Made by a program: the position numbers and the translations under genes
Source: Nonomuraea gerenzanensis
GTDB lineage: Bacteria; Actinomycetota; Actinomycetes; Streptosporangiales; Streptosporangiaceae
Length of the DNA stretch: 64,000 nucleotides
Assembly: GCF_020215645.1 (NCBI RefSeq)
Contig: NZ_CP084058.1
Coordinates: 4,712,001-4,776,000 of the forward strand
Direction of reading: 5' to 3'
Notes under the pieces: model-generated
What the model saw: the letters and a program-made list of their open reading frames with translations, nothing else
Databases searched by the model: none
Told to the model about the DNA's origin: nothing
Shown: positions 1 through 64,000 of the stretch, one piece after another
Numbering within the stretch: position 1 is the stretch's first letter
Layout of the letters: the number at the start of each line of letters is the position of its first letter

Positions 1-1
1 G

Positions 2-307
2 ACCGTGTGCGCGGGCTCGTTATGGATCAGCGTGACGGGCGGGCTGCTGCGGGTGTCGGCGTGGTCCGGCGAGCCGGGGCGGTTCGTGCGGGCGCCGGAG
101 GGGCCGGTGCGGTTCCTGGTGTGCGCGAACGGGGTGCTGTTGGGTGGCGGGCGTGACGTGTTCGCGCCGGCCAGGGCGGCCGGGGCCGCGCTGCGCGTGA
201 TCGAGCTGGGGCTGGACGCGCCGCCCGCGCTGATGATCGCCGCGGGCAGGCACGTCTGGGTCTTCCCTGAGGGGGCGCCGGCCGCCCTCATCGTGACGCC
301 CGGTTAG
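2..307 (+). CDS. C-terminal part of a beta-propeller-like protein (5' end outside window)
   Basis: The frame is open from the first base of the window and ends at a TAG at 305-307, so only the last 101 or so residues are present. The visible part is rich in short beta-strand-like stretches with G-G-L-L-R-V and W-V-F-P patterns spaced as in WD40/PQQ/Kelch blades. No catalytic motif is visible and the family cannot be fixed from this fragment. Its stop overlaps the stop of the convergent secreted-protein gene by three bases. Confidence 0.6.
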   Translation, partial: TVCAGSLWISVTGGLLRVSAWSGEPGRFVRAPEGPVRFLVCANGVLLGGGRDVFAPARAAGAALRVIELGLDAPPALMIAAGRHVWVFPEGAPAALIVTPG

Positions 308-753
308 GGGATCTTGTACTCCTGCGCCGTCCCGCAGTAGCTGATCCCGATCGGCGAGTTGCTGAACCGGCACACCTGCACGACCACCCGGTCGATGCTC
401 AGCAGCCCGTTGCTCAGCTGGAAGGCGAACTTGACCTGCTCGTCGTCCGCCTTGACCGTCTCCGAGTCCACGACGTCGGCACCCCGGTAGCCCCTGATCG
501 TGACCGTGGAGTGCAGGTCGTCGGGGAAGCAGACGGTGGGCAGCGCCTCGTCGGACAGCGAGCCTTCCACGTTCACGACGGGACGGATGACCGGCCCGTC
601 GTACCGTTCGAGCGTGCCCTCCGCGACCCCGCGGCGACACGTGTCACCCGAGTCCGCGGCGAACTTCACGGCCTCGGCGGCCAGGGCGGGCGGGGCGGCC
701 AGCAGGCCGGCGGCGAGCACGGCGGTCATCGTCAAGCCTGTGAGCAGACGCAC
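304..753 (-). CDS. small secreted protein, unknown function
   Basis: 149 aa starting at GTG, with a purine-rich GGAAGGTGAT ribosome site just upstream. Residues 1-26 form a classical Sec signal peptide: Arg near the N-terminus, a hydrophobic core (LAAGLLAAPPALA), and an AxA cleavage site. The mature part of about 120 aa has four Cys in pairs, compatible with two disulfides in an exported protein. No known family was recognised. It faces the preceding gene tail to tail. The 173 bases upstream (754-926) show no gene. Confidence 0.75.
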   Translation of the reverse strand: MRLLTGLTMTAVLAAGLLAAPPALAAEAVKFAADSGDTCRRGVAEGTLERYDGPVIRPVVNVEGSLSDEALPTVCFPDDLHSTVTIRGYRGADVVDSETVKADDEQVKFAFQLSNGLLSIDRVVVQVCRFSNSPIGISYCGTAQEYKIP

Positions 754-926
754 GACATCACCTTCCGTTGGGTGAGGGGAATCCGATCACCCATCCTGGC
801 CGCCGCCCGCGGCGCTGCCTGTGCCCGTGGTTACACCCGCCCCTGCGCGATCGCCCGGCCCCCGCCTTACGTCGGGTTCCACACGCGTCCCAAGCCCAGA
901 CCACTCATGCGCGCCACCCCTCGCTC

Positions 927-1814
927 TCACCTCCCAGCCCTCGGCCCCTGCCCCTGCGTCGAGTTCCATACGAGCGCCAGGAACCTTCGTCCCTCACCGG
1001 CTCTCCCCGAGATCACGCACACCCGGGCATACGGCTCCAGTACACCCGTGAACACCGTCACGTCCGGCGCGCTCACCACCGGCTTCGGCCGCAACAACGA
1101 GGTGTGGATGCGGCGCAACTCGGCCGACGGATCGACCCCCAGCTCCTCAGCCAGACGCCGGCGCAACCGCTCGTACATGGCCAGCGCCTCAGCCTGCCGC
1201 CCACTCCGTTCGAGCACCACGAGCAGCCGCTCCCACAACGACTCCCGCAACGGATGACCCGCGGCCAGAGCGAGCAACTCGGCAACCAGCTCCCCATGAC
1301 GCCCCTCGGCCAGCCCCAGGTCAGCACGCCGCTCGACGGCACTCAACTGCAGCTCCTGCAGCGACGGCGAGACGGTCGCACGCAACCAGTCCGATTCGAT
1401 GCCCCCGAACGGCGTACCGCGCCACAACCGCCCGGCCTCCTCCAGCAGCCCCCGCTCCGCCGCCGTCCCACGCACCCGGCCCGCCTCGGCCACCAGCGCC
1501 TGGAACCGCAGCACATCCACCCGCCCAGGCGCGACATCCAGCAGGTAACCGTCCGGCGTCGTCCGGATCGCCGCCCGTCCGATCACCCGTCGCAGCCGCG
1601 TCACGTACGTCTGCACGCTACGCCGCGCATGAACCGGCAACCGCTCTCCCCACAGCGCCGCCGCCAGCCGCTCCACGGTCACCACATCCCCCGCGAACAC
1701 GGCCAGCACGGCCAGCAGCGCCCGCAACCTACCGGTCGTCAGCCGGACCGGCACCCCGCCCAGGCGCACCTCCAGCGGCCCCAGTAACGCGATGCTCAGA
1801 CCTCCTCCATCCAT
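927..1814 (-). CDS. SARP/AfsR-type regulator, probably truncated
   Basis: 295 aa from the ATG at 1814 (an in-frame start at 1853 is possible). Residues about 5-90 are the OmpR-like winged-helix domain of SARP regulators, with the RRSVQTYVTRLRR recognition helix. Residues 95-245 are the bacterial transcriptional activation domain (BTAD), including EALAMYERLRRRLAEELGVDPS. Family members activate secondary-metabolism genes. After the BTAD the protein reads VISGRAGEGRR, which resembles a P-loop start (GxxGxGKT) that has lost its Lys-Thr, and then ends. This suggests an AfsR-type protein that lost its NB-ARC and TPR parts. It follows a decayed TetR gene. Confidence 0.75.
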   Translation of the reverse strand: MDGGGLSIALLGPLEVRLGGVPVRLTTGRLRALLAVLAVFAGDVVTVERLAAALWGERLPVHARRSVQTYVTRLRRVIGRAAIRTTPDGYLLDVAPGRVDVLRFQALVAEAGRVRGTAAERGLLEEAGRLWRGTPFGGIESDWLRATVSPSLQELQLSAVERRADLGLAEGRHGELVAELLALAAGHPLRESLWERLLVVLERSGRQAEALAMYERLRRRLAEELGVDPSAELRRIHTSLLRPKPVVSAPDVTVFTGVLEPYARVCVISGRAGEGRRFLALVWNSTQGQGPRAGR

Positions 1815-1869
1815 GCGTCCACTGTCGCCGCCGGGACCCGCCCGGACATCCACCGCTCGGCGCGCACCC

Positions 1870-2238
1870 CGCTACACCCGACGCCGTAGCCCCGGCCCCT
1901 GCGGGACCGGCCCGGTGGCGTACGCGGGCAAGCTGGGTGCACCACCGGGGGAGAGGCTGGCCGCTCGGCGCGCTGCCCACGCTGGGGGCCCCGGGCGAAG
2001 GCAGCGGCGTCGCCGCGAAGACGGTCTCGACGGCGGCGGCCACCAGATCGTCGAGACTGTCGATGTGGCGGTAGAGACTCGCGGGCGCGGCGTCGAGCGC
2101 GGCGGCGACCGCACCGATGGACACCTGCTCGATGCCGAGCCCGACGGCCACCTGGACGATCTTCTCCCGGCTGAGCCTCGGCTGGGGACCCGGACGGGGA
2201 CCGACCCGGCGGGACCTTCCTGGCAGCGCCAGCCGAGC
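1870..2238 (-). pseudogene. TetR-family regulator remnant
   Basis: On the minus strand the frame after an in-frame TAG at 2239-2241 reads PGPQPRLSREKIVQVAV, then GIEQVSIGAVAAALDAAPA and SLYRHIDSLDDLVAAAVE. This is a typical TetR helix-turn-helix N-terminus with its recognition helix. No ATG, GTG or TTG lies between the upstream stop and the middle of helix 1; the first GTG is at 2151, inside the domain. Past the DNA-binding domain the protein becomes Gly/Ala/Arg-rich and no ligand-binding domain is recognisable. Loss of the start and of the C-terminal domain both point to a dead gene. Confidence 0.6.
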
Positions 2239-2427
2239 CTAACGCGCTTCCCGCCCGCCCACGGGCACTCCAGCGGCACCACGAGGAACCCAGCCCTTCA
2301 GCGCCGGCCCGCCCGCGTCGCCTCTCCGCCAGAGCGCGTCCAGACTCGCACCCTCAGCCTGCCGCCACCAGGCCGAAGACCGCACGACATCTTCCCTTTC
2401 CCTGAGCGGCTCGGCCCGCACGACGAC

Positions 2428-3360
2428 TCAGGCAGGCGTGCCGAGCCGCATACTCTCCCTGACCTGCGGCGACAGGAACGACGACCGCGGCCCGGCCAGC
2501 GCCGCGTCCATGCGCTCCGCCTGCCCCAGCGTGAACATGAACATCGCGGCATCCTCCACGTAGTCCATGTAATTCATGAACATGTCGCCGTTGGGCCCGT
2601 TGTCGCAGCTCAGCTTGGGAAACGTGGGCCGGCCGCGGTTGTGGCCGCCCTGGTTGGGAGTGTCGTCGACGAAGTCGCTGCCCGAGCAGCCGTCACCGTC
2701 GTCCCCCCAGATGTGGCGCAGGTTGAACCAGTGCCCGATCTCGTGGGTGGCGGTCCGGCCGCCGTGGTACGGCGCCTCGGCCGTACCGGTCGTGCCGAAC
2801 GCGCTGTGCAGGATCACGACCCCGTCGATCTCGGCGGGCCCGCCGGGGAACGTGGCGTACCCGAGCGCGTTGTTCAGCTGGCACACCCACATGTTCAGGT
2901 AGCGGTCGGCGGGCCAGGCGTCGGAGCCGCCCCTGTCGCCGTACTTGACGCCGTGGTCCGGCTCGAACGACTCGACGCTGGTCTCCCTGCGTACGACGCC
3001 CGAGGTGGGGCTGCCGCCGGGGTCGGTGTCGGCCAGCTTGAACTCCAGCTTCGCGTCCGCCGCCAGTTCCCTCCACACCTCCGGCACCTGGTCCGCGTCG
3101 GGGTTGGCCCGCCGGAAGTCCTCGTTGAGCACCTTGAGCTGGCTGTCGATCTGCTCCTGGGAGATGTTCTGCTCCGCGGTGTGGTGCACGACGTGAACCA
3201 CGACCGGGATCGTCACCACCTCCCTCCGGGCCGCGGCCCTGGCGTTCTTCCTGGCGAACGTCTCGTTCTCGATCGCGGCCAGCGCGATCGCGTACCGCGG
3301 GGACGTGGCGATGAGCTGATGGTGGACGGGCATGGTGGCGCAGCGGTCGTTACTGGGCAC
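2428..3360 (-). CDS. M43 (pappalysin/cytophagalysin-type) zinc metalloprotease
   Basis: 310 aa. The motif HEIGHWFNLRHIWG at about residues 195-210 is the extended HExxHxxGxxH zinc site of metzincins, with Glu as general base. MNYMDY near residue 263 is the Met-turn. This layout, plus the N-terminal VVHVVHHT strand and the DDTPNQ loop, matches peptidase family M43. Family members are usually secreted, but no signal peptide is visible here, so either the start is misplaced or export uses another route. It diverges from the MerR gene across an inverted repeat. Confidence 0.85.
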   Translation of the reverse strand: MPSNDRCATMPVHHQLIATSPRYAIALAAIENETFARKNARAAARREVVTIPVVVHVVHHTAEQNISQEQIDSQLKVLNEDFRRANPDADQVPEVWRELAADAKLEFKLADTDPGGSPTSGVVRRETSVESFEPDHGVKYGDRGGSDAWPADRYLNMWVCQLNNALGYATFPGGPAEIDGVVILHSAFGTTGTAEAPYHGGRTATHEIGHWFNLRHIWGDDGDGCSGSDFVDDTPNQGGHNRGRPTFPKLSCDNGPNGDMFMNYMDYVEDAAMFMFTLGQAERMDAALAGPRSSFLSPQVRESMRLGTPA

Positions 3361-3467
3361 GGGGGCTCCCCTTCCGTGGCAGCGGGGGCGTGCGCCGGAG
3401 GGATCGGGGGACGCCGCACCACCCGCTGGGGATGTTGGCTTTCTGCACCCCTACCCCGTGTGTAGTC

Positions 3468-3496
3468 GTTCAATCACAGAAAGTGATGAGTTGAAC
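3468..3496. promoter_or_regulatory. inverted repeat in the M43/merR divergent promoter
   Basis: GTTCAA (3468-3473) and TTGAAC (3491-3496) are perfect inverted arms. Between them ATCAC (3473-3477) and GTGAT (3483-3487) form an inner 5-bp pair around AGAAA. The right arm is also the -35 box of the MerR gene. The left arm read on the minus strand is a possible -35 for the protease gene, but no good -10 follows it at the usual distance. Confidence 0.5.
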
Positions 3497-3521
3497 CTCC
3501 CGCCACGGTAGGTCCTAGCGT
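3491..3521 (+). promoter_or_regulatory. MerR-type promoter/operator with 19-bp spacer, leaderless
   Basis: The -35 is TTGAAC (3491-3496) and the -10 is TAGCGT (3516-3521), separated by 19 bp, the over-long spacer typical of promoters under MerR control. ACCTCCCG (3495-3502) and CGGTAGGT (3506-3513) form an inverted repeat with 7 of 8 matches, lying between -35 and -10 as in known MerR operators. The start codon at 3529 is 8 bases after the -10, so transcription probably begins at the GTG itself. Autoregulation is inferred. Confidence 0.75.
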
Positions 3522-3528
3522 CATACCC

Positions 3529-4329
3529 GTGACCACCAACCACGACGGCGAGCGTAGGTGGAGCATCGGCGAGCTGGCCAAGGCCACCGGCGTGACCATC
3601 CGCACGCTCTACCACTACGAGGAGATCGGCCTGGTCCCGGCGAGCGAGCGCACCACGTCGGGCCACCGCCGTTACACCGAGGCCGACCTGCGGCGACTCT
3701 ACCGCGTGCGGGCGTTGCGCGGGCTCGGCCTGACCCTGGAGGAGATCGGTCGCGTCCTCGACCGCTCCTCCGACGACCTCACCGCGCTGCGCGCGCTGCT
3801 CGGCGCCCAGCTCGCCGAGCTCGACCTCCAGGCCGCCCGCGTCGAGCAGCTCAGAGAACGGATCAGCGGCCTGGTCACCCTGCTGGACCAGGCGGTCATG
3901 CCCGACCCCGAACGCGTCATGGCCACGCTCGAGCTGCACTCGGTGTACGAGTCGTACTTCGACCAGGAGCTGCGCGACCACCTGGCCAGGCGCCGGGCGG
4001 AGCTCGGCCAGGTCCGCATGGACGACTACCGCACCGAGTGGCTCACCCTGCTGCGCGAGGCCCGCCGCCTCATGCTCGCCGGCACCCCCGTAGACGACCC
4101 CCAGGTGCAGGAGGTGACCACCCGCTGGGAGGCCATGGCGACCGGCCTCCAGGTAGCCGACCAGGAGGTGAACGAGCAGCTCAAGGACGCCGGCATGGCG
4201 CTGTGGCGCCGCGCGGGCACCCAGCTCAGCGCCGAGCTCAGCCGCCAGATCGACTGGCTGGAGGCCGACGACCTGCCCGCCCTCCTGGACTACTTCCGAC
4301 GCGCCAGACAGGCCCGCCCGGACGACTGA
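3529..4329 (+). CDS. MerR-family regulator with TipAS-like effector domain
   Basis: 266 aa from a GTG that sits 8 bases after a -10 box. Residues 9-75 are the MerR winged helix (WSIGELAKATGVTIRTLYHYEEIGL, HRRYTEADLRRLYRV). Residues 78-125 are the dimerising coiled coil. Residues 130-260 resemble the helical TipAS antibiotic-binding domain of TipA-like regulators. No Cys metal site is visible, so a hydrophobic or drug ligand is more likely than a metal. The downstream oligopeptidase gene begins 47 bp later on the same strand and is the likely co-regulated target. Confidence 0.9.
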   Translation: MTTNHDGERRWSIGELAKATGVTIRTLYHYEEIGLVPASERTTSGHRRYTEADLRRLYRVRALRGLGLTLEEIGRVLDRSSDDLTALRALLGAQLAELDLQAARVEQLRERISGLVTLLDQAVMPDPERVMATLELHSVYESYFDQELRDHLARRRAELGQVRMDDYRTEWLTLLREARRLMLAGTPVDDPQVQEVTTRWEAMATGLQVADQEVNEQLKDAGMALWRRAGTQLSAELSRQIDWLEADDLPALLDYFRRARQARPDD

Positions 4330-4376
4330 CCGCACCCACCCCGCACGCCCATCCACCATCAGGCAAGGAAATCCAC

Positions 4377-6563
4377 GTGAGCATGCCCTACCCCGCCGCG
4401 CCCGTGCGGCCGGAGCGCAACGAGATCGGTGGGCTGGTGTTCGACGACCCGTACCAGTGGCTGGAGGACGACGACGGCGACGGCGTGGCCGCCTGGCAAC
4501 GCGCCCAGGACGAGCTGGCCCGCTCCCGCGTACACGCCTGGCCGCACTACGACCGCCTGGCCGCCCGCGTCGGCGAGCTGGTCGAGCAGATGGACGCACG
4601 CAACCTCGTGGTGCCGGTCTGGCACGGGCCACGGTGGTTCCGCGGGCGCATCCCCGACGGCCGCGATCTCATGGTGCTGGAGGTCGCCGACGACGTCACC
4701 GGCCCCTGGCGCACGGTGATCGACCTCAACGATTCGTCCACCGGCGGCACCCCGCTGCGCATCAGCCCACAGCCGTCGCCTGACGGGCGGCTGCTGGCCT
4801 ACACACTCGACGCGTCCGGCCTGGAGCTGCCCGAGCTGAAGGTGATCGAGATCGACACGGGCAAGGTGCTGCTGGACGGCGTCCCCCAACAGCGCCCCGG
4901 CCTGGTGACCTGGCTCCCCGACAGCACCGCCTTCTTCTACATGGCCACCGCAACCCCGATCCACCCAGCCGCCCCACCCTCCGTCCACACGTCCGGACCG
5001 GGCCGAACACCCGGGCCGGCCTCCGCGTCCGGAACAAGCTCCAGCGAGGCGGCGGCTCGGCTACCGCTGCGCTGGCGGCTGTTCTTCCACCGCATCGGAC
5101 AGCCCCCTCCCACAGAGCCCGAGCCCCTCGACATCCCCCACATGTACGCCATCCCCAAGATCTCCCGCGACGGACGATGGGCCATCATCCAGGTGGACCA
5201 CCTCCGCCCCCGACCACACTTCCTCGCCCGCCTCGACGAGCACCCGGGCCCGGGCACAGACAAACCGTCCTGGCACTGGCGAGAGTTCATCACCGACCCC
5301 GAACACCTCTACAAGGGCGTCCTCACCGGCGACTCCTACGTGGCCGTCACCACGGCCGGCGCCGCACGCGGCCGACTGGTCCGCATCCCCCTGGACACCC
5401 CCGGCGACCCGGACACCTGGATCGAGCTGATCCCCGGCGGCGACGCCGTGCTCACCGGCGTCACCCAGGCAGGCGACCGGCTGGTGCTCGGCGAGCTGGT
5501 CGACACCGTCTCCCGCATCCGCGTTCTCGGCCTCGACGGCGAGGAGTTCGCCCAGGTGCCGCTCCCCGGCCCCGGCTCGGTCAGCTCCGTCGCCCAGGGC
5601 GTCATCGCCCTAGGCGTGATGGACCAGGTCATCGCCTGCGAGGACGCCATCACCTTCGCCTACACCTCCTACACCCAGTCCCCGACGGTCTACCACTACG
5701 CCCTCGGCACCGGCGTGCTGACCAAGCTCCAAGGCGCGGACCACACCCTGCCCGGCCTGGCCACCACCCGCATCTGGGCCACATCGGCCGACGGCACCCC
5801 CGTGCCCTGCACCCTGGTGCACCGCGCCGACCTCGACCGCTCCCGCCCCCAGCCCACGCTCATCCACGCCTACGGCGGCTTCAACGTCGCCGAGCCAGCC
5901 TCCTACCTCGGCCCGCTGGCGGCGTTCGTCGAGGCGGGCGGCGTGTACGCGCACGCCCACGTGCGCGGCGGCGGCGAGTTCGGGCTGCAGTGGTGGGAGG
6001 CAGGCCGGCTGCACGCCAAACAGAACAGCTTCGACGACCTGTACGCCATCGCCGAGCAGCTCATCGCCGACGGCACCACCACACCCGACCGCCTGGCCCT
6101 CCAGGGCGCCTCCAACGGCGGCCTGCTCGCCGGCGTGGCGGCCACCCAGCGCCCCGACCTGTGGCGGGCGGTGGTGTGCAGCGCGCCCAAGCTGGATCTG
6201 ATGCGCGTCGCCCGCGACCCGGTAGGCGCGGCGGCGACCCTGCCCGAGTACGGCAACCCCAACGACCCCGCCGACGCCCCCGTCCTCATGTCCTACTCGC
6301 CCTACCACCACGTCCGGCCCGGCACCCCCTACCCGGCCATCCTCCTGGACGCGGGCGCCAACGACCCCCGCTGCCCCGCCTGGCACTCCCGCAAGTTCGC
6401 CGCCCGCACCCAGGCCGCCACGACCTCCTTACTCCCGGTGCTGCTGCGGGTGTGGCCGGGGGTGGGGCACGGCGGGGCGAGCTGGAGCACGGTGGTCGAG
6501 CAGCAGGCGTTCTGGCTGGCGTTCGTCATGCGGGAGCTGGACCTCGCTCCCGTCATGGACTGA
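4377..6563 (+). CDS. prolyl oligopeptidase family protein (S9A)
   Basis: 728 aa from GTG 4377, chosen because AAGGA at 4365-4369 is ideally spaced; an ATG lies two codons later. Residues 1-70 and 420-728 make the alpha/beta-hydrolase domain and the middle is the seven-blade propeller. The nucleophile is in LQGASNGGLLAG (GxSxGG, about residue 580), the Asp in LLDAGANDPRC and the His in PGVGHGGAS, all in family order. The enzyme cleaves short peptides, typically after proline. No signal peptide is present, so it is cytosolic. The propeller holds a Pro/Ser/Thr-rich insert near residues 195-225. It follows the MerR gene closely. Confidence 0.9.
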   Translation: MSMPYPAAPVRPERNEIGGLVFDDPYQWLEDDDGDGVAAWQRAQDELARSRVHAWPHYDRLAARVGELVEQMDARNLVVPVWHGPRWFRGRIPDGRDLMVLEVADDVTGPWRTVIDLNDSSTGGTPLRISPQPSPDGRLLAYTLDASGLELPELKVIEIDTGKVLLDGVPQQRPGLVTWLPDSTAFFYMATATPIHPAAPPSVHTSGPGRTPGPASASGTSSSEAAARLPLRWRLFFHRIGQPPPTEPEPLDIPHMYAIPKISRDGRWAIIQVDHLRPRPHFLARLDEHPGPGTDKPSWHWREFITDPEHLYKGVLTGDSYVAVTTAGAARGRLVRIPLDTPGDPDTWIELIPGGDAVLTGVTQAGDRLVLGELVDTVSRIRVLGLDGEEFAQVPLPGPGSVSSVAQGVIALGVMDQVIACEDAITFAYTSYTQSPTVYHYALGTGVLTKLQGADHTLPGLATTRIWATSADGTPVPCTLVHRADLDRSRPQPTLIHAYGGFNVAEPASYLGPLAAFVEAGGVYAHAHVRGGGEFGLQWWEAGRLHAKQNSFDDLYAIAEQLIADGTTTPDRLALQGASNGGLLAGVAATQRPDLWRAVVCSAPKLDLMRVARDPVGAAATLPEYGNPNDPADAPVLMSYSPYHHVRPGTPYPAILLDAGANDPRCPAWHSRKFAARTQAATTSLLPVLLRVWPGVGHGGASWSTVVEQQAFWLAFVMRELDLAPVMD

Positions 6564-6611
6564 TCTGGCGTGCTGGTCGGCATTCCTGGAGGCGCGATGG
6601 GGCATGGCATG

Positions 6612-6752
6612 GTGCGGGCGTGGCACGGTGCGGGCGTGGCGGGCGTGGCACGGTGCGGGCGCGGGGGAGTGCCGTCGCGTGCTTCGGCTGGCTCCTCTTG
6701 TCGGCTGGCTCCGTTAACCGGCTGGCTCCGTTTACCGGCTGGCTTCGTGTGC
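6612..6752 (+). repeat. two tandem arrays in a 335-bp gap (16/17-bp periods)
   Basis: The 6564-6898 gap holds no gene I can support. At 6612-6660 the string GTGCGGGCGTGGCACG recurs with small changes. At 6685-6752 there are four 17-bp units of the form CGGCTGGCTCCGTTTAC (starts 6685, 6702, 6719, 6736). Both arrays are direct repeats without inverted structure. Further on, GATGCTTTACCG at 6826-6837 recurs upstream of the ClpC-like gene near 26939. Confidence 0.65.
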
Positions 6753-6898
6753 TTGCTGGCCTCGCGCTCCGGCTGACGGTCCGCTCGCGCCGGACCTTGC
6801 GACCTCGCCGCTTGCGATGCTTTACCGTACGGCCGTGGGCGCCGAGCAGACGGGCGGCGTCCCCCCGGACCTTGACGAGATCGCGAAGGAAACGCCGA

Positions 6899-7183
6899 GT
6901 GAATCATCAGTGCATGCGCCCCGACTCCACCAGCCACACACCGTGGCAGTGCCCCGACTGCGGCGCCTTATGGGAGCCGCTCCCGCCAGGCGCTGTGGCC
7001 CCGCCGCCCGAGCCGGCGAGGCCCAGTATGAGCAGGAACGCTCTTGTGGTCGTGCTGTCCATCGCCGCTGGAGTGGTGTGCGTGGGTGCGGCGATGATCT
7101 CGGTGGATGCGCTGACCATCGCGATGTGCGCCGTGATTCTGGTCGCGCTGATCTGCGCCTACCGGCTCAACAACCGGGCGTGA
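6899..7183 (+). CDS. small zinc-ribbon membrane protein, unknown function
   Basis: 94 aa. GTG 6899 is chosen because AAGGAA at 6886-6891 lies 7 bases upstream; an internal ATG at 6914 lacks such a site. The N-terminus carries CPDCG (about residue 19), half of a zinc ribbon, after an isolated Cys at residue 5. A Pro-rich linker follows, then two transmembrane helices (about 48-67 and 69-88) ending in a short basic tail. The family was not recognised. It stands alone between the oligopeptidase and the CAP-domain gene. Confidence 0.6.
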   Translation: MNHQCMRPDSTSHTPWQCPDCGALWEPLPPGAVAPPPEPARPSMSRNALVVVLSIAAGVVCVGAAMISVDALTIAMCAVILVALICAYRLNNRA

Positions 7184-7280
7184 GGACGGGGCGCGGTCCC
7201 CGCGGCTGAGTACGGCCTACTCATGCCCGTGGCCCTGCGCCCGCCGTATCACTTAAGGACCCAAGTCAGAAGGGGTTCTC

Positions 7281-8078
7281 ATGAGTGACCTTTCACCATT
7301 CGTCAGCAGACGGGCGAAGCGCACTACGCGGCTCCTCGCAGTCGCGGCCACCACCGGTGCCGTCGCGTGGGGCGCTCCCGCGCTCAACGCCACAGCACAC
7401 GCCTCGGCGCAGGTAACGGCTCAGAGCGCGGCCCAGGGGCCGGTGCGGAATGCGGTTCACGTCTCGGCTGGGGGCGTGGCTCAAGGCGTGGCCCAAGGCG
7501 TGGCGCAGGGCGTGGCCCAAGGCGTGGCGCAGGGAGCGGTTGGCGTTTCGGCGCAGGGCGGGATCGGGTGTGATGTCGCGGCGGCGTACTACGATAAGGC
7601 TCCGCAGAGCGGCAACATCGCCATGGTGCGGCAGGCGGTGCTCTGCCTCATCGACGCCGAACGCGCCAGGGCCGGGCTCCGTCCGCTCACCCGCAACAGC
7701 GCGCTCGACACGGCGGCGCAGTCGCACGCCGACGCGGCGGCGCGGCTGAAATGGTGGCGGCCCGGCGCGAACTCGCACACCAACCCGCAGACCGGCTCCA
7801 CCCCTGGCAGCCGCATCACGGCCGCCGGCTACTGCCCGAACCCGCTGTCGTGGGCCTACGCGGAGACCACGTACACCGGGTGGGGCGGATCCGGCACCCC
7901 GCGGGCCGCGGTGCACTGGTGGGTGAACGTGAGCACGTTCGGGCACCGCCAGATCGTGCTGAGCCCGACCATGAAGGACGTCGGTGCCGGTGCGGCGGCG
8001 GGAGCGGCGGACCCGGCTGGTGCGGGGGCGAGCGGCGGAGGCACCTTCGTAGTCGACTTCGGACGTTGCCAGCGATAG
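7281..8078 (+). CDS. secreted CAP/SCP-domain protein
   Basis: 265 aa from the ATG at 7281, with AGAAGGGG ideally placed upstream. Residues 1-40 form an export signal with a basic n-region (RRAKRTTR) and an Ala-rich core. Residues 55-95 are a low-complexity V-A-Q-G repeat. Residues 110-262 are a CAP domain: LCLIDAERARAGLRPL, AQSHADAAARLKWW, a WAYAETTY segment and GHRQIVLSP, with conserved His and Glu. CAP proteins are extracellular; in bacteria their roles are mostly unclear. The convergent neighbour is the PIG-L gene, 370 bp away. Confidence 0.85.
   Translation: MSDLSPFVSRRAKRTTRLLAVAATTGAVAWGAPALNATAHASAQVTAQSAAQGPVRNAVHVSAGGVAQGVAQGVAQGVAQGVAQGAVGVSAQGGIGCDVAAAYYDKAPQSGNIAMVRQAVLCLIDAERARAGLRPLTRNSALDTAAQSHADAAARLKWWRPGANSHTNPQTGSTPGSRITAAGYCPNPLSWAYAETTYTGWGGSGTPRAAVHWWVNVSTFGHRQIVLSPTMKDVGAGAAAGAADPAGAGASGGGTFVVDFGRCQR
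7473..7532 (+). repeat. five in-frame 12-bp repeats inside the CAP gene
   Basis: Five units alternating GGCGTGGCCCAA and GGCGTGGCGCAG run without gaps and encode G-V-A-Q. The period is a multiple of three, so unit gain or loss keeps the frame. The repeat forms the linker between signal peptide and CAP domain. Confidence 0.9.
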
Positions 8079-8238
8079 CACCGGATCCGCAGGGCGCGCG
8101 CGGGAAACGGTGCCAGGCGAGAACGCGGGCGCATGCGGTGGCGGCGGGCCTTCCTGCCTTCGGTGAGGCGGCAGTGCCCCGGGGTGAGGGCCGGGCGGGG
8201 GTTCGTTCAGGGCGAGGCCGGGCGACGTGGCCTTGCCT

Positions 8239-8395
8239 CGGGGTGAGGGTCGGTGAGGCGGTCTCGTTCCGGGGTGGAGGCCGGCGAGGCGGTCTCGTTT
8301 CGGGGTGGAGGCCGGCGAGACGGCCTCGTTTCGGGGTGAGGGCCGGCGAAGGGGCCTCGCTTCGGTTGAGGGTCGGGCGGGGTGGGCAGCCCCGT
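8239..8395. repeat. 31-bp tandem repeats in the convergent CAP/PIG-L gap
   Basis: The 370-bp gap 8079-8448 has no supported gene. From about 8239 a 31-bp unit (core CGGGGTGGAGGCCGGCGAG) repeats about five times with starts near 8239, 8270, 8301, 8332 and 8363; looser copies extend to both sides. Units diverge by a few substitutions. Confidence 0.75.
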
Positions 8396-8448
8396 CCCGG
8401 CGTGAGGGCCGGGCGGGGCTGCTGGGAGGGTGCGCGGTCAGTTGGAGG

Positions 8449-11400
8449 TCAGCGGACGGTCACCTGGGAGGCCGTGGTCCCGCCGCCCGGGGCCTGCCAT
8501 CCCGCCACCACCACCGGACGCGAGCCCAGAGCGCGGGTCAAGGGGACGGTGACGGTTGTGGTGCCCTTGGTGGAGATCGTGACGACGCGGGTGCCCGCAG
8601 TGCCCTGATCATCACGTACGAACAGATGCGCCTCGCCCCGTGACGTGCTTCGGAGGGTGACCTTCACCGCGTCGCGGGTGGGGGAGGGTGAGGCTGCGAT
8701 GGCGCGGCCCGTTCGGGAGGCTGGGGCTGCGGGGCCGGAGGGCGGGACGTTCACGCGTACGGACTGTTCGAGGGACTGCGGTGAGTCCAGGCTCGACAGG
8801 GCGGTGTCCGGGATGATCGGGTTCGGTGGGGTGGTCGGGCGGTCGGGCGGGGGCTGGTAGCCGGGGACGGTGGCGACGCCCCAGCGGTACGGGTCGCCCT
8901 GGACGCCGCCCCACGTCGACCAGCCGATGCGGGTCTGGCCGGTTCTGTCCTGGGTGTCGGAGTCGTAGACCAGGATGTTGAGGCCGAGGTGTGCGGGGTC
9001 GATGGCGCCGGGCAGGATCTCCATCGGGATGGACATCTCCACCGTGTACTGGCCGGCGGACACCTTCGAGGCCACGCGCATGCCCGGGGCCGTCTGCTCG
9101 CCCGGGCCCTGGCGGTTGTCGGCGTCGCGCAGGTGGCACGGCGGGCCCTCGGCGGTCACGGGCAGGACTGCGGTCTTGAAGGTGGTGGAGGTGTTCTCGG
9201 AGGTGCCTCGGGGGTCGAGAGTGACCTCCACCGCGTCCGTACGCCAGTGCCGCTTGCAGTCGGAGGCGGCCAGCCGCGTGCCGAGCACGTCGTCCTGGAC
9301 GTGCACCAGGACGTAGAGGGTGTCCTCACGCCAGGTCAGCTTCGCCGTGCCGGAGCAGTCGGCCGCCGAGGAGCAGCCGGTGCCCTCCCAGAGGCGGGAG
9401 ATGTTCAGGGCGGGGCCGCCGTACTCGCCGTCGGTCTCGGCGCCGTCCACGGTGGGGGTGGCGGACGCCTGCGGCACGGAGGTGGCGGGCACCAGCTCCA
9501 GGGCCGGGCGGGTGATGGTGGCGCCGTCCTCGCCGGTGGTGGTGATGGTGTAGGCGTAGTCGCCGCCCTCGTTGGAGGTCTTGAGGGTGGGGTCGGAGTT
9601 GGTGACGGTGAACGGGAGCGTGGTCGTCGCTCCTGCCGCCAGGCCGGTGTACGACGCCTCGGTGCGGTCGGCTGTGAAGCCCGGTGGGAGGGTCACCTGT
9701 ACGGTGCCGGAGGCCGGGGTGTCGCTGACGTTCGTGACCAGGACGCCGACCTGCCTGGTGCCGGCCGAGGGGAGGGCGAGCACAGGGGGGACCAGGCCTC
9801 TGAGCTGTGGCACGCCTACCTCGCCGGTCCACTGCTCGTACTGGGCCACCTGGGGGAGTGGTTGTTGTGCGGCGCGGACGGAGCGGACCACCTCGACCTG
9901 CCGGTCGGTGTAGCCGCCGCCCCGTTCGGTGGTGAGGGTGGCCGCGATGCGGGCCCGGCCGAGCGTGGCCTGCGACGGTGGTGTGACCGTGAACGAGGCC
10001 GAGCCGGTGCGTCCGGCGGCCAGTCTGCCGAGGGAGGCGGATGGGGCTGTGCCGGTGGGGCTCGCCGGGGTGCTGGACTCCGGGGCGGCCGGGCTGGGGG
10101 TGCTGGATCGGCTGTCGGTCGGCGCAGAAGCGTCCGTCCGGGTGGTGCCGGTGGGGGTCGCGGGGCTGACCTGCCAGCCCTCAGGGACGCGTAGCGCGAC
10201 CGAGGAGCGGCCGAGGGGCTCGCGGGCCGGCGCCTTCACCGTGACCTCGACCGTGTAGGGGGTGCCGGGGCGGACGTCGAACGTGCTGGTGTGCAGGGAG
10301 AGCTGGGTGCCCAGCGGGGCTGTGCCGTTCGGCCTGGTCAGGGCGCCGTCGAGGACGGACGTGGGCGCCGCCGCGGCTGGGCTGCCCGGCTCGGGGAACG
10401 GGACCCGGGCGTCCACCTGCGTGAAGAAGTCGCAGCCGAGCTGGGCGGGGTCGGTCGGTACGTCGGGGAAGCCGGCCCACCCCTGGGAGGCGTACGTGCG
10501 CTGCGCCTCCCGCTCCACGGCCGCCCACGACTTGCCCCGGCTCGGGGAGGGGCGCCCGCTCCACACGCCGAACACGTTCTGTGCCGCGTTCGCGGGGCGG
10601 AAGGTCGAGGCGCAGTCGGGGCCGGTGCGCGAGGTGCCGCGCGCGCCGCCGGTGAGCAGGCGAGCCGGGGCGAACGGACGCAGGCCCTCCCGGCTGAGCT
10701 GGTGCGGGAACGCCTTCGGATCGGCCGCCGCGTAGAACGCCTCGATGGCCAGCCGGGCGGCCTCCTGGTGGTTGCCGTGGTTGCCCGGGGTGGGGGCCGG
10801 GTCCATGGTGAGCAGGATCTCGGGCCGTGTCATGCGGACGAGCCGGACCACCTTCTCCAGGGTGTCGCCGCCCCACACCTGGTCGGTGAGCGGGGCGCTG
10901 ACCGTGTAGTAGAAGTCGACGTCGTCGAGGTTGAACACCTCGGTCACGCCCGCCTTCCCGACCGCTGAACGTTCCTCGGCCTCGCGCAGCAGCCCGAGCG
11001 CCGGGCCCTCCTCCGGGCCGACGGCGTTGCCGCCGCCCTCGCCTCTGGTGACGGTGACGACGCCGGTGCGGACGTCGTGGTCCTCGTTCCACTGGCCGAG
11101 CGTGGACAGGGTGAACGCCTCGTCGTCGGGGTGGGCGCCGATGAACAGCGCGTCGAGATCGACGGGAGACGCGGCGCCGGCCCCGGTGCCGGTGCCGGTG
11201 CCGGGGCGAAGGCTGGCCCCGGCGGAGGTCTCAGCGCCGAAGCGAAGACCGGTGCCAGCGCCGGTCTCGGTGGTGGTCCCGGTTGGGGTCTCGGTGGTGG
11301 TCTCGGTGGTGGTGGTTCCGGTGGTGGTCTGCGCGGTGGTGGCCGTGGCGGGGGTCGCGGGTGCGAGGGCGACCCCGGCCCCGACGAGCGCGACCGCCGC

Positions 11401-11493
11401 CGCCAGCACCACCGCCCCCGGCCGGGCGCGAGTGCGGGCGCGGGTGCGGGTGCGCGGCTGGGGTGCGGGTCCGGTGAGAGTGCTGATGTGCAT
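8449..11493 (-). CDS. exported PIG-L (LmbE) deacetylase with NEW3 and CBM9-like domains
   Basis: 1014 aa. The ATG at 11493 is preceded by GGGAGG, 5 bases away. Residues 1-46 are an Arg-rich signal peptide, and 48-105 a Thr/Glu/Gly-rich linker. Residues 112-290 are the PIG-L domain, with AHPDDE (about 118) as zinc and acid/base motif and PGNHGNHQEA as the second metal site. The family removes N-acetyl groups from GlcNAc-type sugars. Residues 390-460 and 570-655 look like NEW3 beta-domains, and 679-870 like a CBM9-type sugar-binding module. It is the last gene of the sugar ABC operon, 14 bp after the MalG-like permease, which suggests extracellular deacetylation of a sugar the transporter imports. 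Confidence 0.85.
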   Translation of the reverse strand: MHISTLTGPAPQPRTRTRARTRARPGAVVLAAAVALVGAGVALAPATPATATTAQTTTGTTTTETTTETPTGTTTETGAGTGLRFGAETSAGASLRPGTGTGTGAGAASPVDLDALFIGAHPDDEAFTLSTLGQWNEDHDVRTGVVTVTRGEGGGNAVGPEEGPALGLLREAEERSAVGKAGVTEVFNLDDVDFYYTVSAPLTDQVWGGDTLEKVVRLVRMTRPEILLTMDPAPTPGNHGNHQEAARLAIEAFYAAADPKAFPHQLSREGLRPFAPARLLTGGARGTSRTGPDCASTFRPANAAQNVFGVWSGRPSPSRGKSWAAVEREAQRTYASQGWAGFPDVPTDPAQLGCDFFTQVDARVPFPEPGSPAAAAPTSVLDGALTRPNGTAPLGTQLSLHTSTFDVRPGTPYTVEVTVKAPAREPLGRSSVALRVPEGWQVSPATPTGTTRTDASAPTDSRSSTPSPAAPESSTPASPTGTAPSASLGRLAAGRTGSASFTVTPPSQATLGRARIAATLTTERGGGYTDRQVEVVRSVRAAQQPLPQVAQYEQWTGEVGVPQLRGLVPPVLALPSAGTRQVGVLVTNVSDTPASGTVQVTLPPGFTADRTEASYTGLAAGATTTLPFTVTNSDPTLKTSNEGGDYAYTITTTGEDGATITRPALELVPATSVPQASATPTVDGAETDGEYGGPALNISRLWEGTGCSSAADCSGTAKLTWREDTLYVLVHVQDDVLGTRLAASDCKRHWRTDAVEVTLDPRGTSENTSTTFKTAVLPVTAEGPPCHLRDADNRQGPGEQTAPGMRVASKVSAGQYTVEMSIPMEILPGAIDPAHLGLNILVYDSDTQDRTGQTRIGWSTWGGVQGDPYRWGVATVPGYQPPPDRPTTPPNPIIPDTALSSLDSPQSLEQSVRVNVPPSGPAAPASRTGRAIAASPSPTRDAVKVTLRSTSRGEAHLFVRDDQGTAGTRVVTISTKGTTTVTVPLTRALGSRPVVVAGWQAPGGGTTASQVTVR

Positions 11494-11507
11494 CGGAACC
11501 TCCCGGG

Positions 11508-12308
11508 TTACTCGCGGACCGCCCCCTGGAGCAGCCCGCGGACGAAGTGGCGCTGGAGGAACAGGTAGAAGATCACGACAGGCGTGGCCACGATGACCGA
11601 GCCGGCCGCCAGCAGAGTGAAGCCGGAGGTGTACTGCCCCTGGAAGAAGGCCAGTCCCAGCGGCGCCGTACGCAGCGACTCGCTGGTCACCATGATCAGC
11701 GGGATGAGGAACTCGTTCCACGTCCACATGAACACGAGCACGGTCAGCGTGACGACGGCGGGCCGCGCCGCGGGCAGCAGGACCTGCCACAGGATGCGCC
11801 AGCTCGACGCGCCGTCGATGCGGGCCGCCTCGACGATCGCCCGGTTGGCGGCCAGGAAGTACGCCCGCATCCAGAACGTGCCGAACGCCACCGACAGCGC
11901 CACCTGCGGCAGCGTTATCGACCAGAACGTGTCGATCAGCCCCAGCGAGCGCAGGTCGAAGTAGAGCGGCACCGCCACGGCCTCGCTCGGCATCATGATC
12001 CCGAGCATGAACAGGTAGAACAGCAGCGACCGGCCGCGGAAGCGCATCGTGCCGAACGCGTACCCGCTCATGATGGACAGCACGACGCTGACGACCACGA
12101 CGAACACCGACACGGCCAGGCTGGTGCGCAGGTAGGAGCCGAACCGGCCGATCTCCCAGGCGGCGGCGAAGTTCGCCAGGCCGGCGGTGCCGCCGCTGTC
12201 GGCCGGGCCGAGTGCCGCCGAGAGGATCACCACGATGGGGTAGAGGGCGAAGGCGGCGAACACCGACAGGATGACGTAGTTCGCCAGCCGCTCCCCGCGC
12301 GAGATCAT
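11508..12308 (-). CDS. carbohydrate ABC transporter permease (MalG type)
   Basis: 266 aa, six predicted membrane helices. The EAA loop EAARIDGASSWRILWQVLLP (about 155-174) is the site that docks the ATPase, and SEAVAVPLYFDLRSLGL is the preceding conserved stretch. This is the CUT1-family inner-membrane subunit that pairs with the MalF-like protein encoded 52 bp upstream. No ATPase gene is in the operon, so a shared MsiK-like ATPase elsewhere is probably used, as is usual in actinomycetes. Confidence 0.93.
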   Translation of the reverse strand: MISRGERLANYVILSVFAAFALYPIVVILSAALGPADSGGTAGLANFAAAWEIGRFGSYLRTSLAVSVFVVVVSVVLSIMSGYAFGTMRFRGRSLLFYLFMLGIMMPSEAVAVPLYFDLRSLGLIDTFWSITLPQVALSVAFGTFWMRAYFLAANRAIVEAARIDGASSWRILWQVLLPAARPAVVTLTVLVFMWTWNEFLIPLIMVTSESLRTAPLGLAFFQGQYTSGFTLLAAGSVIVATPVVIFYLFLQRHFVRGLLQGAVRE

Positions 12309-12360
12309 GCGGCCCTCCCCGGGGTGTGGTGCGCGTTCGCCTCGGACATGCGGCGCGGGT

Positions 12361-13239
12361 TCACGAGATCCTCCTGTCCGCGAAGCGGTTGATCCCGAAC
12401 GAGATCACGAAGATCACCACGGTCAGCGTGACCCCGATGGCCGCCGCCGACCCGACCTCCCCGAGCCCGAAGGCCCGGTGATACACCTCGTACGACGGCA
12501 CCGAGGTGGACTCGCCCGGCCCCCCGCGCGTGGTGACGTACACCAGGTCGAACGTGCGCAACGCGGCGATCACCGTCAGCGTCACCGCCACCGCGATCTC
12601 CGCCCGCACCGAGGGCAGCGTGACCGCGAAGAACTCCCGCACCGCCCCGGCCCCGTCGAGCCGCGCGGCCTCGTACAACGACGTCGGGATGCGGCTCATC
12701 CCGGCCAGCAGCAGCACCGTCACCAGCCCCGTCTCGAACCACGTGCCCACCACCCCCACCGCCGGCAGCGCGAAGGTGTAGTCGCCCAGCCAGCCGCGCG
12801 TCAGCGAGTCCAGCCCGAGCGCGCCGAGCAGCGTGTTGAGCGAGCCGTCGGGGGCGTAGACGCGCCGCCACGCGACCGCCACCACGACCATGGCGATCAC
12901 CTGCGGCAGGAACACGACGGTGCGGAAGAAGCCGAGCCCGCGCACCTTGGCGTGGTTGAGTATCGCGGCCAGCGCCAGCCCGATGACCAGCGGCCCGGCG
13001 GCGTAGAACAGGATGAGGACCAGGGCGTGCGCGAAGGCCGCCCGCAGGCCCTCGTCCGCGACGATGGCCAGGTAGTTGTCCAGCCCGGCCCAGGTGCCCA
13101 GCGACAGGCCGTCCCAGTCGTACAGGGAGATCTGCACGGCGCGCCCGATCGGGTACAGCAGGAACACCGCGTAGACGGCGAAAGCGGGCAGCAGGTAGAG
13201 GTAGGCGACGCGACGGGGCTCACCGGGGGGTGCCGCCAT
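12361..13239 (-). CDS. carbohydrate ABC transporter permease (MalF type)
   Basis: 292 aa with six or seven membrane helices. Start ATG 13239 lies 2 bases after the TGA of the binding-protein gene, so translation is probably coupled. The EAA loop is EAARLDGAGAVREFFAVTLP (about 190-209). The N-terminal LYLLPAFAVYAVFLLYPIG segment and GLDNY are typical of CUT1 permeases. It forms the membrane channel with the MalG-like partner. Confidence 0.93.
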   Translation of the reverse strand: MAAPPGEPRRVAYLYLLPAFAVYAVFLLYPIGRAVQISLYDWDGLSLGTWAGLDNYLAIVADEGLRAAFAHALVLILFYAAGPLVIGLALAAILNHAKVRGLGFFRTVVFLPQVIAMVVVAVAWRRVYAPDGSLNTLLGALGLDSLTRGWLGDYTFALPAVGVVGTWFETGLVTVLLLAGMSRIPTSLYEAARLDGAGAVREFFAVTLPSVRAEIAVAVTLTVIAALRTFDLVYVTTRGGPGESTSVPSYEVYHRAFGLGEVGSAAAIGVTLTVVIFVISFGINRFADRRIS

Positions 13240-13241
13240 GC

Positions 13242-14648
13242 TCAGTTGCTCTCGGCGAAGGTCTTGTAGTCCTTCTCCAGGGTGGCGAGGAACTCCTGCG
13301 GCGCCGCCTTCTTGGCGAGCAGGTCCTGCAGGGCCGCGCCGAGGGTGTCGGCGAAGGTGGGGGTGGCGTAGTCGAGGTAGGGGACCAGCCCGTCCATGCT
13401 CGTCACCGTCCCGAACGCGGTGAAGACGTCCTGTTGCGGCCCCGGCGTCACCGTCTGCGCCGAGGTGTCGGCGACCGGCAGGTTGCCGGTCTCGGTGAGC
13501 ACCTTCATCGCCTCCGCGTCGGTGATGAAGTCGATGTACGCCGCCGCCGCGTCGGGGTGCGGGCTCTTGGCCGTGATGGCGAACGGCAGGCCCGTCCCCC
13601 CGGTCGCGACCGGCGCCGCGTCCGCCGTGGCGCCGGGCGGCAGCATGAACCCGAGGTTCGCGCCGAGGGACTTCTGCAGGTCGGCCAGCAGCCAGGTGCC
13701 CGCGATCAGGAAGACGCCCTGGCCCTTGCCGAACGCCTGCCAGGCCGCGTCGTACCCCTGGCCGTTGAAGCCCTTGGCGAAGTAGCCCTTGTCGACCCAG
13801 CTCACGAGCTGCTCGGCGGCCTTGACGTTCTCCGGCGTGGTCCAGGAGGCGCCCTTGCGGCCGAAGGCGAGCGTGCCGATCTGGTCGGGCGGCACGGTGC
13901 GGCCCTGCACGGTGCCGAACACGTGCACGGCCGGCCACTTGTCGAGGTTGCCGAACTGCAGGGGGATCTCGCCCGCCGCCTCGGCCTTGCCGAGGGCCGA
14001 CTCGAACTCGGCCCACGTCTTCGGCGGCTGCACACCCAGCTCCTTCAGCTTGGCGGCGTTGTAGAAGAGGCCGACGACCTCGCCGACCTGCGGCAGGCCG
14101 TACAGGTTGCCCTCGCCGAAGAGCTTGCCGTCGGCGCTGTAGCGCGAGTACCGCAGCACCGACTCCGGGTAGCGCTCCTTCCAGCCGTACGCCTCGGCGT
14201 AGGCGTCCAGCGGGCGCAACTGGCCCGCCTTGACGAACGCCCCCATGGCGGAGCGGCCGTTGTTGGCCTCCACCACGTCGGGCGGCTCGTTGCCGCTCAG
14301 TGCCAGGCGCAGCGTGGTGTTCAGGTCGTCGAAGGAGCGGGAGACCCGGTTCAGCTTGATGTTGGGGTACTTGGCCTGGAAGGCGGAGTTCAGCTTCTCC
14401 ATCTGGGCGGCCTGGCCGCCGCGGACCTCCTGGTCCCAGACGGTCAGCGTGACGTCGCCCAGCGCGGCGGCGTCGGTGCGGACGGCCGTGGCGGTCGCCT
14501 GCGGGGAGGCCGGGGGAGGGGCCGAGGAGCCGGGCGCGCACGCGGCCAGGGCGCTCACGGCGAGCAGGGCGGCCAGCACTCTGGCGGGGTTGCGAGCGGT
14601 CAGGGGGAGCGTCCTGGTGGTACGCGGCTGTCGCTGCTGGGAGGTCAA
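13242..14648 (-). CDS. sugar ABC transporter substrate-binding lipoprotein (family 1)
   Basis: 468 aa. The signal peptide ends in the lipobox LAAC at about residue 37, so the mature protein is anchored to the membrane outer face. The mature part has the family-1 solute-binding pattern: VTLTVWDQE, FQAKYPNIKLNRV, PPDVVEANN, and a hinge region with GLPQVGEVVGLFYNAAKLKE. The ligand cannot be read from sequence; with GH4 and PIG-L partners a di- or oligosaccharide, perhaps amino-sugar containing, is a reasonable guess. It starts 4 bases after the kinase stop. Confidence 0.92.
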   Translation of the reverse strand: MTSQQRQPRTTRTLPLTARNPARVLAALLAVSALAACAPGSSAPPPASPQATATAVRTDAAALGDVTLTVWDQEVRGGQAAQMEKLNSAFQAKYPNIKLNRVSRSFDDLNTTLRLALSGNEPPDVVEANNGRSAMGAFVKAGQLRPLDAYAEAYGWKERYPESVLRYSRYSADGKLFGEGNLYGLPQVGEVVGLFYNAAKLKELGVQPPKTWAEFESALGKAEAAGEIPLQFGNLDKWPAVHVFGTVQGRTVPPDQIGTLAFGRKGASWTTPENVKAAEQLVSWVDKGYFAKGFNGQGYDAAWQAFGKGQGVFLIAGTWLLADLQKSLGANLGFMLPPGATADAAPVATGGTGLPFAITAKSPHPDAAAAYIDFITDAEAMKVLTETGNLPVADTSAQTVTPGPQQDVFTAFGTVTSMDGLVPYLDYATPTFADTLGAALQDLLAKKAAPQEFLATLEKDYKTFAESN

Positions 14649-14652
14649 CGGT

Positions 14653-15834
14653 CTACTCCTCGTCGGCGGGGTGGGTCACGCTCTGCTCGGCCCGCTTCCC
14701 GGGGACGGGCGGCACCATGCCGACGTCGGCGTACCGGGCGATGGTGGCGGCGGCGCGGCGGACGGCGCCGACCGGGACCGACGGCACCAGCCGGTCGAGG
14801 AAGGCGTAGCGGCGGGCCAGCGCGCTGCCGTAGGCGCCGCTGTGGTCGGCGGCCGCCCGCACCTCGTGCCACCAGTCGGCGATGTCGCCCCACCCGGGCG
14901 CGGCCAGCGAGCCGCCGAACTGCTGCACCGCCAGCGCCGCGCACACCCCGGCGAACGCCAGCCGGTCGGTCAGCGGCCAGTGGCACAGCGTGCCGAGCAC
15001 GATGCCGGCGCCGAACACGTCGCCCGCGCCCGTGGGGTCGAGCGCCGTCACCCGCGGCGCGGGCACGAACGCCTCCTCGCCCGTCGTCGAGTCGATCGCC
15101 ATCGCGCCGTTGGCCCCGTCGGTCACCACGGCCAGCGGCACCTTGTCGGCGATCGCGTACAGCGCGTCGCGCGGCGTCTCCGTGCCGGTGTAGGCCATCG
15201 CCTCGGTCGCGTTCGGCATGAAGGCGTGGCAGACGTCGAGCTGGTCGAGCACCGAGCGCGACCAGACGCCCGACGGGTCCCAGCCCACGTCGGCGAAGAC
15301 CAGCGAGCCCGCGCGGCGCGCCAGCTCCGCCCAGTTGCACGCGCTGCCGGTCTCGCCCAGCGGCTCCTCGGCCGACAGGCTCACGATCACCGCGCGGGAG
15401 CGCGGCGGGGAGCCGATCATCTGCGCGGTCGGCATGGGCGGGGGATGGCCGTGCGTGACCATGCTGCGGTCGCGGTCGACCGCCATGGAGACCGTCACCG
15501 GCGAGTGCCAGTGCTCGAACCGCCTGGACCTGGACAGGTCCACCGCCTCCTGCTGCTCCAGCGTGCGCCAGCAGAAGTCGCCGTAGTCGTCGTCGCCGAA
15601 CGCCGCCGCCAGGGACGTGCGCAGCCCCAGCCGGCTGGTCGCGATGGCCAGGTTGGCGATGCCGCCCGGGCAGGAGCCCATGCCCTCGGCCCAGATCTCC
15701 GTGCCGGCGGCGGGCATCGCGGGCAGGCCGGTGAAGATGATGTCCAGGAAGACAGTCCCGGCCAGGAAGACGTCGAACTGCGGACCCTCCGGGGTGCGCT
15801 CGCCGGCGAGAGGGTCGTACGCCTGGACAGACAC
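14653..15834 (-). CDS. PfkB-family carbohydrate kinase
   Basis: 393 aa from GTG 15834; AGGAGG lies 10 bases upstream. The ribokinase fold is shown by GSCPGGIANLAIATSRLG (about 40-57, substrate loop) and DPTGAGDVFGAGI (about 275, with the catalytic Asp and anion hole). Substrate is unknown. It is the first gene of the ABC operon and diverges from deoR, so it probably phosphorylates the imported sugar or a cleavage product, giving the phosphosugar expected by GH4 enzymes. Confidence 0.88.
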   Translation of the reverse strand: MSVQAYDPLAGERTPEGPQFDVFLAGTVFLDIIFTGLPAMPAAGTEIWAEGMGSCPGGIANLAIATSRLGLRTSLAAAFGDDDYGDFCWRTLEQQEAVDLSRSRRFEHWHSPVTVSMAVDRDRSMVTHGHPPPMPTAQMIGSPPRSRAVIVSLSAEEPLGETGSACNWAELARRAGSLVFADVGWDPSGVWSRSVLDQLDVCHAFMPNATEAMAYTGTETPRDALYAIADKVPLAVVTDGANGAMAIDSTTGEEAFVPAPRVTALDPTGAGDVFGAGIVLGTLCHWPLTDRLAFAGVCAALAVQQFGGSLAAPGWGDIADWWHEVRAAADHSGAYGSALARRYAFLDRLVPSVPVGAVRRAAATIARYADVGMVPPVPGKRAEQSVTHPADEE

Positions 15835-15945
15835 GGGAATAGGTCCTCCTCGACACACCGGTTGTGCGCAATCTTGCACGTTTGCTCGAACACTTCAAGT
15901 GCACGATGCTCACTTCTGCGCGAATTTGACTGATAGGATCCCGCT
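15835..15945. promoter_or_regulatory. divergent promoter region with palindrome (kinase/deoR)
   Basis: The 111-bp divergent gap contains CACTTCAAGTG (15891-15901), a palindrome with one central base. A second CACTTC follows exactly 20 bp later (15911). TAGGAT at 15934-15939 is a plausible -10 for the deoR gene and lies 6 bases before its GTG. The repeats are candidate binding sites for the adjacent DeoR protein; no clear -35 was found. Confidence 0.5.
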
Positions 15946-16704
15946 GTGCTCCAGCGCCTCCGGCATGCCGAGATCATGCGCCGCGTCCGCAGCTCAGGCG
16001 CCACGAGCGTGCGCGATCTCGCCAGTCAGCTGGGCGTGAGCCCGTCCACGATCCGCAGGGACCTGGAGGTGCTCGACCGCGACGGCACCCTGCGCCGGGT
16101 CAGGGGCGGCGCGCTGCCCACTGCCGACGCCGACGCCGACCGGCCGTTCGCCGAGGTGGCGAGCACGGACGAGCACGACAAGGAGGCGGTCGCCGCCCGC
16201 GCCGCAGGGCTCGTCGCCGACGGCGACGTGCTCCTGCTCGACATCGGCACCACCACGATGTGCCTGGCCCGGCGGCTGCGCGGGCGCCGCGTCACCGTGG
16301 TGACCTCCAGCCTCGCCGTCCTCGACGTGCTGCGCGCCGACCCCGGGGTCGAGCTGCTGCTGCTCGGCGGCATGCTGCGCCGGCCGTACCACTCGCTGGT
16401 GGGGGTGCTCACCGAGGCCGCGCTCGGCCAGGTGGTGGCCGACCGGGTGTTCCTGGGCGCCAGCGGGGTCCGCCCCGACGGGCAGCTCGTGGACACCACG
16501 CTGGCCGAGGTGCCGCTCAAGCGGGCCATGATGGCCGCGGCCGGGCAGGTCGTGCTGCTGGTCGACCGGCACAAGTTCCCGGGCACGGGCGCGCTGCGGG
16601 TGTGCGGTCCCGAGGAGATCGACGTGATCGTCACGAACGACGGCGCCGACGAGGCCACGCTGCGCGCCTGCGCGGCCGCGGGCGCCGAGGTCCTGCTGGC
16701 GTGA
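15946..16704 (+). CDS. DeoR-family sugar-responsive regulator
   Basis: 252 aa from GTG. Residues 3-58 are the DeoR helix-turn-helix (RHAEIMRRVRSSGATSVRDL, SPSTIRRDLEVLDR). Residues 75-235 form the DeoRC sensor domain with DIGTTTMCLARRL, the phosphosugar-binding loop typical of ribose-5-phosphate-isomerase-like folds, and LVDRHKF. Such proteins repress sugar operons until a phosphosugar binds. It is 10 bp upstream of the GH4 gene and divergent from the kinase/ABC operon, so it likely controls both. Confidence 0.9.
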   Translation: MLQRLRHAEIMRRVRSSGATSVRDLASQLGVSPSTIRRDLEVLDRDGTLRRVRGGALPTADADADRPFAEVASTDEHDKEAVAARAAGLVADGDVLLLDIGTTTMCLARRLRGRRVTVVTSSLAVLDVLRADPGVELLLLGGMLRRPYHSLVGVLTEAALGQVVADRVFLGASGVRPDGQLVDTTLAEVPLKRAMMAAAGQVVLLVDRHKFPGTGALRVCGPEEIDVIVTNDGADEATLRACAAAGAEVLLA

Positions 16705-16714
16705 AGGGGTGAGG

Positions 16715-18055
16715 ATGAGGCTGGCCGTTCTCGGCGGCGGGGGGTTCAGGGTCCCGCTGGTGTACGGGGCGCTGCTGCGCGACACCGCGAGACCTCGGGT
16801 GGAGGAGGTGGTGCTGTACGACGTGTCGCCCGAGCGGCTGGAGGCCGTCTCCCACGTGCTGCGCGGCCTGGCCGCGGGCCACGACGACCCGCCGCTCGTC
16901 CGCACCACGACCGAGCTCGACACCGCGCTGCGGGACGCGAGCTTCGTCTTCTCCGCCATCCGGGTGGGCGGCCTGGCGGGCCGCACCGCCGACGAGCGCG
17001 TGGCGCTGGAGCTGGGCCTGGTCGGGCAGGAGACGACCGGGCCTGGAGGCGTCGCGTTCGGGCTGCGCACGGTGCCGGTCGCGGTGCGCGTGGCGGAGCG
17101 GGTGGCCGCGCTCGCGCCGGGCGCGTGGGTCATCAACTTCACCAACCCCGCCGGCATGATCACCGAGGCGATGCGGCGGGTGCTCGGCGACCGCGTGATC
17201 GGCATCTGCGACTCGCCGATCGGGCTCGTGCGGCGGGCCGCGGCCGCGCTCGGGCTCGACCCCGCGCGCGTCGCGCCCGACTACGTGGGCCTCAATCACC
17301 TCGGCTGGCTGCGGGGCCTCGCCTTCGAGGGGCGCGACGTGCTGCCCCGGCTGCTCGCCGACGACGCCCTGCTCGGGCAGGTGGAGGAGGCGCGGCTGTT
17401 CGGGCCGGGCTGGGTGCGGGTGCTGGGGGCGCTGCCGAACGAGTACCTGTACTACTACTACTGCACGCGGGAGGCCGTGGCGGCGAGCATGGGGCGCACG
17501 CGGGGGGAGGCGTTGCTGGAGCAGCAGGCTCGCTTCTACGCCGCCGCCCGCGCCCGGCCCGGCGAGGCGCCGGCCGAGTGGGCGCGGGCGCGCAGGGAGC
17601 GGGACACCTCCTACATGGCCGAGGCGCGCGACGTCACGGGTGCGGGCGAGCGCTCGGCCGCCGACCTGGAGGCGGGCGGGTACGAGGGCATCGCGCTGGC
17701 CCTGATGGCCGCCATCGCCCGCGGCGAGCCCTCCACCATGATCCTCAACGTGCGCAACGGCACGGCGGTGCCCGGGCTGCCCGAGGACGCCGTCGTGGAG
17801 GTCCCCTGCGCGGTGGACGGCGCCGGCGCCCGCCCGCTGGCCACCGGGGCGCTGCCCGGCCGCTTCCTGGGGCTGGCGCAGCAGGTCAAGGCGGTGGAGC
17901 AGACGGCCATCGAGGCGGCGCTGACCGGGTCGTCGCGGCTGGCGGTGGCGGCGTTCGCGCTGCATCCGCTGGTCGACTCGACGACGACGGCGCAGCGGCT
18001 GCTCGACGGCTACCGGGCGCGCGTCCCTGAGCTGGCGGCCGTCTTCCCGGACTGA
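16715..18055 (+). CDS. GH4 family 6-phospho-beta-glucosidase-like glycosidase
   Basis: 446 aa from ATG 16715, with GAAGGGG at 16703-16709. MRLAVLGGGGFR is the Rossmann NAD-binding start of GH4. The two metal ligands expected in the family are in GICDSPIG (Cys) and LNHLGW (His); NEYLYYYY holds the usual catalytic Tyr region. GH4 enzymes use NAD+ and Mn2+ in a redox-elimination cleavage. The 6-phospho-beta-glucosidase branch fits best by the INFTNPAG and NHLGW stretches, but substrate is not proven. Co-located with an ABC importer rather than a PTS, so the PfkB kinase may supply the phosphate. Confidence 0.88.
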   Translation: MRLAVLGGGGFRVPLVYGALLRDTARPRVEEVVLYDVSPERLEAVSHVLRGLAAGHDDPPLVRTTTELDTALRDASFVFSAIRVGGLAGRTADERVALELGLVGQETTGPGGVAFGLRTVPVAVRVAERVAALAPGAWVINFTNPAGMITEAMRRVLGDRVIGICDSPIGLVRRAAAALGLDPARVAPDYVGLNHLGWLRGLAFEGRDVLPRLLADDALLGQVEEARLFGPGWVRVLGALPNEYLYYYYCTREAVAASMGRTRGEALLEQQARFYAAARARPGEAPAEWARARRERDTSYMAEARDVTGAGERSAADLEAGGYEGIALALMAAIARGEPSTMILNVRNGTAVPGLPEDAVVEVPCAVDGAGARPLATGALPGRFLGLAQQVKAVEQTAIEAALTGSSRLAVAAFALHPLVDSTTTAQRLLDGYRARVPELAAVFPD

Positions 18056-18093
18056 CGCGCCTCCCCACGCCGGCGGCCAGCGCTCCGGCGCGC

Positions 18094-18843
18094 TCAGGGG
18101 GTGAAGGGGTCGCGGCGGGCGAAGCGGGAGGTGGCGAAGCGCCAGGCGATCCTGCCGGGCGTCAGCCACCGCACCCGGGCGCCGTTGCGCGCCCGGCTCA
18201 CCACGCGGTCGGCCAGCCACGGCGCCACCGTCTCGACCCGGTCGGCCAGGATCGACAACACCCGCGCCGACCGCCGCCGCTCCTCCTCCGAGTAGCCGTA
18301 CGTGAGCAGGTCGGTGACCACCATCCCGGGGCTGAGCAGCCCCACGCCCACCCCGTCGGGCACCTCCTTGGCCAGCGCGCCGGTCAGGTAGCCGACGGCC
18401 CGCTTCGTGGCGCCGTACACGCCGAGCCCGGGCACGAGGCGCCCGTCGGTGCCGAGCCCCTCCATGTTCCACACGTGACCGCCGCCCTGGGCCGCCATGC
18501 CGGCGACGGCGACCGCGCAGCCGTTCAGCACCCCGACGAGGTTGACGTCCACGACGTGCCGGGCCTGGCCGGCGGGCAGCCGCCAGGCGGGCTCGCGCGC
18601 GTGCGAGACCCCGGCGTTGTTGATCCACACGTCCACCCGCCCGTACGCCTCCACCGCGCCGTCCCACAACGCCTGGAGCCCGTCGCGATCCGTCACGTCG
18701 GCGACCCGGGCAGGCACGTCCGACGCCTGCACGCGCGCGGGGTCGGTCCCGCACACCATGACCTGGTGGCCCCGCTCGACCAGCGCCCGCGCCAGGCCGA
18801 GCCCGAGGCCCCGCGTGCCGCCCGTGATCACGATCGTGCTCAT
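18094..18843 (-). CDS. short-chain dehydrogenase/reductase
   Basis: 249 aa. TGGTRGLGLGLA (7-18) is the NAD(P)-binding loop, NNAGVSHA (about 85) the conserved Asn motif, and YGATK (about 138) holds catalytic Tyr and Lys. Classical SDR; substrate unknown. Its ATG overlaps the stop of the MarR gene in an ATGA junction, so the two are co-translated. Confidence 0.88.
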   Translation of the reverse strand: MSTIVITGGTRGLGLGLARALVERGHQVMVCGTDPARVQASDVPARVADVTDRDGLQALWDGAVEAYGRVDVWINNAGVSHAREPAWRLPAGQARHVVDVNLVGVLNGCAVAVAGMAAQGGGHVWNMEGLGTDGRLVPGLGVYGATKRAVGYLTGALAKEVPDGVGVGLLSPGMVVTDLLTYGYSEEERRRSARVLSILADRVETVAPWLADRVVSRARNGARVRWLTPGRIAWRFATSRFARRDPFTP

Positions 18844-19313
18844 CCGGCCGCCTCCGCCCTGGCCGCCGCGGTGGCCTTGATGCCGCTCTCCAGGAAACGC
18901 CCGATGATCCGCCGCTCCTCGGCCGTGAACGCCTCGATCGCCGCCGTCAGGTGCCGCCCGAGCGGGGCGAAGAAGTGGCGGGCCAGCTCGGCGGCCTGCT
19001 CGTTCAGCGTCACCTCGATCTTGCGCCGGTCGGTGTCGCTGCGCCGCCGCTCGACGTGCCCTGCGTGCGCCAGCCGGTCGATCAGCGCGGTGGTGGCGGG
19101 CGGGCTGAGGGTGAGCGCCGCGCCGAGGCCGCCCGGTGTGAGCGGGGTGCCGGCCCGGGCGGCGTCGAGGATGACGACGAGGGCGTTGAGGTCCGTACGG
19201 TGCAGCCCGTGCAGGGCGGCGAAGCGCTCGGCGAACCGGTCGCTCTCCACGTTCAGCGCCCGCATCATCACCATCAGCTCGAACGCGCCGGGCGCGTCAT
19301 CGGTCGCGGTCAT
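18840..19313 (-). CDS. MarR-family transcriptional regulator
   Basis: 157 aa from ATG 19313; upstream in-frame codons lie in the operator region. The winged helix spans about 30-105, with LTPGGLGAALTLSPPATTALIDRL as the recognition region and HVERRRSDTDRRKIEVTL as the wing (conserved DxRxxxxxLT-like). It precedes the SDR gene with an ATGA overlap and diverges from the membrane protein gene across two palindromes. Confidence 0.9.
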   Translation of the reverse strand: MTATDDAPGAFELMVMMRALNVESDRFAERFAALHGLHRTDLNALVVILDAARAGTPLTPGGLGAALTLSPPATTALIDRLAHAGHVERRRSDTDRRKIEVTLNEQAAELARHFFAPLGRHLTAAIEAFTAEERRIIGRFLESGIKATAAARAEAAG

Positions 19314-19324
19314 GCCTACTATCA

Positions 19325-19353
19325 TTCCATGGTGGAAACATTCCATGATGGAA
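19325..19353. promoter_or_regulatory. twin palindromic MarR operators
   Basis: TTCCATGGTGGAA (19325-19337) and TTCCATGATGGAA (19341-19353) are two near-identical palindromes with centres 16 bp apart, filling the 61-bp gap between the marR and membrane-protein starts. Perfect arms are TTCCA/TGGAA. Position and symmetry suit binding of two MarR dimers that would shut both divergent promoters. Confidence 0.8.
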
Positions 19354-19374
19354 ATACTTGATCGGAGCCCTCCC

Positions 19375-20412
19375 ATGACGGCGCTGCGGAACGTCAGCGC
19401 GGGCCGCGTCCTCCTGCTCGGCGTGGCGGCCAGCGCGGCCATGACCGGGCTGATCTGGCTGCTCGGCGACCGGCTGCAGGGCATCGAGCTGCTGCCCGAC
19501 CAGGGAGCGTCCTGGTACTACTGGAAGCTCCCTGACCCGACGGTGTGGACCCGGTTGTCGGCGTGGCTCGGTTACGCGGCCCACCAGCTCGTGTTCTGGT
19601 GGCTGATCTACTACGCCCAGACCAGGGTCCGCCGCTACACCGGCGGCCTGCACCCGGTCAACGTGGTCGCCCTGGCCGTGAACACCGCGTTCATCGCCCT
19701 GCACACGCTGCAGACCCACCTGTTCTACGACGGGCTGGCGCAGGACGTGTCGATCTTCAGCTCGCAGGGCTCGGTGGTCCTGCTGCTGGTGGTCGTGCTG
19801 CTCATGGAGAACCGGCGGCGCGGCCTCTTCCTCGGCAGGCCCGCCCCCATCGGCCGGGCCGTCGTGGACTTCGCCCGCCGCTACCACGGCTACCTGTTCA
19901 GCTGGGCCGCCGTCTACACCTTCTGGTACCACCCGGCCGAGGCCACCTCCGGCCACCTGATCGGCTTCTTCTACATGTTCCTGCTGCTCCTGCAGGGCTC
20001 GCTCTTCCTGACCAGGGCGCACACCAACCGCTGGTGGACGTTCACGCTGGAGGCCATGGTCGCCGTGCACGGCACGCTGGTGGCCGTCATGACCTCCGGC
20101 CCCGACGGGGCCTGGCCGATGTTCCTGTTCGGCTTCCTCGGGGTGTTCGTCGTCACCCAGATGCACGGGCTCGGCCTGTCGGCCGCCGTCCGGTGGGTGC
20201 TGGCCGGCTGTTACGTCGCCGCCGCCGTGCTCGTGTACGGGCTGCGCGGCGACCTCGGCGGCGCGGCGGGCGAGGCTGTCAGGATCCCCGCGATCGAGTA
20301 CCTCCTGGTCGGCGTGCTCGCCCTGCTGCTCTGGCTCGGCCTGCGCGCCGCCGCCCTGTTCAGGCGGCCGGTCGCGTCAGCAGCTCCGCCAGGTGGTCCG
20401 CCAGCGCGGTGA
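19375..20412 (+). CDS. His-rich polytopic membrane protein, unknown function
   Basis: 345 aa from ATG 19375, GGAG 7 bases upstream. About nine membrane helices are predicted. Conserved-looking His and aromatic residues cluster at membrane edges: GYAAHQLVFWW, ALHTLQTHLFYDG, YHGYLFSW, FWYHPAEAT, GHLIGFFYMF, RAHTNRWW and VAVHG. That density of intramembrane His is reminiscent of haem- or metal-binding membrane proteins, but no known motif fits. It shares the MarR operator region. Its last 53 bases overlap the convergent APH gene. Confidence 0.75.
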   Translation: MTALRNVSAGRVLLLGVAASAAMTGLIWLLGDRLQGIELLPDQGASWYYWKLPDPTVWTRLSAWLGYAAHQLVFWWLIYYAQTRVRRYTGGLHPVNVVALAVNTAFIALHTLQTHLFYDGLAQDVSIFSSQGSVVLLLVVVLLMENRRRGLFLGRPAPIGRAVVDFARRYHGYLFSWAAVYTFWYHPAEATSGHLIGFFYMFLLLLQGSLFLTRAHTNRWWTFTLEAMVAVHGTLVAVMTSGPDGAWPMFLFGFLGVFVVTQMHGLGLSAAVRWVLAGCYVAAAVLVYGLRGDLGGAAGEAVRIPAIEYLLVGVLALLLWLGLRAAALFRRPVASAAPPGGPPAR

Positions 20413-21397
20413 GCCGGTCCAGCCCGGCGCCGCCGCGCGCCAGGCGGAACCCGTGGCGGCGTCCCCAGAACCCGGCCCGCACGGCGTGGAACTGGGCCCA
20501 CCGCCGCACCCGCTCCCGGTCCAGCTCGGCCGCTTCGGCGAAGAGGCCGAGCACGTGGTGCACGGCGGCGCCCAGGTCGTCCGCCTCGGCCAGCTTGAGC
20601 GCGAGCGACTTGAGCAGCGTGCCGCCGTCGTAGGCGGGGTCGCCCACGTGGCCCTTGGGGTCGACGGCCAGCCACGGCTCGCGGGCGGCGCGCAGGATGT
20701 TCCTGGGGTGCAGGTCGCCGTGGAGGAGCAGGTCGGGCTGCACGGGGCCGAGCTCGCGCGCGGTCGCCACGGCCGCGTCCAGCACGCGGGCGGGGATCGC
20801 GTGCGGCAGCTCGGCGGCGTCCTTGCGCAGCTCCTCCTCCCACTCGCCGGCCTGCTCGCGCAGCCTCGGCAGGCCGGGCGGGGCGGGGATCGCCAGCCGG
20901 TGGCTGAGCCGGCCCGCGACCGTCACCATCTCGTCCAGGTCGCCGGTCTCGGCCAGGGTGTCCGGCCGTGCCCGTTCCAGGAGCATGGCGTACCGGTCGT
21001 CGGCGCGCTCGTACAGCCTGACGGCGCCGCGCCCGCGCCACGCGGCGAAGGCGTCCGGCTCGTGCACGTTGCCGGGATGCGGGAACGACACCTTCAGCAC
21101 GGCCTCTCCGCCGGCCCGGTCGCCGGCCCGGTCGCCGGCCCGATCGGCGGCCCGGTCGGCGGCCCGGTCGGCGGCCCGGTCGGCGGCCCGGTCGGCGGCG
21201 CGGTCGCCGCCTGCGTGACCTGCTGTCCGCCGCACCGGGATCACGACGCCCACGCCGCCGTGCAGCACCTCGCCGTCGGGCACGCAGCCCCACCGCTCCA
21301 GCAGCTCCGCCACGATCCCGGGCAGCTCCGCCAGCCACGCCGCGCCGGCCGCGCCCTCCCGCTCGACCGTGGCGCGCGCGAACGTCTCGGGGATCAC
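20360..21397 (-). CDS. APH(6)/hydroxyurea-type phosphotransferase
   Basis: 345 aa. LLHGDLHPRNIL (about 215) is the Brenner catalytic loop of aminoglycoside-phosphotransferase-like kinases, and AVDPKGHVGDPAYD the metal-binding segment in the form seen in StrB/APH(6) and hydroxyurea phosphotransferase proteins. It may confer resistance to streptomycin-like compounds, but many homologs have no shown activity. Residues 65-97 are an A-D-R-A repeat inserted before the ATP-site strand (EAVLKVSFP). The 3' end overlaps the convergent membrane-protein gene by 53 bp. Confidence 0.85.
   Translation of the reverse strand: MIPETFARATVEREGAAGAAWLAELPGIVAELLERWGCVPDGEVLHGGVGVVIPVRRTAGHAGGDRAADRAADRAADRAADRAADRAGDRAGDRAGGEAVLKVSFPHPGNVHEPDAFAAWRGRGAVRLYERADDRYAMLLERARPDTLAETGDLDEMVTVAGRLSHRLAIPAPPGLPRLREQAGEWEEELRKDAAELPHAIPARVLDAAVATARELGPVQPDLLLHGDLHPRNILRAAREPWLAVDPKGHVGDPAYDGGTLLKSLALKLAEADDLGAAVHHVLGLFAEAAELDRERVRRWAQFHAVRAGFWGRRHGFRLARGGAGLDRLTALADHLAELLTRPAA
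21110..21205 (-). repeat. eight in-frame 12-bp repeats inside the APH gene
   Basis: Eight units of GGCGGCCCGGTC type (plus-strand view), encoding A-D-R-A or A-G-D-R on the minus strand. The array lies in a loop between two beta strands of the kinase N-lobe, so length change may be tolerated. Confidence 0.9.
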
Positions 21398-21416
21398 GCG
21401 TCGTACCGGTCCGGGA

Positions 21417-21974
21417 TCACGCGTCGTACCAGGGCTTGCCCTCGGCCCAGTGCCGCACCCAGCCGCCGAAGCCCGGACCGGCCGTGGTGTGGCCGAACTC
21501 GGCGCCGAAGGGCGAGGCGCCCTCGCCGGTGATGTTCCAGACGTGGCCGCGGTGCGGGCCGGTGACGATCAGGTGCCAGTACATGCCGCAGCCGTCCGTG
21601 CCCAGCACGATCGAGCCGGCGTCGAAGACCGGCGCGAGCAGCGCCTCGATCTCCTCGTCCGGGCGCGGGTCGTCCTCCCAGACCCACGGCCCCGTCAGCG
21701 GGAAGGGCTCGGCCGGCACCCGCTCGGGCCGGCCGTCGCCCCAGTCGTCGGGCAGCTCGGCCAGCGGCTCCAGCCCGAAGTCGGGCGGGCCGGTGTGCGA
21801 GCCGTCGCAGATCTCGGCCACGAACGTGCGGTACGGCTCGGGCAGGACGATCCCGTGCGCGGCCTCGAAGGCGCGGACCGCCTCCCAGCCCAGGGGCGGG
21901 CCGCCGTCGGGGAAGGCGGCCCGCAGGGCGGCGAGGTCGCCGGGATCGGCGTGGTCGGTGTTCACGGTCACCAT
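21417..21974 (-). CDS. SMI1/KNR4 (SUKH) family protein
   Basis: 185 aa from ATG 21974, GAGG 7 bases upstream. The SUKH pattern is visible: FEAAHGIVLPEPYRTFVAEI near residue 40 (L-P-x-x-Y), a middle acidic segment, and GTDGCGMYWHLIVTGPHRGHVW near 130, with WNITGEG. SUKH proteins often act as immunity proteins to contact-dependent toxins, yet many are housekeeping orphans. No toxin gene is adjacent. Downstream 20 bp lies the APH gene on the same strand. Confidence 0.8.
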   Translation of the reverse strand: MVTVNTDHADPGDLAALRAAFPDGGPPLGWEAVRAFEAAHGIVLPEPYRTFVAEICDGSHTGPPDFGLEPLAELPDDWGDGRPERVPAEPFPLTGPWVWEDDPRPDEEIEALLAPVFDAGSIVLGTDGCGMYWHLIVTGPHRGHVWNITGEGASPFGAEFGHTTAGPGFGGWVRHWAEGKPWYDA

Positions 21975-22024
21975 GATCACACCTCGCCCGGACCGTGCGC
22001 GAGCCCGTCGCCGTAGCACGGCCG

Positions 22025-22345
22025 CTACGACTCGCCGTGGTTCATCGGGAAGAACCGCTCGCTGACCGCCATCCACGCCGCGAACACCAGGCACCCGCCC
22101 TCGAAGGCCACCAGCCGCCCGTCCCACTCCTCGCCGGGCCGCCCGGCCCGCGCCGACGAGCGCAGCAGCGCCAGCCCGCCCGCCAGGTTGGCCGCCCCCC
22201 ATAGCAGGTTGATCCCCGGCCCGGACCGCCGCCCGGCCAGCGGCGTGAAATGCCGGTGCCCGGTGACGGCCGTGGCCAGGTGCGGGGCGCTGTTGCTCAC
22301 CAGCAGCCCCGCCACGAACGACCGCGCGGCCGGCGTGAACCTCAC
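22025..22345 (-). CDS. small membrane protein, unknown
   Basis: 106 aa from GTG 22345, whose GTGA overlaps the stop of the PemK-like gene, so it is translationally coupled. Three or four hydrophobic segments: FVAGLLVSNSAPHLATAVTG, NLLWGAANLAGGLALL and CLVFAAWMAVSERF. Two conserved-looking His occur in HLATAVTGHRH. No family was recognised with confidence. Confidence 0.65.
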   Translation of the reverse strand: MRFTPAARSFVAGLLVSNSAPHLATAVTGHRHFTPLAGRRSGPGINLLWGAANLAGGLALLRSSARAGRPGEEWDGRLVAFEGGCLVFAAWMAVSERFFPMNHGES

Positions 22346-22773
22346 CTCCCCGCTCCCCACCCGTACGTCTTCATCAGCCGGGCCGCGACCCGGGCGAACC
22401 GCTCGCCGTCGAGCACCGCGCCCTCGCGCCTGATGTCGTCCTCGTCCAGCACGAACACCCGGTCCAGCCGCACGTACGACACCTTGCCGTCCCGCCCCCA
22501 CGCCCCCAGCTCCAGCCAGTCGGGCCCGTCGTCGCCCCTGCTGGAGAGCATCATGCCCAGCAGCCTGCGGCCCGTCCGGCCGACGACCAGCAGCGGCCGG
22601 TCCTTGCCGCGGGACGGGTCCTCCTCGTACGGCACCCAGGCCCAGACGATCTCCCCCGGGTCGGCCAGGCCGTCGAGGTCGGGGGAGTAGGCCAGGGAGA
22701 CGGCTGCCCGCAGTGAGTGGATCTCGCGTACCGCACCCCGGACCGGCCGGGGGTCCTCTCCTAGATCGCGCAT
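22342..22773 (-). CDS. PemK/MazF-like protein
   Basis: 143 aa. Residues 38-75 read PGEIVWAWVPYEEDPSRGK then DRPLLVVGR and LLGMMLSS, the start of the PemK/MazF SH3-like barrel (GEIVW..P.....RP.LV). The usual MazF active-site Arg and Ser/Thr are plausible but not certain. No antitoxin gene is next to it, and the downstream coupled gene encodes a membrane protein, so toxin function is doubtful; the N-terminal 35 residues are an extension. Confidence 0.65.
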   Translation of the reverse strand: MRDLGEDPRPVRGAVREIHSLRAAVSLAYSPDLDGLADPGEIVWAWVPYEEDPSRGKDRPLLVVGRTGRRLLGMMLSSRGDDGPDWLELGAWGRDGKVSYVRLDRVFVLDEDDIRREGAVLDGERFARVAARLMKTYGWGAGR

Positions 22774-22802
22774 CTACCGGAGCTTACGGACCATTCCGGG
22801 CG

Positions 22803-23150
22803 TCAGGCCAGCCCGGAGAAGAACTCGCGGACGTCCGCCACGAACAGGTCGGGCGCCTGCAACGCGGCGTGGTGCCCGCCACGGGGGAGCTCCGGCCAGC
22901 GCACCACGTGGCGCCCTTGCTCGGCGTGGCGCCGCACGGTGGTGCCGCCGGGGAAGACCGCGATCACGGTGGGCGTCCTGTCGGGCTCGGCCGGTGGCGC
23001 CCAGCCGGGGGCGCTCTCCTCGTAGAGGCGGCCGGAGGAGCCGGCGGTGCCGGTGCACCAGTAGAGGGCCATGTTGGTCAGGATGTCGTCTGCCCGCGCC
23101 CGCTCCTCCTCCGTCAGCCCCGTCAGGTCGTCGGTGGGGAACGCGGTCAC
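22803..23150 (-). pseudogene. epoxide hydrolase C-terminal remnant
   Basis: The 115 codons match only the C-terminal third of N-terminal-domain-type epoxide hydrolases: ERARADDILTNMALYWCTGT, AVFPGGTTVRRHAEQ, and RGGHHAALQAPDLFV with the catalytic His. The nucleophile Asp and lid domain are missing, and the frame further upstream does not look like the family. It abuts another gene remnant on the opposite strand. Confidence 0.7.
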
Positions 23151-23160
23151 CGAGGCGTTC

Positions 23161-23261
23161 AGGTGGTCGTGGCCTTCCTCGACGTGGACTTCGAGGTGCT
23201 GGAGCCGGTCGAGCCGAAGGAGCGGCTGCGCGCGCTCGGCAGCCGGCTGATCTCTGTCTAG
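23161..23261 (+). pseudogene. C-terminal remnant of a WYL-domain regulator
   Basis: The plus frame ending at TAG 23259-23261 reads VVVAFLDVDFEVLEPVEPKE and then RLRALGSRLISV, the form of the last 30 residues of YafY-type WYL regulators (xEVLxPxELxxxLxALxxRL). No start or upstream domain belongs to it: upstream is the antisense of the epoxide hydrolase remnant. This looks like the scar of a deletion that joined two gene ends. Confidence 0.5.
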
Positions 23262-23272
23262 AATATCGTTCT

Positions 23273-24037
23273 GTGACGTCAGCGTTCTTCACGCGCAAAA
23301 GGGATGAGTTCGTCCCCGCGCCGCACGCCCGCGGTCCCTGGTCCCCCGACATGTTGCACGGCCGGTTGCTCGGCGGGCTGGCCGCCCGCGCCCTGGAGGA
23401 GCGGTACGCCGAGCCGGGCCTGCGCTTCGCCCGGCTGACCGTGGACCTGTTCCGCAACAGCCCGATGTTGCCGGTCACCGTGGAGACCACCCTGGTCAGG
23501 GACGGGCGCAGGATCCGGGTGGCCGACGCCGTGATCTCCACTGAGCAGGGCGTGATCGCGCGGGCCGCCGCCGTGCTGCTGCGCGAGGGCGAGCAGCCCG
23601 ACGGCGAGCGGGCGCTCGTCACCCCCGCCTGGGACGAGCCGCCGCCCGCCGCGCCGCCGGCACGGGGCGACGGCTGGCGGCCGCCGTTCGACCTGTGGTG
23701 GGTGACGCCCTTCGGCGAGCCGGGGCGGGCCTGGATGCGCGAGCAGCACCCGCTGGTGGACGAGGAGCCGCTGACCCCGTTCGTACGGGCCGCGCTGGCC
23801 GCCGACTTCGCCAGCCCGATGGCCAACGCCCAGCGCGACGGGCTGCGGTTCATCAACGCCGACTACACGCTGACGCTGGCCAGGCTGCCCGAGGGCGAGC
23901 TGCTCGGGGTCGAGTCCACCGGGCACGTCAGCGCCGACGGTGTCGCCACAGGTCAGGTGACCATGCACGACACCGCCGGGCCCATCGGCTTCTGCGTGGT
24001 GACGGCGCTCGCCAACCCGGTGATCGGCGGGCGCTGA
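23273..24037 (+). CDS. acyl-CoA thioesterase-like (double hot-dog) protein
   Basis: 254 aa from GTG 23273. TAGAAT at 23259-23264 is a -10 box 8 bases upstream and no Shine-Dalgarno is seen, so a leaderless start is likely. Two hot-dog repeats are suggested by WSPDMLHGRLLGGLAARALE (about 20-40) and FASPMANAQRDGLRFINADY (about 180). The protein resembles TesB-like thioesterase family members that hydrolyse acyl-CoA. Substrate unknown. The convergent neighbour is gnd, 25 bp away. Confidence 0.8.
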   Translation: MTSAFFTRKRDEFVPAPHARGPWSPDMLHGRLLGGLAARALEERYAEPGLRFARLTVDLFRNSPMLPVTVETTLVRDGRRIRVADAVISTEQGVIARAAAVLLREGEQPDGERALVTPAWDEPPPAAPPARGDGWRPPFDLWWVTPFGEPGRAWMREQHPLVDEEPLTPFVRAALAADFASPMANAQRDGLRFINADYTLTLARLPEGELLGVESTGHVSADGVATGQVTMHDTAGPIGFCVVTALANPVIGGR

Positions 24038-24062
24038 AGGCCACGCTGAACGCCACTGAGGG

Positions 24063-25487
24063 CTACGCCGGCCGCTCCGTGCGGTCGCCGGACCAGTCCG
24101 TGTGGAAGGTGCCCTCCTTGTCCACCCGGTGGTAGGTGTGCGCGCCGAAGAAGTCGCGCAATCCCTGCACCAGCGCCGCCGGAAGGCGGTCGCGGCGCAG
24201 CCCGTCATAGTAGGCCAGGGCCGAGGAGAAGCCGGGCGTCGGCACGCCGATCTGGACCGCCGTGGTGACCACGCGCCGCCACGACTCCTGCGCCGCCTCC
24301 AGCGCGCCCGCGAACGTCGGGTCGGCCAGCAGCGTGGGCAGGTTCGGGTTCGCGTCGTAGGCCGACCTGATCCGGTCCAGGAACTTGGCGCGGATGATGC
24401 AGCCGCCCCGCCAGATCGTGGCCATGGCCCCCAGGTCGAGGTCCCAGCCGTACTCCTTCGAGGCCGCGGCCATCTGGTCGAAGCCCTGCGCGTAGGCCAC
24501 GATCTTGGAGGCGTACAGGGCCTGCCGCACGTCCTCGATCAGCTCGCGCCCGCCGACGCCGGACAGCTTCGGCCCCGCCAGCGCCTGCGCGGCGGCGCGC
24601 TGCTCCGGGTGGCCCGACAGCGCCCGCGCGAACGTGGCCTCCGCGATGCCCGTCACCGGCACGCCCAGGTCGAGGGCGCTCTGCACGGTCCAGCGGCCGG
24701 TGCCCTTCTGCTCGGCCTGGTCCACCACGAGGTCCACGAACGGCTTGCCCGTCTCGGCGTCCACCTGGTCGAGCACCTCCGCGGTGATCTCGATCAGGTA
24801 GGAGTCGAGCTCGCCGCGGTTCCACTCCCTGAACACCTCGGCCAGCTCCGCCGGCGTCGCGCCCAGGGCCTGCCGCAGCAGGTCGTACGACTCCGCGATG
24901 AGCTGCATGTCCGAGTACTCGATGCCGTTGTGCACCATCTTCACGAAGTGCCCGGCTCCGTCGGGGCCGACGTGCACCGAACACGGCACCCCGTCCACCT
25001 TGGCCGCGATGTCCTGAAGGATCGGGCCGAGCGCCTCCCACGACTCCTTCGAGCCGCCCGGCATGATGCTCGGGCCGTTCAGCGCGCCCTCCTCGCCGCC
25101 GGAGATGCCGGTGCCGACGAAGTGCAGGCCGCGCTCGCGCAGCGCCGCCTCGCGCCGCCGCGTGTCCTCGAAGTGCGCGTTGCCGCCGTCGACGATCATG
25201 TCGCCCGGCTCCATCAGGTCGGCGAGTTGGTCGATCACCGCGTCGGTGCCCGCCCCCGCCTTCACCATGATGATCGCGCGCCGCGGTCGCTTCAGGGAGG
25301 CCACGAAGGCGGCCAGGTCCTCCGACGGGATGAACGTGCCCTCGCCGCCGAACTCCTTCACCAACTGCTCGGTACGGCCGTGCGACCGGTTGTGCACGGC
25401 CACCGCGTACCCGTGCCTGGCCAGGTTCCTGGCCAGGTTGCGCCCCATGGTCGCCAGACCGGTGACGCCGATGTCTGCCAAGTCCAT
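24063..25487 (-). CDS. gnd: 6-phosphogluconate dehydrogenase (decarboxylating)
   Basis: 474 aa, the normal length of the long dimeric form. GVTGLATMGRNLARNLARHG (8-27) is the NADP site with the family GLAxMGxNL pattern. GNAHFEDT, GISGGEEGALNGPSIMPGG and KMVHNGIEYSDMQLI hold the substrate and catalytic Lys/Asn residues. It oxidises 6-phosphogluconate to ribulose 5-phosphate with NADPH production in the oxidative pentose phosphate pathway. GAGGAG lies just before the ATG. It stands alone, without zwf. Confidence 0.96.
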   Translation of the reverse strand: MDLADIGVTGLATMGRNLARNLARHGYAVAVHNRSHGRTEQLVKEFGGEGTFIPSEDLAAFVASLKRPRRAIIMVKAGAGTDAVIDQLADLMEPGDMIVDGGNAHFEDTRRREAALRERGLHFVGTGISGGEEGALNGPSIMPGGSKESWEALGPILQDIAAKVDGVPCSVHVGPDGAGHFVKMVHNGIEYSDMQLIAESYDLLRQALGATPAELAEVFREWNRGELDSYLIEITAEVLDQVDAETGKPFVDLVVDQAEQKGTGRWTVQSALDLGVPVTGIAEATFARALSGHPEQRAAAQALAGPKLSGVGGRELIEDVRQALYASKIVAYAQGFDQMAAASKEYGWDLDLGAMATIWRGGCIIRAKFLDRIRSAYDANPNLPTLLADPTFAGALEAAQESWRRVVTTAVQIGVPTPGFSSALAYYDGLRRDRLPAALVQGLRDFFGAHTYHRVDKEGTFHTDWSGDRTERPA

Positions 25488-25562
25488 CTCAGCTCCTCTT
25501 CGGGGAATACGCCTGATCCAGCCCGGCGGTTCGCGGGGATATTCCCACGTCAGCCGGATGGG

Positions 25563-26255
25563 TCAATCACTCTGCCGGACACCGAGCTCGTCGAGGCGAT
25601 CCAGCATGTCCGCCGGGTCGGCGTACACCCGGAACGCGCCCGACCGCTCCAGCTCGTCCCTGCCGTACCCGCCCGACAGCAACCCGACGCCCAGCGCGCC
25701 GGCCCGGCGGGCGGCCAGCAGGTCCCACACGCTGTCGCCCACCACCATGGCGTGCGCCGGGTCCACCCGGACCAGGGCCGCGCCGGCGAGGAACAGGTCG
25801 GGGTCCGGCTTGGCCCGGCGCACCAGGTCGCGGGTGACCATCGGAGTGTCCTCGGGCAGGTCGAGCATGCCCAGCGCGAGGCGGGCCGTGCGGGCGTACC
25901 CGCTGGTGCAGATCGCCCACGGCACGCCGCGCGAGGTCAGCTCGCCCAGCAGCTCCTTCGCGCCGGGCAGCGGCTTGACGGACTGGACCTGCTGCTCGTA
26001 CGCGTCGGCGTGGTGGGTCTGCAGCTCGTCGATCTGCTCCCGGGTCAGCTTGAGCCCGGTCTCGCGCAGCAGCGCGCTGACGAACAGCCCGCCGCTCATG
26101 CCGATGCGCCGGTGGATCCGCCACACCGACAGGTCGATTCCCATCCCGGACAGCGCCTGCCGCCAGGCCACCACGTGCTGGTAGACGCTGTCGATGAGGG
26201 TGCCGTCCAGGTCGAACAGGAACGCGGGCGTGGGTGCCTCCGGGAAGTCGTACAT
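25563..26255 (-). CDS. HAD-superfamily phosphatase (Cof/PGP-like)
   Basis: 230 aa. FLFDLDGTLIDS (13-24) is HAD motif I with nucleophile and acid Asp. CTSGYARTARLAL is motif II, the Lys in RAKPDPDLF motif III and VVGDSVWDLLAARRAGA motif IV. A helical cap lies between I and II. This is the beta-phosphoglucomutase/phosphoglycolate-phosphatase type; substrate unknown. Its ATG is only 23 bp from the divergent NAD(P)-binding gene, so the promoters must overlap coding DNA. Confidence 0.88.
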   Translation of the reverse strand: MYDFPEAPTPAFLFDLDGTLIDSVYQHVVAWRQALSGMGIDLSVWRIHRRIGMSGGLFVSALLRETGLKLTREQIDELQTHHADAYEQQVQSVKPLPGAKELLGELTSRGVPWAICTSGYARTARLALGMLDLPEDTPMVTRDLVRRAKPDPDLFLAGAALVRVDPAHAMVVGDSVWDLLAARRAGALGVGLLSGGYGRDELERSGAFRVYADPADMLDRLDELGVRQSD

Positions 26256-26278
26256 GCGTCCATGACACCATGGCCGGT

Positions 26279-26926
26279 ATGCGGATCATCATCGCGGGGG
26301 GACACGGGAAGATCGCGCTGCGGCTGGCCGCCCGGCTCAAGTCGGGAGCCGTGGGGCTGGTACGCAACCCGGCGCACGTCGCCGACGTCGAGGCCACCGG
26401 CGCCGAGGCCGTGGTGTGCGACCTGGAGCGGGCGAGCGTCGAGGAGGTCACGCGGATCGTCGAGGGCGCCGACGCCGTGGTCTTCGCGGCCGGCGCGGGC
26501 CCCGGCAGCGGCGTGCCCCGCAAGGACACCGTGGACCGGGGCGCGTCCGTCCTGATGGCCGACGCCGCCGAGCGGGCGGGCGTGCGGCGCTTCGTCCAGA
26601 TCTCCTCGATGGGCGCGGGCAAGCCCCTCGCCCCCGGCCGCGACGAGGTGTGGGCCGCCTACATCAAGGCCAAGACCGAGGCCGAGGAGGACCTGCGCGC
26701 CCGCGACGGCCTGGCCTGGACCATCCTGCGGCCGGGCCGCCTGACCGACGAGCCCGGCACCGGGCTGGTGTGGCTGGCCCCCGAGGTGCAGCCGGGCGCG
26801 GTGCCGCGCGACGACGTGGCCGCCGTCATCGTCGCGCTCCTCGACAACCCCGCCACGGCGGGGCGGACTCTGGAGCTCGTCTCCGGCGACACCCCGATCA
26901 TCGACCTCGTCGCGTCGAACGAGTGA
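26279..26926 (+). CDS. NAD(P)-binding atypical SDR (YwnB/NmrA-like)
   Basis: 215 aa from ATG 26279 (ATG 26270 is the alternative). RIIIAGGHGKIALRLAARL is the N-terminal Rossmann loop GGxGxIxxR of atypical SDR group 5. FVQISSMGAG and WTILRPGRLTDEPGTG are the remaining family marks. No catalytic YxxxK is expected. It may be a flavin-like reductase or redox sensor. There is no clear ribosome site, and the divergent HAD gene starts 24 bp upstream. Confidence 0.85.
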   Translation: MRIIIAGGHGKIALRLAARLKSGAVGLVRNPAHVADVEATGAEAVVCDLERASVEEVTRIVEGADAVVFAAGAGPGSGVPRKDTVDRGASVLMADAAERAGVRRFVQISSMGAGKPLAPGRDEVWAAYIKAKTEAEEDLRARDGLAWTILRPGRLTDEPGTGLVWLAPEVQPGAVPRDDVAAVIVALLDNPATAGRTLELVSGDTPIIDLVASNE

Positions 26927-26960
26927 CGTCACCAGTTGGATGCTTTACCGCACGCTGGCA

Positions 26961-26987
26961 TTGACATGCGGTGAGTGCGGCTAGATG
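26961..26987 (+). promoter_or_regulatory. probable promoter of the ClpC-like gene
   Basis: TTGACA (26961-26966) matches the consensus -35 and TAGATG (26982-26987) is a fair -10, with a short 15-bp spacer. The start codon lies 26 bp downstream of the -10, behind GGGGGA. The upstream GATGCTTTACCG string is shared with the 6.8-kb region. Confidence 0.5.
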
Positions 26988-27013
26988 TCCCCTGAGTGCG
27001 AGGGGGACCTGTG

Positions 27014-29512
<2,499 letters not shown>

Positions 29513-29523
29513 CCGGGCGCGGG

Positions 29524-29644
29524 CACTCCAGGGCGGACCCGCCGCTCCCGGCAGAGCGGTCACTCCAGGCCGGGCCCGCCGCTTTCGGCGCGAGGGGTCA
29601 CTCCAGGGCCGGGCCCGCCGCTTTCGGCGCGAGGGGTCACTCCA
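29524..29644. repeat. 37-39-bp tandem repeats running out of the ptsI stop
   Basis: CACTCCAG recurs at 29524, 29561, 29599 and 29638 with conserved sequence between. The last copy contains the ptsI stop (TCA 29637-29639, plus-strand view), so the array is a repeated copy of the gene tail. On the minus strand each full unit has CGCCGAAAGCGGCG, a short hairpin (stem CGCCG/CGGCG), so transcription termination is possible. Confidence 0.75.
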
Positions 29645-31313
29645 GGGCGGCGCGTGCCCGCTCCCGGCACTCCTCCAGCGTGAGGCCCGCGAGCGCCTCG
29701 CGCACCGCCGGCACGCACACGGGGGCCATCGACAGGCTCGTCACCCCCAGCCCCACCAGCAGCGGCGCGAGCACCGGATCGCCCGCCGCCTCGCCGCACA
29801 CCCCGACCGGCTTGCCTGCCTGCCTGCCCGCCTGCGCGCACAGGCCGATCAGCTCCAGCAGGGCCGGCTGGCGCGGGTCCAGCAGGTCGGCCAGGGCGGA
29901 GTGCTGGCGGTCGGCGGCGAAGGTGTACTGGGCCAGGTCGTTGGTGCCGACGCTGAGGAAGTCCACCTCCTGCAGCAGCCGCCCCGCGCGCAGCGCCGCC
30001 GCCGGCACCTCGACCATCACGCCCACCCGCGCGATGCCCTTGGCCCGCGCCCGGCGGGCGAAGTCGCTCGCCTCCCCGACCGTGGTGACCATGGGCGCCA
30101 TCACCCACGGCTCGGCCCCGGCCCGGCGCGCCGCCGCGGCGATCGCGTCGAGCTGGGTGTCCAGGACGTCCGGCAGCAGCCGGTCCACGCGCAGGCCGCG
30201 GACGCCCAGGGCCGGGTTCTGCTCCTCCGGCAGGCCGAGGAAGGGCAGCGGCTTGTCGGTGCCCGCGTCGAGCGTGCGCACGATCACGTGCTCCGCCTGG
30301 GCGAACACCTCCGCGTACGCGGTGACCTGCTCCTCGAACGACGGGGCCTGCTTGCGGTCGAGGAACAGGAACTCCGTCCTGAACAGCCCCACCCCCTCAG
30401 CACCCGTCGCCGCGACACCCATCCCTTCAGCGCCCGCTTCCGCGTCACGTGGTGCCAGGTCGGCGGCCGAGCCGATGTTGAGCAGCAGCTTCACCGGATG
30501 CCCGTCGGCCGTCCTCCCCGGGCCCCGGCCCGCGCGGAGGCGGGCCCTGTGGGCGATCTCGGCCCGGGCGACCTCGTCGGCCTCCCGCTCGGTGAGCCCG
30601 ATCGCGATCTCACCGGTGCCGCCGTCCACCCCGATCACCGTGCCGTCGTCGAGGCCCGTGACGCCCGCGCACGCCACGACGGCGGGCAGGCCCATGGCTC
30701 TGGCCAGGATCGCGGTGTGGCTGGTGGGGCCGCCGCGCTCGGTGACCAGCGCCAGCACGTCGGGGCCCAAGCCCGCCGTGTCGGCGGGGGAGAGGTCGGT
30801 GGCCACCAGCACGTACGGGTGACCGGGGGAGGGCAGGCCGGGCATCGGCACGCCGAGGGCGGAGGCCACGGCGCGGTGCCTGAGGTCGTCGAGGTCGGCG
30901 GCCCGCTCGGCCAGGTAACCGCCGAGCGCGGCCAGCGCCTCGCGGTGCGTGGTGAAGGCGGCGTCCAGGGCGTGGGGGGCGCTGGTGCCGCCGGCCGTGA
31001 GCCGTTCGGCCTCCTCCAGCAGCAGGGGGTCCTCGGCGATCATGGCCAGGGCCTCCAGGATCTCGGCCGCCTCGCCGTCGGCGGCCAGCGCCCGCCGGTT
31101 CAGCTCGGCGGCGACCGCTCCCAGCGCCTTGGCCACGGTGGCCGCTTCGGCGCCCGGGTCGGTGACGGGCGCGGGCGCGGGCAACGCGGGCGGCTCGCCC
31201 AGCCGCATCACCGGCCCGGCGGCCCGCCCCTGACTGACCCCCAGCCCGGCCAGCCGCCCGGCGGCCCCTTCCCAAGGAGCCGCAGCGGGCCCGCCGCTCC
31301 CGACCTCAGGCAT
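29637..31313 (-). CDS. ptsI: PTS enzyme I (phosphoenolpyruvate-protein phosphotransferase)
   Basis: 558 aa, slightly short of the usual 570. ERGGPTSHTAILAR (about 190) carries the phospho-accepting His, GLFRTEFLFLDR and PVGVCGEAAGDP mark the PEP-binding barrel, with the catalytic Cys in the latter. It takes phosphate from PEP and passes it to HPr. Near residue 295 a small in-frame duplication reads AEGMGVAATGAEGVGLF, where one copy is normal. It overlaps the HPr gene by 8 bp at the end of the PTS operon. Confidence 0.95.
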   Translation of the reverse strand: MPEVGSGGPAAAPWEGAAGRLAGLGVSQGRAAGPVMRLGEPPALPAPAPVTDPGAEAATVAKALGAVAAELNRRALAADGEAAEILEALAMIAEDPLLLEEAERLTAGGTSAPHALDAAFTTHREALAALGGYLAERAADLDDLRHRAVASALGVPMPGLPSPGHPYVLVATDLSPADTAGLGPDVLALVTERGGPTSHTAILARAMGLPAVVACAGVTGLDDGTVIGVDGGTGEIAIGLTEREADEVARAEIAHRARLRAGRGPGRTADGHPVKLLLNIGSAADLAPRDAEAGAEGMGVAATGAEGVGLFRTEFLFLDRKQAPSFEEQVTAYAEVFAQAEHVIVRTLDAGTDKPLPFLGLPEEQNPALGVRGLRVDRLLPDVLDTQLDAIAAAARRAGAEPWVMAPMVTTVGEASDFARRARAKGIARVGVMVEVPAAALRAGRLLQEVDFLSVGTNDLAQYTFAADRQHSALADLLDPRQPALLELIGLCAQAGRQAGKPVGVCGEAAGDPVLAPLLVGLGVTSLSMAPVCVPAVREALAGLTLEECRERARAALE

Positions 31314-31587
31314 CGAGGGCCTCTTCCGCGTCCAGATCGCGGGCCAGCAGCGCCGCCAGCGCGTCCAGCGCCTCCTCCGCCCCCGGCCCCTCCGCCTCCA
31401 GCGTGACCTCCGTGCCCTGGACGACGCCGAGCGACAGCACCCCCAGCATGCTCTTGGCCGGCACCGCCTTCTCCCCGGCCCGGATCGTCACCGGCACCCC
31501 CGACTTCACCACCGCCTGCACGAACAGCTTCGCCGGACGGGCGTGCAGCCCGCTGGCCGCTGCCACGACCACCGTTCGCTGTGCCAT
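31306..31587 (-). CDS. ptsH: PTS phosphocarrier protein HPr
   Basis: 93 aa. GLHARPA (13-19) holds the His that carries phosphate from enzyme I to IIA. AKSMLGVLSLGV (about 44-55) includes the Ser that is a regulatory site in Gram-positive HPr; whether it is used here is unknown. The C-terminus is a few residues longer than usual and acidic. It is 13 bp after the dehydrogenase and overlaps ptsI by 8 bp. Confidence 0.96.
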   Translation of the reverse strand: MAQRTVVVAAASGLHARPAKLFVQAVVKSGVPVTIRAGEKAVPAKSMLGVLSLGVVQGTEVTLEAEGPGAEEALDALAALLARDLDAEEALDA

Positions 31588-31600
31588 CGCCTACCTCCTG

Positions 31601-32605
31601 TCAGGGTTCTATGGTGACCTTGATGGCCTCGCCCCGGCTGACCAGGCCGATCCCGTCCAGCACGCGCGGCAGCGGCAGCCGGTGGGTGATCAGGTCCGAC
31701 ACCGGTACGGCGCCCTCGGCCACCAGCCGCAGCGCCTCGGCGTTGTGGGCCGGGCTGGAGCCGTTCGCGCCGACGACGGTCAGCTCCCGGTAGTGCACGA
31801 GGTTCGAGTCGAGCGCGATGACCGGGTCGTCCTTGGGCAGCCCGCCGAAGAAGCTGATGCGCCCCTGCCTGGCGGCCATCCGCACCGCCTGCTCCTGTGC
31901 CGCGCCCGAGGCCGCCGCCGTGATCACCACGTCGGAGCCCCGGCCGCCGGTCAGCTTCAGCACCTGCTCGACGGGGTCGGCGTCGATGGTCGCGTCCGGA
32001 CGGACCAGCTCGGCGGCCATCGACAGGCGCTCGGCGTTGACGTCCACCAGGAACACCCGGTTCGCGCCGCGCGCCCGCGCCAGCCGCACGTGCAGGCAGC
32101 CGATCGGGCCCGCGCCCATCACCACCACGTCGTCGCCGGGCCCCACGCGGGCCAGCTCCTGGCCGTTCAGCACGCAGGCGAGCGGCTCGGCCACCGACGC
32201 CTCCGCGAAGCCGACGCCGTCGGGGATGGCGTTGACGCCGTCCACGGCCAGCACCTTCGCCGGGACGATCAGGTACTCGGCGAAGCCGCCGTCGTAGTGG
32301 TAGCCCATCGACTCCTGGTTCGGGCACACCGTACGGCGGCCGGCCACGCAGTCGGGGCAGGTGCCGCACGGGATGGCGGCGATCACCTGCACCCGCGCGC
32401 CGGTGTCCACCACCTCGCCGGCGATCTCGTGGCCCATCACGCGCGGCGGCACGATGTGGTGATGGCCGAACCTGTAGATCTTGGCGTCGGTGCCGCAGGT
32501 CGAGCAGTTGCGGACGCGGATCTTCAGCTCGCCCGGACCGGCGACCGGCTCCGGCGCGTCCTCGATCCTGATGTCGCCCGGCGCGTGGAAACGCGCGACC
32601 TTCAT
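31601..32605 (-). CDS. zinc-dependent polyol/polyol-phosphate dehydrogenase (MDR family)
   Basis: 334 aa from ATG 32605, in an ATGA overlap with the IIA gene. NCSTCGTDAKIY (about 33-44) has the catalytic zinc Cys, RVMGHEIAGEV the His-Glu, and CGTCPDCVAGRRTVC the structural zinc Cys cluster. VVVMGAGPIGCLHVRLAR is the NAD-binding loop. It resembles sorbitol and galactitol-1-phosphate dehydrogenases. Inside a PTS operon it most likely oxidises a polyol phosphate made by the EII complex. Confidence 0.88.
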   Translation of the reverse strand: MKVARFHAPGDIRIEDAPEPVAGPGELKIRVRNCSTCGTDAKIYRFGHHHIVPPRVMGHEIAGEVVDTGARVQVIAAIPCGTCPDCVAGRRTVCPNQESMGYHYDGGFAEYLIVPAKVLAVDGVNAIPDGVGFAEASVAEPLACVLNGQELARVGPGDDVVVMGAGPIGCLHVRLARARGANRVFLVDVNAERLSMAAELVRPDATIDADPVEQVLKLTGGRGSDVVITAAASGAAQEQAVRMAARQGRISFFGGLPKDDPVIALDSNLVHYRELTVVGANGSSPAHNAEALRLVAEGAVPVSDLITHRLPLPRVLDGIGLVSRGEAIKVTIEP

Positions 32606-33030
32606 GCGGTGAGCTCCTTCGTCACTTGGGAGACCTCGGTGGCCTCGCGCAGCGCCCGCGCCCGGTCGGGGTCGAGCAGGATCTCGGCCAGCGCCGCCAG
32701 CAGCGGCACGTGACCGTCGTCTTTCGCGGCGATGCCGACGCAGAGGGTGACGTGCTCGCCGTCCCAGTCGACCCCGCCGGGGAAGCGGACGACGCAGATC
32801 GCGTCGCGCAGGACGTCCCCCTTGGAGGCGTTCGTCCCGTGCGGGATGGCCACGCCCTCGCCGACGTAGGTGGAGATTGACCGCTCGCGTTCGAGCATCG
32901 CCTCGATGTACGGCTCCGCGACCGCGCCCACCTCGACCAGCGCCCGCCCGCACCGGCGGATGGCCGCGTCGCGGTCGGGGGCGCTCTCGTGCAGCAGCAC
33001 GGCACGCGGGTCGAGCAGGTCGTCACGCAT
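32602..33030 (-). CDS. PTS IIA component, mannitol/fructose type
   Basis: 142 aa. STYVGEGVAIPHGT (about 54-67) has the phospho-accepting His of the fructose/mannitol IIA family. VVRFPGGVDWDGEHVTLCVG is the next conserved strand. A free-standing IIA receives phosphate from HPr and passes it to IIB. It overlaps IIB by 8 bp and the dehydrogenase by 4 bp, showing tight translational coupling. Confidence 0.93.
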   Translation of the reverse strand: MRDDLLDPRAVLLHESAPDRDAAIRRCGRALVEVGAVAEPYIEAMLERERSISTYVGEGVAIPHGTNASKGDVLRDAICVVRFPGGVDWDGEHVTLCVGIAAKDDGHVPLLAALAEILLDPDRARALREATEVSQVTKELTA

Positions 33031-33331
33031 CGACCGTGCCGCCGTTCTTGATGGTGTTCACCAGCCGGGTCACCGCCGGGTCGCCGAGGAAGATCTGGAA
33101 CGACACCAGTACCTTCCCCGGAGCGGCCGCCTTCGCACGCGCGGCCAGCCCGGCGTGGCACAGGATCACGTCGGCGTCGTCGGGGATGGAGTTGACCGGG
33201 GTGTGCTCCACGGTCACGCCGGTCCCCTTGAGCTGCTTCTTGAGCTGGGAGGCGAGCATGACGCTGCTGCCCATGCCCGCGTCGCAGGCCACGATGATCT
33301 TGCGGATGTCCTTGCTGTCGATGCCTGCCAT
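33023..33331 (-). CDS. PTS IIB component, mannitol type
   Basis: 102 aa. IIVACDAGMGSSVMLASQLK (about 12-31) holds the active-site Cys of mannitol IIB in the CDAGMGSS loop. It carries phosphate to the incoming sugar at IIC. In many bacteria IIC and IIB are fused; here they are separate proteins with the IIC stop 3 bp before this start. Confidence 0.93.
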   Translation of the reverse strand: MAGIDSKDIRKIIVACDAGMGSSVMLASQLKKQLKGTGVTVEHTPVNSIPDDADVILCHAGLAARAKAAAPGKVLVSFQIFLGDPAVTRLVNTIKNGGTVDA

Positions 33332-33334
33332 GGC

Positions 33335-34435
33335 TCAGCTCTCCTTCTGGGTGGTTTCGATGGGTTCGGCCTCGGCGGGCTCGGCCTTCTCGCCCCTGCC
33401 GAACCCGAGCAGGACGGCGGCCACGGCGAACGTCACGCCGGTCGCCACGAGGATCCCGAGGCTGGAGGCGAGCCAGCCGCCCTTCGGGGTGACGGCGAGG
33501 TAGGCGAAGATGCTGCCGGGCGACGGGGTGGCGACCAGCCCGGCCCCGGTGACCATGAACGTGAACACCCCGGCCGCGCCGCCCACGATGACGGCGAGGA
33601 TGAGGCGGGGCTTCATGAGCACGTACGGGAAGTAGATCTCGTGGATGCCGCCGAAGAAGTGGATGATCATCGCGGCGGGCGTGGTCGGCCGCATGGCGCG
33701 CGGGCCGAAGAGCAGGAACGCCAGCAGCAGGCCCAGGCCGGGCCCCGGATTCGACTCCAGCATGAACAGGATCGACTTGCCCGTCTCCGCGGCCTCGGCC
33801 ACGCCCAGCGGGCTGAGCACGCCGTGGTTGATGGCGTTGTTCAGGAACAGCACCTTGGCCGGCTCGATCAGCACGGAGGCGATCGGCAGCAGGTTGTTGG
33901 TGATCAGCCACTCCACCGCGTCGCCGGCGGCGGTGGTGACGGCCTGGACGATCGGGCCGATGGCGTAGAAGCCGACGATGGCCATCGCGCCGCCCACGAT
34001 GCCGGCGGAGAAGTTGTCCACCAGCATCTCGAAGCCGGCCTTGGTGCGCTCTTCCGTGAACTTGTCCACATATTTCAGGATCAGCGCGGTGAGCGGGCCG
34101 ATGATCATGGCGCCGAGGAACATCGGGGACTCCGTGCCCACCACGACGCCCATCACCGCCACCGCGCCGACGACCGCCCCGCGCTGCCCGTGCACCATCC
34201 GGCCGCCGGTGTAGGCGATGAGGACCGGGAGCAGTGTCCCGATGATGGGGCCGACCAGCTTCGCGAGATCCTCGTTGGGCAGCCAGCCCGTCGGGATGAA
34301 CAGGGCGGTGATCAGGCCCCAGGCGATGAACGCGCCGATGTTCGGCATGATCATGCCGGCCAGATGACCGCCGATGCGCTGGATGGTGGCCTTGACTCCG
34401 GTCCCGGTGACCGGAGGGGTGTAGGTGTCGGCCAT
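33335..34435 (-). CDS. PTS IIC component, mannitol type
   Basis: 366 aa from ATG 34435, AAGGAG 7 bases upstream. Eight or so membrane helices. GHLAGMIMPNIGAFIAWGLI at the N-terminus, NNAINHGVLSPLG and FFGGIHEIYFPYVLMKPRL (His-Glu pair of the sugar site) are the family marks of MtlA-like IIC. The C-terminus is an acidic tail in place of fused IIB/IIA domains. Substrate could be mannitol, another hexitol or fructose. Confidence 0.93.
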   Translation of the reverse strand: MADTYTPPVTGTGVKATIQRIGGHLAGMIMPNIGAFIAWGLITALFIPTGWLPNEDLAKLVGPIIGTLLPVLIAYTGGRMVHGQRGAVVGAVAVMGVVVGTESPMFLGAMIIGPLTALILKYVDKFTEERTKAGFEMLVDNFSAGIVGGAMAIVGFYAIGPIVQAVTTAAGDAVEWLITNNLLPIASVLIEPAKVLFLNNAINHGVLSPLGVAEAAETGKSILFMLESNPGPGLGLLLAFLLFGPRAMRPTTPAAMIIHFFGGIHEIYFPYVLMKPRLILAVIVGGAAGVFTFMVTGAGLVATPSPGSIFAYLAVTPKGGWLASSLGILVATGVTFAVAAVLLGFGRGEKAEPAEAEPIETTQKES

Positions 34436-34483
34436 GGACGTGCTCCTTTGGGGGGTTGAGCAGCCGCTTTCTATCGGGATGCG

Positions 34484-34596
34484 CCGGGGCTTGTGGGTCG
34501 GATCTCCGGGGGCGCGCCGGGGGCTTGTCGGTCGGATCTCCCGGGACGCGCGGGGGCTTGTCGGTCGGTTGCTCCGGGGAGGCCGGGGCTTCTTCA
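34484..34596. repeat. 32-34-bp tandem repeats after the fruK-like stop
   Basis: GGGGCTTGTCGGTCGG-type cores recur with GCTT at 34489, 34523, 34556 and 34588 (spacing 34, 33, 32). The array starts at the kinase stop codon (34594-34596) and ends about 50 bp before the IIC start, leaving the IIC ribosome site intact. Confidence 0.75.
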
Positions 34597-35553
34597 GGCG
34601 GGCAGGGTGGTCGAGAGCGGGCGTTCGGGGTCGGGCGGGCCGATGGTGACGGCGCCGGGGTCGATGTCGGCGGGGCCGGGCATCCGGCTGCCGGGCAGGC
34701 GCACGGCGGCGGCGCCCCAGGCCAGCGCCTGCTTGAGAGCTTCGGGGCCACGGCCGCCGCCGGCGAGGAACCCGGCCAGCATCGCGTCGCCCGCGCCGAC
34801 GGAGCTGCGCGGCTCGGTGACGGCGGCCTCGCCGTACCAGCTCCCGCCGTCCTCGACGAGCACGGCGCCGTCGGCGCCGAGGCTGGCCAGCACCGTGCGC
34901 GCACCGGCGGCCCGCAGCTTGGCCGCCGCCTCGGCCACGTCGCCCAGGCAGCGGATCGGCATGCCGGTGGCGGCCGACAGCTCCTCCAGGTTCGGCTTGA
35001 CCAGGGCGGGCGCGGCGCCGAGCGCGCAGGACAGCGCGGGGCCGCTGGTGTCGACGGCCATGTGGATGCCCGCGCCGGCGAACCTGCGGCACAGCCGGGC
35101 GTACACGTCGGCCGGGACCTCGGGCGGCAGGCTCCCCGAGGCCACCACCCAGTCCGCCCCCTGGCCGCCGGAGTGGGCGGCGGCCAGCACGGCGTCGGCG
35201 ATCGTGTCCAGCTCGGCGGGCGACAGCGCGGTGCCCGGCTCATTGATCTTGGTGGTGGTGCCGTCGGGCTCGGCCAGCGTGACGTTCGACCGGGTCGGGC
35301 CCGTCACGGGGACGGTCACCATGTCGAGCCCCTCGGCGGCCAGCAGGCGGACGAGCTGCCTGCCCTCGTCGCCGCCGTACGGGACCACCGCGCGGCTCGC
35401 CACGGCGTTGGCCAGCAGGGCGCGCGAGACGTTCACCCCCTTGCCGCCCGGGTCGAGGTGGGCGGCGGCGGCGCGGATGACCGCGCCCCGGTCGAGGGAG
35501 GCGATCTCGATGGTGCGGTCGAGGCTGGGGTTCAGCGTCAGGGTGAGGATCAC
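34594..35553 (-). CDS. fruK: PfkB-type sugar-phosphate kinase (1-phosphofructokinase/LacC family)
   Basis: 319 aa. MILTLTLNPSLDRTIEI is the signature start of 1-phosphofructokinase and tagatose-6-phosphate kinase. DPGGKGVNVSRAL is the substrate loop and SSVGAGDAMLAGFLAG the catalytic Asp/anion hole. It would make fructose 1,6-bisphosphate (or tagatose 1,6-bisphosphate) for glycolysis. The symbol is by family; the neighbouring polyol dehydrogenase leaves tagatose 6-phosphate open as substrate. Its start overlaps the deoR stop (ATGA). Confidence 0.85.
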   Translation of the reverse strand: MILTLTLNPSLDRTIEIASLDRGAVIRAAAAHLDPGGKGVNVSRALLANAVASRAVVPYGGDEGRQLVRLLAAEGLDMVTVPVTGPTRSNVTLAEPDGTTTKINEPGTALSPAELDTIADAVLAAAHSGGQGADWVVASGSLPPEVPADVYARLCRRFAGAGIHMAVDTSGPALSCALGAAPALVKPNLEELSAATGMPIRCLGDVAEAAAKLRAAGARTVLASLGADGAVLVEDGGSWYGEAAVTEPRSSVGAGDAMLAGFLAGGGRGPEALKQALAWGAAAVRLPGSRMPGPADIDPGAVTIGPPDPERPLSTTLPA

Positions 35554-36311
35554 GCCCTGATCACCTCCGGGCCGGCCTGCGCCAGGTCGGCGGCCAGCGT
35601 CAGGTCCAGCCCGGTGTCGGTGATCACCACGTCGATCTCGCTCAGCTCGGCGAACGTGGACAGGTACGTGTTGCCGAACTTCGTGTGGTCGGCCAGCAGC
35701 ACGCTGCGCTGCGCGGCCTTGACCATGGCCCGCTTGATCGCCGCCTCGGCCGGGTCGGGCGTGGTCAGGCCCCGGCTCAGCGAGCAGCCGTTGGTGGCCA
35801 TGAACGCCACGTCCACGTTGAGGTAGGCCAGCGGGCGCAGCGCCCAGTCGTCCACCGTCGCGAGGGTCTTGCCGCGTACCCGGCCGCCCAGCATGATCAC
35901 GTGCAGGTTGGCGCGGGCGGCCAGCACGGTGGCCAGCGGCGGGGAGTTGACCACGACGGTCAGCTCCCTGTCGGCGGGCAGCACCTGCACCAGGCGGCCC
36001 GTCGTGGTGCCCGCGTCGATGATCACGGACCCGTCCTCGGGCAGCTCGGCCAGCGCCGCCTTGGCGATGCGTTCCTTCTCGGCCGTCATGACCTCGTCAC
36101 GGGTGGCCAGCGCGGGCTCGAACCCCAGCCGCTCCACGGGGATCGCGCCCCCGTGCACGCGGCGCAGCACGCCCGCCCGCTCCAGCGACGTCAGGTCGCG
36201 GCGGATCGTCTCCGTGGTCACGTCGAGCTCGGCGGCCAGCGTCACCACGTCGACGCGGCCCGCGGCCCGCGCTCTCCGCAGGATCTCCTGCTGCCGCTCC
36301 TCGGCGTACAT
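35550..36311 (-). CDS. DeoR-family repressor of the PTS operon
   Basis: 253 aa. Residues 5-58 are the DeoR HTH (RQQEILRRARAAGRVDVVTL, TTETIRRDLTSLERAG). DAGTTTGRLVQVLP is the phosphosugar loop of the DeoRC domain and LLADHTKFG its end motif. First gene of the operon, coupled by ATGA to the kinase. Its promoter region has four TTTC-type direct repeats at 11-bp steps. Expected to be released by a sugar phosphate such as fructose 1-phosphate. Confidence 0.92.
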   Translation of the reverse strand: MYAEERQQEILRRARAAGRVDVVTLAAELDVTTETIRRDLTSLERAGVLRRVHGGAIPVERLGFEPALATRDEVMTAEKERIAKAALAELPEDGSVIIDAGTTTGRLVQVLPADRELTVVVNSPPLATVLAARANLHVIMLGGRVRGKTLATVDDWALRPLAYLNVDVAFMATNGCSLSRGLTTPDPAEAAIKRAMVKAAQRSVLLADHTKFGNTYLSTFAELSEIDVVITDTGLDLTLAADLAQAGPEVIRA

Positions 36312-36329
36312 GATGTTGGTTCACCGCCG

Positions 36330-36366
36330 TTTCGGGTTGGTTTCTTCTGTGTTTATACCTGCTTTC
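36330..36366. promoter_or_regulatory. four 11-bp-spaced TTTC direct repeats (DeoR operator)
   Basis: TTTC at 36330, TTTC at 36341, TTTA at 36352 and TTTC at 36363 are exactly one helical turn apart, so all four present on the same DNA face. They lie 19-55 bp before the deoR start. Direct-repeat operators with a T-rich core are known for several DeoR-family repressors. Binding is inferred. Confidence 0.65.
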
Positions 36367-36413
36367 GTTGGTCGGTCAAGAGTGGGGCGGCTGAATCTGG
36401 TAGTTATAGGCGG

Positions 36414-37319
36414 GTGCGAATCAAGCCCCTGGCCGTGGTCCCCGTTGTCGTCGCCGCGCTTGCCGGCCCTGCCCATGCCGCGCAGGCCGCGCAGGCCGTC
36501 GCGCCGCCTCGCGTCCCGGCCGGGACGACGGCGGCCTGGGTGGTGTTCGACCGGCAGGCGGGCAAGATCGTCGCCACCAGGAACGCGCACCGGAAGTACC
36601 GCTCGGCCTCCGTCGTCAAGATCCTCATCGCGATCGACTACCTGGAGCGGCGCAAGAGCGTGCCGGCGGCCGACGCCAGGCTGCTGAAGGTGATGCTGCG
36701 CTCCAGCGACGACGACGCGGCCTCCACCCTGTGGGACCGCCTCGGCAAGGGGCAGATCATCGTGCGGCAGGCCCGCAAGCTGGGGCTGTCCGACACCGCG
36801 CCGCCGCCCGCGTCGAAGCCCGGGTTCTGGGGCTACACCTCGCTGAGCGCGTACGACATCGTGCGCACCTACCGCTACCTGCTCGACACCGCCGAGCCCC
36901 GGGTCAGGGACACCATCCTGGGCCACCTGCGGCTGTCCACGCCGTGCGGCACCGACGGCTTCGACCAGACCTTCGGCATCCCCGACGGGGTGCCGCGGCC
37001 GTGGGCGGTCAAGCAGGGCTGGTCGGGCTTCGGCACCACGCCCCCGGTCCGGTGCGGCGCGCGCGCCGCCCAGACCGCCTCGTACACCACCGACGCCAGG
37101 GCCGTCGGGGCGCCCATCTCATGGATCTCGCAGCGGGCCGCCGACTCCGGCGTGCCCGACTACGGCCGTCCGGTGCTGCACACGACCGGCCTGGCGGGCA
37201 AGGGCGACCGCTTCGTCATGGCCGTGCTGACGGCGCACCCGGCGGGCGGCACGTGGAGCTCCTCCGTCAAGCGCACCACCACGATCACCCGCGACCTCTA
37301 CCGCCACGTCACCCGCTAG
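36414..37319 (+). CDS. secreted class-A-beta-lactamase-fold serine hydrolase
   Basis: 301 aa from GTG 36414; TAGTTA at 36401-36406 is a possible -10 just upstream. Residues 1-25 are a signal peptide (AxA site near PAHAAQAA). SASVVKILIAIDYLE (about 63) has the SxxK nucleophile. The second motif looks like SSDDDAAS (about 99) and the third like AVKQGW (about 200), K-x-G in form. Probably a cell-wall or beta-lactamase-like hydrolase; the weak second and third motifs make true beta-lactamase activity doubtful. Its last bases overlap the convergent methyltransferase gene. Confidence 0.78.
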   Translation: MRIKPLAVVPVVVAALAGPAHAAQAAQAVAPPRVPAGTTAAWVVFDRQAGKIVATRNAHRKYRSASVVKILIAIDYLERRKSVPAADARLLKVMLRSSDDDAASTLWDRLGKGQIIVRQARKLGLSDTAPPPASKPGFWGYTSLSAYDIVRTYRYLLDTAEPRVRDTILGHLRLSTPCGTDGFDQTFGIPDGVPRPWAVKQGWSGFGTTPPVRCGARAAQTASYTTDARAVGAPISWISQRAADSGVPDYGRPVLHTTGLAGKGDRFVMAVLTAHPAGGTWSSSVKRTTTITRDLYRHVTR

Positions 37320-37927
37320 CGGACGAAGGTGAACATCCGCCGGTCAGGCTCCAGCGCCACCGGCGGACCGGCGTAGCGGTGCACCCCTACCCCGTACTCC
37401 GTGCCCTCGCCCTCGACCGCCACCCGCTCGAACCCGCCGCCCTCGAACCACGCGCAGATCACCGGCACCAGGTCCGGCTCGTGCCGCCCCCTGGTCCAGA
37501 TCACCGTCGCGCCGGGTGCGCAGAGCTGCGGCAGCGTGGCGACCGTGCGGCGGACGTCGTCGTCGGTGATGTTCCCGAACACCCCGCACACGAGCACGAG
37601 ATCCGCCGGTACGGCGCCCGCGTACGCCCCCGTAATCGCCGCGTCCCCGCACACCACCTCGACCCCATCGGGCGCCGCGCTCCTGGCCACGGCGGCGTTC
37701 CGCTCGTCCAGCTCGACCAGCCGCGCCCGCACCAGGCCGCGCCGGGGATGCGCGGACAGCACCGGCAGCAGATCGCGCCCCTGCCCGGCGCACAGGCTCA
37801 CCACCTGCGAGGCCCCCTCGTCGAGGGCCGTGCCGATCCACCCACGCACGAGGTCGAGGCGGGCCTTCAGCGACGACCCCGGCTCGTCGTAGGCGTCATG
37901 CCACCGCGACCAGTCCTGCTGCGTCAT
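37316..37927 (-). CDS. class I SAM-dependent methyltransferase-like protein
   Basis: 203 aa. QVVSLCAGQGRDLLPVL (about 41-57) is motif I (SAM loop), RLVELDERN motif II with the acidic ribose contact, and ADLVLVCGVFGNI motif IV. This small form is common in actinomycetes, substrate unknown. It overlaps the serine hydrolase gene by 4 bp tail to tail. Confidence 0.8.
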   Translation of the reverse strand: MTQQDWSRWHDAYDEPGSSLKARLDLVRGWIGTALDEGASQVVSLCAGQGRDLLPVLSAHPRRGLVRARLVELDERNAAVARSAAPDGVEVVCGDAAITGAYAGAVPADLVLVCGVFGNITDDDVRRTVATLPQLCAPGATVIWTRGRHEPDLVPVICAWFEGGGFERVAVEGEGTEYGVGVHRYAGPPVALEPDRRMFTFVR

Positions 37928-37978
37928 GATCGCTGATCCTCGCCGAGATCGGGACGGCGGGCAAGCGCTTATCCGGGC

Positions 37979-38563
37979 TCAGGCGAGAGCGCGCAGGGCG
38001 TGGTCGATGACCTTCCTCAGCTCCTCGCGGGTGTGCAGGTCGCCCTGGTGGAGCAGCAGCCGGTAGTAGACGGGGCCGTAGAGCAACTCCAGGGCCAGGT
38101 CGAGGTCGGCGTCCCGGCTGAGCTGGCCGGCGGCCTTCGCCTTGGCCAGGCGGGCGCGCGCCTCCTGCGCCCGTGGCCCGATCAGGTCGTCGTTCAGGCT
38201 GCGTGCCAGGTCGGGGTCGTGCTGGGTGTCGGCGATCAGGCCGGTCAGCGCGCGCCCGGTGCGCGGCTCGGCCATGACGCCCTGGAGCAGCCCCCACATC
38301 TGGGCCTCCAGGTCGGCGCGGAGGTCGCCCGTGTTGGGGAACGTGACGGCCGGGTTGACGGTTTCGTCGAGCGCGTCCAGGACCACCGCCCCCTTGGACG
38401 GCCACCAGCGGTAGATCGTCTTCTTGCTCACCTTGGCCCGGGCGGCGATCGCCTCGACCGTGACGTGCCCGTACCCGTGCTCGCCGCACAGGTCCAGGGC
38501 GGCCTCGATGATCGCGCTGCGGCTCTTCTCGCTGCGCCGTTGCGGGTTGGGCTCCGGGGACAT
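37979..38563 (-). CDS. TetR-family regulator
   Basis: 194 aa. Residues 10-58: RSEKSRSAIIEAALDLCGEH, then VTVEAIAARAKVSKKTIYRW, a typical TetR HTH. The C-terminal domain (TetR_C, ELLYGPVYYRLLLHQG) matches the subgroup in which YGPVYYRLL is conserved. TAGGGT on the minus strand (38570-38575) is 6 bases from the ATG, suggesting a leaderless mRNA. It diverges from the DUF1801 gene, with two operators between. Confidence 0.92.
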   Translation of the reverse strand: MSPEPNPQRRSEKSRSAIIEAALDLCGEHGYGHVTVEAIAARAKVSKKTIYRWWPSKGAVVLDALDETVNPAVTFPNTGDLRADLEAQMWGLLQGVMAEPRTGRALTGLIADTQHDPDLARSLNDDLIGPRAQEARARLAKAKAAGQLSRDADLDLALELLYGPVYYRLLLHQGDLHTREELRKVIDHALRALA

Positions 38564-38584
38564 GTGCTCACCCTACCGGAAACG

Positions 38585-38651
38585 ACACGGGCCGTGTTGA
38601 CAAGCTCTCGGCGGAGGTGGCAGGGTGCCACGTGGAAACGACACGTGTCGT
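38585..38651. promoter_or_regulatory. two TetR palindromes around a divergent promoter
   Basis: ACACGG-G-CCGTGT (38585-38597) and ACGACACGTGTCGT (38638-38651) share the core ACGACACG and are both palindromic. Between them TTGACA (38597-38602) and CAGGGT (38621-38626) make a promoter with an 18-bp spacer for the DUF1801 gene. One operator touches its -35, the other lies just after its start site. The first also lies upstream of the tetR -10. This suggests tight repression of both genes. Confidence 0.8.
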
Positions 38652-38669
38652 GTGGAGAGGATGATCGCC

Positions 38670-39110
38670 ATGACCAGCACGTATGAGGGGTTCTCGGCCG
38701 AGGAGCGGGCCGCGATGCGGGACCACGCGCAGGAGCTGAAGAAGGCGTCGCGCCGCAGCTCCAAGGCCGACAAGGCCGAGGAGGCGAGGCGGGACGTGCT
38801 CGCGAAGATCGCCGAGATGGCGGAGCCGGACCGGGTGCTCGCCGAGCGGGTTCACGCCGTCATCACCGCCGGCGCTCCGGTGCTCACGCCGAAGCTCTGG
38901 TACGGCATGCCCGCCTACGCGCTCGACGGCAAGCTCGTCTGCCACTTCCAGCCTGCCGCGAAGTTCAAGACGCGGTACGCGACGCTCGGGTTCAGCGACC
39001 ACGCGCGGCTGGACGACGGCGAGATGTGGCCGGCCGCCTTCGCGCTGACCGAGATGACGGCCGAGGTCGAGGCACGCATCAGCGCGCTGGTGAAGCAGGC
39101 GGTGAGCTGA
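38670..39110 (+). CDS. DUF1801/YdhG-like protein
   Basis: 146 aa from ATG 38670, GGAGAGG 9 bases upstream (an ATG at 38661 is too close). The N-terminal half is charged and helical ([20 protein letters not shown]). The C-terminal half has [24 protein letters not shown], the DUF1801 core W-Y-G-M-P-A-Y. Related proteins include a Bacillus iron-chaperone-like family, but function is unproven. Its operators imply repression by the divergent TetR. Confidence 0.8.
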
Positions 39111-39199
39111 ACGGCGGGCTCGCCGCTCGCGCCCGTCCGCGTCCGGCGAGCCGCACTTCGCCGCGGCGCCCGACGGTGCGCTGAGCCGGATGCGCGCCG

Positions 39200-39251
39200 C
39201 TCAGCGCATCCGTTCAGCGCATCCGTTCAGCGCATCCGTTCAGCGCAGCCG
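39200..39251. repeat. four 13-bp repeats that include the yjbR-like stop codon
   Basis: Units TTCAGCGCATCCG start at 39200, 39213, 39226 and 39239. The last unit contains the TCA (39240-39242) that is the TGA stop of the minus-strand gene, and its code for R-L-R. Each unit therefore repeats the gene tail with a stop codon. Confidence 0.9.
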
Positions 39252-39596
39252 CTTGGCGGCGAGCTCCTGCTCCAGCCGCACCTTCTTCGGCACGCACATC
39301 CGCCACGCCTCCAGCACCAGCTCCCGCATCTCCGCCACGTCGATGGCGGCGGTCCGCACCTCCACCCAGTGGAACCGCAGGTCCGACTCGCGTGGCAGCA
39401 GGAACTTCTCGGGCTCGGCGGCCACCAGGGCCGCGCGCTCCTCCTTGGGGAACCCGAACCCCATCAGGCTCTCGTCACGCGAGAACGCCACGTAGACGAT
39501 CTTACCTACGCGGAACTTCACCCGGTCCCTGATCAGGTGCTCAGAGGAGCGGGGGAGCGTACGGGCGAACTGCCGTACGTCATCGACGGTGAACAC
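39240..39596 (-). CDS. MmcQ/YjbR-family DNA-binding-like protein
   Basis: 118 aa from GTG 39596. TAGCGT on the minus strand (39604-39609) is 7 bases upstream, so the mRNA may be leaderless. The CyaY-like fold is shown by VDDVRQFARTLP at the start, FRVGKIVYVAFS, and RFHWVEVRTAAIDVAEMREL. Biochemical role unknown in this family. It follows the CBS gene on the same strand, 17 bp apart. Confidence 0.8.
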   Translation of the reverse strand: MFTVDDVRQFARTLPRSSEHLIRDRVKFRVGKIVYVAFSRDESLMGFGFPKEERAALVAAEPEKFLLPRESDLRFHWVEVRTAAIDVAEMRELVLEAWRMCVPKKVRLEQELAAKRLR

Positions 39597-39613
39597 ACGG
39601 CAGACGCTACCCC

Positions 39614-40030
39614 CTATCGGTTGCCCTCCGCCGCCGAGATGTCGGCCAGCGCGGAGTCCGGGTCGCGCTCCATGGCCAGGTCGCCCAGGCTGACGACGCC
39701 GACCGCGCGGCCGTCCTCGACCACCGGCAGGCGGCGGACGGCGTGCGTGCGCATGAGCTGGACGGCCTGCTCGATGCTGGTGTCCGGCCCGACGGCCTCG
39801 ACCGAGGGGCTGCACGCCTCGCGGACGGGCGTGTCCGGGCCCCGGTCATCGGCGACCACGCGCACGGTGATGTCGCGGTCGGTGACGATGCCCTTCATCC
39901 GGCCGTTGTCGTTGACGATGACCGCTCCCGTGTCGTTGTCGCGCATCAGCGACGCCGCGACGGACACCGGCTGGTCGGCCTCGACCGTCGCCGGGTGAGA
40001 GGTCATCACATCTGCCACGGTCTTCGCCAT
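39614..40030 (-). CDS. twin CBS-domain protein
   Basis: 138 aa from ATG 40030, GGAGGAG upstream. CBS 1 spans about 8-60 (VADVMTSHPATVEADQPVSV, GIVTDRDITVRVV) and CBS 2 about 72-125 (RRLPVVEDGRAVGVVSLGDL). Such stand-alone pairs bind adenosyl ligands such as AMP or ATP and act as energy sensors; similar proteins are induced in hypoxia in mycobacteria. No partner is evident. Confidence 0.9.
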   Translation of the reverse strand: MAKTVADVMTSHPATVEADQPVSVAASLMRDNDTGAVIVNDNGRMKGIVTDRDITVRVVADDRGPDTPVREACSPSVEAVGPDTSIEQAVQLMRTHAVRRLPVVEDGRAVGVVSLGDLAMERDPDSALADISAAEGNR

Positions 40031-40105
40031 GGGTCTCCTCCTGTGGATCGGTCCGGCCGACCCCCTACCCGGGCGAATGCGCCTTTCACGGCTCTTTGTC
40101 GGTTT

Positions 40106-40192
40106 CTCCCACCTTGGCGCGGGCTCCAAGGCGCCTCCCACCTTGGCGCGGGCTCCAGGGCGTCTCCCGTCTTGGCGAGGGCTCAGAGCGCC
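40106..40192. repeat. three exact-period 29-bp repeats at the decarboxylase stop
   Basis: CTCCCACCTTGGCGCGGGCT begins units at 40106, 40135 and 40164, each 29 bp. The third unit holds the stop (40183-40185) of the minus-strand decarboxylase gene. Units 1 and 2 are nearly identical, unit 3 has diverged. Confidence 0.85.
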
Positions 40193-41586
40193 TTGGCCGC
40201 CAAGCGGATCTCCTCCAGGAGCACCACCAGGTCCTGCTCGGTCGTGTCCGGGTGCAGGATGCAGGTGCGCAGCGCGTCCCGCCCGCCCAGCCGGGTGCCG
40301 GTCAGGAACGCGTTGCCGCGTGCCTGGACCGCCGCCGGGATGGCCCGGTTGAGCTCGTCCAGCCCGTCGGCGCGCGGGATGTGGCGGAAGGCGGTGATCG
40401 AGGTGGTGACCGGGGCGAGCAGCTCGAAGTCCGGGGCCGCCTCCACCATCGCGCCGAGCGTGCGCGCCAGCCCGGTCGTGTGCTCCACCATGCGCTTGAC
40501 GCCCGACCGGCCCAGGTGCGAGAGAGTCGCCCAGGTCTTCAGCGCGCGGAACGGCCGGGTCTGCTCGGGGCCGTACTCGGCGAACCAGCCCAGCTCGCCC
40601 GCGTTCTCGTCCACCAGGTACGACGGCACCAGGCTGAACGCGGCCCGCGCCGCGCCCGGGTCGCGCAGCAGCGCGCAGCCGCAGCCGACCGGCACGCCGA
40701 GCCACTTGTGCGGGTCCAGGGCCAGTGAGTCGGCCCGCTCCAGGCCCGCGTAGTGCGGCGCCGCCCTGTCGGCCAGGACGCCGAGCGCGCCGTACGCGCC
40801 GTCCACGTGGAACCAGAGGCCGTACGCCGCGGCCACGTCCGCGATGTCGTCCAGCGGGTCCACCGCGCCGGAGTTCACCGTGCCCGCGCTGCCCGCCACG
40901 CAGAACGGCCGCAGCCCCGCGTCCAGGTCCTCGGCGATCATGGCGCGCAGCGCTCGCACGTCCATCCGGTACGCCGCGTCCACCGGCACGAGGCGCACGT
41001 TGCGCGCGCCGAGGCCGAGGAGCTGGGCCGCCTTGTGCAGGCAGCTGTGCCCCTCCTCGGTCACGTACATGACCATGGGGGGACGTCCGGACAGCCCCTC
41101 CTCGCGGGCGTCCCAGCCGTCCGCGAGCGCCGCCTGCTGGCGGGCGGTGGCCAGGCAGATCACGGTGGCCATGGACGCGCCGCTGGTCAGCAGCCCGCCG
41201 CCGGGCGGGTGCGGGAAGCCGACGAGGCCGGCCAGCCAGCGCACCACCGTGCGCTCGAGGTGCGGGCCCGCGTGGTCGCCGCCCGCGCAGCTCGGGTTCA
41301 GCGCCGCGGCCAGCGGCTCGATGAGCACGCCCGCCGGGTTGGGCGGCGAGTTCACCCAGCCGAAGAAGCGCGGGTGCCCGTTGCCCATCGGGTACGGCAG
41401 CACGTGCTCGCGCGTGTCCTCCAGCAGCTCGTCGAGCGGGCGGCCCGTCTCGGGCAGCTCCTGGCCGGTCAGCCAGGCCAGCTCGGCCTCCGGCACCGGC
41501 TGCCACACCGGCCGCCCCGGGACGCCCTCCAGGTGGTCGGCCATGATCTGGGCGGCCTTGGCGCCGGCCCGGCGCAGGTCATGCAT
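40183..41586 (-). CDS. PLP-dependent (aromatic-L-amino-acid-type) decarboxylase
   Basis: 467 aa. SLALDPHKWLGVPVGCG (about 298-314) has the Lys that binds pyridoxal phosphate. WFHVDGAYGAL gives the Asp for the pyridine nitrogen, and VTEEGHSCLHKAA the His that stacks on the ring. N-terminal HPRFFGWVNSPPNPAGV is typical of group II decarboxylases (tryptophan, tyrosine, DOPA, histidine). Substrate is not fixed. Its start overlaps the XRE-cupin gene by 8 bp, so that regulator likely senses the substrate or product. Confidence 0.9.
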   Translation of the reverse strand: MHDLRRAGAKAAQIMADHLEGVPGRPVWQPVPEAELAWLTGQELPETGRPLDELLEDTREHVLPYPMGNGHPRFFGWVNSPPNPAGVLIEPLAAALNPSCAGGDHAGPHLERTVVRWLAGLVGFPHPPGGGLLTSGASMATVICLATARQQAALADGWDAREEGLSGRPPMVMYVTEEGHSCLHKAAQLLGLGARNVRLVPVDAAYRMDVRALRAMIAEDLDAGLRPFCVAGSAGTVNSGAVDPLDDIADVAAAYGLWFHVDGAYGALGVLADRAAPHYAGLERADSLALDPHKWLGVPVGCGCALLRDPGAARAAFSLVPSYLVDENAGELGWFAEYGPEQTRPFRALKTWATLSHLGRSGVKRMVEHTTGLARTLGAMVEAAPDFELLAPVTTSITAFRHIPRADGLDELNRAIPAAVQARGNAFLTGTRLGGRDALRTCILHPDTTEQDLVVLLEEIRLAAKAL

Positions 41587-42223
41587 CGGGGGATTCCCTC
41601 CGTCGTTCGTGGTGCCCGGCTGTGCCTCTCGTGGGGCCCTTCGCGGGGCCGACCTCCATGGCGAGGTAGAAGACGCAGTCGGTGGTGCCGTGGTTGGCGT
41701 AGGCGTGATGGCAGTCGCCGGGGTAGTAGGCCGAGTCGCCGGCCGCCAGCTCGTACGGCCTGCCGTTGATCGTCAGCCGCAGGCTGCCGTGCTCGACGGC
41801 GAGGTACTCGCGCGAGCCCGGCGCGTGCGGCACGAACTCGCCCGCGTCCACGCCCGGGCCGATCGTCGTGCGCATGAACTCGAACTCCACCTCGCCCAGC
41901 ACGGGCGACAACACGCGCCGCTCCCACCCGGACGGGTCGCGCAGCACCCGCTGCTCGGCGTGGCGCAGCACCCGCATCGCGCTGTGCGCGGGCTCGTCGA
42001 GCAGCCGCGAGATGGACGTGCCCAGCGCCGTGGCCAGCCGGTCGAGCACCAGCACGCTCGGCGTCTTCGTGCCCCGCTCGACCTCGGAGACCATGCTCCT
42101 GCTGATGCCGCTCAGCTCGGCCAGCCGCTCGATGGACAGCCCCCGCGCCTGCCGCTCGCCGCGGATGCGCCGCCCCAGCTCGGCCATGGACAGCCCGCTG
42201 GACAGGACCCCTTCGCCTTCCAT
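41579..42223 (-). CDS. XRE-family regulator with cupin sensor
   Basis: 214 aa. Residues 13-68 are an XRE helix-turn-helix (ELGRRIRGERQARGLSIERL, SGISRSMVSEVERGTKTPS). Residues 120-190 are a small cupin (PGSREYLAVEHGSLRLTING, AGDSAYYPGDCHHAYAN) with His residues for a metal. Such proteins sense small metabolites such as amino acids or polyamines. TATAGT lies 6 bases before the ATG with GGAGGA between. It overlaps the decarboxylase gene and has an inverted repeat on its promoter. Confidence 0.9.
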   Translation of the reverse strand: MEGEGVLSSGLSMAELGRRIRGERQARGLSIERLAELSGISRSMVSEVERGTKTPSVLVLDRLATALGTSISRLLDEPAHSAMRVLRHAEQRVLRDPSGWERRVLSPVLGEVEFEFMRTTIGPGVDAGEFVPHAPGSREYLAVEHGSLRLTINGRPYELAAGDSAYYPGDCHHAYANHGTTDCVFYLAMEVGPAKGPTRGTAGHHERRRESPDA

Positions 42224-42227
42224 TCCT

Positions 42228-42259
42228 CCACTATAGCGGTGCTTTATCCGCTTTAGTGG
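42228..42259. promoter_or_regulatory. 12-bp inverted repeat over the XRE-cupin promoter, inside the def 3' end
   Basis: CCACTATAGCGG (42228-42239) and CCGCTTTAGTGG (42248-42259) are inverted arms with 11 of 12 matches around an 8-bp spacer. The minus-strand -10 TATAGT (42230-42235) is in the first arm and includes the TAG stop of def. The rest of the operator lies in def codons. Likely autoregulatory operator. Confidence 0.75.
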
Positions 42260-42764
42260 ATTCCTGGTACGCCGCCAGCACCTGCTTGCGCCGCTTGGCC
42301 GGCAGCCGGTCGATGTAGAGGTAGCCGTCGAGGTGGTCGGTCTCGTGCTGCAGGCAGCGGGCCAGCAGGCCGGTGCCCTCGACCGTCACGGGCTCGCCGG
42401 CGACGTCGAGGCCGCGCACGGTGGCGCGGTCGGGGCGGGGGAGCGGCGCGTACTGGCCGGGCACCGACAGGCAGCCCTCGTCGCTGTCGTCCAGCCGCCG
42501 CTCGCCGAGGCCGGGCACCTCCAGCTCCGGGTTGACGACGACACCCTTGTGGCGCGTGCCCTCGTCGTCGGGGCAGTCGTAGACGAACACGCGCAGCGGC
42601 ACGCCGATCTGGTTGGCGGCCAGGCCGACGCCCTCGGCCGCGTACATGCTGGCGAACATGTCGTCCACGAGCGCCGCCAGCTCGCCGTCGAACCGGGTGA
42701 CCGGCTCGCACGGGTGATGCAGCACCGGGTCGCCCACGGTCACGATCGGCCGGACCTCGCCCAC
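42231..42764 (-). CDS. def: peptide deformylase
   Basis: 177 aa. All three family motifs are present: [10 protein letters not shown] (about 46-55), EGCLSVPG (about 98-105, zinc Cys) and QHETDHLDG (about 138-146, two metal His and the catalytic Glu). It removes the formyl group from nascent proteins in the cytosol. Its position next to an XRE regulator rather than fmt suggests a second copy. The last codons carry the regulator's promoter. Confidence 0.96.
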
Positions 42765-42905
42765 TGCGTACGCCCCTTCCTCGGGTCATGTCTCGGGCAA
42801 GTGTACGCAATCCCGGGCGCATCTCGGTATGTAAGACGATCTCTCTTGAATAGTGAGACGCACGCTAGGGTGGCAGCACCGTCGTCGTAACGAGGGAGTT
42901 CACCG

Positions 42906-43718
42906 ATGAACGCCGTCTACACGCATGGCCACCACGAGTCCGTGCTGCGCTCGCACCGCTGGCGCACCGCCGAGAACTCGGCCGCGTACCTGCTGCCCCA
43001 CCTCAAGCCGCACATGAAGATCCTGGACGTGGGCAGCGGCCCCGGCACCATCACCGCCGACCTGGCGGCCCGCGTGCCCGACGGCCAGGTGACGGCCTCC
43101 GAGGTCACCGCCGACGCGCTGGAGCTGGCCAGGGCCGAGGTGGCGGGCCGGGGGCAGGCCAACGTGGACTTCGCCGTGGCGGACGTGCACGCGCTCGGCT
43201 TCCCTGACGACACGTTCTGCGTGGTGCACGCCCACCAGGTGCTGCAGCACGTCGCCGACCCGGTGGGGGCGCTGCGGGAGATGGGGCGGGTGACCAAGCC
43301 GGGCGGCTTCGTGGCGGCGCGCGACAGCGACTACGCCGCGTTCACCTGGTTCCCGCGAGTGCCCGCGCTGGACGAGTGGATGGCCCTGTACCAGCAGCTC
43401 GCGCGCGCCAACGGTGGCGAGCCGGACGCCGGGCGGCGGCTGCTCTCCTGGGCCCGCGCCGCCGGCTTCGAGGACGTCACCGCCACCTCCTCCACCTGGT
43501 GCTTCGCCAGTGCGGAGGACCGGGCCTGGTGGGGCGGCATGTGGGCCGAGCGGATCCTGCGCTCGAAGCTGGCCGAGCAGGCGCTGTCCAGCGGCGCCGC
43601 CACCGAGCCGGACCTGCGGCGCATGTCGGAGGGATGGCTGGAGTGGGCGGCGGCGCAGGACGGGTGGCTGTCCGTCCTGCACGGCGAGATCCTCTGCCGG
43701 GTCGCGCACCCGGCCTGA
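42906..43718 (+). CDS. UbiE/Methyltransf_11-type SAM methyltransferase
   Basis: 270 aa from ATG 42906, GAGGGAG upstream. MKILDVGSGPGTITADLAAR (about 37-56) is the SAM loop, SEVTADAL the acidic site, and VVHAHQVLQHVADPVGALRE the post-II motif. Similar proteins methylate small lipophilic or aromatic substrates; the target is unknown. TAGGGT at 42866-42871 is a possible -10. The last codons start the 14-bp repeat array. Confidence 0.88.
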   Translation: MNAVYTHGHHESVLRSHRWRTAENSAAYLLPHLKPHMKILDVGSGPGTITADLAARVPDGQVTASEVTADALELARAEVAGRGQANVDFAVADVHALGFPDDTFCVVHAHQVLQHVADPVGALREMGRVTKPGGFVAARDSDYAAFTWFPRVPALDEWMALYQQLARANGGEPDAGRRLLSWARAAGFEDVTATSSTWCFASAEDRAWWGGMWAERILRSKLAEQALSSGAATEPDLRRMSEGWLEWAAAQDGWLSVLHGEILCRVAHPA

Positions 43719-43852
43719 CGCTGGCGGCGCGACGCCGGCGGCGTGACGCTCACGGCGTGACGCTCACGGCCTGACGCTCACGGCCTGACGCTCACGGCCT
43801 GACGCTCACGGCCTGACGCTCACGGCCTGGTGTTTTCGGCCGGACGCTCCCG
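43713..43852. repeat. ten 14-bp repeats filling a convergent intergenic gap
   Basis: Ten contiguous 14-bp units (type GCCTGACGCTCACG) run from 43713 to 43852, exactly 140 bp. Unit 1 has the methyltransferase stop TGA (43716-43718), and the array ends 2 bases before the stop of the convergent gene (43855). Units 3 and 4 (GCGTGACGCTCACG) contain CGTGA/TCACG, a small hairpin. Central units are identical; outer ones diverge, as expected for growth by slippage from the centre. Confidence 0.93.
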
Positions 43853-43854
43853 GC

Positions 43855-44370
43855 TCAGAGACCCAGGGTGCGGACGCGCTGCCACTGCGGGTCGCGGTAC
43901 AGGACCATGTCGGTGCCCACCATCTCGTCGGGCGCCGACAACATGGCGATCTCACCCGCCGCCTGCAACTGCAGCAGCAGGTCACGCACCCGGGGCCCGA
44001 CCGGCAGCCGCCCGGTCGGCAGCCCCAGCCCGTTGCGCACCGTGTCGGCGACCTCCGACAGCCGGAACGGCCCGTCGAACCCCGCCACCACCCCGCGCAC
44101 GACCGTGATCGTGATCAGATGCTCGGCCTCGGCGTGCGCGAGCTGCCAGGTCACCTGCTCCTTGCGCCGGCCGGTGCCCGCGCAGGAGGTGCAGGGCCGT
44201 TTCAGCTCGGGCGTCACCTCCTCCTCGGTCGAGCCGAGGCAGGCCGAGCACAGCCCGTTCTCGGCGGCGTGCAGCTCGGCGGTCATCCGGCCGCCGAGAA
44301 TCACGCCGCAGCCGCAGGCGAACGCGTCACCCAGGATGCCGGTCTGAGGGGAGATCGCATGCTCACTCAC
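43855..44370 (-). CDS. Cys-rich probable zinc-binding protein, unknown
   Basis: 171 aa. The N-terminal half has FACGCG, GLCSACLG and RPCTSCAGTGRR, Cys pairs like a DnaJ-type or zinc-ribbon cluster (CxxCxGxG-like in the last). The C-terminal half is an alpha/beta segment (FRLSEVADTVRNGLGL, VRDLLLQLQAAGE), perhaps a winged helix. No known family recognised. It is convergent with the methyltransferase gene. Confidence 0.65.
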   Translation of the reverse strand: MSEHAISPQTGILGDAFACGCGVILGGRMTAELHAAENGLCSACLGSTEEEVTPELKRPCTSCAGTGRRKEQVTWQLAHAEAEHLITITVVRGVVAGFDGPFRLSEVADTVRNGLGLPTGRLPVGPRVRDLLLQLQAAGEIAMLSAPDEMVGTDMVLYRDPQWQRVRTLGL

Positions 44371-44444
44371 CGAGCCGACTCTACCGTCGCCCCACGTGCC
44401 CCATGCCCGTCATCACCACCACGGGCCCCAACCGGCCCGGGACG

Positions 44445-45374
44445 TCAGCCTCGGAGGTCGCCCAGCCCGCGCAGCCGCCGCAACGCCTTGCGCGCCGCCG
44501 CCGCCACCCGCTCGTCCGGATGGTGGTCGATGAACACCCGCAGCACCTGCCCCGTCCACGGATGATCCCCGAACGCCAGGATCGCGATCGTCCCCGCCTG
44601 CTCCTCCGGCTTCATCCCCATCGCGATCGACTCGATCACCTCGCCGGTCTCCCCGCCGAACTCCAGCAGCGCCGCCGCCATGTCCACCAGCACCCACGCG
44701 ATCTCGTCGGGTGACGGCTGCCGCTCCTCCCGGCCGGTGCGGGCCGCGATCACCGCCCCGAGCTTGGGCTCCTCCATCAGCCGGCCCAGCGCCTGCCGCC
44801 CCTCCTCGCCGAACGCCGTCGAGAGCAGCTCCACGCCGACCGCCCGGCTCAGCGGGCTCACCGTGCCCAGCACCGCCGCGATCTCGTCCGCCGCCGCCTG
44901 CTCGTCGCGGTCCTTCAGCCACCCGGCCAGCTCCTCGCCGCGCTCGCTCTCCGGGTAGGAGCGCAGCCCGTGCAGCAGCGTCGCCGCGTCGGCGTCCGCC
45001 AGCGTCCCCATGACAGGGATGTCCTGACCGGTGGTCTCGGCGATGATCTGCCGCGCCACCCACAGGCCGAGCCAGCTCAGCGTGTACGGCTCCGCCTGCC
45101 GCACCAGCCCGAGCCCCGTCAGCGTCGCGGACGCCTCACCCCGCAGCGGCTCCCTGGACAGGAACAGCCGGACCAGCTCCAGCAGCAGCCCTTCGTCCTC
45201 GGCCAGCCGCTCCCGGCAGTGCTCGGCCCAGAAGGCCAGCACCTCCGTGTCGTCGCCCTCCGGCTTCAGCTCCTCGGCCAGGGGCGCGGCGCGCACGGCG
45301 GCCGCGAGCGTGGCCCTGTCGGGCAGCCGGATCGGGGGCTGGAGGGGCAGCGTGTCGTCGTCGTAGGAGCTCAC
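44445..45374 (-). CDS. all-helical HEAT-like repeat protein, unknown
   Basis: 309 aa from GTG 45374 (the frame is open further upstream to 45467). The protein is predicted to be almost all helix, with repeated A-A-L and E-E-L-A-x-W-L patterns, ending in PDERVAAAARKALRRLRGL, much like a HEAT-repeat end. No catalytic motif. It diverges from the small ORF/GNAT transcript. Confidence 0.6.
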   Translation of the reverse strand: MSSYDDDTLPLQPPIRLPDRATLAAAVRAAPLAEELKPEGDDTEVLAFWAEHCRERLAEDEGLLLELVRLFLSREPLRGEASATLTGLGLVRQAEPYTLSWLGLWVARQIIAETTGQDIPVMGTLADADAATLLHGLRSYPESERGEELAGWLKDRDEQAAADEIAAVLGTVSPLSRAVGVELLSTAFGEEGRQALGRLMEEPKLGAVIAARTGREERQPSPDEIAWVLVDMAAALLEFGGETGEVIESIAMGMKPEEQAGTIAILAFGDHPWTGQVLRVFIDHHPDERVAAAARKALRRLRGLGDLRG

Positions 45375-45450
45375 CCGCCCATCTTTTCGCGAGATTTCCG
45401 CTAGAGTGCCCGCTGACGCCGAAAAGTCAGAAGAAAGGAGGCGCACAGAG

Positions 45451-45540
45451 ATGTTCGGCATGTTCACGGGCGCTCGCCGCGCCCGCTTCTGCTTCTCGGA
45501 GGATCCATGCGTTTCCGTCCCGCCGTCGAGGACGATCTAG
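45451..45540 (+). CDS. possible 29-aa leader ORF before the GNAT gene
   Basis: ATG 45451 lies 9 bases after AAAGGAGG (45434-45441), the best ribosome site in this part of the window. The ORF reads MFGMFTGARRARFCFSEDPC and then VSVPPSRTI, ending at TAG 45538-45540. It overlaps the first 34 bases of the GNAT gene in another frame. A leader peptide controlling GNAT translation is possible, but conservation is unknown. Confidence 0.4.
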   Translation: MFGMFTGARRARFCFSEDPCVSVPPSRTI

Positions 45541-46460
45541 ACCGCCTGCTCGGCTGCGTCGTCGACGAGTCCATCAGCTGGTCCCACCCCGACCGGCTGC
45601 TGTCGTTCCTGGAGAGCGGCGCCTACCGCTTCGACCGCATCTGGCTCGCCGAGGCCGAGCCGGGCGGTGAGATCATGGCCCGCGCCGTGTGGTGGGGCTT
45701 CCCCGGCACCGACCGGCCGCTCGCGCTCGACTGCCTGTACGTCGCCCCCTCGGTCATCTCGCTCACCGACCGCGTGGGCCTGGCCGCCGACCTGCTGGGC
45801 CGGGCCCATGCCGCGTACGGGGAGGCGCCCGCCTACCACGTCTTCCTCTCCAGCGGCTGGCGCGACGACCCCAGGGCGAGCGCGGCCATCGCCTGGCGCT
45901 GGGAGGCCGCCGGGCGCGCCGGGCTGACCGACGAGCTCGAACGCCTGCGTTACGAGTGGACCCCGGCGGACGCGCCCGTGCCGGAACCGTCCGACCGGCT
46001 GGTCTTCCGCGAGGATGACGACGATGAGGCGTTCGTGGCCGCGTTCATGCGGGTGGCGGTCGGGACGCTCGACCACCACACCCGCCAGGCGCTGACCGGC
46101 ATGGGGCCGGAGGCGCAGGCGCGTGAGGACGTCGGCGACTACAGGTCGATGCCGGGGGAGCGGGCCTGGTGGCGGCTCGCCTTCGACAAGGCGGGCGAGC
46201 TGGTGGGCGTCGCGCTGCCGTCGGCGAACAACGCGGGGCCCGTCGTGGGCTACCTGGGGGTGGTGCCGGAGCAGCGCGGCCACGGGTACGTGGACGACCT
46301 GCTCGCCGAGATCACGCGCTTTCACGCCGGGCGCGGGGTGCAGCGGATCGTGGCCGACACGGACACGGGAAACGTGCCGATGGCGCGGGCGTTCGAGCGG
46401 GCCGGGTACCGAAATTTCGCCATAAGGTTGGTCTTGTCGGCAAGTCCCGTGAACACGTGA
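45507..46460 (+). CDS. GNAT-family N-acetyltransferase
   Basis: 317 aa from ATG 45507, GGAGG 4 bases upstream. The C-terminal domain (about 165-310) has VVGYLGVVPEQRGHGYVDDL, the acetyl-CoA motif A (V-x-P-x-x-R-G-x-G-x), and ADTDTGNVPMARAFERAGY, motif B. The N-terminal 150 residues look like a degenerate second GNAT fold. Acceptor unknown. It is followed by the remnant of an arylamine N-acetyltransferase gene. Confidence 0.82.
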   Translation: MRFRPAVEDDLDRLLGCVVDESISWSHPDRLLSFLESGAYRFDRIWLAEAEPGGEIMARAVWWGFPGTDRPLALDCLYVAPSVISLTDRVGLAADLLGRAHAAYGEAPAYHVFLSSGWRDDPRASAAIAWRWEAAGRAGLTDELERLRYEWTPADAPVPEPSDRLVFREDDDDEAFVAAFMRVAVGTLDHHTRQALTGMGPEAQAREDVGDYRSMPGERAWWRLAFDKAGELVGVALPSANNAGPVVGYLGVVPEQRGHGYVDDLLAEITRFHAGRGVQRIVADTDTGNVPMARAFERAGYRNFAIRLVLSASPVNT

Positions 46461-46488
46461 TGCGCGGCGGGCTCCGTACCCGCCACTG

Positions 46489-46628
46489 TTGATCCTGCGC
46501 GCCGTCCACCTCGCGCACGTGCGCGCCATCCCTTCGAGAACCTGGACGTGCTGCTCGGCCGGGGCATCTCCCTTGAGCTGGGCAGCCTCCAGGACAAGAG
46601 GGTGACGGGCGGGCGCGGCGGCTACCGC
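46489..46628 (+). pseudogene. arylamine N-acetyltransferase remnant
   Basis: Plus-strand translation gives LILRAVHLAHVRAIP, then after a one-base shift FENLDVLLGRGISLELGSLQ and DKRVTGGRGGY. This is the N-terminal region of NAT enzymes (xLxxxHxxxxPFENLDxxLGR, DLxxLxxKLVxxxRGGYC). The single-base loss is in the Pro-Phe codons (ATCCCTTCGAG). The catalytic Cys that follows RGGY is read as Arg (CGC for TGC). The rest of the gene is absent. Clearly a dead fragment. Confidence 0.75.
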
Positions 46629-46648
46629 CCCGTCCCGCCCCACCAGAC

Positions 46649-47320
46649 TCACGGACGGCACCCGGGCAGATTCTCCTGGCGCACCCCCACCAGAAAGTCC
46701 TCCACCCGCCCCCGATCCGGCCACTCCGGCAGCACACCCGGCTCCCCGGCCAGCTCGGCGGAGAGCGCGGCCCGCCAGGCGAGCATCGCGTCCCAGGAGA
46801 CCTCGCCGCGCCGCACGGCCAGCAGCCGTTCGCGGTGCTCGGCCATCGAGACGAGCGGCTCGCCGTGCCGGAGCAGGTGCAGGCCGCTGAGCAGCAGCCG
46901 GAGCATGTGCATGGCCTGCTTCCAGTTGGGCCGCTCCGGGTCGAGCCGCCGCAGCTGCGACTCGGCGTACCCGGCGAACGAGCGGTGCGCCCGCTGCGAC
47001 AGGAACGCCCCGCGCAGATCCCGCAGCCGCTGCCCGGCGGGGGTGATCACCTCCACGAGAGGGGACCACAGGCATTCCAGGACGGTGGGATTGGCGTCCA
47101 GGGCCAGCCCGCAGAAGCGTTCCACCTCCCAGGAGAACTGCTCGGGCAGCGGCCCGTCCCGGTGCGTGGCCGGTTTGTCCAGCCGCCAGAACGCCGAGGT
47201 AGGCGCCACGAACACGCCGCGCCGGTCGGTGTCGGAGTCGCCGGTGTCCAGCTCGTACGCCCTCGACCCCACCACCACGGAAAGGATCACGTCATCGTCC
47301 ACCCGGATATCTTGCGCCAT
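46649..47320 (-). CDS. nucleotidyltransferase (pol-beta superfamily) domain protein
   Basis: 223 aa from ATG 47320. SVVVGSRAYELDTGDSDTDR (about 14-33) is the GSxA(x)7-11-SDxD motif of MNT-like nucleotidyltransferases, with two metal-binding Asp. RRGVFV follows. The C-terminal part is helical (WKQAMHMLRLLLSGLHLLRHG). It may transfer NMP to a protein or RNA. No HEPN toxin partner is adjacent. It diverges from the prpE-like gene by 27 bp. Confidence 0.8.
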   Translation of the reverse strand: MAQDIRVDDDVILSVVVGSRAYELDTGDSDTDRRGVFVAPTSAFWRLDKPATHRDGPLPEQFSWEVERFCGLALDANPTVLECLWSPLVEVITPAGQRLRDLRGAFLSQRAHRSFAGYAESQLRRLDPERPNWKQAMHMLRLLLSGLHLLRHGEPLVSMAEHRERLLAVRRGEVSWDAMLAWRAALSAELAGEPGVLPEWPDRGRVEDFLVGVRQENLPGCRP

Positions 47321-47347
47321 GGGGCCGCAGGCTGTTGTGATCGACGG

Positions 47348-49213
47348 GTGAGCGGTTTTGACGAGGTCTACCGGCGCAGCATCGAGCAGCCCGAGCAGTT
47401 CTGGGGCGAGGCGGCGGGCGGGATCGACTGGGACGTGCCACCCGCGACCGTGTACGGCGAGGGCCGCTGGTTCCCCGACGGCCGGCTCAACACCTGCTAC
47501 AACGCCCTGGACCGGCACGTCGAGCGGGGCCGCGGCGAGCAGCCGGCGCTGATCCACGACAGCCCGGTCACCGGCACCACCCGCGTCCACACCTACGCCG
47601 AGCTGCTGGACGAGGTGGCCAGGACCGCGGGCATGCTGCGCGGCCTCGGCGTGACGGCGGGCGACACCGTGGTCATCTACCTGCCGATGGTGCCGGAGGC
47701 GGTGGTCGCGATGCTGGCCTGCGCCCGGCTCGGGGCGGTGCACTCGGTGGTGTTCGGCGGGTTCGCGGCCAGGGAGCTGGCGGTGCGGATCGACCACGCC
47801 AGGCCCAAGGTGGTGCTGTCGGCGTCGTGCGGGATCGAGCCGGCGCGCGTGGTGGCGTACAAACCGCTGCTGGACGACGCGCTGGAGCAGGCGGAGCACC
47901 GCCCCGAGCGGTGCGTGATCCTGCAGCGGCCGCAGTGCGTGGCGGAGCTGCGGGAGGGGCGGGACCTCGACTGGAAGCAGGCGGTGGCGGGCGCGGAGCC
48001 GGCGCCGTGCGTGAGCGTGGCCGCGACCGACCCGCTCTACATCCTCTACACCTCCGGCACGACCGGCACGCCCAAGGGCGTCGTGCGCGACAACGGCGGC
48101 CACGCGGTGGCGCTGCACTGGAGCATGTCCCACGTGTACGGCGCCGCCCCCGGCGAGGTCTACTGGGCCGCCTCCGACGTGGGCTGGGTCGTCGGCCACT
48201 CCTACATCGTGTACGCGCCGCTGCTGGCGGGCTGCACCACGGTCCTGTACGAGGGCAAGCCCGTCGGCACCCCGGACCCGGGCGCGTTCTGGCGGGTGGT
48301 GGCCACGCACGGGGTGCGGACCCTGTTCACCGCCCCGACGGCGATCCGCGCCATCAAGAAGGAGGACCCCACCGGCGCCTTCGCGGCCAAGTGGGACCTG
48401 TCGGGGCTGCGCCACCTCTTCCTGGCCGGCGAGCGGCTCGACCCCGACACCTACCACTGGGCCTGCGACCTGCTCGGCATCCCCGTCATCGACCACTGGT
48501 GGCAGACCGAGACCGGCTGGCCGATCGCCGCCAACTGCGTCGGCATCGAGCCGCTGCCGCTCAAGCCGGGCTCGCCGACCAGGCCCGTGCCTGGCTGGGA
48601 CGTGCACGTCCTCGACAGCGAGGGTCACGACTGCCCGCCGGGCATCGAGGGCGCGGTCACCGTGAAGCTGCCGCTGCCGCCGGGCGCGCTGCCCACCCTC
48701 TACCGCGACGAGGCCCGCTTCCATCGCTCCTACCTGGAGCGCTACCCCGGCCACTACCTGACGGGCGACGGCGGCCACCTCGACGAGGACGGCTACCTCT
48801 ACGTCATGGGCCGCATCGACGACGTGATCAACGTGGCCGGGCACCGCCTGTCCACCGGAGCCATGGAGGAGGTCATCGCCGAGCACCCCGACGTGGCCGA
48901 GTGCGCGGTGATCGGCGTCGCCGACGAGCTGAAGGGGCAGCTGCCGATGGGGTTCGTGGTGCTGAAGGCCGGCGCGGAGCGCGACCCGGAGGAGATCGAG
49001 CGGGAGCTGGCCGCGCTGGTGCGCGAGCGCATCGGCCCCGTGGCCGCCTTCCGCCACGCGGTCGTGGTGAGCCGGCTGCCGAAGACCCGCTCGGGCAAGA
49101 TCCTGCGCGCCACGATGCGCACCATCGCCGACGGCCGCCCGTACGACGTCCCGTCCACCATCGAGGACCCCGGCGCGCTGCCGGAGATCGCACAGGCGCT
49201 GAAAGGAATGTGA
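47348..49213 (+). CDS. prpE: propionyl-CoA synthetase-like (PrpE) AMP-forming ligase
   Basis: 621 aa from GTG 47348. YTSGTTGTPKGVVRDNGGH (about 236-254) is the AMP-binding loop with the R-D-N-G-G-H run characteristic of PrpE rather than Acs. WWQTETGWP is the substrate/AMP motif and PKTRSGKILR (about 580) holds the acetylatable Lys. It activates propionate, possibly acetate, to the CoA ester. No methylcitrate genes are adjacent. Confidence 0.88.
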   Translation: MSGFDEVYRRSIEQPEQFWGEAAGGIDWDVPPATVYGEGRWFPDGRLNTCYNALDRHVERGRGEQPALIHDSPVTGTTRVHTYAELLDEVARTAGMLRGLGVTAGDTVVIYLPMVPEAVVAMLACARLGAVHSVVFGGFAARELAVRIDHARPKVVLSASCGIEPARVVAYKPLLDDALEQAEHRPERCVILQRPQCVAELREGRDLDWKQAVAGAEPAPCVSVAATDPLYILYTSGTTGTPKGVVRDNGGHAVALHWSMSHVYGAAPGEVYWAASDVGWVVGHSYIVYAPLLAGCTTVLYEGKPVGTPDPGAFWRVVATHGVRTLFTAPTAIRAIKKEDPTGAFAAKWDLSGLRHLFLAGERLDPDTYHWACDLLGIPVIDHWWQTETGWPIAANCVGIEPLPLKPGSPTRPVPGWDVHVLDSEGHDCPPGIEGAVTVKLPLPPGALPTLYRDEARFHRSYLERYPGHYLTGDGGHLDEDGYLYVMGRIDDVINVAGHRLSTGAMEEVIAEHPDVAECAVIGVADELKGQLPMGFVVLKAGAERDPEEIERELAALVRERIGPVAAFRHAVVVSRLPKTRSGKILRATMRTIADGRPYDVPSTIEDPGALPEIAQALKGM

Positions 49214-49308
49214 CCGGCGGGTAACGTCTCGGTCGTCCTGGCCAACAAGCCTGCGCCGACCGGGGCGTACCGCGCATGATGGGACATCCCACTCCCAGGG
49301 AGCAGGCC

Positions 49309-52140
49309 ATGATCGACACCCCGAGCTACGCCGACGCCCTGAGAATTCTCGGATGCAAGGACGGCAGGCTGGTCAAGGTGATCGGGCTCGCCGCGGAGGC
49401 CGAGCGCACCGGCTGGGCGCTGGCCGGCGGCACCCGGCTCACCACGAGCCTGCGCGACCTGCGTGACGGCGTCGTGGCCTACGGCGAGGACGTCGTACGC
49501 CGGATGCCGGAGCTGAAGAGCGGCGTGGACCGTTTCACCCGCACCCAGCGGCTGGCCGCGGCGCACGCCGCGATCGTCGTGGCGGCCTGGTTCGAGGCGC
49601 TCGGCGAGGCGAAGCTGCCGTTCACGCTGGACCAGCTCGACCGCGGCGACCGCATCTCGCACGGCGTGCCGACCGCCGAGCGGTACGCCAGGCTGGTGGC
49701 CGGGCTGCTGCTGGAGCGGCTGCCCACCCCCGAGCCGCACGTGCCCTACACCGAGACCCGCGCCGCCGTGGAACGTGCCTACGAGCGCATGTCCGAGGCC
49801 ATGACCGGGTACGTGGGCGGCCTGTCCGTCTGGGACGAGCTGCCGGTGGACGACCAGCTCGCGCTGCCCCGCCTGCTGTCGGAGGCGCCGGCCGCGCACG
49901 CGTTACGCATCTACGACGAGGACTACCGGTCGCTGGCGCTCGACAGCCACGAGTTCGGGGTGCGCAGCCTGGTCACCGAGCGGCCGCAGCCCGCCACGGC
50001 GCTGTCGCGGGTGGCGTGGCTGCTGGCCGAGCTGGCCCCGCCCCGCGTCGGCGACCGGCCGATGATCCACCAGGTCAGGATGGCCGCGAACGCCCTGGAC
50101 CAGCCGCTCCTGCTGGCCGGCAAGCTGCCGGAGGACGTCTACCTGCCGCTGCTCGGCGAGGGCTACCTCAGCCCGCGCTGCCGGGTGGCGGAGCTGACCC
50201 GCGAGTCCTCGCCCGCCGAGCGGAGCTGGTGGGACAGGCAGCGGCTGCTGCCCGACCCCGAGGCGTTCCTGGTCGGGCACCTCACCTCACTGCGGGCCAC
50301 CCAGGCGCCGCTGCTCGTGCTGGGCGAGCCCGGCTCGGGCAAGACCAAGCTGACCGAGGTGCTGGCCGCCCGGCTGGCCAGGTCGGAGTTCCTGCCGTTC
50401 CGGGTGGAGCTGCGCGCCGTGCGGGCCCGCGCGGACCTGGCCGGGCAGATCGAGCAGGCCACCGGCGAGGTGCTGGGGCAGGAGGTGCCCTACGCGGACC
50501 TGGTGGCGGCGGGCGGCGGCGCGATGCCGGTGATCCTGCTGGACGGGTTCGACGAGCTGGTGCAGGGCGGCCTCAACCGCTACGACTACCTGGAGCGGGT
50601 CCGCGAGTTCCAGACCAGGGAGGCCGGGCTCGGCCGGCCCGTCGCGGTGATCGTGACCAGCCGCACCGTGGTGGCCGACCGGGTGCGCTTCCCCGACGGG
50701 CTGCTGGCGCTGCAGCTCCTGCCGTTCGACGACGACCAGGTGCGCCAGTGGCTCGACATCTGGGACCAGGCCAACCGCGCCCTGCTGGCCAGGCGCGAGC
50801 TGAAGCCGCTGCCCGCCGAGGCGGCGCTGGTCCACGGCGAGATGGCCAGGCAGCCGCTGCTCCTGCTGCTGCTCGCGCTCTACGACGCCGGCGGCAACGC
50901 CCTGCAGCACGACCACGGCCCGCTGCGCAGGTCCCGCCTGTACGAGGTGCTGCTGCGCGACTACACCGAACGCGAGACGGGCGGCGCCCGCCGGGTCGTC
51001 ATCGACCAGGAGCTGGTCCTGCTCGGCGCGGTGGCGCTGTCCATGCTGGCCCGCGGCAGCCAGGTCATCACCGACGAGCAGCTCGACCGCGACCTGCCCG
51101 CCCTGTGCCACGGCGGCGAGGACGACCAGGACGACGAGGAGGAGCGCGTCGGCTGGGCGCGCAGGGCCACCGAGCGCTTCTTCTTCGTGCGCAGGAAGGG
51201 GCACGCGTTCCTGCACTCCACGTTCGGCGAGTTCCTGGTCGCCTGGCTGACCCTCTACGCGCTGCGCGACCTCGACCGGCGCCGCCGCCTGGCGGGCGAC
51301 GAGCCGCTCGCCGTGGTGCAGGCGGTGGACGACGACCTGCTGTACGCGGTCACCTCCCACTCCTGCCTGGCTGAGCGCGGCCCGACGGTCGGCTTCATCG
51401 TGGAGCTGCTGGAGGAGGTCCCGCCGGCGGTCCGGGCGCGCTGCGCCGAGCTGCTCGCGGGGCTGCTGCGGCGGGCCCTGCATGAGCGGACGCGCCGCCA
51501 CTTCACCGGCTTCCGCCCGGTCCGGCACCCGCTGACCCGCCGCCTGGCCGCCTACTCGGCCAACCTCACGCTGCTCATCGTGACCGCCTCCGAGGAGCCC
51601 GTCGCGGTCTCGTCCATCCTGCAGGGGCCCGACCACCTGGAACGCTGGTCCGCGCTCACCCACCTGTGGAAGGGGCAGCTCGGCGCGGACGGCTGGGCCG
51701 GGCTCGTCACCGCCCTGTCCGCGCACCGGGTGGTCACGGACGGCGTGGAGGACGTCGTGCTGGGCGCCGGCACGGAGACCAGCGGGATGGGCGACGTCGT
51801 GGTCGCGGTCGCCACCGGGCACGCGCCCCGCCACCGCAGGCTGCTCGACCTGCTGCTGCGGGCGCTGGGGGAGGGGCGCGCGCTGCCGTTCCGCGATCGC
51901 GTGGGCATCCTGGAGGAGCTGCTGCGCACGGTGGCCGTCCGCTCGCCCGCGATGCACCAGGCGCTGGGCGCGATGTGGCACGAGGAGGGCGCCGACCGGG
52001 CAGCGATCAAGCCCCTCCTGCGGTCGATGCTCGCCGACCCGGCCGACCGGATGGCGACCTGGGAGCAGCTCGTCAAGTCAGGCGTCCCGGAGAGCGCCCT
52101 GTGGGAGATCCACCAGGACGTCCTGCACCCGGACGGCTGA
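49309..52140 (+). CDS. NACHT-domain STAND ATPase, candidate anti-phage protein
   Basis: 943 aa from ATG 49309, AGGGAG 6 bases upstream. Residues 1-280 are a helical N-terminal domain resembling the NNH type found before actinobacterial NACHTs (SYADALRILGCKDGRLVKVI). LVLGEPGSGKTKL (about 336-348) is Walker A and VILLDGFDELVQGG (about 407-420) Walker B with the extra acidic residues of NACHT. VIVTSRTVV is sensor 1. FLHSTFGEFLVAWL (about 645) is the winged-helix end. From 660 on it is helical, without recognisable LRR, WD40 or TPR. Bacterial NACHT proteins of this layout are known to give phage defence. Confidence 0.88.
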   Translation: MIDTPSYADALRILGCKDGRLVKVIGLAAEAERTGWALAGGTRLTTSLRDLRDGVVAYGEDVVRRMPELKSGVDRFTRTQRLAAAHAAIVVAAWFEALGEAKLPFTLDQLDRGDRISHGVPTAERYARLVAGLLLERLPTPEPHVPYTETRAAVERAYERMSEAMTGYVGGLSVWDELPVDDQLALPRLLSEAPAAHALRIYDEDYRSLALDSHEFGVRSLVTERPQPATALSRVAWLLAELAPPRVGDRPMIHQVRMAANALDQPLLLAGKLPEDVYLPLLGEGYLSPRCRVAELTRESSPAERSWWDRQRLLPDPEAFLVGHLTSLRATQAPLLVLGEPGSGKTKLTEVLAARLARSEFLPFRVELRAVRARADLAGQIEQATGEVLGQEVPYADLVAAGGGAMPVILLDGFDELVQGGLNRYDYLERVREFQTREAGLGRPVAVIVTSRTVVADRVRFPDGLLALQLLPFDDDQVRQWLDIWDQANRALLARRELKPLPAEAALVHGEMARQPLLLLLLALYDAGGNALQHDHGPLRRSRLYEVLLRDYTERETGGARRVVIDQELVLLGAVALSMLARGSQVITDEQLDRDLPALCHGGEDDQDDEEERVGWARRATERFFFVRRKGHAFLHSTFGEFLVAWLTLYALRDLDRRRRLAGDEPLAVVQAVDDDLLYAVTSHSCLAERGPTVGFIVELLEEVPPAVRARCAELLAGLLRRALHERTRRHFTGFRPVRHPLTRRLAAYSANLTLLIVTASEEPVAVSSILQGPDHLERWSALTHLWKGQLGADGWAGLVTALSAHRVVTDGVEDVVLGAGTETSGMGDVVVAVATGHAPRHRRLLDLLLRALGEGRALPFRDRVGILEELLRTVAVRSPAMHQALGAMWHEEGADRAAIKPLLRSMLADPADRMATWEQLVKSGVPESALWEIHQDVLHPDG

Positions 52141-53295
52141 TCACGACCCGGCCGGGTCGGCGGGCAGCTCCACCGTGATCGTCAGCCCGCCCTCCTCGCG
52201 CGGCCTGGCCACCACCGTCCCGTCGTGCGCCTGCGCGATCACCCGCACGATCGACAGCCCCAGCCCGCTGCCCCGGTCGGAGCGCAGCCGGTCGGCGTGC
52301 AGCCGCCGGAACGGCTCGAAGATCGTCTCTATCTCGTACGTGGGCACCTGCAGCCCGGTGTTGGCCACGACCAGCTCGACCCGGTCGGCCCGCCCGCGCG
52401 TGGTCACCCACACCTCGCCCTTGGGGTGGTTGTGCCGGACGGCGTTCTCCACCAGGTTCTGCACCAGCCGCTCGACCAGCACCGCCTCGCCCGCCGTCGG
52501 GGCCGGGTCCAGCAGCCGGTGGATCGTCACCTCCCGCTCGGCCGCCTCGGCCGCCGCCTGGTCCAGCACGTGCTCGGCCACGTCCGTCAGGTCGAACGGC
52601 CGCCGGTCCAGCACCGCCTGCTCGCCCTCGGCCAGCGCCAGCAGGCCGTCGATGAGCCGCTCGTGCCGGGTGTTGACCAGCAGCAGCGACTCGCCGAGCC
52701 GCTTGACGTCGTCGGTCGCGTCGGGCCGGCGCACGGCCACGTCCACCAGCGTGCGGTTGATCGTCAGCGGGGTGCGCAGCTCGTGCGCGGCGTTGGCGAC
52801 GAACTTGCGCTGCCCGCCGAACGCCCGCGCCAGCCTGCCCAGCATGGTGTCGTAGGTGTCGGCCAGCTCCTTGATCTCCTCCCTCGGCCCGTCGTAGGCG
52901 ATGCGCTCGGTCAGGTCGTGGCTCTGCGCCACCCGCCGCGCCGTCTCGGTGACCTGCCGCAGCGGCCGCAGCAGCCAGCCGGCGCAGCGCCACCCGAGCC
53001 CGAACGCCGCCGCCGTGGCCGCCAGCACCGCTGCCACGCCGGTGAGGCGCACGTTGTTCAGCGTGTCGCGCTGGTAGACGGCGTGCACCTGCATGGCCCG
53101 GGTGCGCGCGACCTCGTACATGTCCTCGTAGCGGTGGAAGGTCCGCCAGTCGTCGTTGAACGCGGCAGGGGTGAACACGCTGCCGCGGTATTCGAGGCTC
53201 TGCGCCACCACCACGTGGACCGCGGTCAGCGCCAGGCCGCCGAGCACCAGCACCGCCCCGGCGCAGACCAGGGCGAAACGCATGCGCACGCTCAT
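52141..53295 (-). CDS. two-component sensor histidine kinase (OmpR-partner type)
   Basis: 384 aa from ATG 53295 in an ATGA overlap with the regulator gene. Two membrane helices (about 5-27 and 80-102) flank an extracytoplasmic loop of about 50 aa. HAMP follows at 105-155, then KFVANAAHELRTPLTINRTL (phospho-His about 167), the N box LVENAVRHNHPKGEV and G box GSGLGLSIV. Its stop abuts that of the NACHT gene: TGA then TCA, giving TGATCA with no gap. Signal unknown. Confidence 0.92.
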   Translation of the reverse strand: MSVRMRFALVCAGAVLVLGGLALTAVHVVVAQSLEYRGSVFTPAAFNDDWRTFHRYEDMYEVARTRAMQVHAVYQRDTLNNVRLTGVAAVLAATAAAFGLGWRCAGWLLRPLRQVTETARRVAQSHDLTERIAYDGPREEIKELADTYDTMLGRLARAFGGQRKFVANAAHELRTPLTINRTLVDVAVRRPDATDDVKRLGESLLLVNTRHERLIDGLLALAEGEQAVLDRRPFDLTDVAEHVLDQAAAEAAEREVTIHRLLDPAPTAGEAVLVERLVQNLVENAVRHNHPKGEVWVTTRGRADRVELVVANTGLQVPTYEIETIFEPFRRLHADRLRSDRGSGLGLSIVRVIAQAHDGTVVARPREEGGLTITVELPADPAGS

Positions 53296-53948
53296 GGGAT
53301 GCGGTACCCCGATCCGGGCACGGTCTCGATGACCTGGGGCTCGCCGAGCTTCTTGCGCAGCTTCATCATCGTGGTGCGCACCGTGTTCGTGAACGGGTCG
53401 ATGTGCTCGTCCCACACCTTCTCCAGCAGCGTCTCCGCCGACACCACCGCCCCCTGCGCCCGCAGCAGCTCGGCCAGCACGCCGAACTCCTTGCGGGCCA
53501 GCGGCACGTACCGGCCGTCGCGGAAGACCTGCCGGTGCGCCCAGTCCAGCCGCACCCCGGCCCGTTCCAGCATCGGCGGGTCCGCCGCGCGCGCCCGCCG
53601 CCCCAGCGCGTGCACGCGCGCCACCAGCTCCTCGAACGCGAACGGCTTGGGCAGGTAGTCGTCGGCCCCCAGCGACAGCCCCGCCACCCTGGCCCGCACG
53701 TCGGAGGCCGCCGTCAGCATCAGCACCCGCACCAGCCAGCCCTGCTCCACCACCGCCCTGCACACCTCGTCGCCGTGGGTGCCCGGCAGGTCCCGGTCCA
53801 GGATCAGCACGTCGTAGTCGTGCACCCCGAGCCGCTCCAGCGCCGACTCCCCGTCGTAGGCGACGTCCACGGCCAGCGCCTCACCGCGCAGCCCCTCGGC
53901 GATCGAGTCGGCGAGCATGCGCTCGTCCTCAGCGATCAGAACACGCAC
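53292..53948 (-). CDS. OmpR/PhoB-family response regulator
   Basis: 218 aa from GTG 53948, with GGGGG 5 bases upstream (TTG 53960 is an alternative). Receiver: IAEDE at the start, LILDRDLPG with phospho-Asp about 50, LMLTAAS, and KPF about 101. The winged-helix output spans about 128-215 (RKEFGVLAELLRAQGAVVSA, NTVRTTMMKLRKKLGEP, GSGYRI). It pairs with the following kinase. Direct repeats upstream suggest autoregulation. Confidence 0.93.
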   Translation of the reverse strand: MRVLIAEDERMLADSIAEGLRGEALAVDVAYDGESALERLGVHDYDVLILDRDLPGTHGDEVCRAVVEQGWLVRVLMLTAASDVRARVAGLSLGADDYLPKPFAFEELVARVHALGRRARAADPPMLERAGVRLDWAHRQVFRDGRYVPLARKEFGVLAELLRAQGAVVSAETLLEKVWDEHIDPFTNTVRTTMMKLRKKLGEPQVIETVPGSGYRIP

Positions 53949-53993
53949 CGCGGCCCCCAAAGATCTTCAAATGCCGTTCAGTGTGGTGGTGCC

Positions 53994-54011
53994 GGCATAA
54001 CGCGGGCATAA
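53994..54011. promoter_or_regulatory. tandem GGCATAA repeats, OmpR-type operator
   Basis: GGCATAA at 53994-54000 and 54005-54011, exactly 11 bp apart, lie 46-63 bp upstream of the regulator start. OmpR-type regulators bind as head-to-tail dimers on 7-bp direct repeats at 11-bp spacing, so this is a good candidate site. Confidence 0.65.
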
Positions 54012-54035
54012 CCACCGCCTCACGGCAGGCTAGCG

Positions 54036-54131
54036 GTGCTCACCGTCGTGCTCGCCGTCGTGCTCGCCGTCGTGCTCGCCGTCGTGCTCGCCGTCGTGCT
54101 CGCCGTCGTGCTCGCCGTCGTGCTCACTGTC
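54036..54131. repeat. eight 12-bp repeats reaching into the luxR stop
   Basis: GTGCTCGCCGTC is repeated eight times without gaps; the first (GTGCTCACCGTC) and last (GTGCTCACTGTC) differ. The last unit overlaps the stop of the minus-strand regulator (TCA 54130-54132). Read in one minus frame the array would code for (E-H-D-G)n, but no start leads into it. Confidence 0.92.
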
Positions 54132-54753
54132 AGAGCCAGCCACGCTCCCGCGCCACCTGTACGGCCTCCGCGCGGTTGCGCGTCCCCGTCTTGCCGATCG
54201 CCGAGGACAGGTAGTTGCGCACGGTGCCCTCCGTCAGGAACAGCCGCCGGGCGATCGCCGCCACGGTCGGCTCGCCGGCGGCCACGCGCAGCACCTCGGC
54301 CTCCCGCTGGGTGAGCGGGCTGGGGCCGGTGGTCAGCGCGGACACGGCCAGCTTGGGATCGATGACCCGCTCGCCGGCCATCACCCGGCGCACCGCCGCG
54401 GCCAGCTCGGCGGCCGGGGCGTCCTTGACCACGAACCCGGCCACGCCCGCCTCCAGCGCCCTGCTGAGATACCCGGGCCGGCCGAACGTGGTCACGATGA
54501 TCACCCGGCGGTCGCGCAGCCGCTCGGCCACCTCCAGGCCCGACAGACCGGGCATCTCGATGTCGAGCAGGACCACGTCGGGGTCGTGCGCCAGCGCCGC
54601 CGTCGGCACCTCGTCGCCGCGGCCGACCTCCGCCACCACCTCGATGTCGTCCTCCAGGCCGAGCAGCGCCGCCAGCCCGCCCCTGACCAGGTCCTGGTCG
54701 TCGGCGATGAGCACCCGGATCGCGGCGCCGGTGCTCGTGCGGCCCCGGGTCAC
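54130..54753 (-). CDS. NarL/LuxR-family response regulator
   Basis: 207 aa from GTG 54753, GTGA overlap with the kinase stop. Receiver: IADDQ, VVLLDIEMPG with phospho-Asp about 59, TTFG, KDAPA with Lys about 109. LuxR HTH at about 145-200: LTQREAEVLRVAAGEPTVAA, FLTEGTVRNYLSSAIGKTGT. With the upstream kinase and ABC-2 exporter it resembles DesKR/drug-export sensor modules. A 20-bp inverted repeat before the ATPase gene is a candidate target. Confidence 0.92.
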   Translation of the reverse strand: MTRGRTSTGAAIRVLIADDQDLVRGGLAALLGLEDDIEVVAEVGRGDEVPTAALAHDPDVVLLDIEMPGLSGLEVAERLRDRRVIIVTTFGRPGYLSRALEAGVAGFVVKDAPAAELAAAVRRVMAGERVIDPKLAVSALTTGPSPLTQREAEVLRVAAGEPTVAAIARRLFLTEGTVRNYLSSAIGKTGTRNRAEAVQVARERGWL

Positions 54754-55946
54754 GGCGCCTCCACGGGGATCTGCGCGTAGAGGCGGTAGCCGCCCTCAGG
54801 CAGGGTGCCGACCTCCAGGCGCCCGCCCGCGGCGCCGAGCCGCTCCGCCAGCCCCGTCAGCCCGTTACCCGGCCGCGGCCCCGCCGGCCCCGCCGGCCCC
54901 GCCGGCCCCTCATCCGGCCCCTCATCCGGCGCGGCGCTCTCCCGCGCCCCTCGCTCACGGGATCCGCCCGGCTCGCCGTCGTCGCGGACCTCCACCGCCG
55001 CCATCCTCCCGTCCGTCCGCAGGCGGATGTCGCACCGCCGGGCCCGGCTGTGGCGCAGCACGTTCGTGGCCGCCTCCCGCACGGCCCAGGCGAGCTGCGC
55101 CTCGGCGGCGGCCGGGATGGGCCCGTCGGCGGGGCAGACCGCCACCTCGATCCCCGCCACCCCCAGGTTGCGGGTGGCGGTCTCCAGCGCCTCCGACAAC
55201 GACGGCGCGCGGTAGCCGGTGATGGCGTGCCGCACCTCGTCCAGCGCCCGCCGCGCGGCCCGCTCCACCTCGGTCATCTCGCGGGCGGCCCGCCCGGGGT
55301 CGGCGGGGGCCAGGCGCGCGGCGAGCTGGCTCCTGATCGTGATCGAGGTCAGCGTGTGCCCCAGCGTGTCGTGCAGGTCCCTGGCGAAGCGCAGGCGCTC
55401 GTTCTCCACGGCGAGCTGCGTCACCTCGACGCGGGCGGCGTTCAGCCGGGCCACGAGCAGCCCCATGTGTTTCATCGCCCACACGGCCATCGCCTGCGCC
55501 GCGATGACCAGCGGCACCCACCACACCTGCGCCGGCGGCGCGCCGAAAACCGGCAGCGCCGCCGTCTCCACCGCCGCCGTCGCGACCGCCGCCGCGGCGA
55601 AGGCCGGGGTGCGCAGCGACGCGGCGAACGCGCTGATCAGGAACACGAACGAGGCGTACGCCCACGGCGCCCCGAACAGCGGCAGCAGCGCCAGCGCCGA
55701 CCCGGTCAGCCCCGCCAGCGCCCACGGTCTCGGCGTGCCCGCCCGTGGGCTCAGCATCCGCCACATGATCACCAGCCAGCAGGCCCCGAACACCGCCGTC
55801 AGCCCCAGCGCCGCCACCACCGCGAGCGGTCCGGGTCCGGCGCCGAGGAACGCCCAGAGCGGCCAGGCGACCAGCAGCAACCAGGCGCCGGAGCCCACCC
55901 GCGCCGCCGCCCGGCCCCTGCCGACGTCGAACTCCGCGACCGTCAT
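54750..55946 (-). CDS. NarL-type sensor histidine kinase (HisKA_3)
   Basis: 398 aa from ATG 55946, the last of four ATGA-linked starts. Five or so membrane helices in residues 15-140. ERLRFARDLHDTLGHTLTSI (about 185-204) is the HisKA_3 phospho-His motif. HATPase: WAVREAATNVLRHSRARRCD and GNGLTGLAERLGAAGG. A low-complexity D-E-G-P / G-P-A repeat lies before the G box. It co-operates with the following LuxR regulator. Confidence 0.9.
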   Translation of the reverse strand: MTVAEFDVGRGRAAARVGSGAWLLLVAWPLWAFLGAGPGPLAVVAALGLTAVFGACWLVIMWRMLSPRAGTPRPWALAGLTGSALALLPLFGAPWAYASFVFLISAFAASLRTPAFAAAAVATAAVETAALPVFGAPPAQVWWVPLVIAAQAMAVWAMKHMGLLVARLNAARVEVTQLAVENERLRFARDLHDTLGHTLTSITIRSQLAARLAPADPGRAAREMTEVERAARRALDEVRHAITGYRAPSLSEALETATRNLGVAGIEVAVCPADGPIPAAAEAQLAWAVREAATNVLRHSRARRCDIRLRTDGRMAAVEVRDDGEPGGSRERGARESAAPDEGPDEGPAGPAGPAGPRPGNGLTGLAERLGAAGGRLEVGTLPEGGYRLYAQIPVEAP

Positions 55947-56033
55947 GTGCCGACATCCACCTCTGCGACCGTCATGTGCCGACATCTAGCCTCTCGGCCG
56001 TCATGTGCCGACATCCACCTTCGCGACCGTCAT
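55918..56033 (-). repeat. 29-bp tandem repeat that multiplies a start codon
   Basis: Four 29-bp units begin with ATG at 56033, 56004, 55975 and 55946 (minus strand). Units 1-3 are open for ten codons (MTVAKVDVGT, MTAERLDVGT, MTVAEVDVGT), each ending in ACATGA, where the TGA overlaps the next ATG. Unit 4 continues into the kinase (MTVAEFDVGR). The permease stop also overlaps the first ATG. So permease, three mini-ORFs and kinase form an unbroken ATGA chain. Confidence 0.93.
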
Positions 56034-56749
56034 AGTGCCCGACGGTAACGCCACAGGGCCAGCCCGGCGAAGAGCAGCGTCCACGCCGCCAGCACGGCCA
56101 GCGACGTGCCCGTCGGCGCCAGGCCGTCCAGCGTCCGCCACCCCAGCGCCCCCGCCTGGTAGGCCGGGCTGTACTCGGCGACCGCGCGCATCCCCGCCGG
56201 CATGGCCTCGACGGGCAGCCACAGCCCGCCCAGCACCGTCAGCAGGAAGTAGACGATCATCATGGCCAGGTTCGCGCCCTGCCCCTGGATGGCGTAACCG
56301 AAGGCCGTGCCGAGCGCCGCGAACGGCAGCACCCCCACCCAGATCAGCACGACCAGCAACGGCCAGGTGCCGGCCGGCAGCCGCACCCCCGACAGCAGCG
56401 CCCCGCCGGCCAGCACCACGACGATGCTCGGCAACACCATGATGGCGCCGCTGACCAGCTTGGCCGTCACGTACCCGTGCGCGGGCAGCGGCGTGATCGC
56501 CAGCTGCGCCAGCCACCCCTTCGAACGCTCCAGCGCGATGGCGCCCCCGATGAACAGCGCGGAGCCCATCGCGCCGTAGGTGGCCATCGACACCATCGCG
56601 TACGCCGCGAAGTCGTCCACCCCGGGCGGCGCGACGTCCAGCACCTGGGTGAACACCAGGTAGATGGCCAGCGGGAAGAACGTCGTCATGACCAGCCCCA
56701 TCGGGTTGCGGTAGCCGCGCGCCAGCTCCAGCCGCAGGTACGACCCCAT
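56030..56749 (-). CDS. ABC-2 type exporter permease
   Basis: 239 aa with six membrane helices. MGSYLRLELARGYRNPMGLV at the N-terminus is typical of ABC2_membrane permeases. VYFLLTVLGGLWLPVEAMPAGMR near residue 165 matches the conserved ABC-2 signature (GGxxxPxxxMP). It forms the exporter with the ATPase upstream (TGATG junction). Its stop overlaps the first ATG of the 29-bp repeat. Confidence 0.9.
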   Translation of the reverse strand: MGSYLRLELARGYRNPMGLVMTTFFPLAIYLVFTQVLDVAPPGVDDFAAYAMVSMATYGAMGSALFIGGAIALERSKGWLAQLAITPLPAHGYVTAKLVSGAIMVLPSIVVVLAGGALLSGVRLPAGTWPLLVVLIWVGVLPFAALGTAFGYAIQGQGANLAMMIVYFLLTVLGGLWLPVEAMPAGMRAVAEYSPAYQAGALGWRTLDGLAPTGTSLAVLAAWTLLFAGLALWRYRRAL

Positions 56750-57639
56750 CAGCCCCGCCCTCCCGTCAGGCTCACGAACGCGCTCTCCAGGTCCGCGCTC
56801 TCCACCCGTACGTCCCTGACGTCGTCGAACATCGCGAACAACCCGCGCAGCGTGGCGTCGGAGTCCTTGGTCCGCAGTGAGACGGACCGGCCCGCCACGC
56901 TCACCTGCAGCACCCCCGGCAGGATCTCCAGCTCGCCCAGGTCCGCGTCACCCAGCGTGCACCGCACCTCGCTCCCGCCGACCAGCGCCTTCACGGCGGC
57001 CACCGGGCCGTCCGCGACGACCCTGCCCCCGGCCAGCAGGACCACCCGGTCGGCGTAGTCGTCGGCCTCGGCCAGGTAGTGGGTGGCGAAGACGGCCGTA
57101 CGGCCCTGCCCGGTCCTGGCCCGCAGCTCCTGCCACAGGGCGCGCCGGCCCTCCACGTCCAGGCCGACCGTCGGCTCGTCCAGCACCAGCAGGTCCGGAT
57201 CGCCCACCACGCACAGCGCGAACCGCACCCGCTGCCGCTGCCCGCCCGACAGCCGCCCGATCCGCTGCCCGGCCAGCTCGTCGACGCCCGCCGCCCGCAT
57301 CGCCCGCTCCGGTGTCAGCGGCTCGGGGTACATCCCGGCGACCGCCGCCACCAGCTCGCCCACCCGCACGTCCTCCAGCAGCCCCGACTCCTGCAGCAGC
57401 ACCCCGACCCGGCCCGACCGCAACGCGGCCAGCGGTGGCCGGCCGAACACGCCGACGGTCCCGGAGCCAGGGGCGCGCAGGCCCAGCGCGATGGACAACA
57501 ACGTGCTCTTGCCCGCCCCGTTCGGGCCGAGCACCGCCACCGTCTCGCCCTCGCCGACGTCCAGGTCCACGTCGGCCAGCGCGATCACCTGGCCGTAGCT
57601 CTTGGTCACGGCCCGCATCTGTAGTGCGCTTCCCGTCAT
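56749..57639 (-). CDS. ABC exporter ATPase (DrrA-like)
   Basis: 296 aa from ATG 57639. AVLGPNGAGKSTLLSIALGL (about 35-54) is Walker A, LSGGQRQRVRFALCVV (about 128) the ABC signature, LLVLDEPTVGLD Walker B, and the switch His is in FATHYLAEAD. The C-terminal 70 residues are the DrrA-type extension. Likely exports a lipophilic compound. First gene of the exporter/two-component operon. Confidence 0.93.
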   Translation of the reverse strand: MTGSALQMRAVTKSYGQVIALADVDLDVGEGETVAVLGPNGAGKSTLLSIALGLRAPGSGTVGVFGRPPLAALRSGRVGVLLQESGLLEDVRVGELVAAVAGMYPEPLTPERAMRAAGVDELAGQRIGRLSGGQRQRVRFALCVVGDPDLLVLDEPTVGLDVEGRRALWQELRARTGQGRTAVFATHYLAEADDYADRVVLLAGGRVVADGPVAAVKALVGGSEVRCTLGDADLGELEILPGVLQVSVAGRSVSLRTKDSDATLRGLFAMFDDVRDVRVESADLESAFVSLTGGRG

Positions 57640-57668
57640 GCGACCAGCTTGCGGGAACGGGCCCGGCC

Positions 57669-57688
57669 TGATGTAGTGCCGTACGTCA
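57669..57688. promoter_or_regulatory. 20-bp inverted repeat before the exporter operon
   Basis: TGATGTA (57669-57675) and TACGTCA (57682-57688) are inverted arms with 6 of 7 matches around a 6-bp spacer, 30-49 bp upstream of the ATPase start. LuxR-type response regulators bind such 20-bp dyads, so the NarL-type regulator of this operon is the natural candidate. Confidence 0.5.
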
Positions 57689-57699
57689 GCCGGGCCCGT

Positions 57700-57855
57700 A
57701 TGACGGATGTCACGGGTACGAGCCCGCTCACGGTCAAGACGCACGTCAACCGGATGATGACCAAGCTGTCGGCGCACGACCGCGCCCAGCTCGTCGTCAT
57801 CGCCTACGAGAGCGGGCTGATCCGGCCGGGCGACCCCGGCCCGCCACGAGCCTGA
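57700..57855 (+). pseudogene. C-terminal remnant of a LuxR-type response regulator
   Basis: From 57700 the plus frame reads GTSPLTVKTHVNRMMTKLSA and then HDRAQLVVIAYESGLIRPG. This is the recognition and last helix of a NarL-type HTH plus the conserved tail; normal proteins have a receiver and the first half of the HTH before it. Nothing upstream supplies these. A cut-off gene end. Confidence 0.7.
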
Positions 57856-57941
57856 TCGGCGAGGAGGTACCGCGATCGGTGCAGCCGATCGCCCGCGCAA
57901 GGACGACGACGCCGGGCACGCCGCCTTCCTGCCGTCGCCGC

Positions 57942-58490
57942 ATGATTCGCTTCTGCATCCGCCACAGACGCCTGGTCGCCGCCCTCCGGCTGGCCCTGAC
58001 CGCCGCGCTCGCCGCCGCCGCGGCCACCTGGCCGGCCCCCGCCCACGACGACTTCACGCTGCCGGGCTCCGAGACCCAGCGACGGCTGGGCGGCACCGGC
58101 GGCCCGATCGACGCGTGGGTGCCGATGATGCTGTTCACGATCACGTTCGGCCTGTCGATGGACTACGAGGTGTTCCTGCTGTCGCGGATCAGGGAGGAGT
58201 ACCTGAGGGACCGCGACAACACCCGCGCGGTCGCCGCCGGGCTCGCCGAGACGGCCCGGGTCATTACCGCCGCGGCTACGATCATGTTCTGTGTGTTCGC
58301 CGCTTTCGGCGCCTTCGACGATCGCGCGCTACGCGTCATGGGGGTGGGCCTGGCGGTCGCGGTGCTGGTGGATGCCACTGTGGTGCGCCTGGTTCTGGTG
58401 CCCGCCGCCATGGAAGTGATCGGTGAGCGCAACTGGTGGTTGCCTGTCCTGACCTTTCGGAGGCTGACACCGCAGCGGAATGGTACGTAA
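57942..58490 (+). pseudogene. MMPL transporter with large internal deletion
   Basis: 182 aa from ATG 57942. The first part (RRLVAALRLALTAALAAAAA, then DDFTLPGSETQR) is the N-terminus of an MMPL transporter. It jumps at about residue 48 to WVPMMLFTITFGLSMDYEVF and LLSRIREEY, the start of the second transmembrane block, and runs to a normal C-terminus (VLVDATVVRLVLVPAAMEVI). Full-length MMPL proteins are about 700 aa; some 450 residues are missing in frame. Function as a transporter is unlikely. Confidence 0.75.
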
Positions 58491-58493
58491 TAT
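58464..58493 (+). promoter_or_regulatory. promoter of the three-paralog cluster
   Basis: CTGACA (58464-58469) and TAATAT (58488-58493) with an 18-bp spacer make a good vegetative promoter. It lies at the end of the MMPL remnant and 31 bp before the first paralog start. Confidence 0.6.
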
Positions 58494-58523
58494 CCAGACA
58501 TCACGAGCGTTGGGGGCGCCAGG

Positions 58524-59423
58524 GTGCCAGGACAGAACGTGGGTGTGGTAGTAGATCCGCAAGTGCCGCGCGAAGTGGCCGGACTGTTACGTGCCAACGC
58601 CCCCTTGCTGTCCAGGGTGAGAGCCGGCTGGGTGCCCCCGGCCGCGGTCCCGGCCCGCCGCCGCAGCCCCTCCAGCGCGCTGCTGCTGGCCGCCACGCCC
58701 GTGGTGATCGCGCTCATGGCCGTCCTGCTGGCCTCGCAGGCCTCGGCGGCCGGGTTCGTGCTGCTCGGCACGTACGTCTTCATCGTCCTGGTGAAGATCG
58801 CCTCCATGAGCGAGACCCCCGAGGACGAGCGCCCGCAGGAGCGCGGCGTCTACGAGCAGGCCCGCTGGTACGACGGCCGCTTCCTGCTCCCCGAGGACTT
58901 CGACCACGACGCCAGGCTGGTGCTGGCCAGGGCGCAGCGGGCCATCGGCGCCGTGCTGCGCTCGCACGTCAACGCCGAAGGGCTGCTCGACGACGCCCGC
59001 AACGCGGTGATGCTGCCCGCGCAGGAGTGGGAGATAGCCCGGCTGCTGGCCAAGCTGTCGGCGCTGCGCCTGGAGCACAGGGAGCTGCTGGCCAGAGGCA
59101 TCGCGCCCGAGGTGGCCGCGGTGATCGAGCCGCTCGAACGGGCCCTGGTCAACAGCGAGGCCGCCGTCGTCGCCCGCGTCGAGGCGCTGGAACGTTACGC
59201 CGGTCACGTCGCCGAGGCCGAGCGCGCCTACCACGCCCGCGGCCAGATCGAGGAGCTGCGCGCCCGCCTGCCCCGCTACGAGGAGCTGCTGGCGGAGGCG
59301 GGCGCGGACCGGCTCGGTGTGACCGAGATCGAGCGGCTCGCCGAGGACGCCGACGTGCTGGAGCGCACCTTACGCCGCAGTGTCGAGTCCGCCCACGAGG
59401 CGTTCCGCTACTTGGAGAGCTGA
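58524..59423 (+). CDS. paralog 1 of a tandem triplet: two-helix membrane protein with coiled coil
   Basis: 299 aa from GTG 58524. N-terminal VGVVVDPQVPREVAGLLRAN, then two membrane helices (about 52-73, 77-93). A cytosolic region follows with the triplet signature HVNAEGLLDDARNAVMLPAQ and EWEIARLLAKLSALRLEHRE (about 150-195), then a long coiled coil with EALERYAGHVAEAERAYHAR, and the ending SVESAHEAFRYLES. Family not recognised. The same order of parts is found in the next two genes. Confidence 0.75.
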   Translation: MPGQNVGVVVDPQVPREVAGLLRANAPLLSRVRAGWVPPAAVPARRRSPSSALLLAATPVVIALMAVLLASQASAAGFVLLGTYVFIVLVKIASMSETPEDERPQERGVYEQARWYDGRFLLPEDFDHDARLVLARAQRAIGAVLRSHVNAEGLLDDARNAVMLPAQEWEIARLLAKLSALRLEHRELLARGIAPEVAAVIEPLERALVNSEAAVVARVEALERYAGHVAEAERAYHARGQIEELRARLPRYEELLAEAGADRLGVTEIERLAEDADVLERTLRRSVESAHEAFRYLES

Positions 59424-59454
59424 CGTAACTCATGATCGATTGAGGATGCACAAC

Positions 59455-60363
59455 GTGCCCGGACGTCAAGCGAAGGTGATAGTCGATCCGGTGGTGCCCG
59501 ACGACGTCGCGGCCTTCCTGCGCGAGCACCGCAAGCTGCTGCCGCGCATCCGGTCGGGCTGGGTCCCCCCGAACCGCGGGCACTCTCCGGTGGCGCGCGC
59601 CGCGGGCCGGCTGGCCGCCGCCGCGACGGCGCTGGCGGCGGCGGTGTACGGGCTGGTGCTGTTCGTCGCCGAACGGTACACGCCGTTCGTGGTGATCATG
59701 ACCGGCTCGGCGCTGCTGATGGTCAGCGTCCTGTTGCGGCCCAGGCCCGACGCCGAGGCGGAGCGGCGGCGCGCCCTGGAGCGCCAGGTGTACGAGGTCG
59801 CCCGCCGCCATGAGGGCCACTACGTGCTGCGCGAGCGGCTCGACGAGCCCGCCAGGGCGCTCATGGCCCGCGCCCAGGCCGCCATCGACCAGGTCGTGGA
59901 CTCCAGCGTGAACGCCGAGGGCCTGCTCGACGGCGTGCGCAACGGCGTGATGCTGCCCGCGCAGGAGTGGGAGATCGCCCGCCTGCTGGCCAAGCTGTCG
60001 GAGCTGCGCGCCGAGCACCAGGAGGTCGTCTCCGAGGGCGTCATCCCCGAGGTGGCCGCCGTGGCGGAGCCGCTCGCCCACGCCCTGGACAGCAGCGAGC
60101 GGGCGGTGCTGGCCCGGGTCGAGGCCCTGGAGCGGTACGCGGGCCACGTGGCCGACGCAGAGCGCGCCTACCGCGCCAGGAACCAGATCGAACGCCTCAG
60201 CGCGCGGCTGCCCCGCTACGAGGAACTGCTCGCGGAGTCGGGCGCGGACGGCTCGGTGGTGCCGGAGCTGAGCCGGTTGTCCGACGACGCCGACCGTCTT
60301 GAGCAGGCGCTTCGCGACAGCGTCAGCTCAGCGCACGAGGCTTTTCGCCACCTTGATAGCTGA
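59455..60363 (+). CDS. paralog 2 of the tandem triplet
   Basis: 302 aa from GTG 59455, matched to the starts of its paralogs (VPGRQAKVIVDPVVPDDVAA); ATG 59446 is an alternative. Two membrane helices (about 47-67, 73-90). Signature SVNAEGLLDGVRNGVMLPAQ then EWEIARLLAKLSELRAEHQE, coiled coil EALERYAGHVADAERAYRAR, end SVSSAHEAFRHLDS. 31 bp after paralog 1. The loop between helix 2 and the signature (RRHEGHYVLRERLDEPARAL) varies most among the three. Confidence 0.75.
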   Translation: MPGRQAKVIVDPVVPDDVAAFLREHRKLLPRIRSGWVPPNRGHSPVARAAGRLAAAATALAAAVYGLVLFVAERYTPFVVIMTGSALLMVSVLLRPRPDAEAERRRALERQVYEVARRHEGHYVLRERLDEPARALMARAQAAIDQVVDSSVNAEGLLDGVRNGVMLPAQEWEIARLLAKLSELRAEHQEVVSEGVIPEVAAVAEPLAHALDSSERAVLARVEALERYAGHVADAERAYRARNQIERLSARLPRYEELLAESGADGSVVPELSRLSDDADRLEQALRDSVSSAHEAFRHLDS

Positions 60364-60384
60364 CTTCGCTTAGGATCCGGATTC

Positions 60385-61272
60385 GTGGCGGATGTGGTAG
60401 TAGACCCCGAGGTACCATCGGACGACGCCCAGCTTCTCAGGGACAGCCGTCGGGTCCTGCTCAAGATGCGCACCGGCTGGACACCCCAGCCACGACGGCC
60501 GATCGCCGGCGCCCACCACCGCATGATGGCGGCGTTCGGCGGGGCGGCCCTGTTCGGCCTGCTGCTGGGCTTCGGCTCGTTCGCCCGCGGTCTCGGGCTG
60601 CTGATGCTGGTGCTGTTCGGCATCCCGCTGATGATCGTGCTGTTCGTCGGCAGGGACGACCGCACCTGGGACGACGAGGACGCCTACGAGCGCGAGGTCT
60701 ACGACCAGCTGCGCTGGTACGAGGGCCGCTACGTGCTCACCGACGACCTCGACGAGTCCTCGGCCAGGCTCCTGGCCCGCGCCCAGCGGGCCATCGCCGC
60801 CGTCACCGGCTCCCGGGTCAACGCCGAGGGGCTGCTCGACGACGTGCGCAACGGCGTGATGCTGCCCGCCCAGGAGTGGGAGATCGCCCGGCTGCTGGCC
60901 AAGCTGTCGGCGCTGCGCGCCAAGCACAGGGAGACCGTCTCGCAGGGGCTCACCCCCGAGGTGGAGGCCGTGGCCCGGCCGCTCGCCCGGGCGCTCGACA
61001 GCAGCGAGGAGGCCGTGCTGGCCCGGGTCGAGGCCCTGGAGCGGTACGCGGCCAACGTCGCCGACGCCGAGCGCGCGTACGTGGCCCACCACCAGATCGA
61101 GGAGCTGCGCAGCCGGGTGCATCAGTACGAGGAGCTGGTGGCCGAGACGGGGGCCGACGGGTTCGCCGTACCGGAGCTGGAGCGCCTGGCCGCCGACGCC
61201 GACCGCCTGGAGCAGGCGCTGCGGCGCAGCGTCAGCTCGGCCCAGGAGGCCTTCCGCCACCTGGAGCCCTGA
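60385..61272 (+). CDS. paralog 3 of the tandem triplet
   Basis: 295 aa from GTG 60385. TAGGAT at 60371-60376 is 8 bases upstream, so it may have its own leaderless promoter. VADVVVDPEVPSDDAQLLRD start, two membrane helices (about 47-67, 70-90), signature RVNAEGLLDDVRNGVMLPAQ then EWEIARLLAKLSALRAKHRE, coiled coil EALERYAANVADAERAYVAH, end SVSSAQEAFRHLEP. Most like paralog 1 in the R-W-Y-x-G-R segment. Confidence 0.75.
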   Translation: MADVVVDPEVPSDDAQLLRDSRRVLLKMRTGWTPQPRRPIAGAHHRMMAAFGGAALFGLLLGFGSFARGLGLLMLVLFGIPLMIVLFVGRDDRTWDDEDAYEREVYDQLRWYEGRYVLTDDLDESSARLLARAQRAIAAVTGSRVNAEGLLDDVRNGVMLPAQEWEIARLLAKLSALRAKHRETVSQGLTPEVEAVARPLARALDSSEEAVLARVEALERYAANVADAERAYVAHHQIEELRSRVHQYEELVAETGADGFAVPELERLAADADRLEQALRRSVSSAQEAFRHLEP

Positions 61273-61330
61273 CGGGCGTGCAGGTGGCTGCGGACGGCGT
61301 TCAGGCGTGAGGGCGCCCTGCGGCGGCAGA

Positions 61331-61423
61331 CGGCCGTGATGGTGGGCGGTCGGCAGCAGCCGGTCAGGCGTGGGGAGCGGCCCGCAGCAGGCGGTCAGGC
61401 GTGGTGGGCGGCCTGCAGCAGCA
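61331..61423. repeat. 31-bp repeats of the murG-like gene tail
   Basis: GGTCAGGCGTGGTGGGCGGC starts units at 61393 and 61362, and a weaker copy fits 61331. The 61393 unit contains the gene's stop codon (61395-61397) and its last nine codons. The unit at 61362 is the same sequence with about four changes, lying outside the gene. Convergent gap 61273-61394. Confidence 0.85.
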
Positions 61424-62525
61424 CGTCGCACAGGGCGTCGGCGGCGTCGACGCGGCCCAGCTTGGCCGCCGCGTGCCCCATCGACTGCCGCAGCCCGGGG
61501 TCGGCCAGCAGCGGCATCAGCTCGGCCAGCAGCATCTCGGCCGTCGGGTGCGGCTCCAGCAGCGCCCGTGCCGCGCCCGCCGACACCAGGTAGCCGGCGT
61601 TCTTGCGCTGCTCGTCGCCGCCGGTCGGGATCAGCGGGATGAGCACCGCAGGCTTGCCGATCGCGGTCAGCTCCGACACCGTGCCCGCCCCGCTGCGCGA
61701 GATCACCACGTCGGCCGCCGCGAACAGGTCGGCCAGCTCCCCGCCCACGTACGGCACCGGGTGGTAGCGGTCGGCCAGCTCCGGCGGCAGGGGCACCGCG
61801 CGCATCTGGTCGATCCACGCGGGCCCGCACTGGTGCACGATCTGCGCGTGCGGCAGCAGCCGGGGCAGCAGCTCCGCGATCAGCGTGTTGATCTGCTTGC
61901 TGCCCGTCGCGCCGCCGGTCACGTAGATCAGCGGCACCTCGAACGTCAGTCCGAACAGGTCGTAGGCCGCGGCGCGGTTGCCCTGCAGCAGCTCGGGCCT
62001 GATCGGGTTGCCCGTCACCACGGCCTTGGCCCGGGCGGAGGCCGGCAGGTACTGCAGCGACGACTCGTGCGACAGCGCGATCCTGGTCGCCAGCCTGGCC
62101 AGGATGCGGTTGGCCAGGCCCACGACGGTCGTCTGCTCGTGCATCACCAGCGGCCGACGGATGATCTTGGCTGCCACGCCGATGGGCACCGCCACGTAAC
62201 CACCGGTCGACAGCACCACGTCGGGCAGGTAGCGCGCCGCGTGCCCGATCGCCTGGAACACGCCGATCGGGATGCGGAAGACGTCCGCGATGTTGGTGCC
62301 CAGCTCCTTGAGATTGGGGCGCCGGCGCAGCTTGCCCGTGGTGATCGCCTTGAACGGGATGCCGTGCTCGGCGGTGATCCGCGCCTCCAGGCCGTTGGCG
62401 GTGCCCACCCAGAGCACGTCGTGCGGCACCTGACGTCGCTGGACGGCCGACAGGGTCGTCAGAGCCGGATAGGTGTGACCGCCGGTGCCGCCGCCGGTGA
62501 TCAACAGTCGCAGGGTTCGTGACAT
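61395..62525 (-). CDS. MurG-like UDP-GlcNAc glycosyltransferase
   Basis: 376 aa from ATG 62525. LLITGGGTGGHTYPALTTL (7-25) is the MurG N-terminal glycine loop, VVLSTGGYVAVPIGVAAKII and PLVMHEQTTVVGLANRILAR follow the MurG order. GGATGSKQINTLI and VISRSGAGTVSELTAIGKPA are the UDP-GlcNAc loop and donor helix. MurG adds GlcNAc to lipid I. The gene is away from a dcw cluster and next to an FGE, so it is probably a paralog with another acceptor. It starts 4 bp after the FGE stop. Confidence 0.87.
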   Translation of the reverse strand: MSRTLRLLITGGGTGGHTYPALTTLSAVQRRQVPHDVLWVGTANGLEARITAEHGIPFKAITTGKLRRRPNLKELGTNIADVFRIPIGVFQAIGHAARYLPDVVLSTGGYVAVPIGVAAKIIRRPLVMHEQTTVVGLANRILARLATRIALSHESSLQYLPASARAKAVVTGNPIRPELLQGNRAAAYDLFGLTFEVPLIYVTGGATGSKQINTLIAELLPRLLPHAQIVHQCGPAWIDQMRAVPLPPELADRYHPVPYVGGELADLFAAADVVISRSGAGTVSELTAIGKPAVLIPLIPTGGDEQRKNAGYLVSAGAARALLEPHPTAEMLLAELMPLLADPGLRQSMGHAAAKLGRVDAADALCDVLLQAAHHA

Positions 62526-62529
62526 GCGA

Positions 62530-63462
62530 TCAGCGTAGGGCCGCACAGCGGAAGCCGGTGTGCCCGGTCGAGGAGTCGGGCGTGTTGTTGGTGCGCGCGG
62601 CCACCCGGTAGCGGTTGCAGTAGGAGTCGTGGCACAGGTACGACCCGCCGCGGATCACCTTGGCCGCGCCCTCGGCGGGCCCCGCCGGGTTGTCGGCGAA
62701 CGGCTCCCACTCCACGCCCCACCAGTCGGCCGTCCACTCCCACACGTTGCCGGAGACGTTGTAGAGCCCGTAGCCGTTCGGCTGGAACGACTTGACCGGC
62801 ATCGTGCCCTTGCTCGGCGCCGTCGGGAAGCGGCCCTGCCAGATGTTGCACCGCTGCCGCCCCTTGGGCGCCAGCTCGTCGCCCCACGGGTAACGCCTGC
62901 GCTCCAGGCCGCCCCTGGCCGCCATCTCCCACTCCGCCTCGGTGGGCAGCCGCTTGCCCGCCCAGTCCGCGTACGCGGTGGCGTCGTGCCACGAGACGTG
63001 CACGACGGGATGGTTCTGCCGGTCGCCGATCGTGGAGCCGGGGCCCTCCGGGGCGCGCCAGGAGGCCCCCTCGACGCCCGCCCACCAGGGCGCGCCCGGC
63101 ACCGTGGCCTCCATCACCCCGGCGGTGGCGAACTGGCGGAAGACGAACGACCAGCCGATCCGCTCGGCCTCGGTGACGTACCCGGTCTCCTTGACGAACG
63201 TGGCGAACTGCGCGTTCGTCACGCACGCCGGGTCGATCCAGAACGGGTCGACCCGCACCTCGCGCACCGGCCCCTCGCCGTCCTCGGGGCGCCCGTCGGG
63301 GTCGTCGCCGCCCATGAGGAACGTGCCTCCGGGGACGCGCACCATCCCCTTCGGCGGCCCGCCCGGCGCGGGACGCCGTACGGCGATCCGCACGGACTCC
63401 TGGACCTGCCCGGCGGCGGGGTCGCGGCTCGGGCCACAACAAGCGCTCAACAATCCCCCCAA
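62530..63462 (-). CDS. formylglycine-generating enzyme (SUMF1/FGE)
   Basis: 310 aa. The FGE-sulfatase domain spans about 35-308: MVRVPGGTFLMGGDDPDGRP, HPVVHVSWHDATAYADWAGK, RLPTEAEWEMAARGG, YNVSGNVWEWTADWW. GGSYLCHDSYCNRYR near 275 keeps both Cys (CX4C) that bind copper in true FGE, so it should oxidise a Cys in CxPxR of a sulfatase to formylglycine. No sulfatase gene is in the window. Upstream of and likely co-transcribed with the MurG-like gene. Confidence 0.92.
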   Translation of the reverse strand: MGGLLSACCGPSRDPAAGQVQESVRIAVRRPAPGGPPKGMVRVPGGTFLMGGDDPDGRPEDGEGPVREVRVDPFWIDPACVTNAQFATFVKETGYVTEAERIGWSFVFRQFATAGVMEATVPGAPWWAGVEGASWRAPEGPGSTIGDRQNHPVVHVSWHDATAYADWAGKRLPTEAEWEMAARGGLERRRYPWGDELAPKGRQRCNIWQGRFPTAPSKGTMPVKSFQPNGYGLYNVSGNVWEWTADWWGVEWEPFADNPAGPAEGAAKVIRGGSYLCHDSYCNRYRVAARTNNTPDSSTGHTGFRCAALR

Positions 63463-63581
63463 AGTGTCACGACACCAAGGAAGGGTAGTCCCTGGAGCAT
63501 GCCCAGGATTCCGTGCCCGCCCCGCTCGACGACTTCCCCCTCAGTTTCGCCGTAAAAGCCGCAGACCGGTAGCTTTCTACC

Positions 63582-64000
63582 ATGCGACTCGGCGTGCTGG
63601 ACATCGGCTCGAACACCGTCCACTTACTGGTCGTCGACGCCCATCGCGGCGCCCGGCCCATGCCTGCCTACTCCCACAAGGTCGATCTCCGTCTCACCGA
63701 GCACCTCGACAAGGACCAGAAGCTCGGCAAGGTCGGCATCGAGCGGCTGGGCAGCTTCGTCGAGGAGGCCGTCCACCTCGCCGAGGACAAGGGGGTGGAG
63801 GACCTGCTGGCCTTCGCCACCTCGGCCGTGCGCGAGGCCGCCAACGGCGAGCAGGTGCTCGCCGAGATCGACAAGCGCTGCGGCGTGCACATCGCGGTCC
63901 TGTCCGGCCGCGACGAGGCCAGGCTGACGTTCCTGGCCGTGCGGCGGTGGTTCGGCTGGTCGTCGGGCCGGTTGCTGGCCTTCGACATCGGCGGCGGCTC
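63582..64000 (+). CDS. Ppx/GppA exopolyphosphatase family, N-terminal part
   Basis: From ATG 63582 to the window end, about 139 codons. [19 protein letters not shown] (2-20) is phosphate-1 motif of the ASKHA fold. [16 protein letters not shown] and [14 protein letters not shown] follow, and the window ends in FDIGGGS, phosphate-2. The family hydrolyses polyphosphate or pppGpp. TAGCTT at 63570-63575 is 6 bases upstream and no ribosome site is seen, so a leaderless mRNA is likely. Confidence 0.92.

Follow-up and report, generated by a model that had tools for sequence, protein, structure and literature searches.

Tandem arrays at gene tails in Nonomuraea and their probable origin in slippage tolerated around stop codons

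Described repeats at gene ends

Tandem arrays that start in the end of a gene have already been published, for Borg elements (PMC9879509), and the statement of a sequence-only reading of the present DNA that no system of this kind was described is contradicted by that report of arrays with a first unit inside gene ends. The available text of this 2023 study describes the Borg arrays as independent in origin, with unrelated units, recent and with a quick turnover, and proposes slippage as their source; their periods are divisible by three in open reading frames and mostly not outside them, and partial repeats flank the arrays (PMC9879509). In mycobacteria, the variable-number tandem repeat ETR-F, located between rnc and fpg1, is lineage-specific, the gap being short in relatives outside the lineage. 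According to the text available, it runs from 40 bp past the stop codon up to the next start, with a length that correlated with expression; the same source mentions the MIRU elements of Mycobacterium as dispersed repeats (PMC2734929).

Judged from these accounts, the arrays detected in Nonomuraea have in common with those of Borgs that they are independent and recent, with unrelated units, fast turnover, partial repeats at the flanks and periods divisible by three inside open reading frames but mostly not elsewhere (PMC9879509). Their unit is specific to the locus (searched genome-wide for ptsI alone) and absent from relatives, and the first unit may sit in a gene end. On the other hand, Borg repeats are perfect, A-rich and carried by archaeal extrachromosomal elements, whereas the units in Nonomuraea are G+C-rich, often decayed (with 75-95% matching) and part of an actinobacterial chromosome, here a 12-Mb contig (PMC9879509). 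Like ETR-F, they are lineage-specific tandem arrays in a gap that is short among relatives, but their edges sit in the gene tail instead of 40 bp past the stop (PMC2734929). We conclude that the Nonomuraea arrays work like Borg repeats but are no member of that group. MIRU elements of Mycobacterium sit at stop/start junctions, a position comparable to that of the ATGA array at 55919-56039; MIRUs, however, constitute a dispersed homologous family, while each Nonomuraea array is built from its own locus.

Arrays in the window and in the sampled genomes

The window, i.e., the whole stretch of 64,000 nucleotides that was analyzed, contains 62 stops and belongs to a Nonomuraea genome of 12.07 Mb (G000), which was sampled outside the window in 60 stretches of 20 kb with 992 stops. 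Array edges and periods were obtained with Tandem Repeats Finder (TRF), and gene ends with a home-made codon-usage caller, distinct from any annotation; this caller was retrained per set, and counts for identical loci therefore differ slightly. Tallies refer to arrays, not to stops, and arrays covering both a stop and a start were counted as stop. The genus tables exclude the Mobilicoccus, Actinospica and Gordonia loci (L121, L124 and L152), and the Actinomadura set includes one Actinocorallia locus. The pooled sets, used in the analyses of offset rates and of periods and junctions, also take in L043, L051 and L055-L058, with an overlap of ~14 kb between L055 and L090. One 'stop-spanning' array of the Streptomycetaceae (L150, period 141) lies almost entirely within its gene.

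Tandem arrays at gene tails are real. All seven arrays reported from the sequence alone are present at or near the positions given for them, and Table 1 includes one that had been absent from that list, at 55919-56039. The seven gene names are backed by Pfam, with a PEP-utilising enzyme (ptsI), YjbR, a pyridoxal decarboxylase, a methyltransferase, a response regulator with a GerE/luxR domain, a glycosyltransferase 28 (murG-like) and PfkB (fruK-like). The claim that the first unit lies in the gene tail and includes the stop was too broad in its strict wording: it stands for five of the seven (ptsI, yjbR, methyltransferase, murG-like and decarboxylase), since at luxR and fruK-like the TRF edges fall short of the gene by 4 and 5 bp. 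On visual inspection, the luxR array extends into the stop through a degenerate final unit, and the decarboxylase array reaches about 9 bases into the gene if mismatches are allowed. In another Nonomuraea (G004), the gap orthologous to the array that follows the methyltransferase gene measures 18 bp and carries no array.

Table 1. Tandem arrays at gene ends in the window (edges and periods from TRF)
Array	Strand	Period (bp)	Copies	Relation to genes
29524-29648	-	39	3.3	First unit holds the last 12 bases of ptsI (29637-31313, -), stop included; ptsI is convergent with a clpB-like gene (26996-29512, +)
34476-34588	-	34	3.4	5 bp short of the stop of the PfkB (fruK-like) gene (34594-35553)
39192-39253	-	13 (best-scoring TRF row: 26)		Unit holds the stop of the YjbR-like gene (39240-39596); 14 bases into the gene, from the last base of the stop
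40106-40184	-	29	2.7	2 bases into the pyridoxal decarboxylase gene (40183-41586)
43711-43854	+	14	10.3	Unit holds the stop of the methyltransferase gene (42906-43718, +); 8 bases into the gene; occupies the whole gap to a convergent gene (43855-44370, -) for which a Pfam search gave no match
54036-54125	-	12	7.5	4 bp short of the stop of the luxR-type regulator gene (54130-54753)
55919-56039	-	29	4.1	Repeats an ATGA stop/start junction; stop of 56030-56749 in the first copy, called start of 54750-55946 in a later copy
61346-61422	-	31	2.5	Covers the final 28 bases, with the stop, of the murG-like glycosyltransferase-28 gene (61395-62546)

Six arrays span a stop in the window and two more end at most 5 bp away, which makes the window richer than the rest of the genome (8 arrays for 62 stops vs 45 for the 992 sampled stops). 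Across six sampled Nonomuraea genomes, there are about 1 to 7 stop arrays per 100 stops. When gene-internal arrays are included, 464 kb contained 98 arrays with a score of at least 60, and five rounds of dinucleotide shuffling left 4.0 on average. The enrichment of array edges at stops, which the earlier reading had put forward for checking, was found in the sampled genome. Stop-spanning arrays outnumbered start-spanning ones by 33 to 6 among the 81 gap arrays of G000, and by 31 to 0 among the 66 gap arrays of 28 other Nonomuraea loci, and the arrays of G000 reached 2.05 per kb in convergent gaps vs 0.19 in divergent ones. The arrays are, however, not tolerated only just past a stop, as had been suggested, given that, of 107 gap arrays sampled in G000, 56 are clear of both stops and starts. 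Many of these free arrays have periods divisible by three (25/48 non-spanning gap arrays in G000 and 25/44 in other Nonomuraea), which points to missed genes in some gaps, so that the free counts are upper bounds.

Slippage, tolerance and alternative explanations

We consider it probable that the arrays are young, lineage-specific minisatellites, formed by slippage duplications that survived where they were harmless, and for which a function is unnecessary. They consist of head-to-tail copies of a short unit and show short junction homology (outside G000 in 2/7 arrays), as expected of minisatellites and VNTRs. A shared local process, as opposed to a dispersed repeat, had been proposed before and agrees with our search, in which a 301-bp query covering the ptsI array matched its own genome once (40 scored of 189 candidates). 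The units of the other arrays, compared by eye only, differ between loci, and a dispersed repeat of the MIRU or REP type, with a unit shared by many loci, was rejected on these grounds.

Periods are a multiple of three in 65 of the 69 gene-internal arrays (at least 60 bp from gene ends) vs 18 of the 72 stop-spanning arrays. Among perfect two-copy stop-spanning arrays of G000 and other Nonomuraea, 8/14 have at least 3 bp of extra junction homology (6/7 and 2/7, respectively), with a random expectation of about 8%, in a scoring that needs a perfect core and left out the 44 of 66 stop-spanning arrays lacking one; the same holds for 13/20 of the other perfect two-copy gap arrays. The actinobacterial NucS mismatch-repair pathway has been described to leave indels uncorrected (PMC8228993). 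A difference in repair genes was also considered; both NucS and Ku were found in 13/13 genomes searched, a set outside which the low-rate G010 falls. Among 508 ortholog comparisons, made as ordered pairs with species shared among pairs and limited to window genes from about 19 to 46.5 kb, 52 had arrays on both sides and the unit was identical in one. A surplus of periods of 2 mod 3 among stop-spanning arrays, first observed in Nonomuraea and Actinomadura (35/72) and in Streptomycetaceae (8/11), failed when it was set as a test before fresh data (3/9 in G000, 0/2 in G010). In a further tally, partly reusing earlier loci, such periods made up 18/36 in G000 outside the window, 8/14 in G004, 2/5 in G003, 0/2 in G007, 1/3 in G009, 0/2 in G010 and 8/11 in Streptomycetaceae.

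Based on the junctions, we propose that strand slippage or a similar misalignment at short direct repeats, with a spacing mostly of 12-60 bp, would duplicate a short stretch, which would then grow by more slippage. Duplications damaging the reading frame, the start region or a promoter would be lost, and one including the whole stop codon would keep the first copy and the protein intact and be nearly neutral; the statistics on position and period back this step. Where genomes are compact and gaps short, especially between converging genes, the majority of short-gap survivors would thus overlap a stop. Between species, arrays are seen to vanish and unrelated ones to arise, either at that gene end or at another, over the divergence found in one genus.

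The period contrast, the bias towards stops over starts, the density in convergent gaps, the flat overlap rate, the junctions and the turnover all favor slippage and tolerance, and the slippage tolerated around a stop that had been offered as an example finds support in the offset rates, the periods and a model of harmless random placement. In convergent gaps, the pooled rate is flat by overlap into the gene (4.51, 4.08 and 3.66 arrays per kb-position for 1-10, 11-20 and >20 bp), which matches the prediction of tolerance. Harmless random placement predicts most, but not all, of the stop-spanning arrays: in convergent gaps, 25 were observed vs 18.9 expected in G000 outside the window (P 0.028), and 33 vs 22.6 in other Nonomuraea (0/500 simulations as high), and tandem gaps also exceed the model (P 0.022 and 0.006, respectively). 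This excess in both Nonomuraea sets speaks against tolerance alone. In a simulation with random units, the slower decay expected of a coding copy under constraint yielded no more than about 1.23-fold. Streptomycetaceae convergent gaps have no excess (4 observed vs 6.0 expected), although tolerance should act there too, and their tandem gaps have a weak one (5 vs 2.3, P 0.076). Flat tolerance also does not foresee the tandem-gap peak at offsets -5 to 0, just outside the stop (10 arrays, 3.26 per kb-position, vs 1.1-1.8 for spanning arrays).

A modest hot spot tied to stops may underlie the excess. In Nonomuraea, re-replication linked to the termination of translation or transcription could be promoted where genes converge, by stalled ribosomes or polymerase, R-loops or supercoiling, and duplications would then be gained faster at stops than in other neutral DNA; we regard such a hot spot as rather unlikely. 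Besides the excess, its absence from the convergent gaps of Streptomycetaceae and the tandem-gap peak, it would explain why convergent-gap interiors hold 0 to 2 arrays per kb-position vs about 4 over stops, and why, in the two species classes nearest to each other, orthologous stops bear arrays of separate origin (6/26 and 11/51, background 0.067). Yet recurrence is near background in more distant classes (28/324 and 6/106), array edges have no favored position inside the gene, and junction homology is similar in stop-spanning and other arrays; convergent orientation, the slower coding-copy decay and constrained gap interiors may moreover inflate both recurrence and excess. A duplication frequency of Nonomuraea gene ends, mainly converging ones, two to three times that of neutral DNA in the vicinity, with rates differing between species and beyond what tolerance explains, is likewise unlikely. 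Selection of the arrays as 3' elements (terminators, mRNA stabilisers or backup stop codons) appears very unlikely, even if they lie 3' of genes and a hairpin was seen by eye in the ptsI unit. Hairpins stronger than at comparable stops, as expected of intrinsic terminators, were seen slightly in short convergent gaps, where 13 array stops fold better than 275 without (z -0.90 vs -0.48), but not in gaps of at least 50 bp, either convergent (z -0.56, n=49, vs -0.70, n=163) or tandem (z -0.33, n=24, vs -0.46, n=347). In several genera, the folds of convergent gaps are stronger than those of shuffled sequences, but no clear difference emerged by which the arrays could be explained, and terminator amplification was rejected for lack of support from folding. 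Units are not conserved across species, and in-frame backup stops require periods divisible by three, which 18/72 stop-spanning arrays have; the role in termination or 3' mRNA stability considered previously thus gains no support from conservation or, apart from those 13 stops, from folding. Assembly artefacts or misplaced gene ends would be extremely improbable: the home-made caller sets the gene ends and short-read assemblies mishandle repeats, but the pattern is present in a 3-contig genome and many other assemblies, tail copies are detectable without TRF, and seven of the array-bearing window genes have Pfam-supported frames.

Implications for spacer DNA

Considering slippage and tolerance as the probable origin, such arrays should not be taken for regulatory elements. 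Their frequency at stops and near-complete turnover between species make them possible fine typing markers, and they offer a possible natural test of slippage in bacteria with a mismatch repair blind to indels. If the hot-spot reading were true, post-stop spacers would be constantly remade from the gene's own tail. In compact G+C-rich genomes, the spacer DNA between converging genes may come from repeated copying of a gene's own end.

Arrays at gene ends and their abundance

The seven arrays that the sequence-only reading had placed at gene ends were all located in the window, and the gene names it had given were upheld. Its claim that the first unit lies inside the gene and includes the stop stood for five arrays, which by the edges of Tandem Repeats Finder (TRF) begin 2 to 28 bases inside the gene. 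It did not stand for the array of the luxR-type regulator, where the TRF edge lies 4 bp from the gene (5 bp at the PfkB gene). We also detected an eighth array, whose junction copies sit between two same-strand genes. The TGA of the upstream gene is that of the first copy and the ATG of the downstream gene, as called, that of a later copy, and the duplication left both genes with their signals, each in a copy of its own. Further arrays lie in gaps away from stops, and genes may have been missed in some of these gaps.

Arrays of the window referred to by coordinates
Position	Unit	Copies	Setting
55919-56039	29 bp	4	eighth array; unit includes an ATGA stop/start overlap
43711	14 bp	10	
8180-8365	31 bp	6	strong; in gap, at least 50 bp off called stops
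21112-21206	12 bp	8	strong; in gap, at least 50 bp off called stops
6614-6748	25 and 17 bp		two neighbouring arrays; in gap, at least 50 bp off called stops

TRF arrays scoring at least 60 numbered 98 in 464 kb (the window and 20 stretches, arrays inside genes counted), whereas shuffles that preserved dinucleotides gave 4.0 on average. In 864 kb (the window and 40 stretches), 81 arrays touched gaps, with 33 over a stop, 8 more within 5 bp of one, and 6 over a start only. A TRF-free test, matching a gene's terminal 14 bases at 12 or more positions in the following 100 bp or less (gaps of at least 30 bp only), found recurrence of the tail at 17/162 convergent and 6/256 tandem stops, window included; with tails exchanged between genes, recurrence was 0.12% and 0.10%, respectively. 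The window is richer than its 12.07-Mb genome (G000), with 8 arrays at 62 stops versus 45 at the 992 stops sampled outside it.

Distribution and turnover between species

In other Nonomuraea (28 loci, 569 genes), 31 arrays were stop-spanning, 3 near-stop, and none over a start alone. The Actinomadura set (134 genes) yielded 6 stop-spanning and 1 near-stop array, and the Streptomycetaceae (677 genes) 11 and 6, plus 2 over starts, while no stop arrays were detected in Nocardiopsis (73 genes). Per stop sampled, spanning and near-stop arrays together amounted to 14/213 in G004 (probably Nonomuraea sp. PA05), 5/195, 2/172 and 5/227 in three further Nonomuraea species (G003, G007 and G009), and 17/643 in Streptomycetaceae. 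They were scarce in G010, probably N. jabiensis (4/373; loci L160-L179 and L054-L056), compared with G004 and with the 45/992 of G000. The Nonomuraea species differ in rate (chi-square P 0.001), and the difference between G000 and Streptomycetaceae is suggestive (P 0.06). These counts indicate that stop arrays are common to these actinobacteria at varying rates and are not unique to G000.

The closest named relatives of G000 are N. thailandensis, [Actinomadura] parvosata and PA05, with a clpB-like protein 93-94% identical. In the clpB/ptsI gap, the array is built from the ptsI tail in G000 (39 bp x 3.3) and N. fuscirosea (23 bp x 2.3), from the clpB tail in N. thailandensis (16 bp x 7.2), and lies across the ptsI stop in PA05 (29 bp x 3.0). 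Weaker or free arrays occur in 5 of 29 species (across the clpB stop in N. cavernae, one in common to N. montanisoli and N. rhodomycinica, and two free), and no array was found in 20, where the gap measures at most 59 bp in 15. Of 508 ordered comparisons of orthologous gene ends in these loci, each taking an array-spanned stop as its starting point, 52 had a spanning array in the partner too, and the unit was scored as the same in a single pair, N. fuscirosea and G000, which have the ptsI tail in common at unlike periods. Besides, the counterpart in G004 of the gap with the array at 43711 measures 18 bp. This turnover of units and the 18-bp gap count against a conserved RNA element.

A role in termination or 3' mRNA stability, which the sequence-only reading had considered, finds no support in predicted folding: over 60 bases around the stop, array stops did not fold more strongly in gaps of at least 50 bp. 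In short convergent gaps, 13 array stops folded slightly better than other stops.

Probable slippage and tolerance, and the remaining excess

Periods were multiples of 3 in 65 of 69 arrays inside genes versus 18 of 72 stop-spanning arrays, a contrast that marks a frame-blind process filtered by selection. Extra homology of at least 3 bp was present at the junctions of 8/14 stop-spanning arrays (6/7 in G000, 2/7 elsewhere) and 13/20 other gap arrays, against about 8% at random; scoring covered perfect arrays of two copies from G000 and other Nonomuraea, arrays without a perfect core being unscorable. This homology indicates that misalignment between short direct repeats may produce the duplications, and one holding the whole stop would leave the gene intact. 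Tolerance of such duplications is enough to predict most of the pattern. NucS, the actinobacterial mismatch-repair enzyme, is present in G000 and, according to PMC8228993, does not correct indels, which fits a slippage origin and does not prove it. The NucS C-terminal family has another match in this genome, weaker than the first, at G000:C1:3350514-3350792 (46 bits, cut-off 24). An excess of 2 mod 3 periods in stop-spanning arrays, seen in first samples (35/72 pooled, 8/11 in Streptomycetaceae), was rejected on new test samples (3/9, 0/2); G004 gave 8/14, at loci partly those used earlier.

Per-position rates in convergent gaps were similar whether units overlapped the gene by 1-10, by 11-20 or by more than 20 bases. 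Rates in tandem gaps were 1.1-1.8, with a peak of 3.26 per kb-position (10 arrays) at 0-5 bp beyond the stop, unlike in convergent gaps and not expected under tolerance. Against a null model placing each unit randomly at gene-sparing positions (convergent gaps up to 300 bp), stop-spanning arrays in G000 outside the window numbered 25 versus 18.9 expected in convergent gaps (P 0.028) and 8 versus 3.9 in tandem gaps (P 0.022). Other Nonomuraea gave 33 versus 22.6 (none of 500 simulations that high) and 14 versus 8.2 (P 0.006). Streptomycetaceae convergent gaps had no excess (4 versus 6.0), and their tandem gaps gave 5 versus 2.3 (P 0.076). A slower decay of periodicity in arrays with one coding copy has an effect of about 1.23-fold in simulation. 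Independent arrays recurred at orthologous stops of the closest species (6/26 and 11/51, background 0.067), and less in more distant species (28/324 and 6/106). The remaining excess may arise because gap interiors are constrained or because a true hot spot exists.

Relation to known arrays

The sequence-only reading knew of no described system of this kind. Borg arrays are already published, however, and as described in PMC9879509 they are independent of one another and fast-evolving, and often have flanking partial repeats. About half of them are intergenic or have a first unit that lies wholly or partly inside a gene end, as in G000. The mycobacterial rnc-fpg1 array, according to PMC2734929, is lineage-specific, and other species have a short gap at its place. 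Among the matches listed, with subscription papers mostly outside their scope, none described stop-spanning arrays as general to the chromosomes of actinobacteria. Taken with the Borg and rnc-fpg1 arrays, this makes the stop-spanning arrays of actinobacterial chromosomes a new instance of an array kind already known.
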